Shown piece after piece: positions 1 to 64,000 of a stretch of DNA of 64,000 bases. Origin of the DNA: Kutzneria chonburiensis (lineage in GTDB: Bacteria; Actinomycetota; Actinomycetes; Mycobacteriales; Pseudonocardiaceae). The stretch covers positions 1,674,001 to 1,738,000 of the forward strand of contig NZ_CP097263.1 of the NCBI RefSeq assembly GCF_028622115.1, given 5' to 3'. Below the pieces are notes generated by a model. The model did not search any database, had not been told where the DNA came from, and worked only from the letters and a program-made list of their open reading frames with translations. Position 1 is the first letter of the stretch; each line of letters begins with the position of its first letter. A program made the position numbers and the translations under genes.

Positions 1-658
1 AGATGGTGCCGAGGCTGTCGTCGGGCAGGTAGAGGAACGGGACGTAGAAGTCGTTGTACACGGCGACGCCCTTGATGATCACGACGGTGGCGATCGCCGG
101 TCGCAGCAGCGGCAGGATGATCCGCCGGTAGATGGTGAACGAGCCGGCGCCGTCCAGCCGGGCGGCCTCGTCCAGCGCGACCGGGATGGACCGGACGAAC
201 TGGAGGAAGATGGTGATCGACACGATGTCGGTGCCCAGGTACAGCAGGATCGGGGCCCACCGGGTGTCGACCGCGCCGAGCCCGTTCACGATCTGGTACG
301 TGGCGACCTGCGTGGTCACCCCGGGCACCAGCGCGGCGACCAGGAACCCGGCCAGCACCACCCGCCGGAACCGGAACCGGAAGCGGTCGACGGCGTACGC
401 GGTCATCGACCCGATGACCACCGTGCCCAGCACCGAGAAGAACAGGATGAACGCGGTGTTGCCCAGCGCCCGCAGCATGTGCCCGTCGGTGAACGCGACC
501 ACGTAGTTGTGCAGGTTGAACCAGTCGGCCGGCGCCGCGAGCGGACTCTGGTCGGCCATTTCCCGACTGGTGCGCAAGGAGGTCAGCACGATCGCGACCA
601 ACGGCACGAGAACCACCGCGCTGGCCGCCACCAGGCAGACGTACTTCACCGCGCGCAT
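1..658 (-). CDS. ABC sugar transporter permease, MalG type (partial, C-terminus off the window)
   Basis: Inner-membrane permease of a carbohydrate ABC importer. About 219 residues are visible. Hydrophobic helices begin at once (MRAVKYVCLVAASAVVLVPL). The EAA loop that contacts the ATPase is seen as DEAARLDGAGSFTIYRRIIL followed by P-LLRPA, typical of the MalG/GanQ family, whose members are about 275-300 residues long, so roughly a quarter is missing. The start codon shares one base with the stop of the upstream permease gene (TGATG), so the two are translationally coupled. No ATPase gene is visible here; actinomycete sugar importers often share MsiK encoded elsewhere. Confidence 0.9.
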   Translation of the reverse strand, partial: MRAVKYVCLVAASAVVLVPLVAIVLTSLRTSREMADQSPLAAPADWFNLHNYVVAFTDGHMLRALGNTAFILFFSVLGTVVIGSMTAYAVDRFRFRFRRVVLAGFLVAALVPGVTTQVATYQIVNGLGAVDTRWAPILLYLGTDIVSITIFLQFVRSIPVALDEAARLDGAGSFTIYRRIILPLLRPAIATVVIIKGVAVYNDFYVPFLYLPDDSLGTI

Positions 659-1518
659 CACGTCAGCTCCACCCGTTCGTCGGGGAACAGCCGCCGCTGC
701 ACCCAGGTGACCGCGAGCACGATCAGCAGCAGCACCACGGCGGCCGCCGAGGCCAGGCCGGTCTTGTCGAAGGTGAAGGCCAGCTTGACCGTCTGGATCA
801 CGAAGGTCTCGCTGTTGTTGGCGCCGCCGGTCATGATGAACGGGATCTCGAACACCGACAGCGAGCCGGAGATGGCCAGGATCGCGCTCAGCGCGATGAT
901 CGGCCGGATGGCCGGCGCGATGATGTGGCGGAACTGCTGCCAGCGGTTGGCCCCGTCCAGCGCGGACGCCTCGTGCAGGTCGGGCGGGATGGACTGGATG
1001 GCCCCGATGAACAGCACCATGTTCAATCCCATGAAACGCCACACCGACACCGCGGCCAGCGACGGGTTGACCAGGTCGGGATCGCCGAGCCAGAGCCGTG
1101 GGCCCACGCCGACCTGGTGCAATACCGTGTCCAGGGTGCCGCCGGGCTGGAAGAAGTACAGGAACACGAAGCCGACGGCCACGCCGTTGATCAGGTACGG
1201 GAAGAACAGGATGCCCTTGAACAGCGTGCGCAGTCTGGTGCGGAAGCTCAGCACGGTGGCGAAGTAGAGCGCGGCGGCGATCTGCACCGCCGAGCCGGCC
1301 AGGTAGAACAGGCTGACCGTGAACACCTGGAACAGTTCAGGCCGGGTGAACAGGTCCGTGTAGTTGTGCAGGCCGACGACGTCGCTGGTCGGGCTGAGGC
1401 CGTCCCAGTCGGTGAAGCTGTAGCCGATCATGTCGAGCACCGGCAGGTAGGTGAAGGTCACCAGCAGCGCCAGCGGGGCCAGCAGGTAGAGCCAGGGCGT
1501 GAACCACCGCGGCCTCAT
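658..1518 (-). CDS. ABC sugar transporter permease, MalF type
   Basis: First permease of the sugar importer, 286 residues. I start it at MRPRWFTPWLYLLAPLALL; a longer upstream reading only shadows the binding-protein gene. It has about six membrane segments and an EAA motif near residue 195 (HEASALDGANRWQQFRHIIA-P). The ATG lies inside the last codons of the binding-protein gene with a 4-base ATGA overlap. The order binding protein, MalF-like, MalG-like is the usual one for family-1 carbohydrate importers. Confidence 0.92.
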   Translation of the reverse strand: MRPRWFTPWLYLLAPLALLVTFTYLPVLDMIGYSFTDWDGLSPTSDVVGLHNYTDLFTRPELFQVFTVSLFYLAGSAVQIAAALYFATVLSFRTRLRTLFKGILFFPYLINGVAVGFVFLYFFQPGGTLDTVLHQVGVGPRLWLGDPDLVNPSLAAVSVWRFMGLNMVLFIGAIQSIPPDLHEASALDGANRWQQFRHIIAPAIRPIIALSAILAISGSLSVFEIPFIMTGGANNSETFVIQTVKLAFTFDKTGLASAAAVVLLLIVLAVTWVQRRLFPDERVELT

Positions 1519-2825
1519 CCGACGGATCCCTTGGCCTGCGACCACTTCCGGTTCAGATCGTCGAACACGCCGGTGAGATCGCCGGCCGCCGCGCCGCGGG
1601 CGACGTCGACGATGCGCCGGGGATAGTCCTGGGCGCTGAGGCCGATCTCCGACGCCTTGTCGATCTCGTCCACCAGCGCCGTCTTGGCATTGCTGAGCTG
1701 GATGAACTTGACGCCGCCGGCCTGGAAGGGCGCGAGGTCGGACGGCAGCGGCGTGCCCTTGACCGAGGAGATCGACAGCGCCGCCTGCGCGTCTCCGGAC
1801 TTGGTGATGTACCAGTCCAACCAGGCCCGGGCGGCCGCCTTGTGCTCGGAATGGACGTTCACCGCGTACTGGTAGTCCGGCCGCACCACCGAGCAGAAGT
1901 GACCGTCCTGTTGGGACGGAAACGGCATGAAGCCGATGTCGTCCGGGTTGGCGCCGGCGTTCTTGGCCGCCGCCCGCATCTGGACCACGGCCCACGAGCC
2001 CAGCCACATGGTGGCGACCTTGCCCGTGGCGATCAGGGCCTTGGAGTTCTCCCAGTTGGTGGTGTTGGGATCGGCCTCGGACAGCTTGTCGTGCACGATG
2101 TCGTACAGCAGGCCGTCCACGGTCTTCAGGTCCTTGCCCTTGCCCCATGGCTGATCGGTGTCGGCCAGCTTGTCGTTGGCCGCGGTGTCGCAGCTGGGGG
2201 AGCCGAGCGCGCTGCCCCAGTTCGTGAGCGGCCAGCCGTCGTGGTAGTTGGTGTAGTACGGCGTGGCGGCGGTCTTGTCCTTGATCGCCCGCAGGTCGTC
2301 GAGGAACTGCTGCGGCGTGGTCGGCCAGTCGGTGACGCCGGCCTGCCGCCACACGGCCTTGTTGTAGACGAAGCCGTTGGCCGTGCCGATGTTGGCGATG
2401 CCGTAGACCTTTCCGTTCACGGTGGCGTGGTCGGTGAAGTCGTAGGTCTTGGCCAGGTCGGTGGCGTCGCCCAGCGCGGCGAAGAACACCGGGTACTGCT
2501 TGAGCGGCACGGCGGCCGGGATGGACAGCACGTCGCCGTAGTCCGCGCTGTTCATCCGGATCTTGACGTCGCCCTCGTAGTCGGTGAGCCCCTGGAACTT
2601 CACCGTCACGTGCGGGTAGATCTGGTTGAACCGCTTGGCATAGCCGTCCAGGGTGCCGTCCTGCACCTGGTCGGTGCGATTGGTCAGCACGGTGATCGCG
2701 CCGGTGACCTGCGCCGGATCGGTCGGCGACGGGGCGTCGCCGGCGGCTTGGCCGGCGTTCCCGCCGCAGGCCGACAAGGACAGCACGAGCGCCGCCACGG
2801 TGATGGCGGCCGGTGTTCTGCGCAT
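1515..2825 (-). CDS. Extracellular sugar-binding lipoprotein of ABC importer
   Basis: 436 residues. The N-terminus MRRTPAAITVAALVLSLSAC is a lipoprotein signal peptide with lipobox LSAC at residues 17-20, so the mature protein should be tethered to the outer face of the membrane. The body (AITVLTNRTDQVQDGTLDGY and later GKVATMWLGSWAV) matches family-1 solute-binding proteins for oligosaccharides. It is the first gene of a leftward operon with two permeases and diverges from a LacI regulator across 279 bases holding two similar dyads. The exact sugar is not readable; the neighbouring GH1-like gene suggests a beta-glucoside or related disaccharide (inference). Confidence 0.92.
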   Translation of the reverse strand: MRRTPAAITVAALVLSLSACGGNAGQAAGDAPSPTDPAQVTGAITVLTNRTDQVQDGTLDGYAKRFNQIYPHVTVKFQGLTDYEGDVKIRMNSADYGDVLSIPAAVPLKQYPVFFAALGDATDLAKTYDFTDHATVNGKVYGIANIGTANGFVYNKAVWRQAGVTDWPTTPQQFLDDLRAIKDKTAATPYYTNYHDGWPLTNWGSALGSPSCDTAANDKLADTDQPWGKGKDLKTVDGLLYDIVHDKLSEADPNTTNWENSKALIATGKVATMWLGSWAVVQMRAAAKNAGANPDDIGFMPFPSQQDGHFCSVVRPDYQYAVNVHSEHKAAARAWLDWYITKSGDAQAALSISSVKGTPLPSDLAPFQAGGVKFIQLSNAKTALVDEIDKASEIGLSAQDYPRRIVDVARGAAAGDLTGVFDDLNRKWSQAKGSVG

Positions 2826-2840
2826 GGCGGACTCCTCGCT

Positions 2841-2860
2841 GGTACTAAAACGATTGAGCG
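2841..2860. promoter_or_regulatory. Putative LacI-family operator 1
   Basis: The sequence CTAAAACGATTGAG (2845-2858) is an imperfect dyad centred on the CG step typical of LacI-family operators. It lies 20-30 bases upstream of the binding-protein start codon. It shares the pattern CTA-R-AACG-N-TT with a second copy at 2976-2989. The likely ligand is the adjacent LacI protein; this is inferred from position and similarity. Confidence 0.5.
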
Positions 2861-2973
2861 ACGGCCAGGGGGATCGCGCTGCTGGTGGCTGCGGCGATCA
2901 GCCCGGCGGCCGCCACCGCACAACTCCGTGGACCCATCGGCGTGTCCCTTCAACGAGCTGTGGCGGCGCGTTG

Positions 2974-2990
2974 AACTAGAACGTTTTATA
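2974..2990. promoter_or_regulatory. Putative LacI-family operator 2
   Basis: CTAGAACGTTTTAT (2976-2989) has a central AACGTT palindrome and an outer TA/TA pair. It matches operator 1 at most positions and lies about 115 bases before the regulator's GTG start. Two sites about 130 bases apart between divergent genes would allow coordinated control of the importer and of the lacI-GH1 pair. Confidence 0.5.
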
Positions 2991-3104
2991 GACGAACCGC
3001 GGCCGCTCGTCTACCGTGAGTTCGGAAATCCCAGGCACCGGCGAGGGCGACCGAGCTCGTACGATTCAGGTCAGGGACAGCGGTCGGGGAAGGCGGACAA
3101 CCTG

Positions 3105-4133
3105 GTGAGTCGGGCGGACAGCGGGCGCAAGGTGACGATCAAGGACGTCGCCCGGCACGCGGGCGTGTCGCCCTCGGCCGTCACCCTTGCGGTGCACGGG
3201 AAACCGGGTGTGTCGACGGCGACCAAGGACCGCATCCTGCGGGCCGCCCGCGAGCTGGGGTGGAGCCCCAACCAGGCGGCGCAGTCGCTGTCCGGCCGGG
3301 CCGTGCACTCGGTCGGGCTGGCCATCGCCCGGCCGGCCCGGATGCTCGGCCGGGAGCCGTTCTACATGGAGTTCATCGCCGGCATCGAGAGCGTGCTCAG
3401 CGAGCACTCGTGCTCGCTGCTGCTGCGGCTGGTCGAGCCGGAGCGGGAGATCGACGTGCACCGCGAGTGGTGGGGCGCCAACCGGGTCAACGGCAGCATC
3501 CTGGTCGATCTGCGGGTCGACGATCCGCGTATCCCCGCGCTGGCCGAGATCGGCCTGCCCGCCGTCGTGGTCGGCGATCCGAGCCTGGCCGGGCCGTTCA
3601 CCTCGGTGTGGACCGACGATGCCACCGCCATGGCCGAGGCCGTGCGCTACCTCGCGGCCATCGGGCACCGGTCCGTCGCCCGGGTCAGCGGGCCGGCCGA
3701 GCTCGGCCACAGCGTCATCCGCACCGACGCGTTCACTGCCACTGCACGCGCGTTGGGCCTGTCCGCCCGGACCGTCGTCGCCGACTTCTCCGCCGACCAG
3801 GGCGGCCGCGCCTGCCGCTCGCTGCTGCTGTCCGGCGACCGGCCGACCGCCATCGTCTTCGACAACGACATCATGGCCGTCACCGCGCTCGGCGTCGCCG
3901 CCGAGTTCGGCCTGTCCGTTCCGGCCGACCTGTCCCTGTTGGCCTGGGATGATTCCCAGCTCTGCCAGCTCACCCGCCCTACGCTGTCGGCCATGCGGCA
4001 CGACATCTTCGCGTTCGGCGCCGACGTCGCCCAGACCCTGTTCGACGTCATGGCCGAGCGGCAGCCGTCGTCCCATGCCGCGCAGATTCCCGCGCTCGTG
4101 CCGCGTGGCTCGACCGCCGCCCCGGGAGCGTGA
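3105..4133 (+). CDS. LacI-family transcriptional regulator
   Basis: 342 residues. The helix-turn-helix is at residues 8-30 (VTIKDVARHAGVSPSAVTLA) followed by the hinge helix (NQAAQSLSGRAVHSVGLAI), then a periplasmic-binding-protein-like sensor domain. I chose the GTG at 3105, preceded by a GGGGAAGG-type ribosome site; the open frame continues upstream only as non-coding reading. It probably represses the divergent importer operon until the transported sugar binds. The GH1-like gene follows after 4 bases, so the two are likely co-transcribed. Confidence 0.93.
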   Translation: MSRADSGRKVTIKDVARHAGVSPSAVTLAVHGKPGVSTATKDRILRAARELGWSPNQAAQSLSGRAVHSVGLAIARPARMLGREPFYMEFIAGIESVLSEHSCSLLLRLVEPEREIDVHREWWGANRVNGSILVDLRVDDPRIPALAEIGLPAVVVGDPSLAGPFTSVWTDDATAMAEAVRYLAAIGHRSVARVSGPAELGHSVIRTDAFTATARALGLSARTVVADFSADQGGRACRSLLLSGDRPTAIVFDNDIMAVTALGVAAEFGLSVPADLSLLAWDDSQLCQLTRPTLSAMRHDIFAFGADVAQTLFDVMAERQPSSHAAQIPALVPRGSTAAPGA

Positions 4134-4137
4134 TCCG

Positions 4138-5265
4138 ATGGCCACGTGGTGGTGGGGGACCGGCGCGTCGTCCGTGCAGGTCGAGGGCGCCTGCCCGGCC
4201 GACGACTGGTTCCATTGGCCGGCCGCCCCGGCCTCCGGCGACGGCAGCGGCTTCGCGCGGCGCTACCGGGAGGACTTCGCGCTGCTACGGGACCTCGGCA
4301 CGACCGATCACCGGTTGTCGATCAGCTGGGCTCGGGTCGAACCGATCGAGGGACAGGTCGATCAGGCGACGGTGGACCATTACCGGGCGGTGTTGTCCGC
4401 GGCCCGGGATGAGGGACTCCGCGTTTGGGTTTGCCTGCTGCACAGTGCGATTCCGGTGTGGTTCGCCGATCGCGGTGGCTTCGCCGGGGCGGGGGCGCTG
4501 GAGACGTGGTTGCGATGGGTGGACCTTGCCGCCGGTGTGTTCGGTGACCTGGTCGGTGGGTGGATGCCGTTCAACCTGCCGACGACGTACGCGCAGAAGG
4601 CCTATCTGACCGGCACTTTCCCGCCCGGGCACCGCGATCCACGGGAGTTCGCGGCCGTGCTGGCCACCGTGCACACGTGCGACTTCGAGGCCGCGTTGCG
4701 CCTTCGTGCGACCGGAAAACCCATCTCTAGCAACGAAGCCGTGCTGCCGCTGTATCCGGCCGACGCTCAACTGTCCCAAGTGGACGCCGTGGTGTGGGAC
4801 TCGTGGCTGCGGCTGGCCCGTTCACCGCGCTACGCCAACGCGTTCGACCTGATCGGGATCTCCTACTACTACGCGATGGCCGTGACCTCGACCGGCGAGC
4901 TGGCCCCGTATCCACCGGACGGCCGGCCGGGTCCGTTGGGCTACGTTCCTTGGCCCGACGGCCTCGCCGATGTCTTGGCCCGGCTGCACCGGGAACTACC
5001 CGACGCACGCTTCGTCGTGGCGGAGATCGGATACGGCGACACCGGTGGCCTGGACGACACCGCCCGCTGCGAGTACCTGTTGCGCGCCTTCGAACACATC
5101 TCCGCCGCGCAGGCCAACGGCATGCGGATCGAGGGCGTGTCGATCTGGACCGGCATCGACAACTACGAGTGGCTCGCCGGCCATACGGTGTCGTTCGGCC
5201 TCTTCGACGCCGACCGCCGCCCTCGCCGCAGCGCCGAGCTCATTCGCTCCTTGACGCGCGGCTGA
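4138..5265 (+). CDS. Glycoside hydrolase family 1-like protein with altered acid/base site
   Basis: 375 residues with a GH1 TIM-barrel pattern: WWWGTGASSVQVEG at the start, RLSISWARVEP near residue 60, and WTGIDNYEWLAGHTVSFGLF near the end. GH1 enzymes normally carry an acid/base Glu in an NEP motif; here residues 146-148 read Asn-Leu-Pro (codon ctg at 4576-4578). The nucleophile region (VVAEIGYGD, Glu296) is kept. The protein is also shorter than the usual 440-470 residues. It may be a lectin-like or transglycosylating relative, or use another acid. Co-transcription with the LacI gene links it to the imported sugar. The family is clear; activity is uncertain. Confidence 0.85.
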   Translation: MATWWWGTGASSVQVEGACPADDWFHWPAAPASGDGSGFARRYREDFALLRDLGTTDHRLSISWARVEPIEGQVDQATVDHYRAVLSAARDEGLRVWVCLLHSAIPVWFADRGGFAGAGALETWLRWVDLAAGVFGDLVGGWMPFNLPTTYAQKAYLTGTFPPGHRDPREFAAVLATVHTCDFEAALRLRATGKPISSNEAVLPLYPADAQLSQVDAVVWDSWLRLARSPRYANAFDLIGISYYYAMAVTSTGELAPYPPDGRPGPLGYVPWPDGLADVLARLHRELPDARFVVAEIGYGDTGGLDDTARCEYLLRAFEHISAAQANGMRIEGVSIWTGIDNYEWLAGHTVSFGLFDADRRPRRSAELIRSLTRG

Positions 5266-5692
5266 CCACTTCCGCCGGCGCGTTGTGGAAGAACGCCAGT
5301 TCCTGCGCCCGCTCCGCGATACGCCAGCCTTTCTCCGTACGAACGAACCGATCGATGTACCAGAGGCCCACGAACATCACCTCGCCCCCTTTGAACACCA
5401 ACGGGTTGTGACACATCGTCCGCCCGCTCGCCGTGTCCCCGGCCAGCTCGATCTTGCTCGCCGCCACCAGATGCTGCGACGCCGCGAAATGCCGTTGCGT
5501 GCCCGCCAGAAACCGCTTGATCGTCGCCAGCTCCCCGCTCACACCCCCGGTCGCCGTCAGATCGATCTTCGCGTCCGCCGTGAACACCTCGTCCAGCGCC
5601 GCCCACTCCCGCCGATCCACCGCGTAGCTGTAGTCGACCAGCAGATCCTGGATCTCGAGCCGGTCCGACAGTTCTTGCAGGGACTTCGCCAT
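5240..5692 (-). CDS. SnoaL-like / NTF2-fold protein
   Basis: 150 residues with the SnoaL_4 pattern: a leading helix (LQELSDRLEIQDLLVDYSYA), then VDRREWAALDEVFTADAKID and a curved sheet ending in FVRTEKGWRIAERAQELAFF. Members include polyketide cyclases, dehydratases and steroid isomerase-like proteins; no particular substrate can be assigned. It is convergent with and overlaps the 3' end of the GH1-like gene by 26 bases. The start ATG is preceded by GGGAGCGG. Confidence 0.8.
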   Translation of the reverse strand: MAKSLQELSDRLEIQDLLVDYSYAVDRREWAALDEVFTADAKIDLTATGGVSGELATIKRFLAGTQRHFAASQHLVAASKIELAGDTASGRTMCHNPLVFKGGEVMFVGLWYIDRFVRTEKGWRIAERAQELAFFHNAPAEVVSRASRSE

Positions 5693-5768
5693 CGCCGCTC
5701 CCGGTGATTAACGTTTCAACATGTAACGATAATCGCCGAGCCCTCTGACGTCACCCCTGCCCGTTCGG

Positions 5769-8700
5769 GTGATCCCTCTGGACGACTGTTGGCGGTATGG
5801 CCAGGCTCGCGCGGTGGACGTCGATTCGGGTGCAGCGGTAGGTGGCGACAACACGGGCATCACGTCGACCGGCGACCACGCGATCAACATCCAGGTCATG
5901 CCGTCAGCATTGGTCCGGACCCAGTACCGCCAGCAGGTCAAACGCATCGCCCCGCCGGCGCTGCTCGGTCGTGAGTCCGAACTCGCCGAGCTCGCCGCGT
6001 TCTGCGCCGGTCCGGCCGGCTATGCGTGGTGGCGGGCCGAGGCCTGGTCCGGGAAGACCGCGTTGATGTCGTGGTTCGCTCTGCATCCGCCGCAGAACGT
6101 GCAGATCGTGTCGTTTTTCGTTACTGCGCGTCTGGCGGCCCAGGACGACCGCAATGCCTTCATCGAGAACGTGCTCGAGCAGCTGCTGGCCCTGCTCGGC
6201 GAGTCGATGCCGCCGCTGCTCACCGAGTCGACCCGTGAAGCACACCTGTTAGCTCGGCTGGAGGCCGCCGCCCGTGGTTGTCAGGCCCGTGGCCAGCACT
6301 TCGTGCTGCTCGTCGACGGTCTCGACGAGGATCGCACCGGCCACGAACACAGCATCGCCGCGCTACTCCCCTCCCACCTGCCCGCCGGCATGCACGTCAT
6401 CGTCGCGGGCCGCCCCAATCCTCCCGTTCCCGAGGATGTCCCCGACCACCACCCGCTTCGCTCCGCCGCCGTCATTCGCCCGCTCGCTCCGTCCCCTCAG
6501 GCCCGGGCGATGGGCGTCGAGATGAAGAAGGACCTCAAACGCCTCCTCAGCGGCAACGACGCCGAACAGGACGTCCTCGGCCTCGTGACCGCCGCCGTCG
6601 GCGGTCTCACCGCTGCCGACCTCGTCCAGCTCACCGGTTTGTTGCCATGGCAGATCGATGAATGCCTCCGGACCGTCGCCGGCCGCAGCTTCTCTTCCCG
6701 GCCTTCTCGCTACGGCGCGGAGGCTTTCCTCCTCGGCCACGAGGAACTCCAACTCATGGCCGGCTCCCTCCTCGGCCCTTTCCGACTGGCCTCCTACCGC
6801 TCCCGCCTCCACTCGTGGGCGCAGGACTTCCGGTCCCAGCTCTGGCCTTCCCACACCCCCGATTACCTCCTGCATGGATATTTCCGCATGCTCACAGCAG
6901 CTTCAGCGCATCCCGAGCTGGTCTCCTGTGCAACCGATCTCCACCGCCAGGACCGACTCCTCACCCTCACCGGCGGGGACGCCGCAGCACTCGCCGAGAT
7001 CACCACCGCTATGGAGACCCTCGCCGCGCACGATCAGCCCGACCTGGTCGCGATGACCCGCCTCGCCATCCACCGCGACCGTCTGACCAGCCGTAACAGC
7101 AAAATGCCCATCGAAGTCCCCGCCGCCTGGGCCCTCCTTGGCGAGGTCGACCGTGCTGAAGCCATCGCCAACTCGATCCTTTCTCTCGACGACCGAGTGG
7201 CAGCGTTTGTCCGGCTGGCCGAGACGATGGCCGCCACCGGTCAGGGTGAACGGGTGGCTGAACTACTGGCTCGCGCGGAACGTGATGCCCACGCGCTGAC
7301 CAACTACTTCGACCACGCAGCCGCGCTGGCCAAGGTGGCGGCCGCGATCGTCGCGACTACGGATAATGTCGATCGAGCCGAGGCGATGCTGGCAGCCATT
7401 CCTTGGCCCGACGAGCGCGACAAGGAAACGAGGACAGTGGTCACCGCCATGGTCGCGGCTGGGCACATCGACCGCGCCGAGACGTTGGCGAACTCCGTCG
7501 ACGATCCGATTCACTTGGCCGAAGCGCTGGTGCCCGTTGCCGCGGGACAGGCGGCGGTGGGGAACTTCCACCGATATAGGGATGTCCGTACGCGGCTGGG
7601 GAAGCTTTTCGCCGTCGTCTGGCGGACGACTTCGACACGAAGCTCGAGGTGCTTGCTTCACTGGCGACCGAGTTGGCTCGGGTCGGTGCCGGCGATCTGG
7701 TCATGGACCTGGCGCACGCCGCCGATGATGTCGCGGAGAAGTTCGCCGACACCGACGACGCCCGCTTTGACATCGTCAGTGGGATGATCGATGGATTGTT
7801 GGTCGAAGTGTGGGCTGCGGCTGGAGACCTGGACCGTGCCGCAGACATCGCGTGGCGGATCAAGGACGCCCACGAGCGTGCGAGATCCTTGGTGGTTCTT
7901 GGGCGCGAGCAGGGCCGGGCTGGTCGCGCCGAGCAGGCACACGACACGCTCGGTCATGCGGAGCTGCTCGGCCGGGAGGAGCGGCCCCATCGGTTGCTGG
8001 CCGTGGTGGAAGCGTTCGTGGCGATCGGTGACATCGACCAGGCCACACGCCTCGCCGACTCCATTGCGAGCCCAGTGGTCCTGGCGGCGGCGCTGGCCAA
8101 GTTGGGTGAGGCGGAGGCCCTTTCGGGCCGGTACGAAGAAGCGGCCGGTTTTCTGCTGCGTGCCGAGTCGACCGCTCGCCGCGCGGTCGTCGCCACTGGC
8201 GAAGCGCTGGCCAGCGCGGCGGAGGAGCTGGCCAGGGCAGGGGCTTGCGCTGCTGCGGGGAGGATGATCGACCGCGTTCTGGAGGTCGTCTCGTGCGAGC
8301 CTGGCGGGATCGACAATGTGCTCACGCTGAGGCATCTCGCCACCACGCTCGCACTGGGCGGCGAACTGGACCGGGCTGAGCAAGTCTGCTGCGCGGTGTC
8401 CTCTTCGGCGTCGGGAGCCGATGCCCTTGCGACAGCAGCCGAGAGCCTTGCCGAGGCAAGTCGGATCGGTGAGGCAACCGACGCGTTCAGGCGGGCTAAG
8501 CGGCTTGCCCGTATGGACCGCAGACATGGGGAGCGGACTGCGGGGTTCATCATGGTGGTGCATTCACTCATCGCCGCTGGTGATTTTCTCAACGCAGAGG
8601 CGACGGCGCGGTCCGTGGTCGGCCGCGAGATGCGAGCAGGTTTGCTGGCAACGGTGGCAACTGGATTGGCTCAGACGGACAGCAGCGAACGCGCGGCCGA

Positions 8701-9310
8701 GGTACTCAAGCCTGTCGAACGGATCGTCCGGACGTGTCGGCGGACCAGCGCCCGTGATGAGGCGGCTGCCGCACTGGCAGGGGTGCTCGCATTAACAGGC
8801 GATACTGAGCGGGTAAGCCACCTCCTTTTCACGATCGCCGATGACGTCCAACTGAACTCCGCGATGGCGGCAGTGGCGCGAGCCCATGCGCTGGGCGGAC
8901 ATCTGGACCACGCTGAGGAGGTGATTGGTGCCATTACGGACCCCTATCAACAGTCCGAGGCGCTCGCCAAGGTGGCACGAGCGGCTGCGAGCGTGGGGCA
9001 CATTGATCAGTCCGTCGAGATTGCCACTGGGATAGTGGACCCCTTTTGCCGTGCGACGGCGTTGCGAGACGTTACCGAATTGCTGGCCGGTGCCGGTGCT
9101 TTCGACCGGGCCGAGGAGATCGCCAGGATGATCACGGATCGGGAGCACCTGGCCGAGGCATTGTTGACGGTGTTGCGGGCCAAGCCGGCGATGGACCGGC
9201 GCGCCGTGGCAGAGGTGCTTCTACTGGGGGAGTGGTTCAAGACTCTGCCAGAAGTGATCGGCACGGCGCCGGACGCATTGGAGGAGATCATGGATGAGCT
9301 GACAACGTGA
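5769..9310 (+). pseudogene. Large P-loop NTPase with C-terminal helical repeats, frameshifted
   Basis: Two reading frames form one protein of about 1180 residues. The first frame has a conserved GGDNTGITSTGDHA segment, a Walker A-like AEAWSGKT (near residue 100), a Walker B-like FVLLVDGLDED, then helical repeats. Around 7600-7625 the frame is lost: 'GKLFAVV' should continue into 'LADDFDTKLEVLASL' one base back. The second frame carries TPR-like repeats of about 33-36 residues (pattern GDIDQATRLADSIASP) to 9310. A one-base deletion, real or a sequencing error, explains it. The layout resembles STAND/NACHT-like signalling NTPases, some of which act in defence. Function is not established. Start GTG 5769 is tentative. 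Confidence 0.7.
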
Positions 9311-9389
9311 GACCTTCACCCGGCGGCCACCTGGCGTTCGTCACGGCGGGATAGGAAGCTGGGGAACCGCGAACCCTGGAGGTCCACCG

Positions 9390-10934
9390 ATGTCTCTGTC
9401 CCGGCGAACCCTGTTCCGAGGCGCCCTCGCGGCCGGCGGCGGTGTGGTGATGGCGGCGGGCACGGCCACTGCGGCGCCGGGGCTGGTGCGGGCGGGCCGG
9501 CCGGTGTTGACGCACGGGGTGCAGAGCGGCGATGTGCTGGCGGGCCAGGCGACGGTGTGGACCCGTGCGGACCGGCCGTCGAGGATGATGGTGGAGTTCG
9601 GCACGGACCCGACGTTCCGGCGGGCGAGGACGGTGCCGGGGGCGCTGCTGCTGCCGGGGTCGGACTTCACGGGCAAAACGGTGTTGCCGAACCTGCCGGA
9701 CGGCACGGACATCTACTACCGGGTGACACCGGTCGACCTGCACGACAGCTCGCTGGCCGGTGCGCCGGTCCAAGGCCGGCTGCGGACGGTGCCGTGCCGG
9801 GCCAGGGACGTGTCCTTCGTGTGGTCGGGCGACCTGGGCGGGCAGGGCTTCGGCATCGACACGGCCCGCGGCGGCTACCGGATCTTCGAGCAGATGCGCC
9901 GTCTTGACCCGGACTTCTACCTGTGCAACGGCGACAACATCTACGCCGACGACCCGATCGAGCCGACGGTCACGCTGCCGGACGGCACCCTGTGGCGCAA
10001 CATCGTCACGGCGGAGAAGTCGAAGGTCGCGGAGACGCTGGACGAGTTCCGCGGCAACTACAAGTACAACCTGCTGGACGAGAACCTGCGGCGGTTCTAC
10101 GCCGAGGTGGCGCAGATCCAGCAGTGGGACGACCATGAGACGCACAACAACTGGTACCCCGGCGAGATCCTCGACGACCCGCTCTACACCGAGAAGCGGG
10201 TGGACGTGCTGAAGTACCGGGCCCGCCAGGCCTATCACGAGTACGTGCCGATCGATCCGGTGTACGACCGGGAGAACCGGATCTACCGGGTGCTGCACCA
10301 CGGGCCGCTGCTGGACGTGTTCGTGCTGGACATGCGCTGGTACCGGGACGCCAACTCGCCGGACAAGCAGGCGTTCAACGACGGCGGCATTCTCGGCGCC
10401 GAGCAGGCGGCCTGGCTCAAGCGGGAGCTGAAGCGGTCCACGGCCCGCTGGAAGGTGATCTCCAACGACATGCCGCTGTGCGAGGTGGTCGCCGACGCCG
10501 GCGGCAGGTTCGAGGCGGTCTCCCAGGGAGACAACGGAAAGCCGCTCGGCCGTGAGCTCCAGATCGCCGACCTGCTGACGTTCCTCAAGCGCAACCGGAT
10601 CCACAACGTGGTGTGGCTGACCACCGACGTGCACTACACCGCCGCGCACTACTTCGATCCGGACAAAGCCGCCTATCAGGACTTCGATCCCTTCTGGCAG
10701 TTCACTTCCGGCCCGCTCAACGCCGGCGCCTTCCCGCCGGACGCCGTCGACACGACCTTCGGCGCGCAGCAGGTCTTCGTCAAGGCCCCGCCGTACGCCA
10801 ACGCCTCGCCGGCCACCGAGTTCCAGTTCTTCGGCCAGGTGGCGATATCCGCCGAGACCGAGGCGATGACGGTACGGCTGCGCGACAACTCCGGGACCGT
10901 GCTGTGGTCGAAGGAGTTGGGCCCGCGGCGCTGA
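9390..10934 (+). CDS. phoD: Secreted PhoD-type alkaline phosphatase
   Basis: 514 residues. The N-terminus MSLSRRTLFRGALAAGG carries a twin-arginine (SRRTLFRG) export signal. The PhoD family pattern follows: THGVQSGDVLAGQATVWTRA, SFVWSGDLGGQGFG, CNGDNIYADDPIEP, QQWDDHETHNNW and TTDVHYTAAHYF, which include the metal-binding Asp, Asn and His residues. PhoD enzymes are exported monoesterases/diesterases that bind calcium and iron and release phosphate. A GGAGG ribosome site lies six bases before the ATG. It stands alone between the NTPase and the TPR gene. Confidence 0.93.
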   Translation: MSLSRRTLFRGALAAGGGVVMAAGTATAAPGLVRAGRPVLTHGVQSGDVLAGQATVWTRADRPSRMMVEFGTDPTFRRARTVPGALLLPGSDFTGKTVLPNLPDGTDIYYRVTPVDLHDSSLAGAPVQGRLRTVPCRARDVSFVWSGDLGGQGFGIDTARGGYRIFEQMRRLDPDFYLCNGDNIYADDPIEPTVTLPDGTLWRNIVTAEKSKVAETLDEFRGNYKYNLLDENLRRFYAEVAQIQQWDDHETHNNWYPGEILDDPLYTEKRVDVLKYRARQAYHEYVPIDPVYDRENRIYRVLHHGPLLDVFVLDMRWYRDANSPDKQAFNDGGILGAEQAAWLKRELKRSTARWKVISNDMPLCEVVADAGGRFEAVSQGDNGKPLGRELQIADLLTFLKRNRIHNVVWLTTDVHYTAAHYFDPDKAAYQDFDPFWQFTSGPLNAGAFPPDAVDTTFGAQQVFVKAPPYANASPATEFQFFGQVAISAETEAMTVRLRDNSGTVLWSKELGPRR

Positions 10935-10973
10935 CCACCGCTGTTAGGATCCGTCCCAAGGGGAGGGATCACT

Positions 10974-11801
10974 GTGGACTGGACGTTGCACCTGCACAGC
11001 CGGCTGCGCCGCAGCCAGCTGCTGGCCGAACGCAAGACGCAGATCGCCCGGCTGTCGGACAGGCAGCCGTACGTGGCTGAGACGAAGTATCAGCGGTTGG
11101 TCGAGTTGGACCGCCGGCACTTGGGCAACGCCCATCCGGTCACCTTGAACGCCGTGCTGGCGCTGGGCACCTGGCAGCGTTTTCTCGGCCGCTACCAGGA
11201 GGCGGTCGCGATGCTGGACACGGCCGTCCCGCACTACCACCCGGTGCAGCACCGCAACGGCTTGCTCATCGCGCGGGCCGTACGGGCGACGATCCACGCA
11301 CACCTCGGGGAGCGCGCGGAGGCGGAGCGGGACCTGCGCGGGATCGTCGACGAGGCCATGCGGGTGTGGGGTGCCGAAGACCGCGTGACGTTGCATACCC
11401 GGGCGTACCTGGCCGGCGTACTGGCCGACGGCCAAGCCGATGAGGCCGTCACGCACATGGCCGACGTGGTGGCCATCCGCACCCGGTTGTTCGGTCCGGA
11501 CGAGCGGATGACGCTGTGCTCGAGGCACACCTTCGGCATGGTTCTGGTCGCGGCCGGCGAGGTCGACCGGGCTGAGGTCGAGTTCGGCGCGGCGCGCAAC
11601 GACACCGCCGCCGGCCGTTCCTGCAATCTGATCTGCGAGCACGGCGAGGCGGCCATCGCCGCCGCCCGTGGCCAGCGCGACGTCGCCATCCGCGGCTACG
11701 AGTCGGTGATCCGCGGCTGGACCGACTACCTGGGCCCGGACACTCCACGCGCGGAGGACCCTCGGAAGGACCTCGCGGAACTCACTGGCTCGGCGTCGTA
11801 G
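10974..11801 (+). CDS. Tetratricopeptide-repeat protein
   Basis: 275 residues made of TPR-like helical pairs, for example YQRLVELDRRHLGNAHPVTL, GRYQEAVAMLDTAVPHYHP and GERAEAERDLRGIVDEAMRV. It resembles the TPR_12 repeats found in many actinomycete regulatory or scaffold proteins. No enzymatic motif or signal peptide is visible. The GTG start is preceded by AAGGGGAGGG. The HEAT-repeat gene follows within about ten bases, so the two are probably co-transcribed. Confidence 0.75.
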   Translation: MDWTLHLHSRLRRSQLLAERKTQIARLSDRQPYVAETKYQRLVELDRRHLGNAHPVTLNAVLALGTWQRFLGRYQEAVAMLDTAVPHYHPVQHRNGLLIARAVRATIHAHLGERAEAERDLRGIVDEAMRVWGAEDRVTLHTRAYLAGVLADGQADEAVTHMADVVAIRTRLFGPDERMTLCSRHTFGMVLVAAGEVDRAEVEFGAARNDTAAGRSCNLICEHGEAAIAAARGQRDVAIRGYESVIRGWTDYLGPDTPRAEDPRKDLAELTGSAS

Positions 11802-11811
11802 AGTGCACGGC

Positions 11812-13770
11812 ATGGGGGACATCCTCGACGACGTCGACTGGTCGAAGCTCAGACACCTCAACGGCACCGCGACCGATCTGCCGGAGTTGCTGCGGGCCTG
11901 CGCCAGCCGGAATCCGGACACGGCGCTGGCCGCGATCGGCGAGTTGTACGACAAGCTGCACCACGAGGGCTGGGAAGTCACCTCGGCGGGGGCGGCGGCG
12001 CTGCCGTGGCTGGCCGAGCTGGCCACCACCTTCACCACGCGCCACCGGAAACGCGTGGTCGAGCTGCTCGAGTACCAGGCTCGTGCGGCCATGGAGTCGC
12101 CGTCGGGCATGGTGGCCGAGGGCTGGTGGCCGGCCCTGGACGTGGCGCGGCCGAAGTTGTTGGCCCTGCTGGACGATCAGGATCCGGTGGTGCGGCGGAA
12201 GGCCACGCTGCTGGTGGCCGACGGTATCCATCATCCGGAGGCGATCGCCGCGCTGCGGCACCGGCTGGCGGTCGAGAACGACCGGGTGACCAAGGCCGAC
12301 GTCGTGCTGGCCCTCGGTGCGGCGTATTCGTGGTCGGGGGATGAGGGTGCGCACGCCGATCTCATCGCGCTGCTGCGGGACGAGGACCTCCAGTACCGGC
12401 TGGCCGCCGTGCACGCGCTGGCCAACACGCACCCGGCTGTCGCCGCCGAGAACGTCGAATCCGTGGTCAAGGCGCTGATGGACTCGGGGGTGGCGCTGTG
12501 GGCGCTGTCCGAGTGGATCGACGGCGAGCCGTCCGTGATGGTGAACTACACGCGGCACCTGTTGGTCGGCCATCCCGCCGCCGCGGCGGTGCTGGAGTCC
12601 GCTTTCGACCGCCGCGCCGCCCGGTTGGCGGAGGATCGCGCGCGGGCCGAAGTGGTGCTCCCGCGCGAGATTGCACCGGATCTGGCCGCGCGGGCAGCGA
12701 CAGTGGCCAACGCCGTGCGGGTGTTCAGCGAGTGGCGCAAGGCCGATGCGGTCCTGCCGCTCGTGGGGGCATGCCTCGACGACGATGACCCCACGGTCCG
12801 TTATCGCGCGGCGGCGCTGCTGGCCTGTCTTGGCCGGCAGGCCGCGCAGTACGTTGACCAGTTGTTGGCGCTGAGCAGCGATTCGACGCCGTACGACCAG
12901 TGGAAGGGCATCACTGTCGGCGACGCCGCGGTGTGGGCGTTGGCCCGGCAGGGACATCCGGGCTGTCTACCGGCACTCGTGGAGCGGCTGTCCGGGGACC
13001 GGCTGGGGTTCGACGTGGCCCATGCGTACTTCGGGCGGGAGGTGCACCGGCTGGCCCAACCCGCCCTGAGCGATATTCTGATTCCGTTGCGGGACAACGC
13101 TGACGTGTTGCTGGGGCCGGTGGTTGCGCGGCGCGATCGGCCCTTTGCCCCGCAGCTGTGCGAGATCGTGGCCGCGTGGGAATCGGCGGAAGCACTGCCG
13201 GTGCTGGTGGACATGTTGGCGGAGGGCAAGCTGCGGCCGTTGGCGGCGAAGGCGATCGGGGCGATCGGCGTCGATGCCGCGGGTGCAGCGGATGCGTTGC
13301 GGGCCAATGCTTCTGAGCCGGCGGTGGCGTGGGCGCTCTGGCGCACCGGGGTCGATCGGGATCGCGGCATCGCCGAGCTCACCGGGCAGGTGAAAGACGC
13401 GGCGACGCTGGCGTTGGTGGCTGATCTTGGTGCCGATGCGGCGGGATGTGTTGACGCCGTAAGGGAGTTGGCCGAATCGGCGGACGATCGGGTTCGGGTC
13501 GAGGCGGTTCACGCCCTGTGGCGGATTACGGGTGAACGGCGCACAGCGGTGCTGGCCGACCTGGCGGAGCCGTCGCGGCCGGGGCAGATCTCGGCGGCGG
13601 GGATTGTCGCGCTGCGACACCTTGCGGCGATGGGGGAGCCGGACGATCGGGTTCAAGCGATCGCACGATCCATTGTGGACAGTGCGAGGAGGATTGCCTG
13701 TCACGGCGGCTGGCGGGCCTTCACGGAGGACGAGGAAATCCGGGCCGTGGCAACGAAAATTCTGGGCTGA
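11812..13770 (+). CDS. HEAT-repeat protein
   Basis: About 652 residues of repeating alpha-helical pairs of HEAT/armadillo type, such as DQDPVVRRKATLLVADGIHH, DEDLQYRLAAVHALANTHPA and DDDDPTVRYRAAALLACLGR. It is likely a cytosolic scaffold; no catalytic motif is visible. I prefer the ATG at 11812; a GTG at 11803 is also possible. It probably shares a transcript with the TPR gene and ends at a strong hairpin facing the convergent peptidase gene. Confidence 0.75.
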   Translation: MGDILDDVDWSKLRHLNGTATDLPELLRACASRNPDTALAAIGELYDKLHHEGWEVTSAGAAALPWLAELATTFTTRHRKRVVELLEYQARAAMESPSGMVAEGWWPALDVARPKLLALLDDQDPVVRRKATLLVADGIHHPEAIAALRHRLAVENDRVTKADVVLALGAAYSWSGDEGAHADLIALLRDEDLQYRLAAVHALANTHPAVAAENVESVVKALMDSGVALWALSEWIDGEPSVMVNYTRHLLVGHPAAAAVLESAFDRRAARLAEDRARAEVVLPREIAPDLAARAATVANAVRVFSEWRKADAVLPLVGACLDDDDPTVRYRAAALLACLGRQAAQYVDQLLALSSDSTPYDQWKGITVGDAAVWALARQGHPGCLPALVERLSGDRLGFDVAHAYFGREVHRLAQPALSDILIPLRDNADVLLGPVVARRDRPFAPQLCEIVAAWESAEALPVLVDMLAEGKLRPLAAKAIGAIGVDAAGAADALRANASEPAVAWALWRTGVDRDRGIAELTGQVKDAATLALVADLGADAAGCVDAVRELAESADDRVRVEAVHALWRITGERRTAVLADLAEPSRPGQISAAGIVALRHLAAMGEPDDRVQAIARSIVDSARRIACHGGWRAFTEDEEIRAVATKILG

Positions 13771-13800
13771 CCGGCCCGCCGGGGGAATCCGGCGGGCCGG
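13771..13800. terminator. Bidirectional hairpin terminator
   Basis: A perfect 12-base stem, CCGGCCCGCCGG and CCGGCGGGCCGG, with a six-base loop GGGAAT lies exactly between two convergent genes (stop at 13770, stop at 13809). There is no T-tract, which is common for actinomycete terminators. Confidence 0.75.
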
Positions 13801-13808
13801 TCGGTGTG

Positions 13809-15368
13809 TCAGAACGGCTTCTGGTCGATCGGGCAGGTGGTGCCCTCGGCCGGCAGCACGCCGGAGATCAGGTAGGCGCGCTTGGCCTTCTCGGCGCAGG
13901 TGCTGTGCACGTACATGGTGCTGTGGCCGGAGCCCTCGACCACCAACAGCCGCGCCCGGGACAGCTCGGCGATGCCGTCCTTGGCGCCCTTCAACGGTGT
14001 CGACGGGTCGAACCGGCTGTTGATCACCAAGATCGGCGCGGCGGTGACTCGGTTCCACGGACCCCGGTAGGGCTGCACGGCCCGCTGCGGCCAATAGGCG
14101 CAGGACATCATGTCGAACACGCCGATCCGGCCGAAGTACGGCACCCGCTGGTCCTCGCTGACCGCCAGCGCGCTGTAGGTCGACTCCGAAGTGGGCACGG
14201 TGCTGTCGCCGCACTGGATGGCGTTGAACGCCTCGGCGGAATTGCCCAGGTACGGCTCGCCCTTCGGCTTGGCGGCGAACGACGTCACGCCGCTGGCCAC
14301 GTACAACTGTTGCAGCACAACGGCATTGTCCTTCCAGTTCTCCGGCTTGGCCAGATCGCCGGCCAGGTTGACCACCGCCGAGTAGCTGAAGGTGCTGGTC
14401 GTGCCATCGGCATTGGTCACGGTGATCGGGTGCTGCCGGGCCCGATCGGCCAGCGTGCGCCACTTGGCGTGCACGTCGCCGTCGGAGAAGGCGCAGTTCG
14501 GCCCGGCGGCGGCGCACTGGGTGAGGAAAGACTCGAAGGTCTCGGCGATCCCGGTGGCCACGTCCTGCCGGGTGTCCACCGGCAGCGTGCTGCCGGCGTT
14601 GCCGTGCCCGGTGGCGCTGCCCTGGAAGTCCATCGTGCCGTCCATCACCAGCGCGCGAACCCTTGCGGGGAACAGGTTTGCGTAGATCGCGCCGATGTGG
14701 GTGCCGTACGAGATGCCGTGATAGGTCAGCTTGGCGTCACCGACGGCCCGCCGCAGCAGGTCGATGTCACGGGCGGTGTTGACGCTGTTCATGTACGGCA
14801 GCAGCGCGCCGGCCTGCTGCTGGCAGCGGTCGGCGAGATCCTTGGAGGCACGGTAGAAGGCGGCCTCGCCGCTGGGATCACCAGGCATCTCCGGGAACGA
14901 CGCGAAATACTGCTGCTGCTCGGCGCTGGTCGTGAAGCAGCGCACCGCGGTGCTGTGGCTGACTGCCCGCGGATCCCACGACACCAGGTCGAACCGGGAG
15001 CGCAGCTCGTCGGAGAACAGCCAGGGCCACTTGGCCCGCTGCCGCAGTCTGTCCACACCGGACGGTCCGGGCCCGCCGAAGTTGACGAACAGCGTGCCGA
15101 TCCGGTGCGTCGGGTCGCTCGCCGGCAGCTTGATCAGGGCGAGGTCGATCTTCGAGCCGTACGGGTTGGCGTAGTCCAGCGGCACACCGGCGGTGGCGCA
15201 CTGGAAGCCGTCGGCGCAGTCGGACCAGGTCAGCGTCGGTGTCGGCGCGCGGTCGGCCAGCACGTCGGAGCCGTCCGCGGTGGCGGTGGCCGTCGCCGGC
15301 ACCAGGCCGAGACCGCAGGCCAGCGCCGCAGCGACGGCCCCGATGCGTCGCCTCAGGGTAAAAGGCAC
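13809..15368 (-). CDS. Secreted alpha/beta-hydrolase, tripeptidyl aminopeptidase (TAP/SlpD-like)
   Basis: 519 residues with an N-terminal signal peptide (LRRRIGAVAAALACGLGLVP) ending near ATATATA. The nucleophile elbow is GISYGTHIG, with the acid in NSRFDPSTPLKG and the histidine in VVEGSGHSTMYVHSTC. The oxyanion segment FVNFGGPGPSGVD and a C-terminal TAP-like domain with paired cysteines fit the Streptomyces tripeptidyl aminopeptidase family, which removes N-terminal tripeptides from secreted proteins. The GTG start has a GGAG site. It is monocistronic, ending at the 13771-13800 hairpin. Confidence 0.9.
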   Translation of the reverse strand: MPFTLRRRIGAVAAALACGLGLVPATATATADGSDVLADRAPTPTLTWSDCADGFQCATAGVPLDYANPYGSKIDLALIKLPASDPTHRIGTLFVNFGGPGPSGVDRLRQRAKWPWLFSDELRSRFDLVSWDPRAVSHSTAVRCFTTSAEQQQYFASFPEMPGDPSGEAAFYRASKDLADRCQQQAGALLPYMNSVNTARDIDLLRRAVGDAKLTYHGISYGTHIGAIYANLFPARVRALVMDGTMDFQGSATGHGNAGSTLPVDTRQDVATGIAETFESFLTQCAAAGPNCAFSDGDVHAKWRTLADRARQHPITVTNADGTTSTFSYSAVVNLAGDLAKPENWKDNAVVLQQLYVASGVTSFAAKPKGEPYLGNSAEAFNAIQCGDSTVPTSESTYSALAVSEDQRVPYFGRIGVFDMMSCAYWPQRAVQPYRGPWNRVTAAPILVINSRFDPSTPLKGAKDGIAELSRARLLVVEGSGHSTMYVHSTCAEKAKRAYLISGVLPAEGTTCPIDQKPF

Positions 15369-15432
15369 CTCAAGATCTCCTCACGGTCGTTTTCCTTTTG
15401 ACGCCGTGAGAAGGTCCGAGGTTGTAGAAGAG

Positions 15433-15516
15433 TCACGCCCCCGAGGAGTGGTCGGGCACGTCGAAATCGTCGAAACCGGCCAGCGTGGCCACGTCCCGCA
15501 TGGTCGGCCGGGTCAC
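15433..15516 (-). pseudogene. LacI-family regulator remnant (27 codons)
   Basis: A short frame starts at a GTG that overlaps the stop of the kinase gene (GTGA). It reads TRPTMRDVATLAG, the first helices of a LacI DNA-binding domain, and runs directly into FDDFDVPDHSSGA, which resembles the C-terminal GFDD segment of LacI proteins. Most of the gene has been deleted in frame. It is a scar of the regulator that once accompanied the kinase. Confidence 0.5.
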
Positions 15517-16364
15517 TGCGCCGGCACTCCCTGGGAAATCGTTGCCCACCAGGCCGCCCCGAGCAGGGCGGCGTCGGCCGGTCGGCTGGCCGGCCGTAGC
15601 TCGACCCCGGCCGGCAGGCCGACACGCAACGGCCCCTCGACCAGATCCCAGGACGCCGCGATGGACCCGCCGACGACCACCACCGTCGCGTCGAACGTGG
15701 TGAGCCACGGCCAGATCGTCGTACCGAGGGCGCGAAAGGCGTTGTCCAGCACCGACTTCGCGTGACCATCGCCGCCACGGGCCCGTTCCGCGATGACGTG
15801 CACGTCCGGGCCGTCGGTCTCGTAGGCAGCGCGGATTGCCCGCCGCGACACGGTTTCCTCCAGCGGTCGCCCCTGGAACTGCAACAGGTGCGCACTGCCG
15901 TCCGGCGGCACCAGCGGGCCGTCGTTCACCGGCATGCCGCGGTCGAGGAACGCCGAACCGACGCCGGTGCCCAGCGTGAGGCACACCGCGCGCGAATGTC
16001 CCGCTGCCGCACCGGAAACGTACTCGCCGATGCCGAACGCGTCGGCGTCGTTGAGGAAACGCAGCGTCGGCGACGGCAGCCGGCGGCCCAGCTCGGCCCC
16101 GACGTCCACGCCATACAGCGCGTCGAACTTGCCGACGTCGTGGAACAGGCCGATGCCCGCGGCGTAGTCGAACGGCCCCGGCACCGCGACACCCCACCGC
16201 GTCCCGGGCCGGACGTCCAGCGTGGTTGCCGCGGCGGCAATGCCGTCGAGGATCTCCGTCGCGCTGCCGTCGGCCGGCAGCGGCAGCCGCGCGGCGGTCT
16301 CCACCGCCGCGTCGGCGACCAGCGCGGCCGTGACATGTGTGCCGCCGACTTCCAGCACGGGCAC
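15513..16364 (-). CDS. ROK-family sugar kinase
   Basis: 283 residues. It has the N-terminal phosphate-binding motif LEVGGTHVTAALV, the sugar-site segment FLNDADAFGIGEY and the second ATP motif LTLGTGVGSAFLDRG, as in ROK glucokinases and related kinases. The cysteine-rich zinc motif of classical ROK proteins is not evident. I start at GTG 16364, downstream of a GGAGGAG site; a longer upstream frame runs into the tail of another gene. It sits between remnants of a LacI regulator and an MFS sugar transporter, so it is probably the survivor of a broken sugar operon. Confidence 0.8.
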   Translation of the reverse strand: MPVLEVGGTHVTAALVADAAVETAARLPLPADGSATEILDGIAAAATTLDVRPGTRWGVAVPGPFDYAAGIGLFHDVGKFDALYGVDVGAELGRRLPSPTLRFLNDADAFGIGEYVSGAAAGHSRAVCLTLGTGVGSAFLDRGMPVNDGPLVPPDGSAHLLQFQGRPLEETVSRRAIRAAYETDGPDVHVIAERARGGDGHAKSVLDNAFRALGTTIWPWLTTFDATVVVVGGSIAASWDLVEGPLRVGLPAGVELRPASRPADAALLGAAWWATISQGVPAQ

Positions 16365-16387
16365 CGCTTCCAATGGCTCCTCCGAGG

Positions 16388-16516
16388 TCAGCGCATCGCT
16401 CGAAAGGTACCGGCCCGCAGCGTGTGCTCGATGTCTTCGACGCTTCGCCCGCGTGTCTCGGGCCCGAAGCGCTGCACGAAAGCGAAGTCTATGGCGTTGA
16501 TCACGGCGAACAGCCA
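16388..16516 (-). pseudogene. MFS sugar transporter C-terminal remnant
   Basis: Forty-two codons read WLFAVINAIDFAFV then RFGPETRGRSVEDIE and a stop. PETRGRS-EDIE is the hallmark C-terminal motif of MFS sugar porters, which are normally about 450 residues. The remnant begins exactly at the stop codon of the oxidoreductase gene, so a deletion joined the two. It reads in the same direction as the kinase. Confidence 0.75.
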
Positions 16517-17430
16517 TCACGGTCGGTCCGCGGCCACCTCGATGATCGTCTTCCCACGGCGGCGACCGGCGAAGGCGTCGGCCGCCTCGGCCAGTGGGCG
16601 CACATCGCCAACGAGGACCCGAAGCCGGCCGTCACGCACTCGCTGAGCCAACTCCGTCAGCTGGGCACGGTCGGCCTCGACCACGAAGAACACGGCACGC
16701 CCGTCCTTGGGGTGCTCCGCGGGCGGGGCGGCGATGGTGACCACGGTGCCGCCGGGGCGGACGAGCGCGGTCGACCGGGCCAGGACGGAGCCGCCGATGA
16801 CGTCGAAGAGCACGTCGACCTCGCCGGTCGGCGGATCGGCGGCCAAGTCCCGAAACTCCTGCGCGCCAAGGCCGAGCACGACCTCACGGTCGGCCGCACG
16901 GCCGGTGCCGATGACGTGTGCGCCGACCTCGCGGGCCAGCTGCACGGCGATCGACCCGACGCCGCCGGCCGCCCCGTGGATCAACACGGTCTGGCCGGCG
17001 ACCAGCCCGGCATGCACGAACAGGCCCTGCCACGCGGTCAGCCCCGAGATCGGCAGCGCGGCGGCGACGGTGTGGTCGATGTCGGATGCTAGCGGCGCTA
17101 GATTTCGAGCCTCCACGGCGGTGAACTCGGCCAGGGTGCCGTCCGAGCCCAGTCGGCGAGGCCGAAAACGCGCTGGCCGACGGTCAGTCCGGTGGTGCCG
17201 TAGCCCAGGTCGGCGACTACGCCGGACAGCTCGTGCCCGGGCACGCTCGGCGTGCGGTCGCGGCCGGCCCGGTCGGTCCAGGTGGCGGGCCAGTCGAGCT
17301 CGCCGGGTGTGAAGCCGGCCGCGTGCACGCGCACGATCACGTCGTTCTCGGCGGCATGCGGGTACGGCAGGTCGGTCAGCGTGAACCCGGCGACACCGGC
17401 CTCACGGTCGCGGACGGTGATTGCTCGCAT
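16517..17430 (-). pseudogene. Zinc-type alcohol dehydrogenase / quinone oxidoreductase, frameshifted
   Basis: Medium-chain dehydrogenase of about 304 residues in two frames. The first frame starts at ATG 17430 (MRAITVRDREAGVAGFTLTD) and has the GroES-like domain (VPGHELSGVVADLGYGTTGL, VGQRVFGLADWAR). One base appears missing near 17143-17145: the expected continuation DGTLAEFTAVEARNLAPLAS is in the next frame. That frame has the nucleotide fold (VLIHGAAGGVGSIAVQLARE). No structural zinc cysteines are seen, as in NADPH:quinone reductases. Its 3' end is fused to an MFS scar, so true decay is plausible; a sequencing slip is the alternative. Confidence 0.75.
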
Positions 17431-17441
17431 TTCGGCTCCCG

Positions 17442-18080
17442 TCAGCTCGGCCAGGCCGAGCCGAGCATACGCTCGACCGTCCGAACGCGCTGAAAACCCG
17501 GGACGAAGTGCTCGAGCACATCGGCGTTGATGGTGCCGTACGTGCTGTCCGGCCGGTGCTTCTGGCCGGCGACATAGGCGGCCAGGAACTCGTTCTTGAA
17601 ATCGCCGCGCGGGTGCTCGGCGAGGATTTCCGCCACCTGAGACGGGTCCAACGCATCCAAGCCGACACCGATCACGTCGGTGGCGACACCGAGATACAGA
17701 CTGGCGATCTCCGGACCCATCCGGTGCGGAATTCCCGGAGTCGTGTGCAGGGCGATCGCCGTCCACACGGTGTCGGCCGCCTCGGCGGAGAAACCATGCT
17801 CCAACAGGAACTTCCGCCCGTGATCGGCGCCGTCGACCTCGAACCGCTGCTCCACGTCGGAAAAGGGTGTGGTCAACCCGGTGTCGTGGAACAGGGCGGC
17901 CAGACAGAGCAGTTCCGGGTCCGGCTCGATGCCGAGGCGGCTGGCGTGGATCTGGGCAAACAGGAATACGCGGCGCGAGTGGTGGTAGATGAGCGGGCTG
18001 GTCGTCTGCTCGATGAGCCGGGTCGCCTCGGCGACGGCCGCGGTGTCGGGAACCTCCACACCCGCGATGACCTCTGACAT
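17442..18080 (-). CDS. HD-domain metal-dependent hydrolase, cyanamide hydratase-like
   Basis: 212 residues. The HD signature is present: His in LIYHHSRRVFLFAQ, the HD pair in LAALFHDTGLTTPF, and further ligands in DGADHGRKFLLEHG and TAIALHTTPGIPHRMGPE. The spacing fits the small HD family that includes cyanamide hydratase and related hydrolases. It is eleven bases upstream of the quinone-oxidoreductase start, likely the same transcript, and diverges from the GlxA-type regulator, which may control it (inference from position). Confidence 0.8.
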   Translation of the reverse strand: MSEVIAGVEVPDTAAVAEATRLIEQTTSPLIYHHSRRVFLFAQIHASRLGIEPDPELLCLAALFHDTGLTTPFSDVEQRFEVDGADHGRKFLLEHGFSAEAADTVWTAIALHTTPGIPHRMGPEIASLYLGVATDVIGVGLDALDPSQVAEILAEHPRGDFKNEFLAAYVAGQKHRPDSTYGTINADVLEHFVPGFQRVRTVERMLGSAWPS

Positions 18081-18215
18081 GGCTTCCGCTCTTTCCGGTG
18101 GTGTTTTCCTTCCTTTCCAGCATGCCGCTGTCCGGTTGTCCGGTGCCGCTGTCCGTCAGCCACGAATCCCACCGATGAGGACATATTCCCGCTGAGCGGT
18201 GACGGTGTGCTACGA

Positions 18216-19196
18216 ATGACTGTGCCCGTGAGTCAGCGTCTCATCGTCTTCCTCGTCTACGACGGGGTGACCCTGCTCGACGTCGCCGGTCCGGCTGAGG
18301 TGTTCAAGGAGGCGAACCGGTACGGCGCCGACTACCGGATCGCGCTGGTGTCGCCGACCGGCGACGGCGTCACGTCCAATCTCGGGTTCGGGATCTCGGT
18401 CGACGGCGCCGTCGGCGACCTCGAGCCGGACACCTACCTGGTCCCCGGCTCCGCCCGCTTTCCGCGCACGCCCATGCCCGGTGAGCTGGCCGACGCCGCC
18501 AAGGTGCCGGCCGCGAAAGCCCGGCGCATCGCGTCCATCTGTACTGGCGCGTTCATTCTCGCCGCCGCCGGCCTGCTCGCCGGCAAGCGCGCCACCACCC
18601 ACTGGAAGGTCACCCGCGAGCTCGCCGCGCGCTGTCCCACCTGCCACGTCGAGCCCGACGCCATCTACGTCCGCGACGGCTCGACCTACAGCTCGGCCGG
18701 CATCACCGCCGGCATCGACCTCGCCCTTGCCCTGGTCGAGGAGGACCACGGGCCCGACCTCACCCGGGACGTCGCCCGCGGCCTGGTCGTCTACCTCCAG
18801 CGGTCCGGCGGCCAGTCCCAGTTCTCCGCACCGCTCCAGGGCCCGCCGCCGCGGTCGCCCGCACTGCGCTCCATCACCGACCTCGTCACCGCCAACCCTC
18901 AGGGCGACCATTCGTTGCCGGCACTGGCCAAACACCTCAACATGAGCACTCGTCATCTTGGCCGGCTGTTCCAGGAGGAGCTGGACACCACGCCGGCCCG
19001 GTACGTCGAGAACATCCGGTTCGACCTGGCCCGGGCCCTGCTCGACGGGGGCCACAACGCCACCGAGGCCGCCGCCCTGGCCGGCTTTCCCAGTTACGAG
19101 AGCATGCGCCGGGTCTTCGGCCGCAAGCTGTCCCTCAGCCCCACCGCCTACCAGCGCCGCTTCGGCACCGCCCGCCGAGCGGAAGTCGGCCGGTGA
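18216..19196 (+). CDS. GlxA-family (DJ-1/PfpI plus AraC) transcriptional regulator
   Basis: About 326 residues. The N-terminal half is a DJ-1/PfpI-like sensor (LIVFLVYDGVTLLDVAGPAE, with CTGAFILAAAGLLAGKRATT at the elbow). The C-terminal half is an AraC-type double helix-turn-helix (LPALAKHLNMSTRHLGRLFQ and NATEAAALAGFPSYESMRRV). It shares a 126-base intergenic region with the divergent HD-domain gene, the most likely target. The start may be ATG 18216 or GTG 18228. Confidence 0.9.
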   Translation: MTVPVSQRLIVFLVYDGVTLLDVAGPAEVFKEANRYGADYRIALVSPTGDGVTSNLGFGISVDGAVGDLEPDTYLVPGSARFPRTPMPGELADAAKVPAAKARRIASICTGAFILAAAGLLAGKRATTHWKVTRELAARCPTCHVEPDAIYVRDGSTYSSAGITAGIDLALALVEEDHGPDLTRDVARGLVVYLQRSGGQSQFSAPLQGPPPRSPALRSITDLVTANPQGDHSLPALAKHLNMSTRHLGRLFQEELDTTPARYVENIRFDLARALLDGGHNATEAAALAGFPSYESMRRVFGRKLSLSPTAYQRRFGTARRAEVGR

Positions 19197-19205
19197 CTCG
19201 GTGCG

Positions 19206-19237
19206 GGGTCCCCGCCGCGCCGGCGCGGCGGGGACCC
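19206..19237. terminator. Strong bidirectional hairpin terminator
   Basis: GGGTCCCCGCCGCGCC is followed immediately by its exact reverse complement, a perfect 32-base palindrome. It lies between the stop of the rightward regulator (19196) and the stop of the leftward lanthipeptide precursor (19246), so it can end both transcripts. Confidence 0.75.
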
Positions 19238-19245
19238 GGTGTCGA

Positions 19246-19416
19246 TCAGAAGTCGATCGACAGGTGCGTGCAGCAACAGGTGATGTTGCCCGTGCTGCAC
19301 CGCCCCTGCTTCGGGCCGAGCACGACGTCACCTTCGAACGCCGGGTTGGTCTCCGGCAGTCGCTGCAACTCGGCGATGTCGACGGTCAGCCGCAGCTCCT
19401 CGGTGCGAACGCTCAT
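19246..19416 (-). CDS. Lanthipeptide precursor peptide (LanA), class IV type
   Basis: A 56-residue ORF. The leader begins MSVRTEELRLTVDIAELQ and carries RLPETNP, like the LPE-type motif I recall from class IV leaders such as venezuelin. The likely core at residues 39-56 is RCSTGNITCCCTHLSIDF, with four Cys and five Ser/Thr, ending at TGA. Start and stop are clear: a GGAGGTGAAC site inside the end of the peptidase gene precedes the ATG, and the ATG overlaps the peptidase stop (ATGA). It is the last gene of the LanL-peptidase-LanA operon. Thr46, Thr42 or Ser41 with Cys47-49 could form rings; topology and exact cleavage site are unknown. Confidence 0.85.
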   Translation of the reverse strand: MSVRTEELRLTVDIAELQRLPETNPAFEGDVVLGPKQGRCSTGNITCCCTHLSIDF

Positions 19417-21047
19417 GGATGTTCACCTCCCTCGCTTGACTCGGGATCGGGTGGCTCGGTGAGGAAGGCGACGATCTCGGCCGCGGCGTGCGGGTCGTCG
19501 GCCGGCTCGTGGCCGTGGTCGCGGATCTCGACGTAGCGGAAGTCCTTGCCCAGTCGGCGAAGCCGGCTGGCCAGCGTCCGGGAATGGCTGACGGGAATGA
19601 CGTCGTCCTCGGTGCCGTGCACGATCAGCAGCGGTGCCTTGATGTCTCCGCACGCCTCCAGCGCGTCCCGGTTCGACGAGCCGGCGATGCTGTCGAGCAG
19701 CGCCCGGACGCCGGGCCCGCCGTCGGCGTGCAGACGGCGGGGCGAAAGGAACGGGGCCAGCACGGCACAGCGGTCCAGTGGTACCTGGGCGGCCGCTAGC
19801 AGTGCTAGGTAACCGCCGTAGCTCTCGCCGAGCAGGCGCAGCGGCGGCAGGCCGCGGCGGTCCCGATAACGCCGGAGGTCGGTCACGATCTTGGTGACGT
19901 CCTCGAGGTCAGGGCCGCCCAGGTCGCCGATGATCGCGTTGGTGTGGGCGCTGCCGTAGCCCGTGCTGCCGCGCTGGTTCGGGGCGACGATCGCGGTGCC
20001 GGTGGCGGCGATCTGGTGCAGCAGCGGTGAATACTCGTGCAGCCAGGCCAGGAACGGACCGCCGTGCAGGGCCAGCACCAGGCGCGGATTGTCCCGCCAG
20101 TCGGGGCCGCCGTGGACGATGGCCTCAATCTCGCCGAGTTTCTCAACGTGAGCCGGGGAGTCCTGATTGGACAGGCGGTCGAGATCGACGATGCGTGGTG
20201 GGCCGGCCGGTGTGGAGAATACGAAGGACACGCCGTCGGACGTCCAGCGGGCCGGCGTCCGGACAACGCCGGGCGGCAGGTCCAGCGGAGTCACCGTGTC
20301 CTCGTCCAAGTCGTAGTAGCCCAGTGTCGAGCGCACGCCGTCGAGCCGGTGCACCAGAAGTCGGTCGCCGGTTGGGCTGACCGCCAGCGGCCGCATCGGC
20401 TCACCACCGGGATTGAGCGCCGCAGGGAACCGCAAGTCGGAGCCGATCCGCGTCCAGCCGGTCCGACCGGACACCTCGACCACCACCAACCCCGTGTCGG
20501 CGTGAGTGATCAGCACGCTGCCGGCGGCGAGCAGCGTTGAATGCGAGCCGTCGGCCAGGTCGATCGCCACTACCTCACGCGGGCCGCCGACGATGTCGCA
20601 CCGATCCGCGGCCAGCAGCCCCCAGTCGGGTTCCAGCGGCAGAACCGTGTGCACCAGACCGGGAATCGATGCCACACGCTCGATCAGCGCCGGCTCCTCG
20701 GCGCGGAATCGCCAGACTTCCGTGGTGTCCGGGGTGTGCACGATGGCCAGGCCAGGGCGGTCGGGGCTCGGCGCGCGTAGGAACCGAAAGCCGGTCGGCA
20801 CGTCCAGACGCGCGGGCGGCTCGTCGCCGTAGAAGACTCGCACGACCGGATCAGCGCTGTCGTACACCAAAATGCGGCCGTCGCGCATGGGCAGCATCTG
20901 CGGATGCTTTGCGCGGCACAGCATCCTACCCGGCTGCCAGCCGCCGTCGCCGCGCGTCCACGTCTCCAGATGCGGCCCCAGCTCCGGCGTGCTGGCCAGG
21001 CAGATGGCATGTCGCGCATCCACGTCGATACGGAAGTCCAGGCGCAT
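19413..21047 (-). CDS. Prolyl-oligopeptidase family (S9) peptidase of the lanthipeptide locus
   Basis: About 544 residues: an N-terminal beta-propeller-like region with repeated strand patterns and a C-terminal alpha/beta hydrolase. The nucleophile elbow is LLGESYGGYLALLAA, the acid is in LLIVHGTEDDVIPVSHS and the histidine in RDHGHEPADDP. No signal peptide, so cytosolic. Its start shares a base with the LanL stop (TGATG); ATG 21059 is an alternative. It ends overlapping lanA. POP-type enzymes remove leaders in some class III lanthipeptide systems (FlaP); the same role is likely here, though dedicated POPs are unusual beside class IV enzymes as far as I know. Confidence 0.88.
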   Translation of the reverse strand: MRLDFRIDVDARHAICLASTPELGPHLETWTRGDGGWQPGRMLCRAKHPQMLPMRDGRILVYDSADPVVRVFYGDEPPARLDVPTGFRFLRAPSPDRPGLAIVHTPDTTEVWRFRAEEPALIERVASIPGLVHTVLPLEPDWGLLAADRCDIVGGPREVVAIDLADGSHSTLLAAGSVLITHADTGLVVVEVSGRTGWTRIGSDLRFPAALNPGGEPMRPLAVSPTGDRLLVHRLDGVRSTLGYYDLDEDTVTPLDLPPGVVRTPARWTSDGVSFVFSTPAGPPRIVDLDRLSNQDSPAHVEKLGEIEAIVHGGPDWRDNPRLVLALHGGPFLAWLHEYSPLLHQIAATGTAIVAPNQRGSTGYGSAHTNAIIGDLGGPDLEDVTKIVTDLRRYRDRRGLPPLRLLGESYGGYLALLAAAQVPLDRCAVLAPFLSPRRLHADGGPGVRALLDSIAGSSNRDALEACGDIKAPLLIVHGTEDDVIPVSHSRTLASRLRRLGKDFRYVEIRDHGHEPADDPHAAAEIVAFLTEPPDPESSEGGEHP

Positions 21048-23545
21048 CAAGGCATCCACCGCCGAGGACCGCCGTGGGCCAGCCGATGCAGGAACGCGAC
21101 CCAGCCGGCCACACCGACCGCGTAGTCGGCCCCGAATTCGATCATCGTCTCGTCTGGGGCGAGCAGCCGGCCGTCCTGCTCGGCCGCACGGGCGGCGATC
21201 GCGTCGGCCAGGTCAACCGCCTGGTGGCGAAAGGAGTCGTCGCCGGTGGCCTCGGCGAGGTCGAGCAGCAATTCGCCGCCGCCAGCCAGGCCGTGGCAGA
21301 TCGATGTGCCAAGCCGCCAGCGGCGCGTCCATACCGCCTGCCCGGCCAGCTCGGCCAGCGTGCGAGCGCGTTCGTCGCCGGTGGCCTGCCAGAGCCGGAT
21401 CAGGAACGCGCCGATACCGGCGGCCCCGCTGCACCAGAATTCCAGTGGCCGCCCGCCCGAGGTCGGTCCGGCGGGCCAGCGCGCGCCGAAACGGTCGACA
21501 TGCGCGGCGTCGCACAGCATGCGGCCGACGTCCTCGGCCAACCGCACCCACGCCGGCTCGTCGAGCCGGGTGCCGGCGGCCAGGAGGAAAGAGGCGATGC
21601 CGGCGGAACCGTGCGCAAAGCCGTAATCGGTGATGCCGGCGAGCAGGGAGTCGAAGGATTCGGGCACGCGCCACAACGGCTCGCCGTCGACCCGATCCAC
21701 GAGGGTTCGAGCGCAGCGACGGGCCTGCTCGGCGAGTTCTTCGTCGCCAGAGTCCAGCCACAGCGCCAAAGCGCTGGTGCCGGCACCGGCGACGCCATGC
21801 GTGACATCGGGATTCGGCCAGTCCGACGGCAGCCGCTTGACCACGTCGATCATGCGCGCGGCCCGGCCGTCATCGCCGAGCCGCTTGGCCGCGTCGTGCA
21901 GCGCCCAGGCCGTGCCGGCGGAGCCGAAGTTCAAGCCGGGCAGCACCTTTGTCCGAGCCAGCAGCCGTTTCTCGATCCAGTCGGCAGCTGTGCGCAGGAC
22001 GTCGGGGGAGACGTCGAGCGAGGTCAGCACGGCAAGCACGCCGCCGGCGCCGTGATGCACGTTCAGGCTGTCGCTGCCGGTGCCCCAGTAGCTCATCGGC
22101 CACAGCCGGTCCTCGGCGTCCGGCGTCATCGACGCGACGAGATAGTCGGTGCCGTCGCGCAGCAGCCTCCGCACGTCCGGCCCGAGCGCATCCGGCTCCG
22201 GCGCAGCGAGAAACGCCCGTACCTCTTCGATTCCCCACCGTTGGTCGTCGGCCAGCAGCCCCGCGATCAGCGGCTTGGCTCGCCGCGCGCGTTCGTCGTC
22301 ACGGGCGATGAGGTCCAGCCAGCGGGCCATGCGCGCGCCCCGATCGGGGCCATCCGGCAGCAGCGGGTCCTCGCCCGTGATCATCAGCATCAGGAGCGCC
22401 CCGAGCGCGTACAGGTCGACGGCCGGTTCGAGAACCGCGCCGGGACGTTGTTCCGGGGCCAGATAGCCGGGTGTGCCGCTGACCGTCGTGCACACGATGC
22501 CTTGCCGCGCGGCAACTTCAAGGTCCAGCAGTACGGGCGTGTCGTCCGCGCGCACCATCACGTTGGTGGAGGACAGATCCCGCAACACGATGCCGGCCGA
22601 GTGCACGCGGTCGAGCAGGTCGACGAGCTTGCCGGCCATGCGGGTCATGGTCGCCCACGACATCCGCTCGTGACCGGCGACCCAGCCGCGCAGCGTGACG
22701 CCCTGAATCCTTTCCTCCACAAGGAAGTCGTCGCCGCCTTGCTCGAAGTAGGCCAGCGGGGCCGGGCAGACACCGAAGTCCGCCAGCGCCGCTAGCATGT
22801 CGGCCTCGTTGCGCAGGCAGTCCCGGGCCAGCTCCACGTGCGCCCTGGCCTGCTTGACGACCACGTCGGCGCCGCCGAGCCGGTCCGTGGCCTCGAAGAT
22901 GCCGCCCTTGTTGGCGTGCCGAATCGCCTGGCGCACAACAAAACGATCGGCCAGCAGGACCCCGTCGACGTCCTCGGTCGGCACCGGCTCGGGCAGCGGA
23001 CACTCGGCCCAGACGGGCGGGCTGAACCACGCTTCACGGCGGTCCGGCTCCGGCGTGCCGTCGGGGGCGTGGATGATCTCGACGACCTGGCCGTCGTTGT
23101 CCAGCATGCGCTCGCCGACGAACGCGCCGTAGCGGTAGTGCACGATGCTGCCGGCCCGGTACGGCCGGTCGGACAGGATCATCGGGCCGGCCAGGCCGGT
23201 CGTGGCCGCGTCCAGTTCGGCCGCCAGCCGGCGGAACTCGTCGTCGTCGGTCGGGTAGACCGTGATGAACTTGCCGGCGCTGCCCCGGGCGAACCGGGCC
23301 CCGTTGAGCTCGCCGACGCGGGCCGGGGCATTGGCGAACTTGAACACGCAGCGCGCCGGCAGCAGCACGTCCAGGGACCGGGCCAGCACCTGCGGGGCCG
23401 AGGCGACAGTGGCCGACACGTGCAGCTTCCAGCCCTGCCGGCGCAGCTCGCGCTCGTTCGGGCGCAGCTGGCACCACATCTCGGACAGCGAGACCGTCCA
23501 GTCGGCCGGCAGGCGGTTCTCGGCCAGCTTGACCAGGTCGGACAT
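21047..23545 (-). CDS. Class IV lanthipeptide synthetase (LanL-type lyase-kinase-cyclase)
   Basis: 832 residues, three domains. Lyase, about 1-195 (QGWKLHVSATVASAPQVLAR, then FKFANAPARVGEL). Kinase, about 205-430: lysine in VVVKQARAHVE, catalytic loop VLRDLSSTNVMV, metal-binding LLDLEVA. Cyclase, about 440-832, LanC-like, with zinc ligands retained: Cys705 in FWCSGAAGIG and Cys750-His751 in SICHGLAGG. Retained zinc ligands separate class IV (LanL) from class III (LanKC). It dehydrates Ser/Thr by phosphorylation and elimination and then forms thioether rings. The ATG has a GAGGGGGGACAAGG site; a longer upstream frame is not needed. First gene of the operon. Confidence 0.92.
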   Translation of the reverse strand: MSDLVKLAENRLPADWTVSLSEMWCQLRPNERELRRQGWKLHVSATVASAPQVLARSLDVLLPARCVFKFANAPARVGELNGARFARGSAGKFITVYPTDDDEFRRLAAELDAATTGLAGPMILSDRPYRAGSIVHYRYGAFVGERMLDNDGQVVEIIHAPDGTPEPDRREAWFSPPVWAECPLPEPVPTEDVDGVLLADRFVVRQAIRHANKGGIFEATDRLGGADVVVKQARAHVELARDCLRNEADMLAALADFGVCPAPLAYFEQGGDDFLVEERIQGVTLRGWVAGHERMSWATMTRMAGKLVDLLDRVHSAGIVLRDLSSTNVMVRADDTPVLLDLEVAARQGIVCTTVSGTPGYLAPEQRPGAVLEPAVDLYALGALLMLMITGEDPLLPDGPDRGARMARWLDLIARDDERARRAKPLIAGLLADDQRWGIEEVRAFLAAPEPDALGPDVRRLLRDGTDYLVASMTPDAEDRLWPMSYWGTGSDSLNVHHGAGGVLAVLTSLDVSPDVLRTAADWIEKRLLARTKVLPGLNFGSAGTAWALHDAAKRLGDDGRAARMIDVVKRLPSDWPNPDVTHGVAGAGTSALALWLDSGDEELAEQARRCARTLVDRVDGEPLWRVPESFDSLLAGITDYGFAHGSAGIASFLLAAGTRLDEPAWVRLAEDVGRMLCDAAHVDRFGARWPAGPTSGGRPLEFWCSGAAGIGAFLIRLWQATGDERARTLAELAGQAVWTRRWRLGTSICHGLAGGGELLLDLAEATGDDSFRHQAVDLADAIAARAAEQDGRLLAPDETMIEFGADYAVGVAGWVAFLHRLAHGGPRRWMP

Positions 23546-23667
23546 CCTTGTCCCCCCTCGGATGCGTGCGCCACCAGGAGCAAGCATCCGCCCGATCCGC
23601 GGTCGCGGACCGGAGACCGCGTCTTCGGGCGCACGTTCGGGCGTTGTTGTCCCTGGGCTCTTCCGCG

Positions 23668-23870
23668 CTATCCGTCCGCCGGGCCGTTGGTCAGCCGATC
23701 GGCATGCCGACACGGGCCGTGTTCCACCGCCTTTCGCAGCGTTGACAACGCGGCCGCGAGCTGGTCCACCGACCGGCCGGTCAGCGGCCGCCTCCAGCCG
23801 GTCGACCGCCTTGCTGGTCGCGTCGACCGTGATCGCGATCTCCTCGGCGATGTCCTGCACCCGGCACGAG
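23668..23870 (-). pseudogene. MarR-family regulator remnant
   Basis: One frame reads SCRVQDIAEEIAITV then DATSKAVDRLEAA, the recognition part of a MarR winged helix. After a few bases a second frame reads DQLAAALSTLRKAVEHG, the C-terminal dimer helix of such proteins. The wing and the N-terminus are missing and the frames do not join. It lies upstream of the LanL start; any role in lanthipeptide control is lost. Confidence 0.5.
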
Positions 23871-23989
23871 CCGTGCGTGCAGACACGCGGCCCGACGGCG
23901 GCGAGGCTTCGCCGGCATCCCGTTCGCCGCGCCGCCGATCGGCGAGCTCAGGTTCCTTCCACCGCAACCACCCGCACCCTGATCGGCGC

Positions 23990-24104
23990 CGACACCCCCT
24001 CGCGTCTCGCCGTCCAGGACGCCCTCGTGCACTCCTTCGCTGCCTTCGTTGCATCTGGCGATCCTGGTTGGGAGGCCCCGTCATGGGAGTTCGGCGGTTC
24101 CTAG
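23990..24104 (+). pseudogene. Possible carboxylesterase C-terminal remnant
   Basis: A frame ends RLAVQDALVHSFAAFV then ASGDPGWEAP before a stop at 24104, similar to the last helix of type-B carboxylesterases (pattern W-AFA-TGDPG-W). Nothing upstream in frame resembles the rest of such an enzyme. Together with the MarR scrap it fills the 555-base gap between LanL and the CGNR gene, where I see no intact gene. Confidence 0.35.
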
Positions 24105-24712
24105 ATGGCGCATTCCTTCTTGCGTTCGCGGTAGGCGCGGGTGGCCATCTGGCCGCTGCACGCGGTGCTGCAGTACAGCGCCGAGGAGTTGCGGGTCTTG
24201 TCGAAGAACGCGGTGTAGCAGGTGTCGTTCTTGCACACCTTCACGCGGGCCCACGCGCCTCGCGAGGCGAGGTCGGCGACGGCGCTGAGCAGGTAGGAGA
24301 ACGACCGGTCGATGCCGGTGCCGGTGGGGTGCAGCTCGCAGCCCTCGGAGGTCACGATGGTGGTGACCGGGAAGCGCGAAGCGGCGCGCTGGAGGTGCGC
24401 CTCAGCCGCCGGCACCATGGCCGCGCCCTCATCGCAGCCGACGTGCGCGCGCAGGATGCTCAGCAGGGCATCCCGCAGCTCGCGGGCCGTGGCCGCGTCG
24501 GCGTCCGTGGCACCGGGTGTTGAGCCCGCCCCGGCCGCCTCGAACCATTCCGCCACCGCGGGCCCGTCGGCCAGCAGTTCCGCGGGCTGCTTGTGGTGCG
24601 GCCGCGAGTTGACGAACCCCACCAGCAGGTCCGAGCTGAGGCACTCCGCCCCGGCCCTCGCCGGGCCCAACGTCACCTTCACGCCCTCGAGTGTAGTCGA
24701 CGGCCCTGTCAT
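24101..24712 (-). CDS. CGNR zinc-finger (ABATE-domain) transcriptional regulator
   Basis: 203 residues. The N-terminal ABATE-like domain (DLLVGFVNSRPHHKQPAELL) is followed by a C-terminal zinc finger: CKNDTCYTAFFDKTRNSSAL then YCSTACSGQMATRAYRERKK, four cysteines in the CGNR arrangement although the name motif itself reads C-S-G-Q here. Members bind DNA and often control a divergent gene. It faces the DJ-1/PfpI gene across 103 bases containing a dyad that overlaps its own start codon, so autoregulation is likely. Confidence 0.85.
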   Translation of the reverse strand: MTGPSTTLEGVKVTLGPARAGAECLSSDLLVGFVNSRPHHKQPAELLADGPAVAEWFEAAGAGSTPGATDADAATARELRDALLSILRAHVGCDEGAAMVPAAEAHLQRAASRFPVTTIVTSEGCELHPTGTGIDRSFSYLLSAVADLASRGAWARVKVCKNDTCYTAFFDKTRNSSALYCSTACSGQMATRAYRERKKECAI

Positions 24713-24732
24713 GAGCTAACTCGTTACTCATG
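24710..24732. promoter_or_regulatory. Dyad, putative operator of the CGNR regulator
   Basis: CATGAG and CTCATG flank a core TAACTCGTTA (24717-24726), itself a TAAC/GTTA dyad. Outer arms GCCCTGT and ACAGGGC extend the symmetry. The site covers the regulator's start codon and lies between two divergent genes. Confidence 0.45.
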
Positions 24733-24815
24733 TCACAACAGGGCTCGTGGGCTTGCTTCGTGATGACCGTCTGCGGGTAGCGTATGACGGGATGGCAATC
24801 CTCAAGGAGAAGAAC

Positions 24816-25529
24816 ATGAGCAAGCTGCTGATCATCCTCACGTCCGCGACCAGGTGGAGCCAGAAGGACGGCAGCCAGCGTCCCACCGGCTTCTGGGCGG
24901 AGGAGTTCGTTGTGCCGCACCGGATCCTGACCGCGGCCGGGGTCGAGCTGACCATCGCGACGCCGGGCGGCCGTCCGGCACCCGCCGACGAGCTGAGCCT
25001 CAGCGCGGCGGCCAACAACGGCAACCAGGCGCACGCCGACGAGATGCGAGCGTACGTCGAGGCTCACCGCGACCTGCTCCAGGCCCCGGCGCGGCTCGAG
25101 GACATCGACCCGGCCGAGTTCGACGGTGTGTTGATCCCCGGCGGTCACGGCCCGATGCAGGACTTGGCCGTGAACGCCGACGTCGCGCGGGTGCTGGGCG
25201 CGTTGCTGCCCGACCAGACCAAGGTCGTCGCCTCGCTGTGCCACGGCCCGGCCTCGTTCTTCGCCGCCGGCGACGCCGATGGCGCATGGCTGTTCAAGGG
25301 CCGCAAGCTCACCGCGTTCACCGACGAGGAGGAGACGCAGGTCGGCCTGGCCGCCAACGCCCCGTGGCTGCTGGAGGAGCGCCTCCGCGGCGCCGGCGCC
25401 GTCTACTCTTCGGGGCCGGCTTGGGGCTCGTACGTCGTGGTCGACGGCAACCTGATCACCGGCCAGAACCCCGCGTCCGGCGGCGAGGCCGCCGAGGCGC
25501 TGTTGAAGGCCCTGGCCGAGCGCGCCTGA
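24816..25529 (+). CDS. DJ-1/PfpI-family protein (Hsp31/class-I amidotransferase-like)
   Basis: 237 residues. The fold is shown by KLLIILTSATRW at the start, FDGVLIPGGHGPMQDLA, and the nucleophile elbow VASLCHGPASFFAAG with its cysteine. The length and an inserted segment resemble Hsp31-type glyoxalase III/chaperone proteins, which detoxify methylglyoxal or protect glycated proteins. The AAGGAGAAG ribosome site fixes the ATG at 24816. It is probably controlled by the divergent CGNR protein. Confidence 0.88.
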   Translation: MSKLLIILTSATRWSQKDGSQRPTGFWAEEFVVPHRILTAAGVELTIATPGGRPAPADELSLSAAANNGNQAHADEMRAYVEAHRDLLQAPARLEDIDPAEFDGVLIPGGHGPMQDLAVNADVARVLGALLPDQTKVVASLCHGPASFFAAGDADGAWLFKGRKLTAFTDEEETQVGLAANAPWLLEERLRGAGAVYSSGPAWGSYVVVDGNLITGQNPASGGEAAEALLKALAERA

Positions 25530-25614
25530 TCAGCTACGCGACCGTCCCCGGTCCGCTCCAGCGGAGCGGATCGGGGTTGTGCCGCTCGTCCCGTGGTCGC
25601 TCTATGGTGTCTTC

Positions 25615-26232
25615 GTGATTCGCATCGACCATGCCGTGAGCAGCGGGACGTTCAGCCTGGACGGCGAGACCTTCGACGTCGACAACAACCTCTGGGTCGT
25701 CGGTGACGCTTCGGAGTGCATCGTCATCGACGCCCCCCATTCGGTTCCCGACATCCTCGCGTTGGTCGGCGATCGCACCGTCACCGCCATCGTGTGCACC
25801 CACGCCCACGATGATCACGTCCGCGTAGCCCCCGCCCTCAGCTCCGCCGTCGGCGCCCCCATCCTTCTGCACCCTGCCGACGAGCCCTTGTGGTCCTTGA
25901 CGCACGGCTCCACCCGTTGGGATTCCGACCTTTCCGACGGCCAGGTCCTCTCCGTCGCCGGCACTTCGCTTCACGTCTTGCACACCCCCGGCCACGCCCC
26001 CGGCGCCGTCTGCCTCTACGCGCCTTCCCTCGGCTGCGTGTTCACCGGCGACACCCTGTTCTCCGGCGGCCCCGGCGCCACCGGCCGTTCGCACAGCTCC
26101 TTGCCCATCCTGTTGTCTTCCATCAGGAGCAGGCTCTTCTCTCTACCCGGCGAGACCACCGTCCACACCGGACACGGCCCTTCCACCACCATCGCCGCCG
26201 AGCAGGCCCTCTTGGACTCTTCCGCCCAGTAG
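25615..26232 (+). CDS. Metallo-beta-lactamase-fold hydrolase (glyoxalase II-like)
   Basis: 205 residues. The metal motif is CTHAHDDHVRVAP (H-x-H-x-D-H), with further ligands in HTPGHAPGAVCLY and FTGDTLFSGGPG, and HTGHGPSTTI near the end. This is the glyoxalase II-like branch of the fold, so a thioester hydrolase is likely; the substrate is unknown. I start at GTG 25615 (VIRIDHAVSSGTF). It follows the DJ-1/PfpI gene in the same direction, which would suit an aldehyde or methylglyoxal detoxification pair (inference). Confidence 0.87.
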   Translation: MIRIDHAVSSGTFSLDGETFDVDNNLWVVGDASECIVIDAPHSVPDILALVGDRTVTAIVCTHAHDDHVRVAPALSSAVGAPILLHPADEPLWSLTHGSTRWDSDLSDGQVLSVAGTSLHVLHTPGHAPGAVCLYAPSLGCVFTGDTLFSGGPGATGRSHSSLPILLSSIRSRLFSLPGETTVHTGHGPSTTIAAEQALLDSSAQ

Positions 26233-26261
26233 CCACATCCCATGCCTTCCGCCCCCGGCCC

Positions 26262-26530
26262 TTCGCGCCCCCGCTTCCTTCACCCCCTGTCGTTTCGGGC
26301 TGTCGGCCGCCGCCTTCTCCTGCCGTTTCAGCGTGTCCGAGTGCTTGGCTCCTTGGTCCTTGGGCGTGCCTGCTTCCTTCAGCCCCTGTTCCGGGTTGTT
26401 CGCGTGCGTCGCCTCTGGTCGTTTCCGCGTGTCCGCCCGCTTAGCTCTTTGCCCCTCCGGCGCGCCCGTTTCCTTCGTCTCACCGCCCCTCCGGCATCGT
26501 TTCGCCTACCGGTCGCCGCCTACTCGCGTC
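26262..26530 (+). repeat. Degenerate tandem repeat, three copies of about 96-99 bases
   Basis: The gap between the MBL and YdcF genes contains three related, pyrimidine-rich copies. Each begins with GC-rich bases then C-TTCCTTC (at 26275, 26374 and 26470), and the first two later share CGTTTC-GCGTGTCCG. Both spacings (99 and 96) are multiples of three, and an Arg/Leu-rich frame from ATG 26242 stays open through all copies to a stop at 26583 that overlaps the next gene (ATGA). There is no ribosome site or recognised domain, so I do not call a gene. Confidence 0.45.
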
Positions 26531-26579
26531 CTCCCCGGTCCGCCCTTCCCTTCGGGCTCTCTCCGCCGGTCGTGCTCAC

Positions 26580-27245
26580 ATGAAGCGCTTCCAGCCCCAC
26601 TTTCGCCGCCGGCTTCCAGCCCCTTGGCTCACCCCCGCTCGACCCCGCCTGCCTTGGCCCGTCCTCCGGGCCGCACTCGTCGCCGTCCTCTTGGCCCTCA
26701 CGCTCGCCACCGCCAGCGTCGTTTGGACCCGTCTAGCCTCTTCCGGCCACCGCTACGACCTCTCTTCCGCCCCTTCCGCCCCCGTCGCCATCGTCTTCGG
26801 CGCCCAGGTAGACACCCCTTTCCTCACCGGCCGGCTCGACGCCACCGTCTCCCTCTTCCGTGCCGGCAAGGTCAACGCCATCCTCGTCTCCGGCAACGCT
26901 TCCGGCTCTTCCGGCAACGAGACCTCCGCCATGACCTCCTACCTCTTGGCGCACGGCGTTCCCCCTTCTTCACTCCTCGTCGACCCTCTCGGCCTCACCA
27001 CCTACGACACCTGCGCCCGCGCCGCCCAGGTCTTCCACCTCCAGCACGTCCTTCTCGTCACCCAGCCCTACCACCTCCCTCGCGCCGTCACTCTCTGCCG
27101 CCACCTCGGCCTCTCCGCCGACGGCATCGCCGCCCCTTGCTCGTGCAGCCCCGTCCTCCTCTTCCGGAACCAGTTCCGAGAGCTCTTCGCCGCCGTCCTC
27201 GCCCTCCGTGACTCCCTCTGGCCCCGCCCTCCCGCCTCCTCCTGA
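26580..27245 (+). CDS. YdcF/SanA-like (DUF218) membrane protein
   Basis: 221 residues with one N-terminal membrane segment (VLRAALVAVLLALTLATASV) and the DUF218 fold outside: VAIVFGAQVDTPFLTGRLDA, ILVSGNASGSSGNETSAMTS, DPLGLTTYDTCARAAQVF and HVLLVTQPYHLPRAVTLCRH. Such proteins (SanA, YdcF) affect envelope barrier properties or vancomycin sensitivity in other bacteria; the reaction is unknown. Codons are strongly pyrimidine-rich, like the region before it. The ATG overlaps an upstream stop. Confidence 0.85.
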   Translation: MKRFQPHFRRRLPAPWLTPARPRLPWPVLRAALVAVLLALTLATASVVWTRLASSGHRYDLSSAPSAPVAIVFGAQVDTPFLTGRLDATVSLFRAGKVNAILVSGNASGSSGNETSAMTSYLLAHGVPPSSLLVDPLGLTTYDTCARAAQVFHLQHVLLVTQPYHLPRAVTLCRHLGLSADGIAAPCSCSPVLLFRNQFRELFAAVLALRDSLWPRPPASS

Positions 27246-27402
27246 CCCCGTCGCTCGCCCTCGCCTTCGCGCTCCTCCCTCTCACCGCTGGTCACGCCCC
27301 CGTACCCACCCTGACCTGCCCAAACCCCGCACCCCACCCCCGATTTGGAATCCATTGAGACGATCATGTAGTCTCTGTCCTGTCAGCAACGCTGACAACC
27401 CA

Positions 27403-27484
27403 GTCCGGGTGGCGGAATGGCAGACGCGCTAGCTTGAGGTGCTAGTGCCCGCAAGGGCGTGGGGGTTCAAGTCCCCCTCGGACA
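27403..27484 (+). tRNA. tRNA-Leu (anticodon GAG)
   Basis: The acceptor arms GTCCGGG and CTCGGAC pair (one G-T). The anticodon stem CTAGC/GCTAG encloses loop TTGAGGT, anticodon GAG. A long variable arm (TGCCCGCAAGGGCG) marks a class II tRNA, and the T-arm reads GGGGGTTCAAGTCCCCC. CCA is not encoded. The C-terminal codons of a decayed integrase run into it from the opposite strand, marking it as an attachment site. Confidence 0.95.
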
Positions 27485-27960
27485 CATTCACTACGCGCAC
27501 GGGTGGTTCAGGTCGACTTTCGGCCGTGACCACCCGTCTTTCGTGGTTGTAGGTCAACTTCACGCCCAGCTGCCGATAGACCTCTAGCTTGTCTGCTGGA
27601 TCGGCGGTTTGGAGGACGTTCAGCAGACCTCCAAGTGTGTCGACGAGTTCCTTGATCTCTTGGCTGGTCATCCGGCGATTGCGAACCGCATCATGCCCGC
27701 TTGTCGGCAGTTTCGCCGTCAATGCCTCCTGCTCACGCTGCACCTCGCGACTCCACGTAGCGACCCAATGCCGGATCGGCACCCGCTTCCAATGCGGCGT
27801 GATGGCGAGCCAGCTTCCGGTCGCAGACGGCAAGTGCGCGGCGGACCTCATCGAGTCCCGACTCGATATCGGGCTGAGCCGCTTCCAGTGCAGCCAGAGA
27901 CTGCTCTATGCGTCCCGGACTGAACGCATTGGCCGACCAGTCCAGGGTCGTCTGTCACGG
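27429..27960 (-). pseudogene. Large serine recombinase C-terminal remnant
   Basis: Two frames give the C-terminal part of an actinomycete serine recombinase. One has AVCDRKLARHHAALEAGADP, preceded by RIEQSLAALEAAQPDIESGL. The next has TSQEIKELVDTLGGLLNVLQ then TADPADKLEVYRQLGVKLTY. A frameshift near 27760 separates them, and the catalytic domain is absent. The last residues (SEGDLNPHALAGTSTSS) are encoded by the tRNA-Leu gene read backwards, as at integrase-tRNA junctions. From 27961 to 28187 I see no intact gene. Confidence 0.7.
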
Positions 27961-28187
27961 ACCGAACATCATCAACAGCTCGTCCGGCCGGGCGATTCCG
28001 CGCTGGTAGCGGGGCCTCACCGAGGCGACCGCGGTATGCGCCGAACCTGGTCAAGTCGACACGGCTACGGTTCCTCACGGGGCTTGCCACGCTGCATCAC
28101 AGCACGAACTTCCTGGACAGCGAAGGAGGTCGACTGCGCGGCACGGGAAGGACGGCGGTTCCCTTGGATGGACGGTGTCGATTGGCG

Positions 28188-31100
28188 TCAGACAGTAGTA
28201 CCGGCCCCTCTGAGCAAAGCAGCGAGGCCGGAAATGGTCGGCTTTCGGAAGAACTCCATCAGCGGGAAGTCCAGGCCGAGGCGATCCCGCACGCGGTCGC
28301 GCAGTCGTACGGCCGAAAGTGAATGGCCGCCGAGGTCAAAGAACGAGCTCGTGACGTCCACCGGGCCGCAGTCCAACTCCTCGCACCAAAGGACGTGCAA
28401 CTGGGCCTCCAGGCCGCCGACAGAGGCGGAGCACTCCGCCTTGCGAGTGGCCGGCTCGGGCAGGCGGTCGCGATCGAGCTTGCCATTGGCACTGACCGGA
28501 AGTTCATCTAGCCAGACCCAGCGGCGCGGCACGCTGTAGCCAGGCAGCACGTCGGACAGCGCGGCGGCGAGGTCGGCGACTTCCCGGTCACCGACAACGT
28601 AGCCGACGAGTTGGGCCTCGCCGTTGTCGTCCTTTGTCGCCACCACGGCAGCGTCCCGGACACCTTCGATGCCGGTCAGCGCGCGGGTCACCTCGCCAAG
28701 CTCGATCCGGAAGCCCCGGACCTTCACTTGGTCATCAGTGCGGCCAAGATACTCCAGAACGCCGTCACGCCACCGAGCCAGATCCCCCGTGCGATACAGC
28801 CTCTCGCCAGGGCGTTGCGGATCGGACACGAATGCCGCCGCCGTCTCCGCGGGCCGATTGACGTAGCCGTCGCTGACACAAGCGCCGCCGAGATGGATCT
28901 CGCCGACGGAGCCGACCGGCACGGGCCGGCCGCAGTCGTCGAGCAGGCGCACGTGCACCCCGGCGACCGGGCGGCCGATGGGCGGTGCGGGATCCCCCGG
29001 CACGACCACCTGTGCGGTGGCGCAGACCGACCCTTCGGTGGGGCCATACATGTTGTGCAGTACGCAGTCGGGGTGGCTGTCGAGGAATGCGCGCAGCGCG
29101 GGCGTGGATCCGGTCGCCTCGCCGGCGGAGATGAGCGTACGCAGCGAGGGCAGCGACGGCCGGGTGGCCATCAGGTACTTCAGCGGGGTGAACGGCATGG
29201 ACAGACGTTGCACGCCGTGCCGCCGGACGGTATCGGCGACGGCCGCCGGGTCGTACCGCGTCTCGTCGTCCATCAGCACGAGCCGGGCTCCGGACGCCAG
29301 TGTTACGAAGATCTCGACCACGCTGCCGTCGAACGAGGGCGATGCCCACTGGAGTGTGTCCTCGGGCTCGAATTCGGCCAGGTGCCAACGCACCAGGTTG
29401 ACCGGCCCGCGGTGTGGCACGAGCACGCCCTTCGGCTGACCGGTGGAGCCCGACGTGTAGATGCAGTACGCAAGACTGTCCGGAGTGGAGGGTGCTGACA
29501 CAGGTGCGGTCGGCACGTCGTCCAACTCGTCGACCAGCACCGGTGACACGGTTGCGAGCGCGGGCAGGTCGGTGAGCAGGCGTTCGGTCGTGACCACGGC
29601 GACAGCCCCGCTGTCGCCAAGCATGAATTCGATGCGGGCCGGTGGCACGGCCGCGTCCAGCGGCAGGTAGCCCGCGCCCGATTTGAGTACACCGACGAGG
29701 GCGGCGATCAGCTCCGGGCCGCGGGGCAGGCACACGCCGACCAGCGCGCCGCTGCCGATGCCTCGGGCGGCGAGCACACCGGCAATCCGGTCCGACCGTT
29801 CGTCGAGCTGCCGGTACGTCAGTTGCCGGTGGTCGTCGACGATGGCGACGGCGTCGGGCGTCCGCCGGGCCTGGTCGGCGACCAGGTCGTGCAGGCACTG
29901 CGTGGGCGCGCCGGCCGGCTCACCCTGCCATTGCGCCAGCAGCGCGCGGTCGGCCGCGGTCAGTGGCAGCGCTGACACCGATTCGGCGGGCCGGGCGATC
30001 CCGTGGCGCAGCGCGTGTTCCACGTAGTCCATCAGGCGCTGGACGGTCGAGCCGTCGAACAGGGCCGTGTCGTACTCCACGAGGCAGCGAACGCCGTCCG
30101 CGTGCTGCGTCAGGTAGATCATCACGTCCATGGTGGCCCGGTCGCTGGCCACGTCGATCAACTCCGCCGTGACCTCGGGCGCGAACTCGATGCCGGGTTC
30201 GGTCTCGAACTCGACGGCGATCTGGAACAGCGGATTGCGCCCGGGATCGCGGACCGGGTTGAGCTCACGCACGAGCTCGTCGAACGAAACCTGCCGATGC
30301 TCGTACGCCGCCAGGCTGGACCGCGTGACGCGCGCGGCAAGGTCACCGAAGGCGGGATCGTCGGTGAGGTCCACACGAAGGGGCACCGTGTCGACGAACA
30401 TGCCGACCACCCCCTCCGCACCGGCCGGGCGACCGCCGTACCCGGTGCCGAACACGATGTCGTGCTGGCCGCTCAATCGGGAGAGGGCGACGCCGAGCGC
30501 GGCGAGCAGGAGGCTGAACACCGTCGACCGATGCCGGGCGCCGAACTCGCGCAGGCGTTCGCCGATACCGTGCGCCAACTCGCGGGTGATGCTGGCGCCG
30601 ACGCCGGACCGCACCGGCGGCCGAGCGCGGTCGGTCGGGAGGATGAGTTCCTGTGCGCCCTCGAGATAGCCATGCCAGAAGGACAAGTCCGTGGCGCGTC
30701 GCCCGTCGTCGACCGGAACCGGAGCGGTCAGCTCGGCGGAGATCGGTGGCAGCGGGGCGTCTCTGTAGGCCGCACCCAGGTCCGTGACGAGGATCTGCGT
30801 GGACAGCGCGTCGATGACGATGTGGTGCCCGACCAGGAAGAGCAGGTGCCGCTCGGGGCCGAAACGCAGCAGCCTGAGGCGAAGCAAAGGACCATTCGCG
30901 AGATCGAACGGCACACGCCCGACTTCGGCCAGCACGGTGGCGAGTGCCATGGTCTCGTCGACGTCGACGCAATCGATGGTCGGGCAGTCGAGTTCGCTCG
31001 GCTGCGTGACGAGGCGGGGTTCGCCGTCCACGATCTCGACCACTGCCCGCAAGGCAGGATGACGGTCGATCACGCGACGTAGTGCGGCGTGCAGGGTTTC

Positions 31101-34100
31101 GAGGTCGAGCGGGCCGTCGAACCGGATCGCCTTGGGTTCGTTGTAGAGCGCCTGGCCGGGGTAGAGCTGGTCGAGGAACCAGATTCGCCGTTGGGCCGGC
31201 GTCAGCGCGACGCCCCGCCGCGGGCGGTGCCGCTGCCGCATCGCGTCCAGCAACGGCAGCGAGGCCAGCACCTGTTCGGTGTCGATGCCGAAGTCCACGA
31301 AGCAGGCAAATTCGTCCGTGCCCGCGTCAAGCAACCGGCCGATCACCTCGGCACAGGAGTCAGGGGTGCCGATCAACGCCCGTGACTCGCAGTAGCGCTG
31401 GTAGGCCCGGCGCAGCATGAAGTCCACGTCGCCGTCGGCCGTCGCGGCAAGGTCGATGTCGAGGCCGAGGCTGTTGGTGACCTGGTTGAACAGTGACATC
31501 GACGAGCGCAGATAGTCGCAGAACGGGCGGAAGGCGGTTTCTCTCGTGGCGTCGAGGTCGTCACCGACGAACGTGTGCAGCAGCACGACGACTCGGCCGG
31601 CTTCGGGGTCGAGGCCGTGTTCGGCGCGGGTTTTCCGGTACAGGGCGATGTTCTCGGCGAGTTGCTCGACCGTCTGAGCCATGAGGTTCGTGACGACGCC
31701 GAGGTCGTTCTCGGCGGCCTGCCGGTAGCTGTCAGGATTGCCGACCACCGCGACGTACAGCGGTGGCCGATCTTGGATGGGCCGCGGCTGCGTGCGCAGC
31801 GCCACCTGTTTGCCGTCACCTGTGGTCGTCGTGACCTCGCCGCCGGCCCAGAGGGTTCGGACGGTCTCCAGCTGGCTGTACACGAGTTCCCGGTGACGGC
31901 CGTAGTTCTCCGGCGCGAGCGCGAAATCGTTGGCGTGCCAGCCGCTTGCCACGCACAGGCCCGCGCGGCCGTGCGAGATGTTGTCCACCACGGCCCACTC
32001 TTCGGCCACGCGGAACGGATTGTGCAACGGCAGGACCACGGAGCCCGCGTGTAGACGCACCCGCTCCGTTCGAGCCGCCAGCGCGGCCGCCAGCACCGAC
32101 GGATTCGGGAAGAGCGCCCCGAAGGAGTGGAAGTGCCGCTCTGGCAGCCACAACGCGTGGAAGTCGTGTCGGTCGGCGAAGGCCGCGGCTTCGTCGATCA
32201 GACGGTACTTGTCCGTCGCGGCCGTGTCCGGATAGTCGCCGAAGAAGTACAGGCTGAAGTCGACCCCGCTGCGGGGAACGGATCCATTCCAGGGCAACGG
32301 TTCTCGCGTGGATTTTACCGTCACCTGAGGACGATGTGGTTCGGCCTCCTGCCGCGCGGGGACCGGTGGTTCGACCAGGTGGACCGCGTTTTCCCGGGCG
32401 AGCAGACCGAGTTGGCCGCGCATCAGGTCGGCGAGCTGTTCAGCCACGGACAGTTGACGCTCGACCAGATGCCGGACGACATCCGATGCCCCGCCGCGGA
32501 GGGAGGTGGTGGTGACCACTGCCGGTGGCGCCGGCGGGACCTCGAGCGGACTGGTCGAGGCGGCCGGGACGACGACGGATGCAAGGTGAGCGGGCGAAGC
32601 CGCGGCGGTGGGGGCAGGAAGCAGCGCTGCCAGCTTTCGTGGAGTGTCCACCTCGGCGAACAGGTCCCGGACGGGGATCTGGACGCCGTGCCGGTCGGCC
32701 ACACCGCGCACCAGAGCCATCATCGACAGGGAATCGGCGCCCTGCTCCAGGAAGGTCCGGTCCGGGGCCACCTCGGTGGCGGGGATGCCGAGGCGGTGGC
32801 CGACCAGGGCCTGCACCTCGGCGAGGGCGAAGTCGTTCATCGGCGTGGCCTCGCTGACTGGAGGGAAAGGCTTGGTGTGGAACGGATACGTGGGCAATGG
32901 GAGGCGGCGGCCACCGGTGGCGAGTGGATGCCAGGTGACAGGGAAACCCGCCTCGTACAGGTCGGCGAGCGCGGGCAGGACCTGGTGAGAGCCCGAGCGG
33001 CGTTGGGTGGCGTGCCAGACAGTGCCGGGTAGGGCTTGACGGCCGAGGGAAGCCACACCGCCATCGGGGCCCAGGTCGAGGAAACGCTGAGCACCCAGGC
33101 GGACCGTGGTGGCGAGCGCGAGATCGAAGCGGACGGGTCGGCGGGCGTGCTGGACAAGGTGGTCGGGTGTGAGCAGGGCACCCGTGGGAAGGACCGCGCC
33201 GTCGAGTGAGCTGACCACAGGGATCTTCAGTGGGCACAGCGACAGTTTCGAGGCGGCGCGGCGGAGATCGGGTAGCACGGGGTCCATCAGACTGCTGTGG
33301 TACGCGCGGTCGACGGAAAGACGCCGCCAGCGGATGTCCTCGCGGTCGAGCAGGGTGATGGCAGCGTCCATGGTTTCCGGTGCGCCGCACAGGACGTGAC
33401 GGTCGTTGCCGTTGACGGCAGCGATCTCGGCGCCAGAGCGGTCGGCGATGTGGCGTGCGGTGTTTGCGTCGGCGAGGACGGCGATCATGCCGCCGGCGGC
33501 GGTCGACGCCATGAGCTCGCAGCGCCTGGTCACGAAGCGCAGGCCGTCCTCGTAGGAGAAGGCGCCGGCCACGCACAGTGCGGCCAGTTCGCCGATGCTG
33601 TGGCCCACGACCATGGTGGGTTCGATCCCGAACGAATGCCACACCCGGGCCTGGGCCACCTGAAGTGCGAACTGCGCGACCTGGGCGGAGCCGGGACGGT
33701 CCAGGAGTTCGCGGACGGCAGGGAAATCGGCCCGGAGCATGTCGGCCATACCGGGGTACGACCCGCCCTGGCCGGAGAACGCGAACACCAGGGCGGTCGC
33801 CGGCGATGGCTCGGCGACGGGGCGCGTTCGCAGCGCGGCGGCCAGGTCGCGGGCGGACTCGCCGACCACGGCCACGCGGTGGGCGTGATGGGCACGGCCC
33901 AGGCCCAGGGTGGTGACGAGGTCAGCCGGAACAAGGGTGGGGTGGGCATCGAGGTGATCGGCCACGCGGACCACCAGACGGGCCAGGCTGTCGGGGTTCT
34001 TGGCTGACAGCGGCAGCACGACGGCTCGCGGCGGGACGGCATCCCGCTGCGGCGGGGCCTGTTCGAGCACCACGTGGGCATTGGTGCCGCCAACGCCGAA

Positions 34101-37100
34101 GGCGCTGACACCGGCCCGCCGGGGGCCGGTACACACCCATGGCTGCCGTGCGACGGCCGGTGTGAACGGGCTTCCTTCGAGGCCCAGATCCGGATTCGGG
34201 GTGTGGAAGTTGAGCGTGGGCACGATCTCACCGTGCCGAAGCATCAACACCGTTTTGATCAAGCCGGCCATGCCGGCGCACGTGTCGAGGTGCCCGATGT
34301 TGGGCTTCACGGAGCCGATCGCGCAGAAGCCCGTGCCCGGGGCGTTGCCGAAGGCCTCGCGCAGGGCGCTGAGCTCGATGGGATCGCCGAGCCTGGTGCC
34401 GGTGCCGTGCGCCTCGACGTAGCTGATGCTGTCGGCGGCGACACCGGCTCGGCGATGTGCGGCGCGCACGACGGCCGCCTGCCCGGCGACACCAGGAGCG
34501 GTGAAGCCGACCTTGCTGGCACCGTCGTTGTTCACAGCGCTGCCCAGGATCACGGCGTGCACGGTGTCGCCGTCGGCGATTGCCTGGTCCAGCCGCTTCA
34601 ACAACACCGCGGCGACCCCGTTGCCGCCAACCGTGCCGTCGGCGTCCGCGTCAAAGGTCCGGCAGCGGCCCGACTCTGACAGGATGGAGCCGGGCTCGTG
34701 CCGATAGCCGCGCTCCTGTGGCACCCGCACGGCCGCGGCGCCGGCCAGCGCCAGGTCGGCGTCGCCGGTCAGCAGCGCCTGAACGGCGAGGTGCACGGCG
34801 ACGAGCGAGGTCGAACACGCTGTCTGCACGCCGATGGCCGGCCCGGTCAGGCCGAGTCGGTACGCCACACGCGAGGCCAGGAAGTCCGGCTCGCCGCCGA
34901 TCGCCGCTTGCATCGCGTGCTCCGCGTCGAAGGCGGGACCGACGCCGTCCTGATGTCCGTAGAGTTGCATGCCGGAACCGGCGAAGACCCCGATCCGGCC
35001 GTCGAAGCCGGCCGGGTAGCCGCCGTGCTCGAGGGCGTGGTGGCAGCACTGAAGAAACAGCCGATGAGCCGGGGCGGTCAGCTCGGCCTCGCGTGGACTG
35101 ACGCCGAAGAACTCAGCGTCAAATCCCGTCACGTCGTCGAGCACGCCGGCGACCGGCCGGAAGCCGGCCGCCTCGGTGACCGCGACCGGCACGCCCGCGT
35201 CGGCGAGTTCCCCTGCGGTGAACACCCGCACGCTGTCGACGCCGTGGCGCAGGTTCGCCCAGAACTCGTCGATGTTGTCGGCCCCGGGGAAGCGGGCGGC
35301 CATACCGATGATCGCGATTCGGTCGTCTGCCGCGGTGTCGGTATCCGACCGGTCTTCCACGGGGCGGTCGCCGACCAGATGGGCGGCGAGAGCAGCAACG
35401 GTTGGATGCTCGAACAACACCGTGGGACCGACCGGCATCCCCAGCTCCTTGGCCAGCCTGACCCGGGCCTGGCTCAAGGTCACGGACGTGAGCCCAAGCT
35501 CGTAGAACGGTGTGTGGTCGTCGACGTCGGCGCCGACCAGGTCACGCACCACGGCCCGCACCGTGTCGAGGGGGTTGGCCGGCAGATCGTATTCGCCGGC
35601 GAGCAATCGCTCCCGCAGTTCGACCCGTCTCACCTTTCCACTGCTGGTACGTGGAAACTCCGTGTCCGGCAGCACGATGACCCGAGATGCCGTCAGCCGC
35701 AACCGGTCGAACACGGCCGCCTTCACCTCGGCCGCGATGGCGCGGCCCGCCACCACGAACACCACGAGCCGCTCGGTGCCGTGCTGGTCGTCGGGCACCC
35801 CGACCGCGGCGGCGGCCGTCACACCGGGCACTGTGCCCGCGACGGCCTCGATCTCGTGGCAGTAGTGGTTGTGGCCGTTGAGGATGACGATGTCCTTGGC
35901 CCGTCCGGTGATCACCACCTCACCATCGGCGATGTAGGCCAGGTCGCCGGTGTCCAGCCAGCCGTCTACAAAGGACGAACCGGTCGCCGCCGGGTCCTCG
36001 GCATAACCGGGTGTGATCCGATTGCCGCGCACCTGAAGCCGGCCGATGTGCCATTCCGGCCGTACCGCACCGGCCTGGTCGGTCACGCGGACCTCGGCCC
36101 CGGGCGCCGGGCGGCCGACGCTGACGAAGGTCAGGGCGTCCTGCTCCGCGACGCCCGGATCGGCCTGTCGGAGCCGACCGGCCAGGCTGGACTTCAGCAC
36201 GGTGTGCCAGCCCCGGTCGGCGGTGAGCCGGCCCCAGGTGATGCCGGTTGTCGTCTCCGCCATGCCCCAGGCCGGCCGGAACGCGTCCGACGGCACGCCG
36301 AATTGTGTGGTCGCGGCCAGGAATCGGGCCACCGCCGGCCGCGTGATCTGCTCGCCGCCGGACACCAGCGTACGCAGACAGGTCAGGTCCCAGCTGCGTC
36401 CCGGTTCGGCCGCCAGGGCGTCGGACACCAGTTGGTAGCCGAACATCGGAGCCCAGGTGTGGTTCGCGCGGTGTTCGGCCACGAGGTCGAGCCAGCGCAG
36501 CGGCTCGCCGAGCACCAGGTCGGTCGGCGTCTGCACGTTGTCACAGCCGACGAACACCTCCAGCACGTGGTACAGCAGGAATGAGCCGCTGTTGTCCACG
36601 GGCAGCCAGTTCAGGCTGGTGTCCGACGGCGTGATGCCGAGCTCACGCCTGGTCCCGGCGGCGAATTCCGCGAGCGCCCGGTGTGTCAGCTGCACGGCCT
36701 TGGCCGCTCCTGTGCTGCCCGAGGACAGCATCAGCACAGCGGTGTCGTCTTCGGACGGTCGGTGCAGCGGCTCGTCCGGGTCGCCGTCAAGGCAGGCGAT
36801 GTCCTGTGCCCGATCACCCACGGTCTCCGGCAGGGCGTCCACTCCGTGGGCGTCGGTCACGACAATCGGCCGCCGCAGCAACTCCCATGTGTCCACCACG
36901 CGGCTGACGACCGGACCCGTCCGCGACGACGGCACTGGATCCGCGATCGCAACCGGCTTGGCCCCGCCGAGCACGCATGCCCAGAACGCCGGGAAGAAGT
37001 CCGCCAGCGGAAGGCCTTGCAGCAGGACGTGATCACCACGGAGCACCCCGGCCGCTCGCAAGCCACCGAGCAGTCGTCGGGACCGGGACAGGAGGTCCCG

Positions 37101-37256
37101 ATAAGGCAACCGAGTCGAGCTGCCGTCGGCGTTCACCGTCACGACGCCGTTCTCCGGAAACTCCTGGGCGGCCCGCAGCAGCGCGGCCACCGCGTCGCGA
37201 GGCTCGTCGGCGGCGAGGACCAGCCGCGGCCCACGGCTGAGTGCGAGTGGCATCAC
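28188..37256 (-). CDS. Hybrid PKS/NRPS megasynthase: AL-ACP-KS-AT-ACP-LLM-C-A-PCP
   Basis: 3022 residues. Acyl-AMP ligase about 1-545 (LSSGSTGAAKAVQLTH); ACP (GLTSV, Ser591); ketosynthase about 643-1067 (TACSTS, Cys814; EAHGTGT; NIGHLD); acyltransferase about 1150-1460 (GHSIGEL, Ser1220; AYHSSLMDP, more malonyl- than methylmalonyl-like); ACP (GADSL, Ser1509); luciferase-like monooxygenase about 1657-2010 (ALWLPERHFHSFG); condensation about 2017-2420 (GHHIVIDAL, His2144-Asp2149); adenylation about 2452-2929 (YTSGSTGQPKGV; NMYGPTEGSV; by-eye code D-G-V-S-I-A-M-V-C, specificity not assignable); PCP (GGHSL, Ser2979). It ends there, with no thioesterase or reductase and no KR/DH. It should load an acyl acid, extend once, oxidise and couple one amino acid. 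The start is GTG 37256 or ATG 37253 after GGGAGG, two bases below the MFS stop. Confidence 0.95.
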   Translation of the reverse strand: MMPLALSRGPRLVLAADEPRDAVAALLRAAQEFPENGVVTVNADGSSTRLPYRDLLSRSRRLLGGLRAAGVLRGDHVLLQGLPLADFFPAFWACVLGGAKPVAIADPVPSSRTGPVVSRVVDTWELLRRPIVVTDAHGVDALPETVGDRAQDIACLDGDPDEPLHRPSEDDTAVLMLSSGSTGAAKAVQLTHRALAEFAAGTRRELGITPSDTSLNWLPVDNSGSFLLYHVLEVFVGCDNVQTPTDLVLGEPLRWLDLVAEHRANHTWAPMFGYQLVSDALAAEPGRSWDLTCLRTLVSGGEQITRPAVARFLAATTQFGVPSDAFRPAWGMAETTTGITWGRLTADRGWHTVLKSSLAGRLRQADPGVAEQDALTFVSVGRPAPGAEVRVTDQAGAVRPEWHIGRLQVRGNRITPGYAEDPAATGSSFVDGWLDTGDLAYIADGEVVITGRAKDIVILNGHNHYCHEIEAVAGTVPGVTAAAAVGVPDDQHGTERLVVFVVAGRAIAAEVKAAVFDRLRLTASRVIVLPDTEFPRTSSGKVRRVELRERLLAGEYDLPANPLDTVRAVVRDLVGADVDDHTPFYELGLTSVTLSQARVRLAKELGMPVGPTVLFEHPTVAALAAHLVGDRPVEDRSDTDTAADDRIAIIGMAARFPGADNIDEFWANLRHGVDSVRVFTAGELADAGVPVAVTEAAGFRPVAGVLDDVTGFDAEFFGVSPREAELTAPAHRLFLQCCHHALEHGGYPAGFDGRIGVFAGSGMQLYGHQDGVGPAFDAEHAMQAAIGGEPDFLASRVAYRLGLTGPAIGVQTACSTSLVAVHLAVQALLTGDADLALAGAAAVRVPQERGYRHEPGSILSESGRCRTFDADADGTVGGNGVAAVLLKRLDQAIADGDTVHAVILGSAVNNDGASKVGFTAPGVAGQAAVVRAAHRRAGVAADSISYVEAHGTGTRLGDPIELSALREAFGNAPGTGFCAIGSVKPNIGHLDTCAGMAGLIKTVLMLRHGEIVPTLNFHTPNPDLGLEGSPFTPAVARQPWVCTGPRRAGVSAFGVGGTNAHVVLEQAPPQRDAVPPRAVVLPLSAKNPDSLARLVVRVADHLDAHPTLVPADLVTTLGLGRAHHAHRVAVVGESARDLAAALRTRPVAEPSPATALVFAFSGQGGSYPGMADMLRADFPAVRELLDRPGSAQVAQFALQVAQARVWHSFGIEPTMVVGHSIGELAALCVAGAFSYEDGLRFVTRRCELMASTAAGGMIAVLADANTARHIADRSGAEIAAVNGNDRHVLCGAPETMDAAITLLDREDIRWRRLSVDRAYHSSLMDPVLPDLRRAASKLSLCPLKIPVVSSLDGAVLPTGALLTPDHLVQHARRPVRFDLALATTVRLGAQRFLDLGPDGGVASLGRQALPGTVWHATQRRSGSHQVLPALADLYEAGFPVTWHPLATGGRRLPLPTYPFHTKPFPPVSEATPMNDFALAEVQALVGHRLGIPATEVAPDRTFLEQGADSLSMMALVRGVADRHGVQIPVRDLFAEVDTPRKLAALLPAPTAAASPAHLASVVVPAASTSPLEVPPAPPAVVTTTSLRGGASDVVRHLVERQLSVAEQLADLMRGQLGLLARENAVHLVEPPVPARQEAEPHRPQVTVKSTREPLPWNGSVPRSGVDFSLYFFGDYPDTAATDKYRLIDEAAAFADRHDFHALWLPERHFHSFGALFPNPSVLAAALAARTERVRLHAGSVVLPLHNPFRVAEEWAVVDNISHGRAGLCVASGWHANDFALAPENYGRHRELVYSQLETVRTLWAGGEVTTTTGDGKQVALRTQPRPIQDRPPLYVAVVGNPDSYRQAAENDLGVVTNLMAQTVEQLAENIALYRKTRAEHGLDPEAGRVVVLLHTFVGDDLDATRETAFRPFCDYLRSSMSLFNQVTNSLGLDIDLAATADGDVDFMLRRAYQRYCESRALIGTPDSCAEVIGRLLDAGTDEFACFVDFGIDTEQVLASLPLLDAMRQRHRPRRGVALTPAQRRIWFLDQLYPGQALYNEPKAIRFDGPLDLETLHAALRRVIDRHPALRAVVEIVDGEPRLVTQPSELDCPTIDCVDVDETMALATVLAEVGRVPFDLANGPLLRLRLLRFGPERHLLFLVGHHIVIDALSTQILVTDLGAAYRDAPLPPISAELTAPVPVDDGRRATDLSFWHGYLEGAQELILPTDRARPPVRSGVGASITRELAHGIGERLREFGARHRSTVFSLLLAALGVALSRLSGQHDIVFGTGYGGRPAGAEGVVGMFVDTVPLRVDLTDDPAFGDLAARVTRSSLAAYEHRQVSFDELVRELNPVRDPGRNPLFQIAVEFETEPGIEFAPEVTAELIDVASDRATMDVMIYLTQHADGVRCLVEYDTALFDGSTVQRLMDYVEHALRHGIARPAESVSALPLTAADRALLAQWQGEPAGAPTQCLHDLVADQARRTPDAVAIVDDHRQLTYRQLDERSDRIAGVLAARGIGSGALVGVCLPRGPELIAALVGVLKSGAGYLPLDAAVPPARIEFMLGDSGAVAVVTTERLLTDLPALATVSPVLVDELDDVPTAPVSAPSTPDSLAYCIYTSGSTGQPKGVLVPHRGPVNLVRWHLAEFEPEDTLQWASPSFDGSVVEIFVTLASGARLVLMDDETRYDPAAVADTVRRHGVQRLSMPFTPLKYLMATRPSLPSLRTLISAGEATGSTPALRAFLDSHPDCVLHNMYGPTEGSVCATAQVVVPGDPAPPIGRPVAGVHVRLLDDCGRPVPVGSVGEIHLGGACVSDGYVNRPAETAAAFVSDPQRPGERLYRTGDLARWRDGVLEYLGRTDDQVKVRGFRIELGEVTRALTGIEGVRDAAVVATKDDNGEAQLVGYVVGDREVADLAAALSDVLPGYSVPRRWVWLDELPVSANGKLDRDRLPEPATRKAECSASVGGLEAQLHVLWCEELDCGPVDVTSSFFDLGGHSLSAVRLRDRVRDRLGLDFPLMEFFRKPTISGLAALLRGAGTTV

Positions 37257-37258
37257 AA

Positions 37259-38452
37259 CTACCTCCCTGATCGGGACCTGACCAGCCCGGCCAGGAGGAA
37301 CGCACCCGCACCCGCTACGGGCACGGCGTGAAAGATCGCGACGACCTCCAGCGCCGGAAGCCTCTGCAACAGAGCGGAGCTGGCCAGCAGGCCGCCGCCG
37401 AGGCCGGCGGTCTCCACCGAGCTGGACAGGCCGAACAGGTATGCCCTCGCCGCCTCCGGTGCAGCCTGGAGCCGGGTGGTGTAGGCGATTTCCGTGAATC
37501 CGTCAGCGAAGCCCGCCACCAGCCCGACAACCGTGAGCAGCACCGGCGGAGGTCCGGTGAACGACAGCACGAACGCCGCCGACATCGCGCAGGTGCCGAC
37601 CGCGAACGCCCGACCGCCGAGCGCGCCCGGCCGACGCTTGATCACGCGGGACACCACGCGGTAGGTCACCAGGCTGCCGACCGCCCATGAGGCCATGAAC
37701 CGGCTCATGTAGCCGGCCGGATCCGCCGGGTCCACGAGGGTCGCGAATACCGGCAGCGCGACGTTGTGCGAGCCGGAGCCGAAGGTGTCCGCGCCACGCA
37801 ACAGAATCATCGCAAGCAGCGGCGCGGACAGCATGCGCAGGCGGCCAGGTCCCGAACCCGGTTCGGCCGAGGACCGCCAACCGCGGTCGGCAGGCAACCG
37901 CAGCAGCGTTGCGGTGGAGAAGAGGAACGACCCCGCGTTGATCAGGAACGCCGCTTCGTAGCCGCCGATGGAAACCAGCGGCGCCGCGGAGGCCAGCCCG
38001 AGCACGGTGGCCAACGACTTGGCGGTGACGAGATAGCCATTGGCGCGCAGAGCGTTCGCCTCGCCGACGATGCCGACGACACTTGTCCGCAATGCCACCG
38101 TGAACAGGCTGGCGCCGGCCCCGAGCACCACCGTGGCCGCGACAAGCGTCACCGGGTTCGCCCACAGCACCAGCGCGACCATCGCCAGCGCCTGCGCGAG
38201 GTCCGTGCCGATCATCAGTCGGCGGCGGTCCGTCCGGGCCGCGAGCCGACCCGCGACCGTGCCCGCCGCGAACCCGGCGGCGAGCCGCAGCGCCATCACC
38301 TCGCCGGTGCCCACCGCGTTGCCGGTGATCCGGTAGGTGAACAGGCTGAGCGCGACCAGGTTCAGGTACGTGCCGTAGGTGGAGACGGAGAAGCCGACGG
38401 CCAGTGCCACCAGGGGCCGACCAGTAGTTCCAAGGATTGCGGTGTTGGCCAT
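37259..38452 (-). CDS. MFS transporter, likely exporter of the cluster product
   Basis: 397 residues with about twelve membrane segments. The loop after helix 2 (GRLAARTDRRRLMIGTDLAQ) is the MFS signature. The sequence resembles MFS_3/enterobactin-exporter-like proteins. I start at ATG 38452 (MANTAILG) behind a GGAGGTACGGGGAG site. It is two bases upstream of the megasynthase in the same operon, which favours export of that product or self-protection. Confidence 0.88.
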   Translation of the reverse strand: MANTAILGTTGRPLVALAVGFSVSTYGTYLNLVALSLFTYRITGNAVGTGEVMALRLAAGFAAGTVAGRLAARTDRRRLMIGTDLAQALAMVALVLWANPVTLVAATVVLGAGASLFTVALRTSVVGIVGEANALRANGYLVTAKSLATVLGLASAAPLVSIGGYEAAFLINAGSFLFSTATLLRLPADRGWRSSAEPGSGPGRLRMLSAPLLAMILLRGADTFGSGSHNVALPVFATLVDPADPAGYMSRFMASWAVGSLVTYRVVSRVIKRRPGALGGRAFAVGTCAMSAAFVLSFTGPPPVLLTVVGLVAGFADGFTEIAYTTRLQAAPEAARAYLFGLSSSVETAGLGGGLLASSALLQRLPALEVVAIFHAVPVAGAGAFLLAGLVRSRSGR

Positions 38453-38489
38453 GAGACTCCCCGTACCTCCACGTGCCGGGACCCGGCGC

Positions 38490-39725
38490 TCATGTCGGCC
38501 ACAAACCGTTGTCTGACAACCGGTCCCGCGCATTCACCAACGTGGCGAGGGTCGGCCCGAGGTAGAGCCGCACGTAGCCGGTGGCGTCGCCGCCGCTGGC
38601 CCGGGCAAGCGGCCACGCATCGGAGAGCACGACACCGCACTCGAGCACTGCCCGCCGCTGATACTCCTCGGTCGTCAGACCAGAAGGCACCGGATAGAGC
38701 ACGTACGGCGCCGCCGGCCCGGCAATCGTCCGGTCCAGTGTGGACGGGGGAAGCCAACTCAGCAGAGCTGCCCGTTTCAGTGCGGTCTCGGTCCGCTGTG
38801 CCTCCAGATACGCGGCCACCTCCACGCGATCGGCCAGCCACTGTGCCATTGCCCACTGCAGATGGATGGCGTAGTTGAAGGTGTGCTGCGGCCGAACCTC
38901 GTTGACGAGGTCGTCCAGTGGGCCAGGCTCGGCGATCACCGCGCCCAACGCCCAGCCGTTGCACCGGAACTGCTTGCCGAGGGAACGAACGCCCAGCCAT
39001 GGCACCGGCGACGGCCGACCGCCCAACCGGTCGAGCAGGATCTCGACCGCCGAGGTCGCCGGGCCAGGGCACATGCCGAAGTAGGCGTCGTCGATGAGGA
39101 TCGCGCAACCACGCCGCAACGCCAGGTCGACCAGCGCCGTGACCAGGCTCGGTGCCCAGTTCGCCCCGGTCGGGTTGTGCTGTGCGTTGATCACGACCAT
39201 GGCGAGGTCGTCAATCGCGTCGGCGGCCGCCAACACCTCGTCCGAGGTCGGTCCGCCGTGCTCGGCCGGATCGAACGGGACGTAGCCGGAGGTGAACCCC
39301 AGCGGCTCGAACACGCCCGCGTAGTCCCACGCCGGGGCGACGGCAAGCACGGTGCCCCGAGGCAGATCGCTCGCGAAATCCCGCATCGCGCTGCGGGTTC
39401 CGGTCCAGCTGACGGCCACCTCCCAGGAGCTGTTCCCGGGAAGGCGCTGGGTGTCGGCGACGTACTCCTTGACCAGTCGTCGCAGTAGCGGCAGTCCGTA
39501 CATGGAGAGCTGGTACCCGTGCGAATCCTGCGGTGCGTTCCGCAGTGCCGACAGCAACTGCGGCGGTGTCTGGCTCCAGGTCTCGCCGAGGCTGAGCAGG
39601 ATCGGCTCGCCGGCGGGCGCACCCGACCGCAGGTACTCGTTCAGCCACGCCACCTCCCGCAGCCGGTTGGGCCGCACGTCGTCAGCCAGCAAGGAGCGCA
39701 GCGGGGACTGCTCGACGCTGGTCAT
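38490..39725 (-). CDS. PLP-dependent aminotransferase, class I/II (fold type I)
   Basis: 411 residues. Fold type I markers: MVVINAQHNPTGANW (the Asn and NPTG motif), AILIDDAYFG (Asp for the PLP nitrogen), and the PLP lysine in GVRSLGKQFRCNGWALG. The C-terminal arginine that binds the substrate carboxylate is probably in GYVRLYLG. It overlaps the methyltransferase by ATGA. It may supply an unusual amino acid for the adenylation domain or amine an acyl intermediate; the substrate is not readable. Confidence 0.87.
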   Translation of the reverse strand: MTSVEQSPLRSLLADDVRPNRLREVAWLNEYLRSGAPAGEPILLSLGETWSQTPPQLLSALRNAPQDSHGYQLSMYGLPLLRRLVKEYVADTQRLPGNSSWEVAVSWTGTRSAMRDFASDLPRGTVLAVAPAWDYAGVFEPLGFTSGYVPFDPAEHGGPTSDEVLAAADAIDDLAMVVINAQHNPTGANWAPSLVTALVDLALRRGCAILIDDAYFGMCPGPATSAVEILLDRLGGRPSPVPWLGVRSLGKQFRCNGWALGAVIAEPGPLDDLVNEVRPQHTFNYAIHLQWAMAQWLADRVEVAAYLEAQRTETALKRAALLSWLPPSTLDRTIAGPAAPYVLYPVPSGLTTEEYQRRAVLECGVVLSDAWPLARASGGDATGYVRLYLGPTLATLVNARDRLSDNGLWPT

Positions 39726-40582
39726 CGCGCCGGCCGCGTGGCGTGCAGCACCGGCTCCGGGTTCGGGTGGCCCGCCCGGAACAGCAGGATCGAATAGCCG
39801 CAGTACGACAGGTTCTCATCGAAGAGTTCGTAGAAGTAGGTCAACCGTTCCCGGAGCGCGTCCACCTTGTCGGTCGGCTGGGCGTCCAGATGCGCCTGGC
39901 CCATCACGGTTTCCACGTACTCGGCGATCCGGTCGCCGGACTGCCGCACGTACTCGTACGGCTCGTCGGCGATCAGGCTCACGCCGGGACGCGAAAACAC
40001 GTCGACCCAGTAGTCCTTGCTCGTCACCGGCAGCGGTACGCCGATGGCCTGCTCGACTGCGCCGCGCAGCGACTCCGGCGGCGCGGAACGGTAGTAGATC
40101 GGCACCGCGGCCAACACACCGCGCGGCGCCAGGACCCGATAGTACTCGTCACCCGCCTTGCCGTGGTCGGACATGAAGGACGTGACGTTGCTGGCGAAGA
40201 CCAGCTCAAAGGTGTTGTCCCGGAACGGCATTCCCTGGCCGTCGCCGAGCACGAAGGTCACGTTGTCGATGCCGGCGGCCCGCGCCTTGGCGTCGGCGAA
40301 GGCGTTCGACACCGGGTTGACGTCCAAGCCGGTCACGGGTGCGTCCAACCAGCTCGCCAGCTCGATCGTGGTGTAGCCCGTGTTGCTGCCGACCTCCAGC
40401 ACCGGCCGGCCGGGGCGCGGACGGGCCAACTGCAGCACGCGCCGCACGGTGTCGCCGCCTCCGGACGGCATGTTCGGCTCGTTGATCAGGCCGACGACGC
40501 TGGAGAAGTCCAGCGCCCTGATCTCGGCGACGGACAGTTGTTCGACGGCCGCCGCGCCGGTGGCGATCGTGGTGGCATCCAT
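39722..40582 (-). CDS. SAM-dependent methyltransferase
   Basis: 286 residues, class I Rossmann fold. Motif I is PVLEVGSNTGYTTIELASWL, motif II VTGLDVNPVSNAFA, and the following FVLGDGQGMPFRDNTFELVF fits a SAM-dependent O-, N- or C-methyltransferase. A GGAG site precedes the ATG. It lies between the PP-loop protein (26-base gap) and the aminotransferase (overlap), so it is probably a tailoring or precursor enzyme of the cluster. Confidence 0.87.
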   Translation of the reverse strand: MDATTIATGAAAVEQLSVAEIRALDFSSVVGLINEPNMPSGGGDTVRRVLQLARPRPGRPVLEVGSNTGYTTIELASWLDAPVTGLDVNPVSNAFADAKARAAGIDNVTFVLGDGQGMPFRDNTFELVFASNVTSFMSDHGKAGDEYYRVLAPRGVLAAVPIYYRSAPPESLRGAVEQAIGVPLPVTSKDYWVDVFSRPGVSLIADEPYEYVRQSGDRIAEYVETVMGQAHLDAQPTDKVDALRERLTYFYELFDENLSYCGYSILLFRAGHPNPEPVLHATRPAR

Positions 40583-40608
40583 GGGAACTCCTCAGGTTGG
40601 TAGTTGGC

Positions 40609-41652
40609 TCAGTCCACGTTCAGCGGCGAGGGGATGCCCAGTTCGACAGCGACCGCGCCGACCGCCGATGTGCGCAGGTTGACGTTGCTGAGCTTGTGCA
40701 GCGCCTCCTCGCGGGTCATGGCGCCGATACGAACGTGGTGCGCCATCTCGTAGACGTAGGGGTGGTACCCGAATCTGCGGATGTGGTCGATGATCAGCAA
40801 CCCGTTGAGCCGGCAGTTGGTGGAGCAGGAGTCGGTGTCCTCCGGCGCGGACCAGCCATGGTCGGCCAGCACCTTCAGCGCACCCGCCTCGGTGTACCCG
40901 GTGGCGTACAACGGGTTCAGCAGGCCGACCGGCAACTCGCCGGAGTCCCGGGTCCACGCGTCCAGGTCCGTCGACAGCTCGGGCGCGGTGGCCCGGACCG
41001 GGTCGATGTTGCGGTCGATCACCTCTCGCAGGAAGGTCGTCGGCACGAACGCGGAGTTCGTGAGCTGACCCGGAGTCCAGCCGCCGGCCAGCAGCGGCAC
41101 CCCGTACGACGCGGCAGTGCGCATGCCCGCGGCGAAAACCATGCCGATGCACGACCCGCACGCCGCCGTCGAATACTTGACGGTCTCCGGGCCGAAGGTG
41201 CCGGTCAGCGCGCTGCGGTAGACGCCGTGCATGACGTGCCGCCTCGGCCGGACGATGATGTGGTCGGCGCCGACACTGTCCAGCACCGCGCTCATGTTCG
41301 CCGCGGTCACCTGGGACAGGAAACCGTTGTCGAGCGTCAGCGCCAGCACCCGCAGCCCGTGCTCGGTGACGAGCTGGATCAACGACAGCGAGCTGTCCTT
41401 GCCGCCGCTGTAGAGCAGAACGACGTCGTGGTCGCCATCGCCGGCGCGGCGGCGGCTCTCCGCGAGCACGGCGCCGACCTCGTCGCGAGAATGATCAACT
41501 CGTTCGGCCTCGGAGCGGCAGTACTCGCACACGCCGTCGGAGTCGAAATCGGCGCCGGGGAAATGCTCCGGCAGCACGCATCGGGTGCAGATCGGATGGT
41601 TGGCATGCACGACGACAGCACCGTTGTCGTCGGTGAAGTAGCTGCCGGTCAC
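40609..41652 (-). CDS. PP-loop ATPase, N-acetyl sugar amidotransferase/ATP-pyrophosphatase-like
   Basis: 347 residues. A four-cysteine cluster comes first (Cys22, 25, 42, 45: ICTRCVLPEHFPG and VCEYCRSE), then the PP-loop SGGKDSS at 82-88, later CGSCIGM and SCSTNC. It resembles WbpG/LpsA-type amidotransferases and other enzymes that adenylate a carbonyl and add nitrogen or sulfur. No glutaminase partner is nearby, so ammonia or sulfur would come from elsewhere. The GTG at 41652 overlaps the MccF-like stop (GTGA). The role in the cluster, amidine/amide or thio group formation, is inferred. Confidence 0.8.
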   Translation of the reverse strand: MTGSYFTDDNGAVVVHANHPICTRCVLPEHFPGADFDSDGVCEYCRSEAERVDHSRDEVGAVLAESRRRAGDGDHDVVLLYSGGKDSSLSLIQLVTEHGLRVLALTLDNGFLSQVTAANMSAVLDSVGADHIIVRPRRHVMHGVYRSALTGTFGPETVKYSTAACGSCIGMVFAAGMRTAASYGVPLLAGGWTPGQLTNSAFVPTTFLREVIDRNIDPVRATAPELSTDLDAWTRDSGELPVGLLNPLYATGYTEAGALKVLADHGWSAPEDTDSCSTNCRLNGLLIIDHIRRFGYHPYVYEMAHHVRIGAMTREEALHKLSNVNLRTSAVGAVAVELGIPSPLNVD

Positions 41653-42668
41653 GGCGTCCTCCTCGGGGTGGGGGTGGTGGCAGGCGCCAGCAGAGTGAGC
41701 TGGCACGCGGTGGCGTCCAACACGGCGCGGCTGCCGACCGGCAGCGTGACCATCGGCTCGGTGTGGCCGAAGTCCACGTCGACGAGCACCGGGAGATCGC
41801 GGTCGCCCACCACGGCGCGAACAACGGCGTCAAAGTCGGTGGATCCCCCGGCCGCGGCGCGTGCGCCGCTGTGTCTGCCGATCACCAGTCCGGCGACGCG
41901 GTCGAGCAGGCCGCTGTCGGCCCACTGAATCAGGTGCGCCCACACCTGGTCCGGCCCCATGCCGGTGAATTCCAGGCACAGGAGCGCGCCGTCCACATCC
42001 GGCAGGTAGGACGTGCCGAACAGATAGGCGGCCGTCTGCGCGCAACCCGGTAGCAGCCAGCCCTCGGCGGTCCCAGGGACGAGGCACCGCCACGGTCCGG
42101 TCCGCTCGACGCGGCGGCGGGTGTCCTCACGATCCCACCACAGCGTCTCGTCGGTCCAGGATGCCGGTGCCCGCAACGGCTCTGGCCTCATCGCCGGATC
42201 GAGCGCGCGGCGCAGGGCGTCCATTGTGTACGCCCACGGGCCGCCCCATTCGCCCCATTCCGACATCAGCATCGGCCCGTGGAAGGTGACCAGCCCGGCG
42301 CAGGCCAGGGTGGCCCACAGCATGGACGTGACGTCGCTGTATCCGATGATCGGCAGTGCCGCCTCTCTGACCAGTTCCCAGTCGATGTGCCGAAGCACCG
42401 CGGAACAGGTGTAGCCGCCAGTGGTGCACAGCACGGCCCCCACTCGGTCGTCGAGCAGCAGCTTGTGCAGCTCGTCGGCCAACTGCCGGGGATCGGCGGC
42501 AGAAATGCCGTTGTTCGTCGCGGATGACGGTGTCACCACGACTTCGCGCCCGAGTGCCGCGAGCGCGCGGCGGTAGCGGCGCGGGAACAGGGCGGGCGCG
42601 GGTGACGACGGCGTCCAGACAGCGATCGCGGCGTTCGGCGCGGGTTGATGGGGAAGCCGAGTCACCAT
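41649..42668 (-). CDS. S66 peptidase, LD-carboxypeptidase / MccF-like self-immunity protein
   Basis: 339 residues. The nucleophile is Ser111 in PIIGYSDVTSML, and the Glu/His partners are in the C-terminal region (LCLEFTGMGP and DVDFGHTEPMVTLPVG). The family contains murein LD-carboxypeptidases and MccF, which inactivates microcin C by cleaving the amide between an amino acid and a nucleotide. No signal peptide is seen, which argues for a cytosolic immunity role over a wall role. It overlaps the MetRS gene by 7 bases and the PP-loop gene by 4, so it belongs to the biosynthetic operon. Confidence 0.85.
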   Translation of the reverse strand: MVTRLPHQPAPNAAIAVWTPSSPAPALFPRRYRRALAALGREVVVTPSSATNNGISAADPRQLADELHKLLLDDRVGAVLCTTGGYTCSAVLRHIDWELVREAALPIIGYSDVTSMLWATLACAGLVTFHGPMLMSEWGEWGGPWAYTMDALRRALDPAMRPEPLRAPASWTDETLWWDREDTRRRVERTGPWRCLVPGTAEGWLLPGCAQTAAYLFGTSYLPDVDGALLCLEFTGMGPDQVWAHLIQWADSGLLDRVAGLVIGRHSGARAAAGGSTDFDAVVRAVVGDRDLPVLVDVDFGHTEPMVTLPVGSRAVLDATACQLTLLAPATTPTPRRTP

Positions 42669-44146
42669 GTCAGCTCCAGCCTCGGGAAGAGGTGCGGCTT
42701 GACCACGATCTTCGCGTTGTCGCCGGTGCCGAGCGCGGCCGCCATCCGGCTCGAGGCGCCGGGCAGGATCGGACCCAACAACCTGGCCGCCATGCGTAGT
42801 ACCTCGACGAGCGTGTGCAGCGCCGTGTCGAGCACGTCGTGGTCCGTGACAGCCCACGGCGCGCGCTCGTTGACGTAGGCGTTGGCGGCGTGGACGAGCT
42901 GCGTCAGTTGCCGCACGGCTTCCTGGTGATCGAACCTGTCGAACGCCTCGTCGTAGCTTGCCGCTTGCGACTTCGCCGTGGCCAGCAAGGAGATTTCCAA
43001 CGGCCCTCGTGCGCCCGCCGTGGGCACGATACCGCCTCGGTAACACCCGACCATCGCGGTGACCCGATCGACCAGGTTGCCAAGACCGTTGCACAGATCG
43101 GTGTTGTACCGGGTGACCAGCCGCTGGTCGGTGAACTCCGCGTCGGCCCATGGCGAGAACTCCGCGAGCATCAGGTATCGGACGGCCTCAGTGCCGTACC
43201 GGTGTACGAGCTCGAGTGGATCGACGACGATGCCGAGCGACTTGCTGAGCTTCTGTCCGGACAGGGTGATGTGCCCGTGCACCACGAGGTCCGTCGGCAG
43301 TGGAAGGCCGGCCGACATCAGCATCGCCGGCCAGTACACGGCATGGAACCGTGCGACATCCTTGCCCAGCACGTGGATCCGACGCGCGGCATCCCGCCAG
43401 AACCGCCCGTAGTCGGCGTCATCGCGCACCCAGCCCAGCGCGTTGACGTAGTTCGTCAGCGCGTCGAACCACACGTACATGATCTGACTGTCGTCGCCGG
43501 GGACCGGAATACCCCAGCCGTGCGCCCTCGATGTCGACCGCGAGATGCTGATGTCGGTCAGGCCGCCGCGGACCAGGCCGAGCATTTCGTTGCGCCTCGA
43601 TTCCGGCCTGACCCTGATCTGACCGCTGGCCAGGGCGGTGGCCAGGGTCTCCTGGTAGCGGGACAGCCGGAAGAAGTAGTTCCGCTCCTTGACGACGACA
43701 GGTTCCCGCTGGTGTGCCGGGCATTTGCCGTTGACCAGATCGGCGGGCACGCGAAACTCCTCACACCCGACGCAGTACACGCCCTCGTAGTAGCGGGAGT
43801 AGATGTCGCCCCGCTCGGCCATTCGCCGCCAGAGCGCCGCGGCGCCGGTCATATGGTCCTGATCCACACTGGTCCGCACGAACCGGTCCACCGTCACGTC
43901 CAGCTGCTCGGTCAGGACGGCGAAAGTGGCCGCGTGCCGCGCGACGACAACTGCCGTCGGCTCGCCGAGGCGTTGTGCGGACTGAACGTTCTTCAGACTG
44001 TTCTCGTCGGTGCCGCTGGAGAAGAAGACGTCATCGGCCCGGGACAGGTGCCTGGCGAGTGCGTCGGCCTGCACGAACTCGAGCGCGTGACCAAGGTGCG
44101 GGCGTGCGTTGACGTACGGGATCGTCGTGGAGAGGAAGGTGGCCAT
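42662..44146 (-). CDS. Methionyl-tRNA synthetase (second copy in a biosynthetic cluster)
   Basis: 494 residues, class I. HIGH is PHLGH (His17-His20) and KMSKS is KLSKS (299-303). A zinc knuckle has CVGCEEF and GKCPAH. Other MetRS signatures are MYVWFDALTNYVNALG and GKDVARFHAVYWPAMLMSAG. The anticodon-binding helices follow (YNTDLCNGLGNLVDRV), and there is no C-terminal dimer domain, so it looks like a complete, functional enzyme. It overlaps the genes on both sides inside the operon, so it is unlikely to be the housekeeping copy. It may be a drug-resistant duplicate or supply Met-tRNA or Met-AMP to the pathway. Confidence 0.92.
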   Translation of the reverse strand: MATFLSTTIPYVNARPHLGHALEFVQADALARHLSRADDVFFSSGTDENSLKNVQSAQRLGEPTAVVVARHAATFAVLTEQLDVTVDRFVRTSVDQDHMTGAAALWRRMAERGDIYSRYYEGVYCVGCEEFRVPADLVNGKCPAHQREPVVVKERNYFFRLSRYQETLATALASGQIRVRPESRRNEMLGLVRGGLTDISISRSTSRAHGWGIPVPGDDSQIMYVWFDALTNYVNALGWVRDDADYGRFWRDAARRIHVLGKDVARFHAVYWPAMLMSAGLPLPTDLVVHGHITLSGQKLSKSLGIVVDPLELVHRYGTEAVRYLMLAEFSPWADAEFTDQRLVTRYNTDLCNGLGNLVDRVTAMVGCYRGGIVPTAGARGPLEISLLATAKSQAASYDEAFDRFDHQEAVRQLTQLVHAANAYVNERAPWAVTDHDVLDTALHTLVEVLRMAARLLGPILPGASSRMAAALGTGDNAKIVVKPHLFPRLELTW

Positions 44147-45390
44147 CAGTAGAACCGTCCTTCGTCGCTGACGAACAGCTGCTCGCCGGCGGGCCCGCCG
44201 CAGGTGTCGCAATGCCCGGCGACGCCGGGCACCACCGCGCCGAAGACCGCGAGATCACGGGAGCAGCTTCCGCACACCGAGCGCAGATGACCGCCTTCGG
44301 CCATGCCGGACTCGAACACCGCCGTCGCCCTGGTGGCCAACCTGGCGTCGGCGGCCGCCAAGAGGTCGCGAACCTGTTGCGGCTCGGGAAGTTCCGGTAG
44401 CTCCACGCGGGCCATCGGCAGTCGGGTGCACACCGCGACCGCCTCACGTGCTCGGCCCAGACCGATGACGAGCGGCACTCCGCGGCGGTGCCAGGCCCGC
44501 TCCGCCCGATCCCGTCCGGCCGCCTGCCCGGCGACCACGACATCGCACCGCAATCCACCGGCCCGCAGTCGGGACAACCAGTCGTCGGCACCGTGCTCCG
44601 GGGGCAGCGTGACACCTACCTGTGTCGGGGCGATCGCGCTGGGCAGAACGAGACCTCGAGCGTCCGCGTGCAGCATCGCTGTCGTTGCCAGAATTTTTCC
44701 GGTGAAGCCGACATCGATCACGTCCTGCTCGACGCCGAGCGCAGACCGCAGTTCGTCGGTGAGCACGTACAGGGTGGCGAGCACGGTAGGCCGTTTGTTC
44801 GGGAGCACGGCGACCGTGAGGTAGGACAGCTTGCCGTAACCGGCCAACGCCGGAGTTCTCACGGTCACCGTCGGGATTCCGATGGCGGCCAGCAGGTCTT
44901 CGACGATGGTCGCGTACGCGGTCAGCAATGACTCGGCGTCGGCCGCCGCCACGATGTGATTGAGCTCGACCACCGGCCAGATGCTGCGGTCCCGGAACAG
45001 CGGCGGGGTCTTGCCCGGCGCGTCCCTGATCACCTCGCCGATCGACACCACCGGACCGCGCTGGGCCGCCCGAGACCAGCCGGTGACGACCGTGACGATG
45101 TTGTCCGAACGGAACTGCACGCCCCGGTGCCCCGGTAGGTCCCGCACGTCGTAGACGTTGTCGTAGGCGCCGAACACCTGCCGGCCGGCCGCGGCATCCG
45201 CGAGGAACCCGTGTTGCAGGACGGTTGGCTCGCCGTGGCGCGCGACGAGATCCAGAAAGAGGTCGGTGAGCAGGCGCACGGCCTGGATGCCGGCGGCCCG
45301 CCACAACGGGATGCCTTTGATCATGGGCGGGCCGGTGATGAATTCGGCCGCGTGCAAGGCCTGGGCGTAGGGGAGCGGCCACGTCAGCAC
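44146..45390 (-). CDS. Prolyl-tRNA synthetase-like class II protein
   Basis: About 414 residues. It aligns by eye with archaeal/eukaryotic-type ProRS: IKGIPLWRAAGIQAVRLL, the segment TGKILATTAMLHADARGLVL then PSAIAPTQVGVTLP, an anticodon-binding-like domain (GVPLVIGLGRAREAVAV) and a C-terminal zinc module (CGSCSRD, HCDTCGG). Where ProRS has the motif-2 R-x-REF-x-W-x-E pattern this protein reads FRDRSIWPVVELNH, so the catalytic site may be altered. The N-terminus is short. Start GTG 45390 overlaps the upstream stop; GTG 45423 is possible. It may act as an amide ligase, a tRNA-editing partner or a resistance factor. Confidence 0.72.
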   Translation of the reverse strand: MLTWPLPYAQALHAAEFITGPPMIKGIPLWRAAGIQAVRLLTDLFLDLVARHGEPTVLQHGFLADAAAGRQVFGAYDNVYDVRDLPGHRGVQFRSDNIVTVVTGWSRAAQRGPVVSIGEVIRDAPGKTPPLFRDRSIWPVVELNHIVAAADAESLLTAYATIVEDLLAAIGIPTVTVRTPALAGYGKLSYLTVAVLPNKRPTVLATLYVLTDELRSALGVEQDVIDVGFTGKILATTAMLHADARGLVLPSAIAPTQVGVTLPPEHGADDWLSRLRAGGLRCDVVVAGQAAGRDRAERAWHRRGVPLVIGLGRAREAVAVCTRLPMARVELPELPEPQQVRDLLAAADARLATRATAVFESGMAEGGHLRSVCGSCSRDLAVFGAVVPGVAGHCDTCGGPAGEQLFVSDEGRFY

Positions 45391-45824
45391 CGCCCCTCGG
45401 GCATTCGGTCCAGCGTCGCACACACCCGCAGCTCGCGGCCGTGACGGCCGAGCCCGACCGAGCTACAGGCCCGCACGCTCGACAGCGCCGCGTTCACCCT
45501 GTCCAGCACGCCTTCCATCTCGCTGTGTGGCAGTACTGCCTGTAGCAGCAGCAGTTCGGCGACTTCGCGACCGTCATGCAGGCCCCAGCCGACCGAGTAC
45601 CAGCGGCCCACGGCGGCGCTCCGGATCGGGTCGACCAGGTCGAAGCCGGTGCCGAACGAGCGAAGGCACCACCGAGCTCCGTCGACGCTGGTCCGCACGG
45701 TGACCGGGTATCGCATCCGCCTCGGGTTGTTGGCCGGGATGGCGGGCAGCGCAAGCAGTTCCTCGAACCCCAGGTTGTCCAGTGCCGACATCACGGCCTT
45801 GGTCGGGGCGGTGGCATAGAGCAT
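45384..45824 (-). CDS. Protein of unknown function
   Basis: 146 residues that I do not recognise. The protein is mixed alpha/beta with no signal peptide or membrane segment. It has an Arg- and Trp-rich middle (DGARWCLRSFGTGFDL, GRWYSVGWGLHDGREVAELL). A GGAGGTAG site precedes the ATG by a few bases, and the end overlaps the ProRS-like start, so it is a real coupled gene of the operon. Its place between two synthetase-like proteins suggests a partner of one of them; that is only inference. Confidence 0.7.
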   Translation of the reverse strand: MLYATAPTKAVMSALDNLGFEELLALPAIPANNPRRMRYPVTVRTSVDGARWCLRSFGTGFDLVDPIRSAAVGRWYSVGWGLHDGREVAELLLLQAVLPHSEMEGVLDRVNAALSSVRACSSVGLGRHGRELRVCATLDRMPEGRC

Positions 45825-45899
45825 CGGGCTACCTCCGTCGTGCGCGAGCCGAAGTCCCGGCGACCTGGCGTCATCGCCGTGCGCTGACTCCTGCTGGGA

Positions 45900-46916
45900 T
45901 CAGGGAATCGAGATCTCGCCGTTGTAGCGCTCGACCAGTTGCAGATCGCGGATGTCCGGGTGGCGCAGCACCCACATCAGGAAACGCTCGACGCCCATGC
46001 CGAAGCCGCTCGTGTGCAGCGGGCGGTGCTCCTTCATGTCGACATACCACTGGTAATCGCATTCCGGCACGCCGTGACCCCGTAGCGCGGCCCGCACGTC
46101 TTCGGCCAGCGTGTGCCGTTCGCCGCAGCCGATCACCTCACCTGGACCAAGGAGGAGGTCCGCGTTGAGCGCCTTCTCCCCGGAGGCGTCGACGGCTTGG
46201 TAGAAGGGCACGGAGAGCTGGTCGTAGTGGTCCAGCCAGACGCCGGGCCCGTACTGCTGAATCAACTTCTGCTCACCGGCGCGCGTGATCGTGCGCCACC
46301 CGTCGTGAGTCTGGAAGCACGTCGAATCCCCGTCCAGGGCGTGCACGGCGTCGTCGAACGTCATCCTGGTGGTGGTGGAGTCCAGGAAGCTCTCGATGTG
46401 CGCGATGCCGCCGGCCAACGGGCCGACCTTGGGGGACAGCTGCTCCAGCACGGCCCGCGCGAGGTGGCGGATGTAGTCGTCGGCCACGGCGATGACGGTG
46501 TCGAGATCACCAGGGATCTCGGCCTCGCTGTGGAAGAACTGGCTCAGATGGGTTCCGTCGGCCTGCTCGCCCCGGAAACTGGGCATCAGGTAGTAACAGC
46601 CGTCCTCGGCCAGGCGGCAGCCGTACTCCAGCATGAACTGCATGGAATCCGCGAGGTAGGTCGGTATGCCGAACATGTCGATCATGACCGGAAGGGAGTC
46701 GCTGCCAAGGCCCATCGGTGAGGAGACCGAGCTGGTGGTCACCGGCAGGTGCAGCGCGCGAACCCGGCGTCGCCGCCAGAACTGCGCCGTCTCGTAGTTG
46801 ACCAGGTCTTGCAGTTCGACCAGGCAGGAGTACAGCGGCTGATCGAGGATCGCCAAGTAGCGCTGGCCGGCGTCGGCGGCACGCCGTAGGGGTACGGATT
46901 TGGCGACAGCAGTCAC
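45900..46916 (-). CDS. Asparaginyl-tRNA synthetase-like protein without anticodon domain (archaeal asparagine synthetase-like)
   Basis: 338 residues of class II AspRS/AsnRS catalytic core only. Motif 2 is seen as LMPSFRGEQADGTHLSQFFH then SEAEI (Arg115, Glu117) and motif 3 as GFGMGVERFLMWVL near residue 304. The N-terminal OB-fold that binds the anticodon is missing, as in archaeal asparagine synthetase (an AsnRS paralogue). It may form an aminoacyl adenylate and pass it to ammonia, an amine or a carrier instead of tRNA. The GTG at 46916 sits five bases after GGAGG and overlaps the stop of a 38-codon ORF. Confidence 0.8.
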   Translation of the reverse strand: MTAVAKSVPLRRAADAGQRYLAILDQPLYSCLVELQDLVNYETAQFWRRRRVRALHLPVTTSSVSSPMGLGSDSLPVMIDMFGIPTYLADSMQFMLEYGCRLAEDGCYYLMPSFRGEQADGTHLSQFFHSEAEIPGDLDTVIAVADDYIRHLARAVLEQLSPKVGPLAGGIAHIESFLDSTTTRMTFDDAVHALDGDSTCFQTHDGWRTITRAGEQKLIQQYGPGVWLDHYDQLSVPFYQAVDASGEKALNADLLLGPGEVIGCGERHTLAEDVRAALRGHGVPECDYQWYVDMKEHRPLHTSGFGMGVERFLMWVLRHPDIRDLQLVERYNGEISIP

Positions 46917-47029
46917 AGGGACCTCCACGGTAGATCGGGGTGGTGGGCGCCGGTCGGTGTGCTCGGCTTGCCCGGAATCCTGATCGCCATGCCCTCGTCG
47001 GGCGTCTCGGCGGGTGATGTCAGGTTCAT
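46913..47029 (-). CDS. Small ORF coupled to the AsnRS-like gene (38 aa, candidate peptide)
   Basis: The frame starts at ATG 47029 with MNLTSPAETPDEGMAIRI and ends HHPDLPWRSL. Its stop overlaps the AsnRS-like GTG (GTGA), and the AsnRS ribosome site lies inside its last codons. About 84 percent of its codons end in G or C, close to true genes nearby. The upstream AGAGG is close to the ATG (two bases), a weak point. It could be a leader peptide for translational control or a substrate peptide for the ATP-grasp ligases. No similarity recognised. Confidence 0.35.
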   Translation of the reverse strand: MNLTSPAETPDEGMAIRIPGKPSTPTGAHHPDLPWRSL

Positions 47030-47354
47030 GACCTCTGCTCGATGTGAACCTAGCTCACCGAACCATCCCGAACATGCGGCGAACGGCAGGAGGGAAGCGG
47101 TGGCGTTCGTTTGTTGCATGTTCTGACCTGTTTCCAACCGATCTGGCCACCGTTGCGCGCCGACAGTCTGTGCGCCGAGTGTCTGATATGGACAGTTGTG
47201 GTCCGAGGCGGCGGAATGCGCTCGCACGTAAGCAAAGTCGGACAAGCGCGCACTGGTCTGCCGTCGCACGTACGGTCTATGGTGGTGTCGTTGGGTGACC
47301 CGGTCGGTCACGTTGGCCCGCTCATGCGAGCACCGAGAGTCTGGAACTTCCGCT
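47030..47354. promoter_or_regulatory. Divergent intergenic region between the main operon and the MFS gene
   Basis: About 325 bases with lower GC than the flanks and no convincing gene. It must hold the promoter of the leftward operon and of the rightward MFS gene. I see no clear operator palindrome and no regulator gene in the cluster, so control probably comes from elsewhere. Confidence 0.45.
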
Positions 47355-48620
47355 ATGTTCGGCTGGTTACGCCCTCCCGCGCCGCTGACAAGGCGACTGG
47401 CCTTGCAGGCCGCGCTGTTCGCCCTCGGGCACGGCACCTTCCTTTCCGGCAGCGCGGTCTTCTTCACGCAGATCGTCGGCCTGTCGCCGGCCGAGGTCGG
47501 CCTTGGCCTGACGATCGCCGGCGCGGTGGTGTTTCTCGCGGCGGTGCCGCTGGGCCGGGCGGTCGACCATGTGGGGCCGAAGAAGATGTGGGCGATCGCG
47601 GCAGCGGTGCAGGGAGCGCTGTACCTGGTGTACCCGTGCGTCCATGGCTTCTGGGGCTACGTGCTGGTCATCCTGATGGTCGAACTCGCTGACACGGCCG
47701 GTATCGCGGCTCGCGGGGCGTACACCCTCAACGCCTTCCCGAACGGTGAACGGGTCAAGTCCCTGGCCTATATGCGAGGTGCCCTCAACCTCGGCTGCGC
47801 CGTCGGCGCGTTGCTGAGCGGACTGGCGCTGGCCAGCGGCAGCGAGGCCATCGTCCGGGCAATCCCGCTCGGCACCGCTGTGGTTCTGTTGGTGAACGCG
47901 GTTCTGATCACCCGACTGCCGGTCGTCGCGTCCGGCGCCGTGGCGCCCCGGCTCGACGGACCGGTGCTGAGGACCCTTGGCGCGTTGCGTAACCGAGGAT
48001 TCCTCGCGGTCAGCGTATTGAGCGGGGTCCTGAGCACCAACCAGGTCTTGTTGAGCGTGGTCATCCCGCTGTGGCTCGTGCGGGACACCGACGCCCCGCA
48101 CTGGCTGCTGGCCTGGCTGTTCGGCACCAACACCGTGTTGGTCGTGCTGTTGCAGGTGGCCGCTTCGCGCGGGGCGAACACTGTCGCCGGTGCGTTGCGC
48201 GCGGCCTTGCGCAGCGCCATCTTTCTGGTGGCATCCTGCCTCGTGGTGATGCTGACCGGCACCACGATCGGCTGGATCACGGCCGGGCTGATCTGGTTGG
48301 GACATGTTGCGCTCACCGCCGCCGAACTGTTCGGCGCCGCGGCGGACTGGGGTCTCACATCCGAACTGTCCGACCCGGCCCGCCGCGGCGAGTATCAGGG
48401 CGTCGCCAGGGTCGGCACGACGGTGGGCACCGTGTGGGCCCCGGCTGTCTACACGTTCCTGGCCGTCAATTGGCACACCGCCGGCTGGCTGGCCATCGGT
48501 GGCATCGTCGTGGTAGCCGCCTTGGCCATGTGGCCGGCAGCCAAGGCGGCCGAGCGCTACCTGGCCAAGCACGCGGGCGTCCCAGTTGCTGACGCGATGG
48601 TCAACCGTCAGCGCCCGTGA
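47355..48620 (+). CDS. MFS transporter, second exporter of the cluster
   Basis: 421 residues with about twelve membrane helices and the MFS loop GRAVDHVGPKKMWAIAAAVQ. I start at ATG 47355 (MFGWLRPPAPLTRRLALQ). It is transcribed opposite to its neighbours and its 3' end overlaps the convergent ATP-grasp gene by 20 bases. Position inside the cluster points to export of the product or resistance. Confidence 0.85.
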   Translation: MFGWLRPPAPLTRRLALQAALFALGHGTFLSGSAVFFTQIVGLSPAEVGLGLTIAGAVVFLAAVPLGRAVDHVGPKKMWAIAAAVQGALYLVYPCVHGFWGYVLVILMVELADTAGIAARGAYTLNAFPNGERVKSLAYMRGALNLGCAVGALLSGLALASGSEAIVRAIPLGTAVVLLVNAVLITRLPVVASGAVAPRLDGPVLRTLGALRNRGFLAVSVLSGVLSTNQVLLSVVIPLWLVRDTDAPHWLLAWLFGTNTVLVVLLQVAASRGANTVAGALRAALRSAIFLVASCLVVMLTGTTIGWITAGLIWLGHVALTAAELFGAAADWGLTSELSDPARRGEYQGVARVGTTVGTVWAPAVYTFLAVNWHTAGWLAIGGIVVVAALAMWPAAKAAERYLAKHAGVPVADAMVNRQRP

Positions 48621-49815
48621 CGGTGAAGTCGAGGGCGGCCAAGGCATTCGCGGCCCGCTGACGCAGCTCCTGCTCGTCGCGCCCGGTCACCATCACCGCG
48701 GCGAAGAAGTTCTCTTTGTCCACGGACGACACCTGGTAGCCATCGATCACGTAAGCGTCCATGACACCGTCGATCGCCCGCAGCTCATCGGCGGTCGTAC
48801 GGCACCGTACGACACCGACCGATCCGGCTTCCACCGGCACGATCGCCAACAGGTCGTCGTGCCCGGCCGCCGACGGCGGGAGTCGATTCCCCAGGGCGAG
48901 GTCCAGCGAGACCTCGATCGGATCCACTCCGGACCGGTGCCGGATTGCCGCCGGGTACAGGCCGCCGCCCGGCCGGGGATTGACCTCGATCAGCCCGATG
49001 CGCCCGTCCGGTCCGACCCGGCCTTCCGCGTGCAGCCAGGTCCGGTCCAGACCGAGCTGGTCCACCAGCGCCTGAAGCCCGTGCACGAACCGGTTCACGG
49101 CGTCCGCTGGCACGCGGACCGGCGGAGACACCCGCAAGCCACGGTCGTGCAACCGGACCGAGTCGTGGTCGGGCTTGTCGGCCACGAAGGCAGGGTGGAA
49201 CCGGCCGTCGACGACGTAGCCGTCGACCGAGAACTCCTCGCCGTCCAGGAATTCCTCGAGGATGAACGGTTCTTCGCCGCGTTGGCCCAGGCCGGTGGCC
49301 ACGCTGGCCAGCTCCACCATCGAGGACGCCAGGTGCACGTCTCGCGAGGCGCCGCTGACCACGGCCGGTTTGACCACGACCGGGTACTCCGTAGGGGGAT
49401 TGGCGGCAATCTCCCTGACAGTGCCCGCCGTCCACCGGATCGGGAACACACCGGCCGCATCCGCGGCTCGGCGTACCTCGGCCTTGTCGGTCAACGCGGC
49501 CACGCCGGCGGTGGGGTCGGCGAGGCCGAGTTGGGCTATCAGCGAAGCTCTGCGGACCACGAGCGACTCGACCATGTTGACCACCGCGTCGGCACGGATG
49601 CCGGCGTGGTCAAGCGCATCCGCGACGGCCTCGTCACCGCCGTCCCAGTCGACCATCACGTGATCGTCACAAGCCTCGGCGTTGGGATCGTCGGCCACCT
49701 CCGACAACAGCACGACCCGCCACCCGCGTCGCCGCATCGCGGAAGCCAGGACCCGCACCCCGCCCGCCAGCTTGGCGGACAGCAGCAGCGCGGTCCCGTT
49801 GTGAGGGATACTCAT
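48601..49815 (-). CDS. ATP-grasp ligase 1
   Basis: 404 residues. ATP-grasp markers: EYPVVVKPAVVSGASRDVHL (the grasp lysine and loop), EPFILEEFLDGEEFSVDGYV, and the metal-binding IGLIEVNPRPGGGLYPAAIR. The family forms carboxylate-amine bonds through an acyl phosphate, as in L-amino-acid ligases and carnosine synthase. The ATG overlaps the stop of the second ATP-grasp gene (ATGA), so the two probably act in succession or as a pair, for example to join amino acids to the PKS/NRPS product. Confidence 0.88.
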   Translation of the reverse strand: MSIPHNGTALLLSAKLAGGVRVLASAMRRRGWRVVLLSEVADDPNAEACDDHVMVDWDGGDEAVADALDHAGIRADAVVNMVESLVVRRASLIAQLGLADPTAGVAALTDKAEVRRAADAAGVFPIRWTAGTVREIAANPPTEYPVVVKPAVVSGASRDVHLASSMVELASVATGLGQRGEEPFILEEFLDGEEFSVDGYVVDGRFHPAFVADKPDHDSVRLHDRGLRVSPPVRVPADAVNRFVHGLQALVDQLGLDRTWLHAEGRVGPDGRIGLIEVNPRPGGGLYPAAIRHRSGVDPIEVSLDLALGNRLPPSAAGHDDLLAIVPVEAGSVGVVRCRTTADELRAIDGVMDAYVIDGYQVSSVDKENFFAAVMVTGRDEQELRQRAANALAALDFTVTGADG

Positions 49816-51095
49816 CCGCTCGGACTGATGTCGTCGTGCTCGACCGGCACGGTGCGCACCGGCAGCGCTTGGGGAATCGTCTTGAACAGCTGGTGCAGCT
49901 CGTCGGCGGTGTCGGCGCCGACGAAGGCGAACGCGACCCACTCCGAGGGATGCCGCATCTGCAGCACATCGCCCTCACCGCGCCAGACCTGAGCCTGGAT
50001 CACCCCGGGCGTCGCCTCGATCTCCGCGACGGTGGGAACCTCGACGATCCGGCCCGGGCCGTCCGGCCGCAGGTGCAGCACGCCCAGGTACGGCGCGTCC
50101 GGGCGGGGCGGTTCGGTCCGACCGTCGATCGCGATGTCGGCCATGGCCGACCAGATCGGACGGCCCATCGCATGGCTGATCAGACCGCTCACCCAGCCGC
50201 CGCCGACGCGGCTGGCGATCTCGGAGAAGACGAGCCGGCCGTCCGGCTGGCGGAACACCTCGAGGTGGATCATGGTCTCGGTCAGGTCGAGACCGTCCAT
50301 GACCTGCTTGGTGAGCGCCTCCAGTTCCGCGTACAGCTCCGGGTGGTCCTCTCGACACAGCAGCTCGCTGCCGTCGGTGTTGAGCTGTCCGTATTGGACT
50401 GTCAGTCGCGGCGCGAAGTACCGCGACACGAACAGGAAGTGCGGCCCATCCGCGCCCCAGTAGCTGTCCACATGCAGCTCCTCGCCGTCGATGTAGGTCT
50501 CGACGGTGAGTTGCCTTGAGGCCAGCTGCGGCTCGTACGCGAACGACTCGCAGATCGCCGTGAACTCCGCGGCACCGCGCGCCAGGTACGTGCTCATGGT
50601 GCCGAAACCGGCAGCCGGCTTCACCACCACGGGATAGTCGATCTGGTCGGCCAGCGCGGCCACCGCAGCCTCGTCGGACCGATCCGGCAACGAGTGGAAC
50701 GGCGGCACGGCCAGCCCCTTGACAGCCAGCAGGTGCTTCATCCACCGCTTGTCCCGCCCGGCCACCGAGCCGGGAACGCAGACGCCGAGTCCGAGCACCT
50801 CACTGAGATAACCCGCGCCCAGCTGGGAGAACTCGGTGAAGCTCACCACCTTGTCCACACCCTGGTCCTGCAACCGGATGGCCACCGCGGCCGTGCCCAG
50901 CTCTTCGAGGGCGTTGAAGCTGCTCACGACGTGCACCGACGCCGCCCTGGACAGGACCTCCTGGTCGATACCGGCGTGCGCCACGTCGAAGTCGTCCAGC
51001 ACGACGTGCACGCGGACGCGGTCGATCAGGTCCTTCGCCAACTGCGGCTGCCACTTGCACAGCACGATCGACCGCCCATTGGTCGGGCTGTTCAT
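49812..51095 (-). CDS. ATP-grasp ligase 2
   Basis: 427 residues. Markers: YPVVVKPAAGFGTMSTYLAR, QLTVETYIDGEELHVDSYWG, and LVFSEIASRVGGGWVSGLIS with the Glu/Asn-type metal site altered to E-I-A-S-R. It is closest to the amino-acid ligase group. The N-terminal domain (SIVLCKWQPQLAKDLIDRV) is the usual pre-grasp fold. I choose ATG 51095; GTG 51101 is also possible. It lies 34 bases below the cupin-like gene and overlaps ATP-grasp 1. Confidence 0.87.
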   Translation of the reverse strand: MNSPTNGRSIVLCKWQPQLAKDLIDRVRVHVVLDDFDVAHAGIDQEVLSRAASVHVVSSFNALEELGTAAVAIRLQDQGVDKVVSFTEFSQLGAGYLSEVLGLGVCVPGSVAGRDKRWMKHLLAVKGLAVPPFHSLPDRSDEAAVAALADQIDYPVVVKPAAGFGTMSTYLARGAAEFTAICESFAYEPQLASRQLTVETYIDGEELHVDSYWGADGPHFLFVSRYFAPRLTVQYGQLNTDGSELLCREDHPELYAELEALTKQVMDGLDLTETMIHLEVFRQPDGRLVFSEIASRVGGGWVSGLISHAMGRPIWSAMADIAIDGRTEPPRPDAPYLGVLHLRPDGPGRIVEVPTVAEIEATPGVIQAQVWRGEGDVLQMRHPSEWVAFAFVGADTADELHQLFKTIPQALPVRTVPVEHDDISPSG

Positions 51096-51129
51096 CGTCA
51101 CTCCCCACTCCGTTCGCGCGAACTCGCGG

Positions 51130-52227
51130 TCAGATGTTCATGAAGGCGTAGGTGCTGCCGCAGTCGAACACGTCGCCCAGGCGCAGGTTGTCGGACTCGC
51201 CTCGCAGGTACTTCGCGGTGGCGTCCAGCTTGGCGTCCCACTCCTGGGGCGTCAGTGCGACCGCCTTCTTGAGGATGTCGGAGTTGTCGCGGTGAAACTC
51301 CGCCATCGCCGGCACCATGTACGACTTGGGGATCTGGGTCGTCTCCGCGCACAGGAACAGCGTGATCGTCGGTCGGTCGGTGGCCGTGGTTCGATCCACC
51401 TCGACGTCGTGGATCTGGTCGGTGGACATGTAGTAGCTCTCGCCCTGGCTCAGCAGGAGGCGGTCTTCCAGTGTGCGCAGACGGTTGGCCGCGTACTCGT
51501 TGTGCGGTGGCCAGACGCCGTCCACCCGCTCCAAAACCATGTCGTGGTACCGATCGCCCTCGGTGTCGGCCGTCGGTTCGGCCAGCTCCTCGTAGATGGA
51601 CTGCCGCATCTGGCCCTTGGACACGTACGAGACGAACGAGAACGGGTGCGAGTGCGGCGGCTCGACGATCGCGCCCGGCTCGTGCCGCTTGGTCGACTCG
51701 AAGCCCTCGGCCGTCGGGTTGGGCTGCCAGATGTGAATGCTGGCATGCCATTCCGAGACCGGGTACCCCATGAAGTCCTCGACGCCGTCGGCCGGTGGCA
51801 CCGTGGTCGCCAGTGGGTGGTTGCCCGAGGCCAGCACGATCGACTGTCCGGCCCAGCCGTAGATGCAGTGACTGCGGCCGGACCGCGACCGTTCCGCCAC
51901 CTTGTGGTCGTCCGGCCCGCCGGTCTTCAGCGACGCCCGCATGATCTCGAGGAACGCGGCCAGGTTGTCGGCCCGGCCGAGCGTGCGCACGAAGGAGTTC
52001 ATGCGGGCGACCCGCTCCGGGCCCGCCGGTGTGTCGCGGATGTCCTCCAGCAGGTCCTGGAGATCCAGCAGGGCGCCGTTGGGGTCGTTCACGCCCTGGT
52101 CGGCGGCGGCCAGGACATCAGTGATCGATTTCTCCACCACTTGGTCGAAGTACCCTGTCGACAGCGCATTCCTTGACTCGTCCAGGGAAACCCTGTCCGG
52201 GTTCTCGTTGCCAAGCCAGTGTGCCAT
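51130..52227 (-). CDS. Cupin-like protein of unknown function
   Basis: 365 residues. A central double-stranded beta-helix is suggested by EPPHSHPFSFVSYVSKGQMR with two close histidines, YYMSTDQIHDVEVD with a third, and TLFLCAETTQIPKSY. This is a typical H-x-H ... H metal site of a non-haem iron or other metal cupin. The N-terminal third is helical and unrecognised. AGGAAGG precedes the ATG. It opens the cupin/ATP-grasp/ATP-grasp block and may oxidise an amino-acid precursor; that is inference. Confidence 0.7.
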   Translation of the reverse strand: MAHWLGNENPDRVSLDESRNALSTGYFDQVVEKSITDVLAAADQGVNDPNGALLDLQDLLEDIRDTPAGPERVARMNSFVRTLGRADNLAAFLEIMRASLKTGGPDDHKVAERSRSGRSHCIYGWAGQSIVLASGNHPLATTVPPADGVEDFMGYPVSEWHASIHIWQPNPTAEGFESTKRHEPGAIVEPPHSHPFSFVSYVSKGQMRQSIYEELAEPTADTEGDRYHDMVLERVDGVWPPHNEYAANRLRTLEDRLLLSQGESYYMSTDQIHDVEVDRTTATDRPTITLFLCAETTQIPKSYMVPAMAEFHRDNSDILKKAVALTPQEWDAKLDATAKYLRGESDNLRLGDVFDCGSTYAFMNI

Positions 52228-52397
52228 CGCTCATGCCTTCCTTCTGTAGTCCGTTCACATGACGGCCGTAAGGTCAGTGCGGCCGGCTTCGGGTGCGGGT
52301 AGTTCTCGTCGCGGCCGCCGAGCTTGTTGCCGGCACTCACCTTGCGGCTAATGCGTCGGCCATCGGCATCATCATGACGCTCCCTCATGATTACCGG

Positions 52398-52736
52398 TCA
52401 TGAGGGGCCGGTGGCCGAGACAGTACGAAGAGGCACACAATTCGAGGTGTCACGCGGCCGTGCGCACACATTGTGCCAACATCCTGGCCGATGTGTGCGC
52501 TCAGGATCCGTGGCGGATTCGGTTGTGCTGTCGCTGAAATCGCGGGCGGCGTAAGCACTTCCGCCGACGGCCTGGAACCGTCCGGTCCAGCCGGTGTCGG
52601 GAAGGTCGATCGTGGTGCGGGCCGGGGCCGCGACCGGAAGACTCACGCGGGTCCGGGTGCTCGCGGCGGCCTCGGGCAGCGGCACCAGCACCGCCGGCGG
52701 TATGAGCGCGGCGATCACGCCTGGTCTTCGGTTCAT
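52398..52736 (-). pseudogene. Secreted tannase/feruloyl-esterase-like N-terminal fragment
   Basis: 112 codons. A signal peptide (MNRRPGVIAALIPPAVLVPL) is followed by IDLPDTGWTGRFQAVGGSAY, like the start of tannase/feruloyl esterases (L-P-x-x-W-x-GRF-x-VGG). The remainder does not match and the enzyme's catalytic part is absent. The family normally exceeds 450 residues, so this is probably a broken gene; a short secreted protein is the alternative. Confidence 0.35.
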
Positions 52737-52920
52737 GGCGGAAACGTAATCGACAGGGCACGGGAATGACCGCCGTGCCACGGATCCGGCCACAGTCGGA
52801 CCGAACCCGTTGGTGTGCTTACCGGCCGACCTACGGCGACAGCGTCATCCGACGCTGTCGGCCGCCGGGCACGGTTGTTACGTTGTCGCGAAACCGCCGT
52901 TCGCGCCGTGAGGAGTCCTT

Positions 52921-54279
52921 GTGGGGGAGGAAGTGTTGGCCACCAAGCTGGCGCGCTGGGTGTTCGACCTCGATTTCGACCAGCTGCCGCCACTGGTGGT
53001 CGAGACCGCCAAACAGATGGTGCTCGACCAGCTAGGACTGCAACTGCTCGGCGCGACGCTGCCCAACGTGCAGCCGGAGAGGCGGCTGGTCGCGAGCATG
53101 CAGGCCACCCCGGAAAGCACGGTGGTGTTCTCCGGATCCGGGACGGTCGCGCCGTACGCGGCCTACGTCAACGGCGCGCTGGCGACCAGTTGCGAGTTCG
53201 ACGACGTCCATGGGCATGCCGGGCATCCGGGCGCGAACGTCGTGCCCGCCGCACTCGCGTTCGGCGAGTACACCGAGGCCTCCGGCCGCGAGGTGATCGT
53301 GGCGATCGTCGCCGGTGTGCAGGTGATGTCGCTGCTCGGCGCGGCCACGCAGCTCGACATGCTGCGCCGGGGCTGGCACGGGGCCAAGGTGCTGGGCGTG
53401 TTCGGCGCGGCGACCGCCGCCGGCGTGCTGCTCGGCCTGACCACGGACGAACTCGCCAACGCCTTCGGCATCGCCGGCAGTGACGCCTCTGGAACCATGG
53501 AATACGAGCTTGCCGGCGGCGAGGTGAAACGAATGCACGCCGGGGCCGCCGGTCGCAGCGGCGCGCAGGCGGCACTTCTGGCCCGCGACGGACTCACCGG
53601 CCCACTGACGATCTTCGAAGGCGAGCGCGGCATTCTGCGCCAGTTCACCGGCAGTGCGGACCTGTCCCGTATCGATCGGAACTGGGACCATTTCCACATC
53701 CAGGACGTCATGTTCCGGCGCTACCCGGTCATCGGATCGGCGGCCGTGGTGCTGGACGGAATTCGCCACCTGATGCGCGACGCCGACTGGCGATGGCGCG
53801 ATGTGGCCGAGATCCGACTTGGGCTGCCGGCGTTCGCCATGGGGCACGGCGCTGTCGTCACGCGTCCGTCGGATGCGGTGTCCGCGCAGTTCAGCACGGC
53901 TTTCAGCGTCGCCCTGCGGCTCGTGCGGGGCCGCAACCGGGCCAAGGACTACTTCGACCCCGTATTGTGGACGGACCCCGATGTGCTGTCGGTGGTCGAC
54001 AAGGTGGTGCCGTACGAGGCGGATGTCGCCGCCGAACCGCAGTCGTTGCACTGCCGTGTCGGCATTCGGCTCTACGACGGCCGGGAGCTGTCCCACTTCC
54101 AGCGCGGCTTCACCGACGGCTCGGTCGTCGGCAAGTTCCGCGACAACGTGACCGGGCTGCTCGAACCGACCGTCGCGGACGAGGTCGTCGACCTGGTCGC
54201 CGGCCTTGACGAACTCGACGAGGTGGCGACGCTGATGCGGCCGCTGGCCGTCGACCCGTCGCGCCGGGTCAGCCGATGA
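52921..54279 (+). CDS. MmgE/PrpD family protein
   Basis: 452 residues matching the MmgE/PrpD fold: LARWVFDLDFDQLPPLVVET then AKQMVLDQLGLQLLG, YVNGALATSCEFDDVHGHAG with the active-region Asp and His, and MHAGAAGRSGAQAALLARDG. Members include 2-methylcitrate dehydratase and cis-aconitate decarboxylase. The GTG start has GAGGAG six bases upstream. No other propionate genes are present, so a role as a decarboxylase or dehydratase in making a precursor for the adjacent cluster is possible; it could also simply be the first gene outside it. Confidence 0.85.
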   Translation: MGEEVLATKLARWVFDLDFDQLPPLVVETAKQMVLDQLGLQLLGATLPNVQPERRLVASMQATPESTVVFSGSGTVAPYAAYVNGALATSCEFDDVHGHAGHPGANVVPAALAFGEYTEASGREVIVAIVAGVQVMSLLGAATQLDMLRRGWHGAKVLGVFGAATAAGVLLGLTTDELANAFGIAGSDASGTMEYELAGGEVKRMHAGAAGRSGAQAALLARDGLTGPLTIFEGERGILRQFTGSADLSRIDRNWDHFHIQDVMFRRYPVIGSAAVVLDGIRHLMRDADWRWRDVAEIRLGLPAFAMGHGAVVTRPSDAVSAQFSTAFSVALRLVRGRNRAKDYFDPVLWTDPDVLSVVDKVVPYEADVAAEPQSLHCRVGIRLYDGRELSHFQRGFTDGSVVGKFRDNVTGLLEPTVADEVVDLVAGLDELDEVATLMRPLAVDPSRRVSR

Positions 54280-54312
54280 CGTCGCGCAGCTCGCCCCCGG
54301 CAAGGCATACCA

Positions 54313-54362
54313 TCGAGACGACAGGATTTGAACCTGCGACGCCTTGACGCCCAGTTGAATCC
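54313..54362 (-). tRNA. 3'-half fragment of tRNA-Pro (likely attachment-site scar)
   Basis: Read leftward, an anticodon arm AACTGGGCGTC (anticodon UGG), a T-arm GTCGCAGGTTCAAATCCTG and an acceptor-like TCGTCTCGA follow in the order of the 3' half of tRNA-Pro. The D-arm and 5' acceptor strand are missing and the acceptor end cannot pair, so it is not functional. Such 3' fragments are left by integrative elements that use tRNA genes. Confidence 0.6.
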
Positions 54363-54739
54363 AGGGCCACCGGCGTGCTCGTAGCCGTTCTCCAAGCTCA
54401 TGTCCAAGTCTACTTGCCCAAGTAAAGGAGTCCTCGATTTATCATTTTGATCATGGGTGTGGGCGGATTCCGCGGCTGCTTCGCAACCTGCTGACATTGA
54501 GTCGTGGACGGCCTTCAATCGGCGGGAACGTCATTGTGCCGGTTTTGGCCTGATTGGCCGGCTCACCGAATTCTCCTCGGCGGTCGACGGCGAACGTTGC
54601 GTTGGGTAGCAGTGTCCCGTGCGCTTGCCACCCGATCGGCCCATTGTTCTGGGCAAATGCTTAACCCACTCTTAGGCAGCGGTCACGCGGACGTCGGGGG
54701 ACGCACCGCCTACCTGTTCCGCAACAACCGGGGGGATCG
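54363..54739. other. Intergenic stretch without recognisable gene
   Basis: This stretch between the tRNA fragment and the RHS gene contains several AT-richer segments (for example CGATTTATCATTTTGATC near 54436) unlike the high-GC flanks. I see no open frame with actinomycete codon bias. It probably contains the promoter of the RHS gene and remains of inserted DNA. Confidence 0.4.
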
Positions 54740-57700
54740 GTGTTTCCAGCCCGTCATGGCTGGGTGCGGCGCGCGCCCAGCAGACCTGCCCTGCATTTGA
54801 TCAGTCTGGCCACGGCGTTCCTCCTTGCGGTGGCCCTGGTGCAGATCGTGGTGACGCCGGCCGCGGCCGCTGCGTCCAAGGCCTCCGACCCGCGCGACGT
54901 CGCGTTGGTGCACAGTGAGCAGCCGAGGCCGGCGGCCGTCGAGTCGCCGAAGACCACAGCGGACTTCACGGTTCAGTCAAGCCTGGCCGGGGTGAGCGGC
55001 AGTCACTTCGACCCGAAGCGTTCGAAGGTGATCTCCCGGTCGATGTTCACCGAGGAGTACCTCAACCCGGACGGCACGCACTCGACTCGCGAGTCGACGG
55101 CGCCGTTGAACGCCAAGGACGCCGCCGGCAACTGGCAGCCGGTCGACACCGGCTTGCAGGTCGACGGGTCGAGCAAGCGGGCCAACGCCAAGCGGCAGGC
55201 CCTGAACCCGTCACTGGCCCAGCGGGCCGACGATCCGGCCGTGGTGTCGGTCCAGGTCGACGGCAAGACCGCGTCGCTGGCGCTCGACCAGGCCGCTCCG
55301 GCGACGGCGGCGGTCGCCGGGGACAAGGCGACCTACGCGAATGTGCAGCCGGACACCGACCTCGACTACGAGGTGACCGCGTCCGCCTTGAAGGAGACCG
55401 TGCTGCTGAAGAAGGCGCCGGCGAAGTCCTCGTGGCGTTTCAAACTCAAGACCGGCGGCCTGACACCGGCGCTGGACGGCGACTCGGTCCAGCTCAAGGA
55501 CGCGAACGGCGCTGTTGTTGTTGTGCTGCCGCCGATCGAGACCTGGGACTCGTCCGGTTCGGACCGCACGGCGCCGGCCCGGACCGGCGGCACGTACGGC
55601 CTGGACAAGACGGCCGACGGCTGGTGGCTGACGGTGTCGGTCGACCCGAACTGGCTGAGGGACGGCAAGCGGGTCTACCCGGTACACGTCGATCCGACGT
55701 TCGCCTTCGGTGTCAACGAGTCGCATGTGTACCGCACCGACGGCTACAGCTGCCTCAACTGTGCCCTTCAGATCGGCAACAGCCTCAACAAGGGCGATTC
55801 CTACAGCCGCAGCGTCTTCCACTTCGACTACTCATCACTGTGGGGCAAGACCGTGGTCGGCGCGAAGATGGACCTGACGCGGGACACCGCGTCCACGGGT
55901 TCCCTGCTGACCTGGAACGCGAACCTGTACCACGCGACGGCTTTCGACTTCAACGGCGTCGGTGAGTACTTGGCCAGCGCCAATGTCGGCGATGTCGGCA
56001 CGCTGGTGGGCGACGCGTTCACCAACTACCTGCGCGACCGCGTCAACGCCCGTGACATCACGCCGTTCTTCATGCTGATCGGCGCGGAGAATCCCGGCAC
56101 TTGGACGTACAAGTACCTCAACGCCACGCTGACCGTCGACACGGGCACGGCCCCGCCGGCTCCGGGCCTGGTCACGCCGGCGGACGGTTCGGTGCTGGCG
56201 TCGCTGACGCCCACGCTCCAGGTGAGCCCGGTGACCGACCCCGACGGCGATCCGGTCAAGTACTGCTTCAAGGTGGCCACCGGTTCGGACGCGAAGTCCG
56301 GTGTTGTCGTGGAGTCCGGCTGCCTGGACTCTCCACAGTGGACTGTCCCGTCAGGTGTTCTGCACGACGGCGTCTCCTACACCTGGCAGGCCACCGCCTA
56401 CAGCGGGATCACCACGACCACGCCGACGTGGATCGGACATCTCAAGGTGGACCTGCGGATCGGCGCGCACAGCCCGTCCCCTGTCGACTCGGCCGGCCCC
56501 GTTGCGGTGAACCTGGCCAACGGCGACGTCTCCACCACGGTCGCCACGCCCACCTTCACCACGGTCGGCGGCAACGCCGGGCTGACCTTCACGTACAACT
56601 CGCAGCAGGTCGACGACAAGGGCCTGCGCGCGTCGTACTTCAACGACATCAGCCACAACGGCAACATCAGCTCCTCGCAGCAGCCCGTGCTGGTGCGCAA
56701 CGAGCCCCAGGTCAACGTGGACTACGGCACCGACTCGCCGTTCGCGCCCGCGCTCGGTGCGGACTACTTCGTGGTCCGCTGGGAGGGCTACTTCCAGGCT
56801 CCGGCCACCGGCACCTACCAGTTCGCCGGCGTGCACGACGACGCCGCGCAGGTGTGGATCAACGGCAACAAGGTGTACACCAGCACCGGGGTCAGCGACC
56901 TCAACTGGACGCAGGCCACCGGCGTGGCGCTGACCCAGGGTCAGCGGGTGCCGATCAAGGTGGAGCTCCAGGAGATCACCGGTGCGGCCCGGATGCGGCT
57001 GTTCACCCGGACCGCCGACGGCACGACCGTGCCGGCGCAGATCGTGCCCGCGGACTGGCTGTTCTCCGGCGACCTGCCGGCGCTGCCGAAGGGCTGGACG
57101 CTGTCGGCCGATCTTGACGGCAACGGCACCACCTACACGACCGCGCAGGTCACCGACCAGAACGTGGTGCTGACCGACGGCACCGGCGCCAAGCACACGT
57201 GGACCAAGAAGTCCGCCGGTGGCTACAGCCCGCCGCTGGATGAGGACGGCGTGCTGGCGCTGGACAGCGGCGGCCGGGTGACGCTGACCGAGGGATCGGA
57301 CGTGTTCGTCTTCCGGGCCGACGGCAAGCTGGACAGCCAGTCGGCCACGGCGGATTCCCGCAAGCCGGCGGCATTGCAGAACATCTACGACGGTGATCCG
57401 TCGCGGCTGTCGCAGATCAAGGACCCGGTCAGCGGCCGAGCCCATGTGCTGCACTACAACCGGGCCGGCGACGACTGCTACGGCGGCGCCACCCCGCCCT
57501 CCGGCGCGGACACGACGGCTCCGTCGCAGATGTTGTGCCGCATCAGCTACTGGGACGGCACCGAGACCCGACTCTGGTACAGCGGCGGACGGTTGAGCCG
57601 GGTGGAGGATCCCGGTTCGCAGGTCACGGACTTCGGTTACGACGCCGACAGCCTGCTCACCTCGTCGCGTTCCAGCCTGGTCAACGACTGGATCGCCGCC

Positions 57701-60700
57701 GACCCGGCCAACCGGTCCGGTGCGACCGATGTCGTCACGGCTGTCGCGTACGACAAGTCGTCCGGCAAGCCGAAGGGCAGCGGCGTGACCCAGGCCGCGC
57801 CCGCCCCCGGCCAGCCGCGACCGGGGCACGGCTACCGGTACGACCCGGCCAACCGGATATCCTATGTGGACACCGTCGGGCTGAGCCCGGCTGTCGGCTT
57901 CACCACCAAGGTCGCCTACGATGACGCCGATCGGGTGCTCAGCTCGACCGACGCCACCGGCCGCACCACATCGCAGTCGTGGAACGTCAAGGACCAGCAG
58001 TTGACGTCCACCGACGCGGCCGGCCGGGTCACCACCAACGTCTACGACTACGACGACCGCGTCACCGACAACTACGGCCCGGCGCCCGCGTCCTGCTTCG
58101 CCGGCCAGCTGCCCACCGCGGCGTGCGCGAACACCGTGCCGCACAAGCACACCAACTACGACGAGAACATCAACGGGCTGTCCGTCGCCTACTACGACAA
58201 CCTCGACCTGGCCGGTGCGCCCAAGGTCTACGGCACCGGTGTCGGCGAGCCCAGCGGCAAGCTGGTCGCCAACTACAGCGCCACCACGCCACCGGTCGCC
58301 GGCCTGTCGTCGGCCAGCTTCGCGGCCCGTTTCACCGGGGAGATCCAGTTCCCGGACGCCGGCACCTACACGATCAAGGTGTGGGTGGACGACGGCGTGC
58401 GCGTGTGGATCGATGACCAGCTGATCGTCGACGCCTGGGCGGACGGCGGCTCGCACGCGGTCTCGGGCACGTACAACAACACCGATGCCGGGGCGTACAA
58501 GCGAATTCGGGTCGACTACTACAACCGGGTCGACGTCGGACTGATCAACCTGAACTGGATCCGGCCCGGCCAGGCCGAGGAGAACGTGCCCGGCCAGTAT
58601 CTCAAGCCGCGCTACGGGCTGACCACGTCGAGCACCTCGTCGGAGTCCAACGGCGTGCCGGACAAGACCAGCGCCAGCAGGTTCGGTGACGGCAACCTCG
58701 ACCCGACCTTCGGGCTGCCCGGCTCGACCGTCAACGACCCGGCCGGTCTGGCGCTGGCCAGCACTGCCGGCTACGAGGCGGTCGGCAGCGGCTACCTGCG
58801 CCGCACCAGCGAGGCCAAGCCGAGCGGCGCCACCACGGCCTACGCCTTCTACGGCGATACCGAGACGCGGGCCAACCCCTGCGTCGCCGGCAGCGCCGCG
58901 ACCAACCAGGGCGGTCTGCCCAAGCTGACCACCGCCGCCACGCCGGCGGCCGGCTCGGCCCGTACCGACGAGGACGTCTACGACGCCTCCGGCCGGGTGG
59001 TCGCCAAGGCCACCAGCGGTGACTGGGCGTGCACCAGCTACGACAGCCGCGACCGGGTCGTGCAGCAGACCTACCCGGCCAACCCGACCGCGGGCGCCCG
59101 CACCGTCAGCTACGACTACGCCGTCGGCGGCGACCCGCTCACCAGCTCGGTCACCGACTACAACGGCACCGTCACCACCAAGCTCGACCTGTTGGGGCGC
59201 ACGGTGTCCTACACCGACGCGGCCGGCGTGCGGACCGACTCGGCCTACGACCAGATCGGCCGAACGGCTAGCACCACCGTGACACCGCCGAACCAGGCCA
59301 ACAGCCCACTGGCGACCACGTCGACCTATGACGACGCCGGCCGGCTGTTGACCACCAAGCTCGGCACGACCGTGCTGGCCACGGTGACCTACGACGCGGC
59401 GGGCGAGCTGGCCTCGGTCGCGTACGCCAACGGCAGCGCGCTGTCGGCCGTGGGCAAGGACGCCGCCGGGCAGGGCACGTCGCTGACCTGGAACACCAGT
59501 GACGGCAAGCAGATCGTCTCGCAGGTCACCCGCAGCCGGGCCGGCACCATCACCGACGAGTCGCTCGGCGGCCTCGACCCGAATCCGACCGGCGCCAACT
59601 ACGTCTACGACGGAATGGGCCGGCTGACCCAGGCCTTTGTCACCGGGCACCACTACACGTACGACTTCACGTCGGCGGCCGCGGCGGCCTGCCCGACCGG
59701 CACGCAGGCCAACGCCGGCCGCGACACCAACCGGGTTCGGCTGCTCGACCAGACCGGTGCCGGCACCGCCGAGACCGACTACTGCTACGACGCCGCGGAC
59801 CGGCTGCTGGCCACCGTCGGCGCCACCGCGCTGTCCGGTTTCCAGTACGACAGCCACGGCAACACCACGCAGTTCAGCTCGGGCGGCACGACGAGCTACT
59901 TCGGGTTCGACTCCGGCAACCGCAACGTGTCCGCCCGCACGACAAGCAGCGATCCCAACCAGGTGGCGGACATCTCCTACACGCGGGACGTGCTCAACCG
60001 GATCGTCCGCCGGGACGCCCATACCGGCGACGGCACGACCGCGGTGCTCTACGGCTACACCGGCACCGGCGACTCGGCCAGCCTGACCATGGACGGCAAC
60101 AAGAATCTCCAGACCTTCAGCATCGTGTTGCCGGGCGGCGTGCTTTACACCAAGCAGGTCGCCGGCGGCCAGGACACCTGGGACGCCCCATCGGTTCGCG
60201 GCGACCTGTCCGTCACCACCAACGGCAGCGGCGTGCAGGTCGGCTCGCTGCGCACGTACACGCCGTACGGCGAAGCGCTGCGGACCGACGGCACCGTCGA
60301 CAATCAGGCCGTGCCGGACAACCAGCCGGGCAACATGGACTACGGCTGGCTCGGCCAGAACCAGCGGGAGTACGAGCACGCCGGCGCGCTGTCGCTGGTG
60401 CAGATGGGCGAGCGCCCGTACAGCCCGCTGCTGGGCCGATTCCTGTCCGTGGACCCGGTCGACGGCGGGTCGGCCAACGACTACGACTACGTCAACGCCG
60501 ACCCGATCAACCACGTCGACCTGGACGGCACCTCGTTCTGGGGTTGGCTGGGCAACACCGTCAAGAGCGCCTTCACCGATCACCTGACGACCACGCTGAG
60601 CGTGCTGGCCGTGGCCACGTCGTGGGTGCCGTTCGTCGGGGTCGCGTTCACCGTGGCCGCCGCGGTCAGCAGCGGCTATGACGCGTACAACGACTTCCGA

Positions 60701-61006
60701 CACGGCGACATCCTCGGCGGCATCCTCGACATCGCCGGCGGCTTCACCGGTGTCGGCGGCCTCGTCAAACACGCTGCCGCCTACGCCGCCAAGAAGGCCG
60801 CGGCCAAATTGTTCACCAAGGCCAAATCCTTCCGAGGGGTGGCAAACAGCGGGCGGTGGGCGCGAAAAGCGGCTCGTCAGGGCGCAAAACAGGTGCGCGC
60901 GGCGGCCAGGTACTCCGCTCGTGAGAAGCGCTACACCCGATATGGAATTGCCGCGACCGCGCTGTACGAGGGCAGTGCGCAGGTGCGGAGCAGGTATCAT
61001 TTCTAG
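54740..61006 (+). CDS. Secreted RHS-repeat protein with two PA14-like modules and C-terminal toxin-like tip
   Basis: 2088 residues. A signal sequence (LISLATAFLLAVALVQIVVT) is at about 22-45. Two PA14-like beta modules are at about 633-773 (AAQVWINGNKVYTSTGV) and 1137-1287 (TYTIKVWVDDGVRVWIDDQL). YD/RHS repeats fill most of the rest (YDSRDRVVQQTYPANP, YDDAGRLLTTKLGTTVL). The RHS core ends at GRFLSVDPVDGGSANDYDYV then NADPINHVDLDG near 1930. The last 155 residues are variable: a hydrophobic stretch (LAVATSWVPFVGVAFTVAAA) then a basic tail. This is the polymorphic-toxin layout, with the tip possibly membrane-active. The start is GTG 54740. Confidence 0.92.
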   Translation: MFPARHGWVRRAPSRPALHLISLATAFLLAVALVQIVVTPAAAAASKASDPRDVALVHSEQPRPAAVESPKTTADFTVQSSLAGVSGSHFDPKRSKVISRSMFTEEYLNPDGTHSTRESTAPLNAKDAAGNWQPVDTGLQVDGSSKRANAKRQALNPSLAQRADDPAVVSVQVDGKTASLALDQAAPATAAVAGDKATYANVQPDTDLDYEVTASALKETVLLKKAPAKSSWRFKLKTGGLTPALDGDSVQLKDANGAVVVVLPPIETWDSSGSDRTAPARTGGTYGLDKTADGWWLTVSVDPNWLRDGKRVYPVHVDPTFAFGVNESHVYRTDGYSCLNCALQIGNSLNKGDSYSRSVFHFDYSSLWGKTVVGAKMDLTRDTASTGSLLTWNANLYHATAFDFNGVGEYLASANVGDVGTLVGDAFTNYLRDRVNARDITPFFMLIGAENPGTWTYKYLNATLTVDTGTAPPAPGLVTPADGSVLASLTPTLQVSPVTDPDGDPVKYCFKVATGSDAKSGVVVESGCLDSPQWTVPSGVLHDGVSYTWQATAYSGITTTTPTWIGHLKVDLRIGAHSPSPVDSAGPVAVNLANGDVSTTVATPTFTTVGGNAGLTFTYNSQQVDDKGLRASYFNDISHNGNISSSQQPVLVRNEPQVNVDYGTDSPFAPALGADYFVVRWEGYFQAPATGTYQFAGVHDDAAQVWINGNKVYTSTGVSDLNWTQATGVALTQGQRVPIKVELQEITGAARMRLFTRTADGTTVPAQIVPADWLFSGDLPALPKGWTLSADLDGNGTTYTTAQVTDQNVVLTDGTGAKHTWTKKSAGGYSPPLDEDGVLALDSGGRVTLTEGSDVFVFRADGKLDSQSATADSRKPAALQNIYDGDPSRLSQIKDPVSGRAHVLHYNRAGDDCYGGATPPSGADTTAPSQMLCRISYWDGTETRLWYSGGRLSRVEDPGSQVTDFGYDADSLLTSSRSSLVNDWIAADPANRSGATDVVTAVAYDKSSGKPKGSGVTQAAPAPGQPRPGHGYRYDPANRISYVDTVGLSPAVGFTTKVAYDDADRVLSSTDATGRTTSQSWNVKDQQLTSTDAAGRVTTNVYDYDDRVTDNYGPAPASCFAGQLPTAACANTVPHKHTNYDENINGLSVAYYDNLDLAGAPKVYGTGVGEPSGKLVANYSATTPPVAGLSSASFAARFTGEIQFPDAGTYTIKVWVDDGVRVWIDDQLIVDAWADGGSHAVSGTYNNTDAGAYKRIRVDYYNRVDVGLINLNWIRPGQAEENVPGQYLKPRYGLTTSSTSSESNGVPDKTSASRFGDGNLDPTFGLPGSTVNDPAGLALASTAGYEAVGSGYLRRTSEAKPSGATTAYAFYGDTETRANPCVAGSAATNQGGLPKLTTAATPAAGSARTDEDVYDASGRVVAKATSGDWACTSYDSRDRVVQQTYPANPTAGARTVSYDYAVGGDPLTSSVTDYNGTVTTKLDLLGRTVSYTDAAGVRTDSAYDQIGRTASTTVTPPNQANSPLATTSTYDDAGRLLTTKLGTTVLATVTYDAAGELASVAYANGSALSAVGKDAAGQGTSLTWNTSDGKQIVSQVTRSRAGTITDESLGGLDPNPTGANYVYDGMGRLTQAFVTGHHYTYDFTSAAAAACPTGTQANAGRDTNRVRLLDQTGAGTAETDYCYDAADRLLATVGATALSGFQYDSHGNTTQFSSGGTTSYFGFDSGNRNVSARTTSSDPNQVADISYTRDVLNRIVRRDAHTGDGTTAVLYGYTGTGDSASLTMDGNKNLQTFSIVLPGGVLYTKQVAGGQDTWDAPSVRGDLSVTTNGSGVQVGSLRTYTPYGEALRTDGTVDNQAVPDNQPGNMDYGWLGQNQREYEHAGALSLVQMGERPYSPLLGRFLSVDPVDGGSANDYDYVNADPINHVDLDGTSFWGWLGNTVKSAFTDHLTTTLSVLAVATSWVPFVGVAFTVAAAVSSGYDAYNDFRHGDILGGILDIAGGFTGVGGLVKHAAAYAAKKAAAKLFTKAKSFRGVANSGRWARKAARQGAKQVRAAARYSAREKRYTRYGIAATALYEGSAQVRSRYHF

Positions 61007-61020
61007 CTGGACCGGCTGAT

Positions 61021-61050
61021 GGGGCCGGGCTGTGTCCACAGCCCGGCCCC
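61021..61050. terminator. Hairpin between the RHS gene and the downstream membrane gene
   Basis: GGGGCCGGGCTGTG and its exact complement CACAGCCCGGCCCC form a 14-base stem with a two-base loop, 14 bases after the RHS stop and 25 bases before the next GTG. It may end or attenuate the long RHS transcript so that the two genes are expressed at different levels. Confidence 0.65.
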
Positions 61051-61075
61051 TACGGCGTTGAAGGGAGCTGTGCGC

Positions 61076-61516
61076 GTGGGCACCCCGTACCTGCCCGAGT
61101 GGTACCTGACGCTGGCCGGGAAGCTGCTGGACCGCAAGGGAACGGCGGCCCGTGGCAGCGGGCGGATTCTGCGCCGGGTGGCCGACGGCAAGGCCGATGA
61201 CGTCGACTGGCTCTATTTCTACGCGATTCAGTCCTACGGCTGGGGTGGCGTCGCCGCGGCCGGCGCCGTGTTCGCCGGCGTTGCCGGTGTGCTCAGCGGT
61301 CCGTTCGGGTACGGGCCGGTTATTGGATTCCTGGTGTTGTGCGGAGTGTCGGTCGTGGCCGCCGCGGCCGCGTTCTTCGCCATTATCCAATTGCACATCA
61401 TGTTGGTCGACAAGGAGGCGTCGTACTTCCACCGGCCGCGGGCGGTGAACGTGATCGTGGTGCCGATCGTGTTCGTGGCAGCCCTCGTCGTGCTGCTCTT
61501 GCTCACTCGCTCATAG
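61076..61516 (+). CDS. Small membrane protein, candidate RHS immunity protein
   Basis: 146 residues. A soluble N-terminus (GTPYLPEWYLTLAGKLLDRK) is followed by three hydrophobic segments (GGVAAAGAVFAGVAGVL, VIGFLVLCGVSVVAAAAAF, VIVVPIVFVAALVVLLLL). An AAGGGAGC site precedes GTG 61076. Its position directly after an RHS toxin tip that itself carries a hydrophobic segment makes an immunity role attractive. No family recognised. Confidence 0.7.
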   Translation: MGTPYLPEWYLTLAGKLLDRKGTAARGSGRILRRVADGKADDVDWLYFYAIQSYGWGGVAAAGAVFAGVAGVLSGPFGYGPVIGFLVLCGVSVVAAAAAFFAIIQLHIMLVDKEASYFHRPRAVNVIVVPIVFVAALVVLLLLTRS

Positions 61517-61612
61517 AGCGAATACCCACTGCCAGAGCGAGTTGATCGACAGCCTCCGGAGGGTTCATCGAGGGCCAACGCGCCTGAAGCGCCAGCCGGA
61601 TAGGCTCCACCG

Positions 61613-62569
61613 GTGTCCCGCGAAATGGTGTGCCACCCCATGACCGAGTCTGATCAGGACCGCGCCCTGTGCATCGAGGTCAGCGAGCCGATCTGGTGGC
61701 TGGGCGCCGACGCCTGGCGCGCCGAGGCAGCCCGGCGCCAGTACCGTCCTGAATGGACGTGGATCGCGGAGGACGAGGGCCGGGTCCTCGCCCGCGCCGT
61801 GTGGTGGGGCCAAACCGACAGCGAGCACCCGCTGGCGCTGGACTGCCTGGTCACCGACGACGCCGTCACCGACCGCGCCGGCGTGGCGGCCGAGCTGCTC
61901 ACCGCCGCGCACAAGGCGTTCGTGGACGCCGGCGCGCAGCGGCTGCCGTTGTACAACATCATGAAGCTGCCCGGCGGGTGGCGGGGCGACCCCGCTCTGG
62001 CCGCCGCGGTGGCCTGGCGGCAGGACGCGGCCCACCGCGCCGGGCTCACCGTCGAGGTCGAGCGGCTGCAATACGAGTGGACCCCCGACGCGGGCGTCCC
62101 GGAGCCGGGCGGGCGGCTGGTGTTTTCCCCCGAGCCGGACGACGAGGTGTTCCTGCAGGCGCTGCTGCGGGTAGCCGAGGGCAGCCTGGACGCCCACACC
62201 CGCGAGAACGAGGCGGCCCATGGCGCGGAGGCCACCGCCCGCGAGGCGTTGGAGTTCTACCTGGACCGGCCCGGCAAACGGGAGTGGTGGCGGCTTGCCC
62301 ACACCCCCGACGGCGTGCTGGCCGGCCTGGCCATCCCCTCGGCCACCCCGTACAACCGCAATGTCGGCTACCTCGGCGTCGTGCCCGAGTTGCGCGGCCA
62401 GGGCCTCGTCGCGGAGATTCTGGCGGAGATCACCCGGTTTCACGCCGCCGACGGCGCGGACCGGATCACCGCTACCACTGACCTGGGCAACCGCCCGATG
62501 GCTGCGGCGTTCGACCGCGCCGGCTACCGCAACACCGAAGTCCGGGTGATTCTGTCCGCCCCCGCGTGA
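61613..62569 (+). CDS. GNAT-family N-acetyltransferase
   Basis: 318 residues. The C-terminal half has the acetyl-CoA loop: VGYLGVVPELRGQGLVAEIL (R-G-Q-G-L) followed by TATTDLGNRPMAAAFDRAGY. The N-terminal half looks like a degenerate second GNAT fold. The length fits tandem GNAT proteins of actinomycetes; the substrate is unknown. Starts at 61613 (GTG), 61625 or 61640 are possible. It stands alone. Confidence 0.85.
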   Translation: MSREMVCHPMTESDQDRALCIEVSEPIWWLGADAWRAEAARRQYRPEWTWIAEDEGRVLARAVWWGQTDSEHPLALDCLVTDDAVTDRAGVAAELLTAAHKAFVDAGAQRLPLYNIMKLPGGWRGDPALAAAVAWRQDAAHRAGLTVEVERLQYEWTPDAGVPEPGGRLVFSPEPDDEVFLQALLRVAEGSLDAHTRENEAAHGAEATAREALEFYLDRPGKREWWRLAHTPDGVLAGLAIPSATPYNRNVGYLGVVPELRGQGLVAEILAEITRFHAADGADRITATTDLGNRPMAAAFDRAGYRNTEVRVILSAPA

Positions 62570-62614
62570 CACCTCGACGAAGCGCGCCCGCGACCCTCCG
62601 CCGCCCCGCAGAGG

Positions 62615-62700
62615 GGCCGGTGCGTAGACGTGCAATCCGGCGGCACCGCCAACGGTGCCCGCGTGTAGCTCTGCGAATGCAACAGCACCGCGTCGGCCGC
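62615..62700 (+). pseudogene. Ricin-type lectin (CBM13) remnant
   Basis: A frame reads GRCVDVQSGGTANGARV, a stop, then LCECNSTAS. This is the KC-DV-GG-TANGT-V-L-xCN-G pattern of a CBM13 repeat with an in-frame stop replacing the usual Gln. No signal peptide or catalytic part remains. It is one of three gene scraps in the 62570-62979 gap. Confidence 0.5.
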
Positions 62701-62817
62701 TGCGGCCTGTGGGTGCCGGAAACATTGGCGTAGGTGCTGGCCAGCTGGTTTGTCGTGCGCGGGCTACGTGGTCCGACTGGTGGTGATGCTATGTTTCATG
62801 ATCACAGGCTGTGGTCA

Positions 62818-62897
62818 TGAGGCTGCTGTATCTGTTGATGGCGCACGTGTCTGGATGGCTGACGCTGCTCTCGCAGTCTCTGGAACGAGCCCGGTAA
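62818..62897 (+). mobile_element. Insertion-sequence transposase N-terminal remnant
   Basis: ATG 62818 opens a 26-codon frame, MRLLYLLMAHVSGWLTLL then a stop, resembling the first residues of IS3/IS481-type integrase-catalytic proteins of actinomycetes (R-L-L-Y-L-x-V-x-x-x-GWL-x-LL). The rest is gone, replaced directly by the tail of another gene. Confidence 0.4.
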
Positions 62898-62976
62898 GGG
62901 CGGCCACTTCGCGGCGTTCGAGCAGCCGGCGTTGTTCGTCGACGAGGTCCGGTCATTCTTCCGGCTGGTCCGCTGA
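62896..62976 (+). pseudogene. Epoxide-hydrolase-like C-terminal remnant
   Basis: Twenty-six codons read KGGHFAAFEQPALFVDEVRS then FFRLVR and stop, the conserved end of alpha/beta-hydrolase epoxide hydrolases, including the catalytic GGHFAA histidine. It begins exactly where the IS remnant stops, so an insertion and deletion removed the enzyme's body. Confidence 0.6.
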
Positions 62977-62979
62977 TGG

Positions 62980-63336
62980 TCACCCGTACTCGGTGAGCGG
63001 CTGGCTAAAGATCAACAAGTGCCCATCGGGTGTCCGTACGTTGAAGTCGCGCATCCCGTAGGGCCGGTCAGCCAGTGGCTCGACGATGTCGGCGCCGCGG
63101 GCGCGCAGCTCGTCGTGGCAGGAATCGACGTCGTCGACGACAACCGTCACCCTGGCCGGGCCGACGCTGCTTTCGGCATACAGGTGGAACTCGGCGGTGT
63201 CGCGGATCACGGCTGCGTAGCTAGGTGGGGTCTCCCAGGTGAATATGGTGTCGAATCCGAGCGCGTCCGTGAAGTACGACCGCGCTGCCTGCACATCTCG
63301 GCACGGCAGCACGGGAATCGCCACCCGCATGACCAT
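62980..63336 (-). CDS. VOC (glyoxalase/bleomycin-resistance) family protein
   Basis: 118 residues with two beta-alpha-beta-beta-beta units: RVAIPVLPCRDVQAARSYFT then DALGFDTIFTWETPPSYAAV, and VTVVVDDVDSCHDELRARGA with GMRDFNVRTPDGHLLIFSQP. Members are metal-dependent glyoxalases, dioxygenases or drug-binding resistance proteins; the substrate is unknown. The start may be ATG 63336 or 63330. It is flanked on both sides by mobile-element debris. Confidence 0.85.
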   Translation of the reverse strand: MVMRVAIPVLPCRDVQAARSYFTDALGFDTIFTWETPPSYAAVIRDTAEFHLYAESSVGPARVTVVVDDVDSCHDELRARGADIVEPLADRPYGMRDFNVRTPDGHLLIFSQPLTEYG

Positions 63337-63420
63337 TCCGTCACCTTACCCGTCTTTGGTTCAAGATCGCTGATCTTGGGTAGGGTGCTGGCAGTTGACC
63401 TGCGGTTTCGTCGTGTGAAC

Positions 63421-63870
63421 GGCGAAAATCTGCGCACGGTGAAGACGGCGTCGGGGGCCAGGGCGGTGCAGATCGTGCACTCCTCGCGTCGCGGGTCGCG
63501 GGACATCGAGCACATCGGCTCGGCGCATGACGATGCGGCGTTGGAGGGGCAGATCACGATCGGGCTGCTCACCGACGCAAGCGGGTTTCCGTTGATGGTT
63601 AACGCGTTCGGGGGCAACCGGGGCGAGACCACTACGATGCTGCCGACCATCCGTGCGTTCATGGATGCCCACCAGCTGGCTGATGTCACGGTCGTGGCCG
63701 ACGCTGGCATGATCTCTGCGGCCAACCAGCAGGCCATCGAGGCCACGGGGTTGTCGTTCATCCTCGGCGCGCGGACCTGGCAACCGAGAACCCCAGCGGT
63801 CCGTCAGGCCGCAGGCCTGGCCGCACAGATCGACGAGGGACGGCGCCCGATATTCAACCGGCGCCGCTGA
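63421..63870 (+). mobile_element. IS1634/IS4-type transposase fragment with internal deletion
   Basis: TVKTASGARAVQIVHSSRRG then SRDIEHIGSAHDDAALE is the N-terminus of an IS1634-like DDE transposase. It jumps straight to GLLTDASGFPLMVNAFGGNR and TVVADAGMISAANQQAIEAT, which contains a DDE aspartate region. The middle is deleted and the C-terminus is replaced by an unrelated tail ending at 63870. It is not functional. No terminal inverted repeats were identified. Confidence 0.7.
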
Positions 63871-63902
63871 GTACCCGGCGTTGCATCGGGTAGTCAACCG
63901 GT

Positions 63903-64000
63903 GTGCCTGTGGAACGGACTGTCCTACTGGGCCTGTTGGCCGATCCCGGTCTGGCCACCGAGCTCGCGGAGCCGCTGGCCGACCGGCTGCCCCAACTGCT
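63903..64000 (+). CDS. Start of an unidentified gene (partial, runs off the window)
   Basis: From GTG 63903 a frame with strong GC-third-position bias reads PVERTVLLGLLADPGLATEL then AEPLADRLPQL to the window end. It is too short to assign. The bias suggests a real coding region. Confidence 0.4.
   Translation, partial: MPVERTVLLGLLADPGLATELAEPLADRLPQL

What the first reader, a model, noticed from the sequence alone, without database searches (positions are those of the whole stretch)
28188..54279. Biosynthetic cluster combining a PKS/NRPS with three tRNA-synthetase-like proteins, an MccF-like peptidase and two ATP-grasp ligases
Seen: an uninterrupted leftward operon (about 47.0-28.2 kb) with overlapping genes carries AsnRS-like, ProRS-like and MetRS proteins, an S66 peptidase, a PP-loop ATPase, methyltransferase, aminotransferase, MFS and a megasynthase; ATP-grasp genes and a cupin-like gene adjoin. 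Known: single synthetase copies in clusters usually give self-resistance, and MccF inactivates aminoacyl-nucleotide toxins. Inference: either the product targets synthetases (the copies being resistance), or the altered AsnRS- and ProRS-like proteins activate amino acids for the pathway. I know of no described cluster with this set.
Basis: partly seen in the sequence, partly recalled or inferred. Interest (0 to 1): 0.88.

Follow-up and report, generated by a model that had tools for sequence, protein, structure and literature searches.

The report
Agrocin-84-like cluster aimed at methionyl-tRNA synthetase
This actinomycete operon looks like a factory for an antibiotic that imitates an activated amino acid and would jam the enzyme that loads methionine onto tRNA; it belongs to a widespread family of clusters, related to the biocontrol antibiotic agrocin 84, whose spare tRNA-synthetase genes seem to reveal each product's target.

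Summary
A minus-strand operon (46928-28188) carries an AsnRS-like protein without anticodon domain, an unannotated 146-aa protein, a ProRS-like protein, a complete MetRS, an MccF-clade S66 peptidase, PP-loop ATPase, methyltransferase, aminotransferase, MFS and a PKS-NRPS. None is the sole housekeeping copy: the genome has its own MetRS and ProRS elsewhere and no AsnRS.

The closest known system is agrocin 84: AsnRS-like = AgnA homologue (42%), ProRS-like = AgnC1 (29%), peptidase = AgnC5 (37%), methyltransferase = the gene next to agnA (35%).

A genome scan gave 80 further loci (best of 189). S66 accompanies AgnA in 61 of 89 loci. The accompanying synthetase changes (Met, Leu, Ala, Thr, Glu, Pro, Gly, His); in 11 loci it comes as a same-specificity pair. 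AgnA's Asn-pocket residues stay invariant.

Best explanation: AgnA makes a constant nucleotide P-N intermediate; an exchangeable synthetase-derived enzyme supplies the acyl group; a canonical synthetase gives immunity and marks the target. Here the product would be a methionyl-adenylate mimic. Chemistry and target are inferred. In the held open-access library I found no paper describing this wider class or a MetRS-directed natural product.

The parts
45900..46928 (-). AsnRS-like protein without anticodon domain, AgnA homologue; proposed P-N bond-forming enzyme
   Evidence: PF00152 79.9 bits; 41.7% to AgnA of pAgK84, E 1e-73; motif-2 and motif-3 Arg and Asn-pocket residues invariant in 90 of 90 rows
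45384..45824 (-). 146-aa protein, possible non-catalytic class II synthetase-like partner of the ProRS-like protein
44146..45423 (-). ProRS-like protein, AgnC1 homologue; proposed acyl-activating enzyme (ORF given; true start probably near 45390)
   Evidence: 28.6% to AgnC1, E 4e-14; profile match to ProRS 7.9e-16; model matches ProRS 1nj1, E 1.3e-25, TM 0.76; motif-3 Arg replaced by Lys in 8 of 8
42662..44146 (-). MetRS, MetRS1-like, complete; proposed self-immunity copy and target marker
   Evidence: PF09334 296 bits, Anticodon_3; TIGR00398 402.5 bits, cut-off 336; class I signatures PHLGH and KLSKS present; housekeeping MetRS elsewhere
41649..42665 (-). S66 peptidase of the MccF clade; proposed self-immunity hydrolase of the N-acyl phosphoramidate
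   Evidence: PDB best hits MccF, 1e-36; 37% to AgnC5; GYSD, WTDE..W loop and GHT motif shared with AgnC5
40609..41652 (-). PP-loop ATPase, WbuX/N-acetyl sugar amidotransferase-like
   Evidence: TIGR03573 106.6 bits, below cut-off 203; in 5 of 89 AgnA loci
39722..40582 (-). class I SAM methyltransferase, homologous to the methyltransferase beside agnA
   Evidence: PF08241; 35% to the pAgK84 gene, E 7e-52; in 38 of 89 AgnA loci
38490..39725 (-). class I/II aminotransferase
   Evidence: PF00155 82.9 bits; kept in L019, L020, L022, L023 at 55-75%
37259..38452 (-). MFS transporter
   Evidence: PF07690 73.3 bits
28188..37256 (-). PKS-NRPS: fatty-acyl-AMP-ligase-like A, ACP, KS, AT, ACP, luciferase-like monooxygenase, C, A, PCP; no thioesterase family reported
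   Evidence: Pfam and NCBIfam domains; a related MFS+megasynthase pair stands without AgnA in the 33.6 kb fetched from C. pinistramenti
47295..48620 (+). MFS transporter, divergent from the operon
   Evidence: PF07690 82.3 bits
48601..49941 (-). ATP-grasp ligase 1 (proposed amino-acid ligase)
   Evidence: NCBIfam ATP-grasp-type hits, all below cut-off; 38-39% homologues in the AgnA loci L049, L052
49812..51101 (-). ATP-grasp ligase 2 with weak L-amino-acid ligase C-domain similarity
   Evidence: PF13535 47.7 bits, PF18603 below cut-off; 66% in L022 beside the orthologous operon
51130..52227 (-). cupin-like protein of unknown role
   Evidence: weak PF07883, below cut-off; 63-67% homologues in L019, L020, L022

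Best explanation
The operon makes an agrocin-84-type aminoacyl-adenylate mimic. The AsnRS-derived AgnA-like enzyme uses ATP and an Asn/Asp-type substrate to make a nucleotide 5'-P-N intermediate that is the same in all clusters of this kind (inferred). The ProRS-like protein, perhaps with the 146-aa protein as partner, activates a methionine-like acid and places it on that nitrogen (inferred; in agrocin 84 the AgnC1-containing pathway gives a Leu-mimicking methylpentanamide). PP-loop, methyltransferase, aminotransferase, PKS-NRPS and ATP-grasp enzymes tailor the molecule or add a carrier part (inferred, order unknown). The product inhibits MetRS; the extra MetRS1-type enzyme stays active in the producer, and the MccF-clade peptidase cuts toxic product (inferred from homology and from self-immunity shown for AgnB2 and MccF in print).
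For: Four operon genes have homologues on pAgK84: agnA 42%, agnC1 29%, agnC5 37%, the agnA-adjacent methyltransferase 35%. AgnA is described in print as a truncated AsnRS homologue turned biosynthetic enzyme, AgnB2 as the self-immunity LeuRS (PMC4392301 passage; PMC5059758 passages). MccF cleaves the carboxamide between aminoacyl and nucleotide parts (PMC9239234, PMC7157772 passages). S66 lies in 61 of 89 AgnA loci, median distance 3.4 kb, against 0 of 36 (smaller, not random) control loci. In a 9-row AgnA clade with 100% SH-aLRT support that holds the window, the synthetase genes are Met (window, L019, L020), Glu (L023), Thr (L024, L037) or a divergent Pro type (L011, L021); L022 has only the AgnC1-type gene. 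Same-specificity pairs occur in 11 loci. Q97, E135, R271 (Asn pocket in AsnRS, roles recalled) are invariant in 90 of 90 rows. L030 and L042 join agnA, agnC1, agnC3, agnC5, agnC6 homologues with MetRS. The genome has its own MetRS and ProRS and no AsnRS.
Against: No product or activity is known. The window lacks detectable homologues of agnC2-C4, C6, C7. The ProRS-like protein does not match the MetRS in specificity, unlike the pairs elsewhere, so what it activates is open. MetRS was not seen in L022 (15.3-kb contig), L047 and L071 (10 kb either side), although they carry the ProRS-like gene. 28 of 89 AgnA loci show no S66 hit, 51 no methyltransferase hit at E 1e-10, and 43 no synthetase hit with my incomplete query set. 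The P-N chemistry of AgnA was not shown in any text I could read. The role of the PKS-NRPS is unexplained. The cluster MetRS keeps the class I signatures and no resistance change is proven.
Confidence: 0.68

Rival explanations
1. The AsnRS-like protein is an AS-AR-type asparagine synthetase that merely supplies Asn to an ordinary PKS-NRPS pathway, and MetRS is an unrelated resistance gene.
For: NCBIfam best hits are 'asparagine synthetase A' models, all below cut-off; Asn-pocket residues conserved.
Against: The neighbour set (MccF-clade S66 in 61 of 89 loci) points to aminoacyl-nucleotides, not Asn supply; AgnA is described as a biosynthetic enzyme of a P-N antibiotic (PMC4392301 passage). The one AS-A-like paralogue I compared (NBC_00829, L017) lies outside, on a long outgroup branch.
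Confidence: 0.12
2. MetRS-like plus cupin act together as a hydrazine synthetase (cupin-MetRS type, as recalled for s56-p1 and triacsin).
For: A MetRS and a cupin-like protein occur in one cluster.
Against: In the recalled family the two are one fused protein with a reduced MetRS part; here MetRS is full length with anticodon domain and over the metG cut-off, and the cupin is separate. L022 has the cupin without a detected MetRS.
Confidence: 0.04
3. The operon is a mosaic: an agrocin-like unit (AsnRS-like to aminotransferase) next to an MFS plus PKS-NRPS unit whose product is unrelated. This does not exclude the best explanation for the first unit.
For: In L019, L020 and L022 the aminotransferase gene is followed by another MFS gene instead and the cupin-like gene; a related MFS+megasynthase pair stands without AgnA in the 33.6 kb fetched from C. 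pinistramenti.
Against: Tight spacing and one direction in the window; 16 of 89 AgnA loci carry PKS/NRPS-type hits, two of them only to the first, ligase-like domain.
Confidence: 0.3

Closest known systems
agrocin 84 cluster (agn) of pAgK84
   Same: AgnA, AgnC1, AgnC5/MccF, methyltransferase homologues; an extra synthetase for self-immunity
   Different: MetRS instead of LeuRS; 146-aa protein, PP-loop ATPase, aminotransferase and PKS-NRPS; no homologues of agnC2-C4, C6, C7 detected
microcin C (mcc)
   Same: aminoacyl-nucleotide P-N warhead logic; MccF-type peptidase for immunity (PMC9239234, PMC7157772, PMC12250964 passages)
   Different: there MccB (ThiF-like) makes the P-N bond on a ribosomal peptide; no ThiF family was reported for the cluster proteins scanned
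phosmidosine (P-N nucleotide antibiotic of Streptomyces, PMC6429109 passages; proline and 8-oxoadenine parts recalled)
   Same: same product class; L011 and L021 (69-70% AgnA, ProRS-like, S66; molybdenum hydroxylase annotated in L011, homologous ORF in L021) would suit such a product
   Different: one search listed four papers and the passages of the two opened describe no phosmidosine genes; the window has MetRS, and no molybdenum hydroxylase was seen among the cluster genes
archaeal asparagine synthetase A (AS-AR), PDB 3p8t
   Same: AsnRS-related, listed length 294 aa
   Different: weak sequence match (E 3e-9); gene neighbourhood not examined

Membership tests
agrocin-84-type (agn) cluster | AgnA homologue: AsnRS-like, no anticodon domain | tested here: met
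   41.7%, E 1e-73
agrocin-84-type (agn) cluster | AgnC1 homologue | tested here: met
   28.6%, E 4e-14 and 4e-19; shared Lys in motif 3
agrocin-84-type (agn) cluster | AgnC5/MccF-like peptidase | tested here: met
   37%, E 2e-46
agrocin-84-type (agn) cluster | LeuRS self-immunity copy (AgnB2) | tested here: not met
   only a 68-residue class I match inside MetRS; MetRS in its place
agrocin-84-type (agn) cluster | genes agnC2-C4, C6, C7 (agnC4 annotated for the methylpentanamide part) | tested here: not met
   no tblastn hit at E 1e-3 in the window
agrocin-84-type (agn) cluster | P-N nucleotide product | not testable with these tools
   needs chemistry
MccF clade of S66 | Ser nucleophile motif and Trp-bearing specificity loop (roles recalled) | tested here: met
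   GYSD and WTDE..W kept together with AgnC5; PDB MccF hits
microcin C | MccB (ThiF-like) and precursor peptide | tested here: inconclusive
   no ThiF family reported for the proteins scanned; small peptides were not searched for
hydrazine synthetase (cupin-MetRS fusion, recalled) | fusion of cupin and reduced MetRS domain | tested here: not met
   separate genes; full-length MetRS
housekeeping synthetases | sole genomic copy | tested here: not met
   own MetRS and ProRS elsewhere; no AsnRS among the four PF00152 places

The most novel reading that the evidence does not exclude
A large, undescribed and combinatorial antibiotic class: one invariant AsnRS-derived enzyme makes a common nucleotide P-N handle, an exchangeable synthetase-derived acyltransferase sets the warhead, and a canonical synthetase copy provides immunity, so the gene pair spells out the target. 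The window is its MetRS-directed, PKS-NRPS-decorated form, with a heteromeric ProRS-like activator, and would give the first natural MetRS inhibitor that I know of.
Probability: 0.42. Interest if true: 0.93.

Novelty: new variant of a known kind. Interest (0 to 1): 0.8.

Why it matters
Agrocin 84, microcin C and phosmidosine have looked like isolated curiosities. If the reading holds, agrocin 84 (and perhaps phosmidosine) samples a broad class in which bacteria turn tRNA-synthetase folds into antibiotic-making enzymes and in which the target can be read from the gene cluster. That makes genome-guided discovery of inhibitors against chosen synthetases (Met, Thr, Gly, Ala, His, Glu, Pro) directly testable, and it raises a clear enzymology question: can a class II synthetase fold make a P-N bond?
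Full report
What is there. The minus-strand operon 46928-28188 encodes, in order: AsnRS-like (342 aa), a 146-aa protein, ProRS-like (about 415 aa), MetRS, S66 peptidase, PP-loop ATPase, methyltransferase, aminotransferase, MFS, and a 3022-aa megasynthase. Several junctions overlap by a few bases. Upstream lie a divergent MFS gene and, on the operon's strand, two ATP-grasp genes and a cupin-like gene. The window lies in an unnamed 10.41-Mb genome. The nearest cluster relatives are in Catenulispora (79-81% in AsnRS-like); I did not identify the host.

Not housekeeping. The genome has four places matching PF00152: AspRS, LysRS, an aspartate-tRNA(Asn)-type ligase, and the cluster gene; none reaches an AsnRS cut-off. 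It has its own ProRS (787 bits) and a 597-aa MetRS of the kind that is the best match in 55 of 60 family genomes. The cluster MetRS is of a different, MetRS1-like type, 47% identical to another extra copy at 8893194. Next to the catalytic Asp, the usual His of the GxDEHG motif is Asn in the MetRS of window, L019, L020, L042 and in that extra copy, but His in L030, in E. coli, in the own housekeeping MetRS, and in 5 of 6 other family MetRS loci read (L099 was not matched by the pattern, nor were L056, L089, L090). Whether that affects inhibitor binding is unknown.

Link to agrocin 84. tblastn against 72,556 plasmid records at E 1e-5 found the ProRS-like protein in five Agrobacterium/Rhizobium plasmids only, annotated agnC1 in one, and the AsnRS-like protein in 60 records including agnA. 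Of 21 features annotated in the pAgK84 stretch I compared 16 proteins with the window: five hit at E 1e-3, namely agnA, the neighbouring methyltransferase, agnC1, agnC5, and a short class I stretch of agnB2 inside MetRS; agnC2-C4, C6, C7, D3 and the other five did not. In print, agnA is a truncated AsnRS homologue acting in biosynthesis and agnB2 a self-immunity LeuRS (PMC4392301 and PMC5059758, passages), and MccF cuts aminoacyl from nucleotide (PMC9239234, PMC7157772, passages).

A wider family. A scan of genome contigs (84,980 species) with the AgnA alignment gave 189 confirmed relatives, of which the best 80 were kept, so the sample leans to the window's nearest kin. With nine plasmid loci this makes 89 loci (1.76 Mb). 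At tblastn E 1e-10: S66 in 61 of 89 (median 3.4 kb from AgnA, 42 within 5 kb), methyltransferase in 38, both in 33, ATP-grasp in 21, ProRS-like in 8 (pAgK84 and seven genome loci), 146-aa protein in the same seven genome loci, MetRS in 7, PP-loop in 5, cupin-like in 3. The own genome has five S66-like matches in 10.4 Mb, the cluster's included, so 61 of 89 is far above chance. PKS/NRPS-type hits occur in 16 of 89.

Synthetases change, AgnA does not. With queries for Asp, Lys, Thr, Ser, Pro, Gly, Met, Leu, Ala, Glu and three unidentified ones (none chosen for Arg, Cys, Gln, Phe, Trp or Tyr), 46 of 89 loci have a synthetase-type hit, some weak or partial. Eleven loci hold two of one specificity: Ala in L014, L016, L025; Thr in L024; Glu in L023; Pro in L026, L068; His in L044; Gly in L050, L059, L063 (a weaker Met pair in L090 is not counted). 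NCBIfam checks were made for seven of the eleven; L016, L025, L059 and L063 rest on tblastn. In L014, L024, L026, L044 and L068 one copy passes a curated cut-off for its specificity and the other falls below; in L050 both pass; in L023 one passes and the other is cut by the end of the fetched stretch. Some ORFs were entered from the tblastn match start, which can lower scores. Leu goes with a ProRS-like protein in pAgK84, L015, L087; Met with the AgnC1-type ProRS-like protein in window, L019, L020, L030, L042. In the tree the window sits in a 9-row clade with 100% SH-aLRT (quick method, no bootstrap) that also contains L023 (Glu), L024 and L037 (Thr), L011 and L021 (only a divergent ProRS-like gene) and L022 (only the AgnC1-type gene). 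In 90 AgnA-like rows, Q97, E135, R271, R119 and R315 are invariant; the first three align with Asn-recognition residues Q187, E225, R368 of Thermus AsnRS (alignment; their numbers and role are recalled). Residues about 68-77 and 306-314 were part of the recruiting patterns and prove nothing. So AgnA's amino-acid substrate is probably constant while the acyl part varies.

The intermediate loci. L030 and L042 (Streptantibioticus, Plantactinospora) carry homologues of agnA, agnC1, agnC3, agnC5, agnC6 (and agnC2 in L030) together with MetRS and the 146-aa gene. They bridge agrocin 84 and the window. L047 has the same agn homologues, agnC2 included, and the 146-aa gene, but no MetRS was found in the stretch.

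ProRS-like and 146-aa proteins. The ProRS-like family (8 sequences) keeps a motif-2 Arg, has Lys for the motif-3 Arg, and a C-terminal four-Cys motif. Its model (pLDDT 78) matches ProRS structures, best 1nj1, E 1.3e-25, TM 0.76. The 146-aa model (pLDDT 73) most resembles class II synthetase cores, weakly, without sequence support. A heteromeric enzyme is a guess from co-occurrence; pAgK84 has the ProRS-like AgnC1 without a detected 146-aa homologue.

Mechanism, shown and inferred. Shown: gene content, homology, co-occurrence, invariance, extra copies. Inferred: P-N bond formation by AgnA; acyl activation by ProRS-like; MetRS as target; S66 as immunity; ATP-grasp and PKS-NRPS parts as carrier or tailoring. 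The MFS+megasynthase unit may be a late addition.

An outside hint: in a maize endophyte, a gene with a lysyl-tRNA-synthetase-like domain was hit three times in a screen for lost antifungal activity, and its authors named an agrocin- or phosmidosine-like product among alternatives (PMC5047915, passages). Whether that gene is AgnA-like was not tested.

Verdict. Real, not housekeeping, related to but distinct from agrocin 84. A new variant of a known kind, with a fair chance of marking a large undescribed class.

Noticed in passing
G000:C1:8893194 (L119:9185-10624): A second extra MetRS1-type gene (479 aa) with the same Asn for His as the cluster MetRS; no AgnA-like match in the 20 kb fetched.
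   Followed up: partly
G000:C1:2755212 (L120): A 582-aa MetRS-like ORF with ATP-grasp hits about 3 kb away.
   Followed up: no
L118 (C. pinistramenti genome G334, contig C268): MFS plus KS-AT...LLM-C-A megasynthase similar to the window pair (39-43%) without an AgnA match in the 33.6 kb fetched.
   Followed up: partly
L071:12068-12622: A guanylate-kinase-like ORF between S66 and the ProRS-like gene, in a locus without a detected target synthetase; named by eye from its N-terminus.
   Followed up: no
L050, L059, L063: Bacilli/Clostridia-type MAG contigs with AgnA-like, S66 and two GlyRS genes each (NCBIfam for L050 only).
   Followed up: partly
L011 and L021 (Streptomyces): AgnA-like, ProRS-like and S66 genes, with a molybdenum hydroxylase annotated in L011 and a homologous ORF in L021; candidates for a phosmidosine-like cluster.
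   Followed up: partly
L090 (Photobacterium galatheae): AgnA-like and S66 with two MetRS-type matches (24% and 33% to the own MetRS), a possible Met/Met pair in a Gram-negative.
   Followed up: no
window 54740-61006, +: 2088-aa RHS-repeat/PA14/GLEYA protein, unrelated to the cluster.
   Followed up: no
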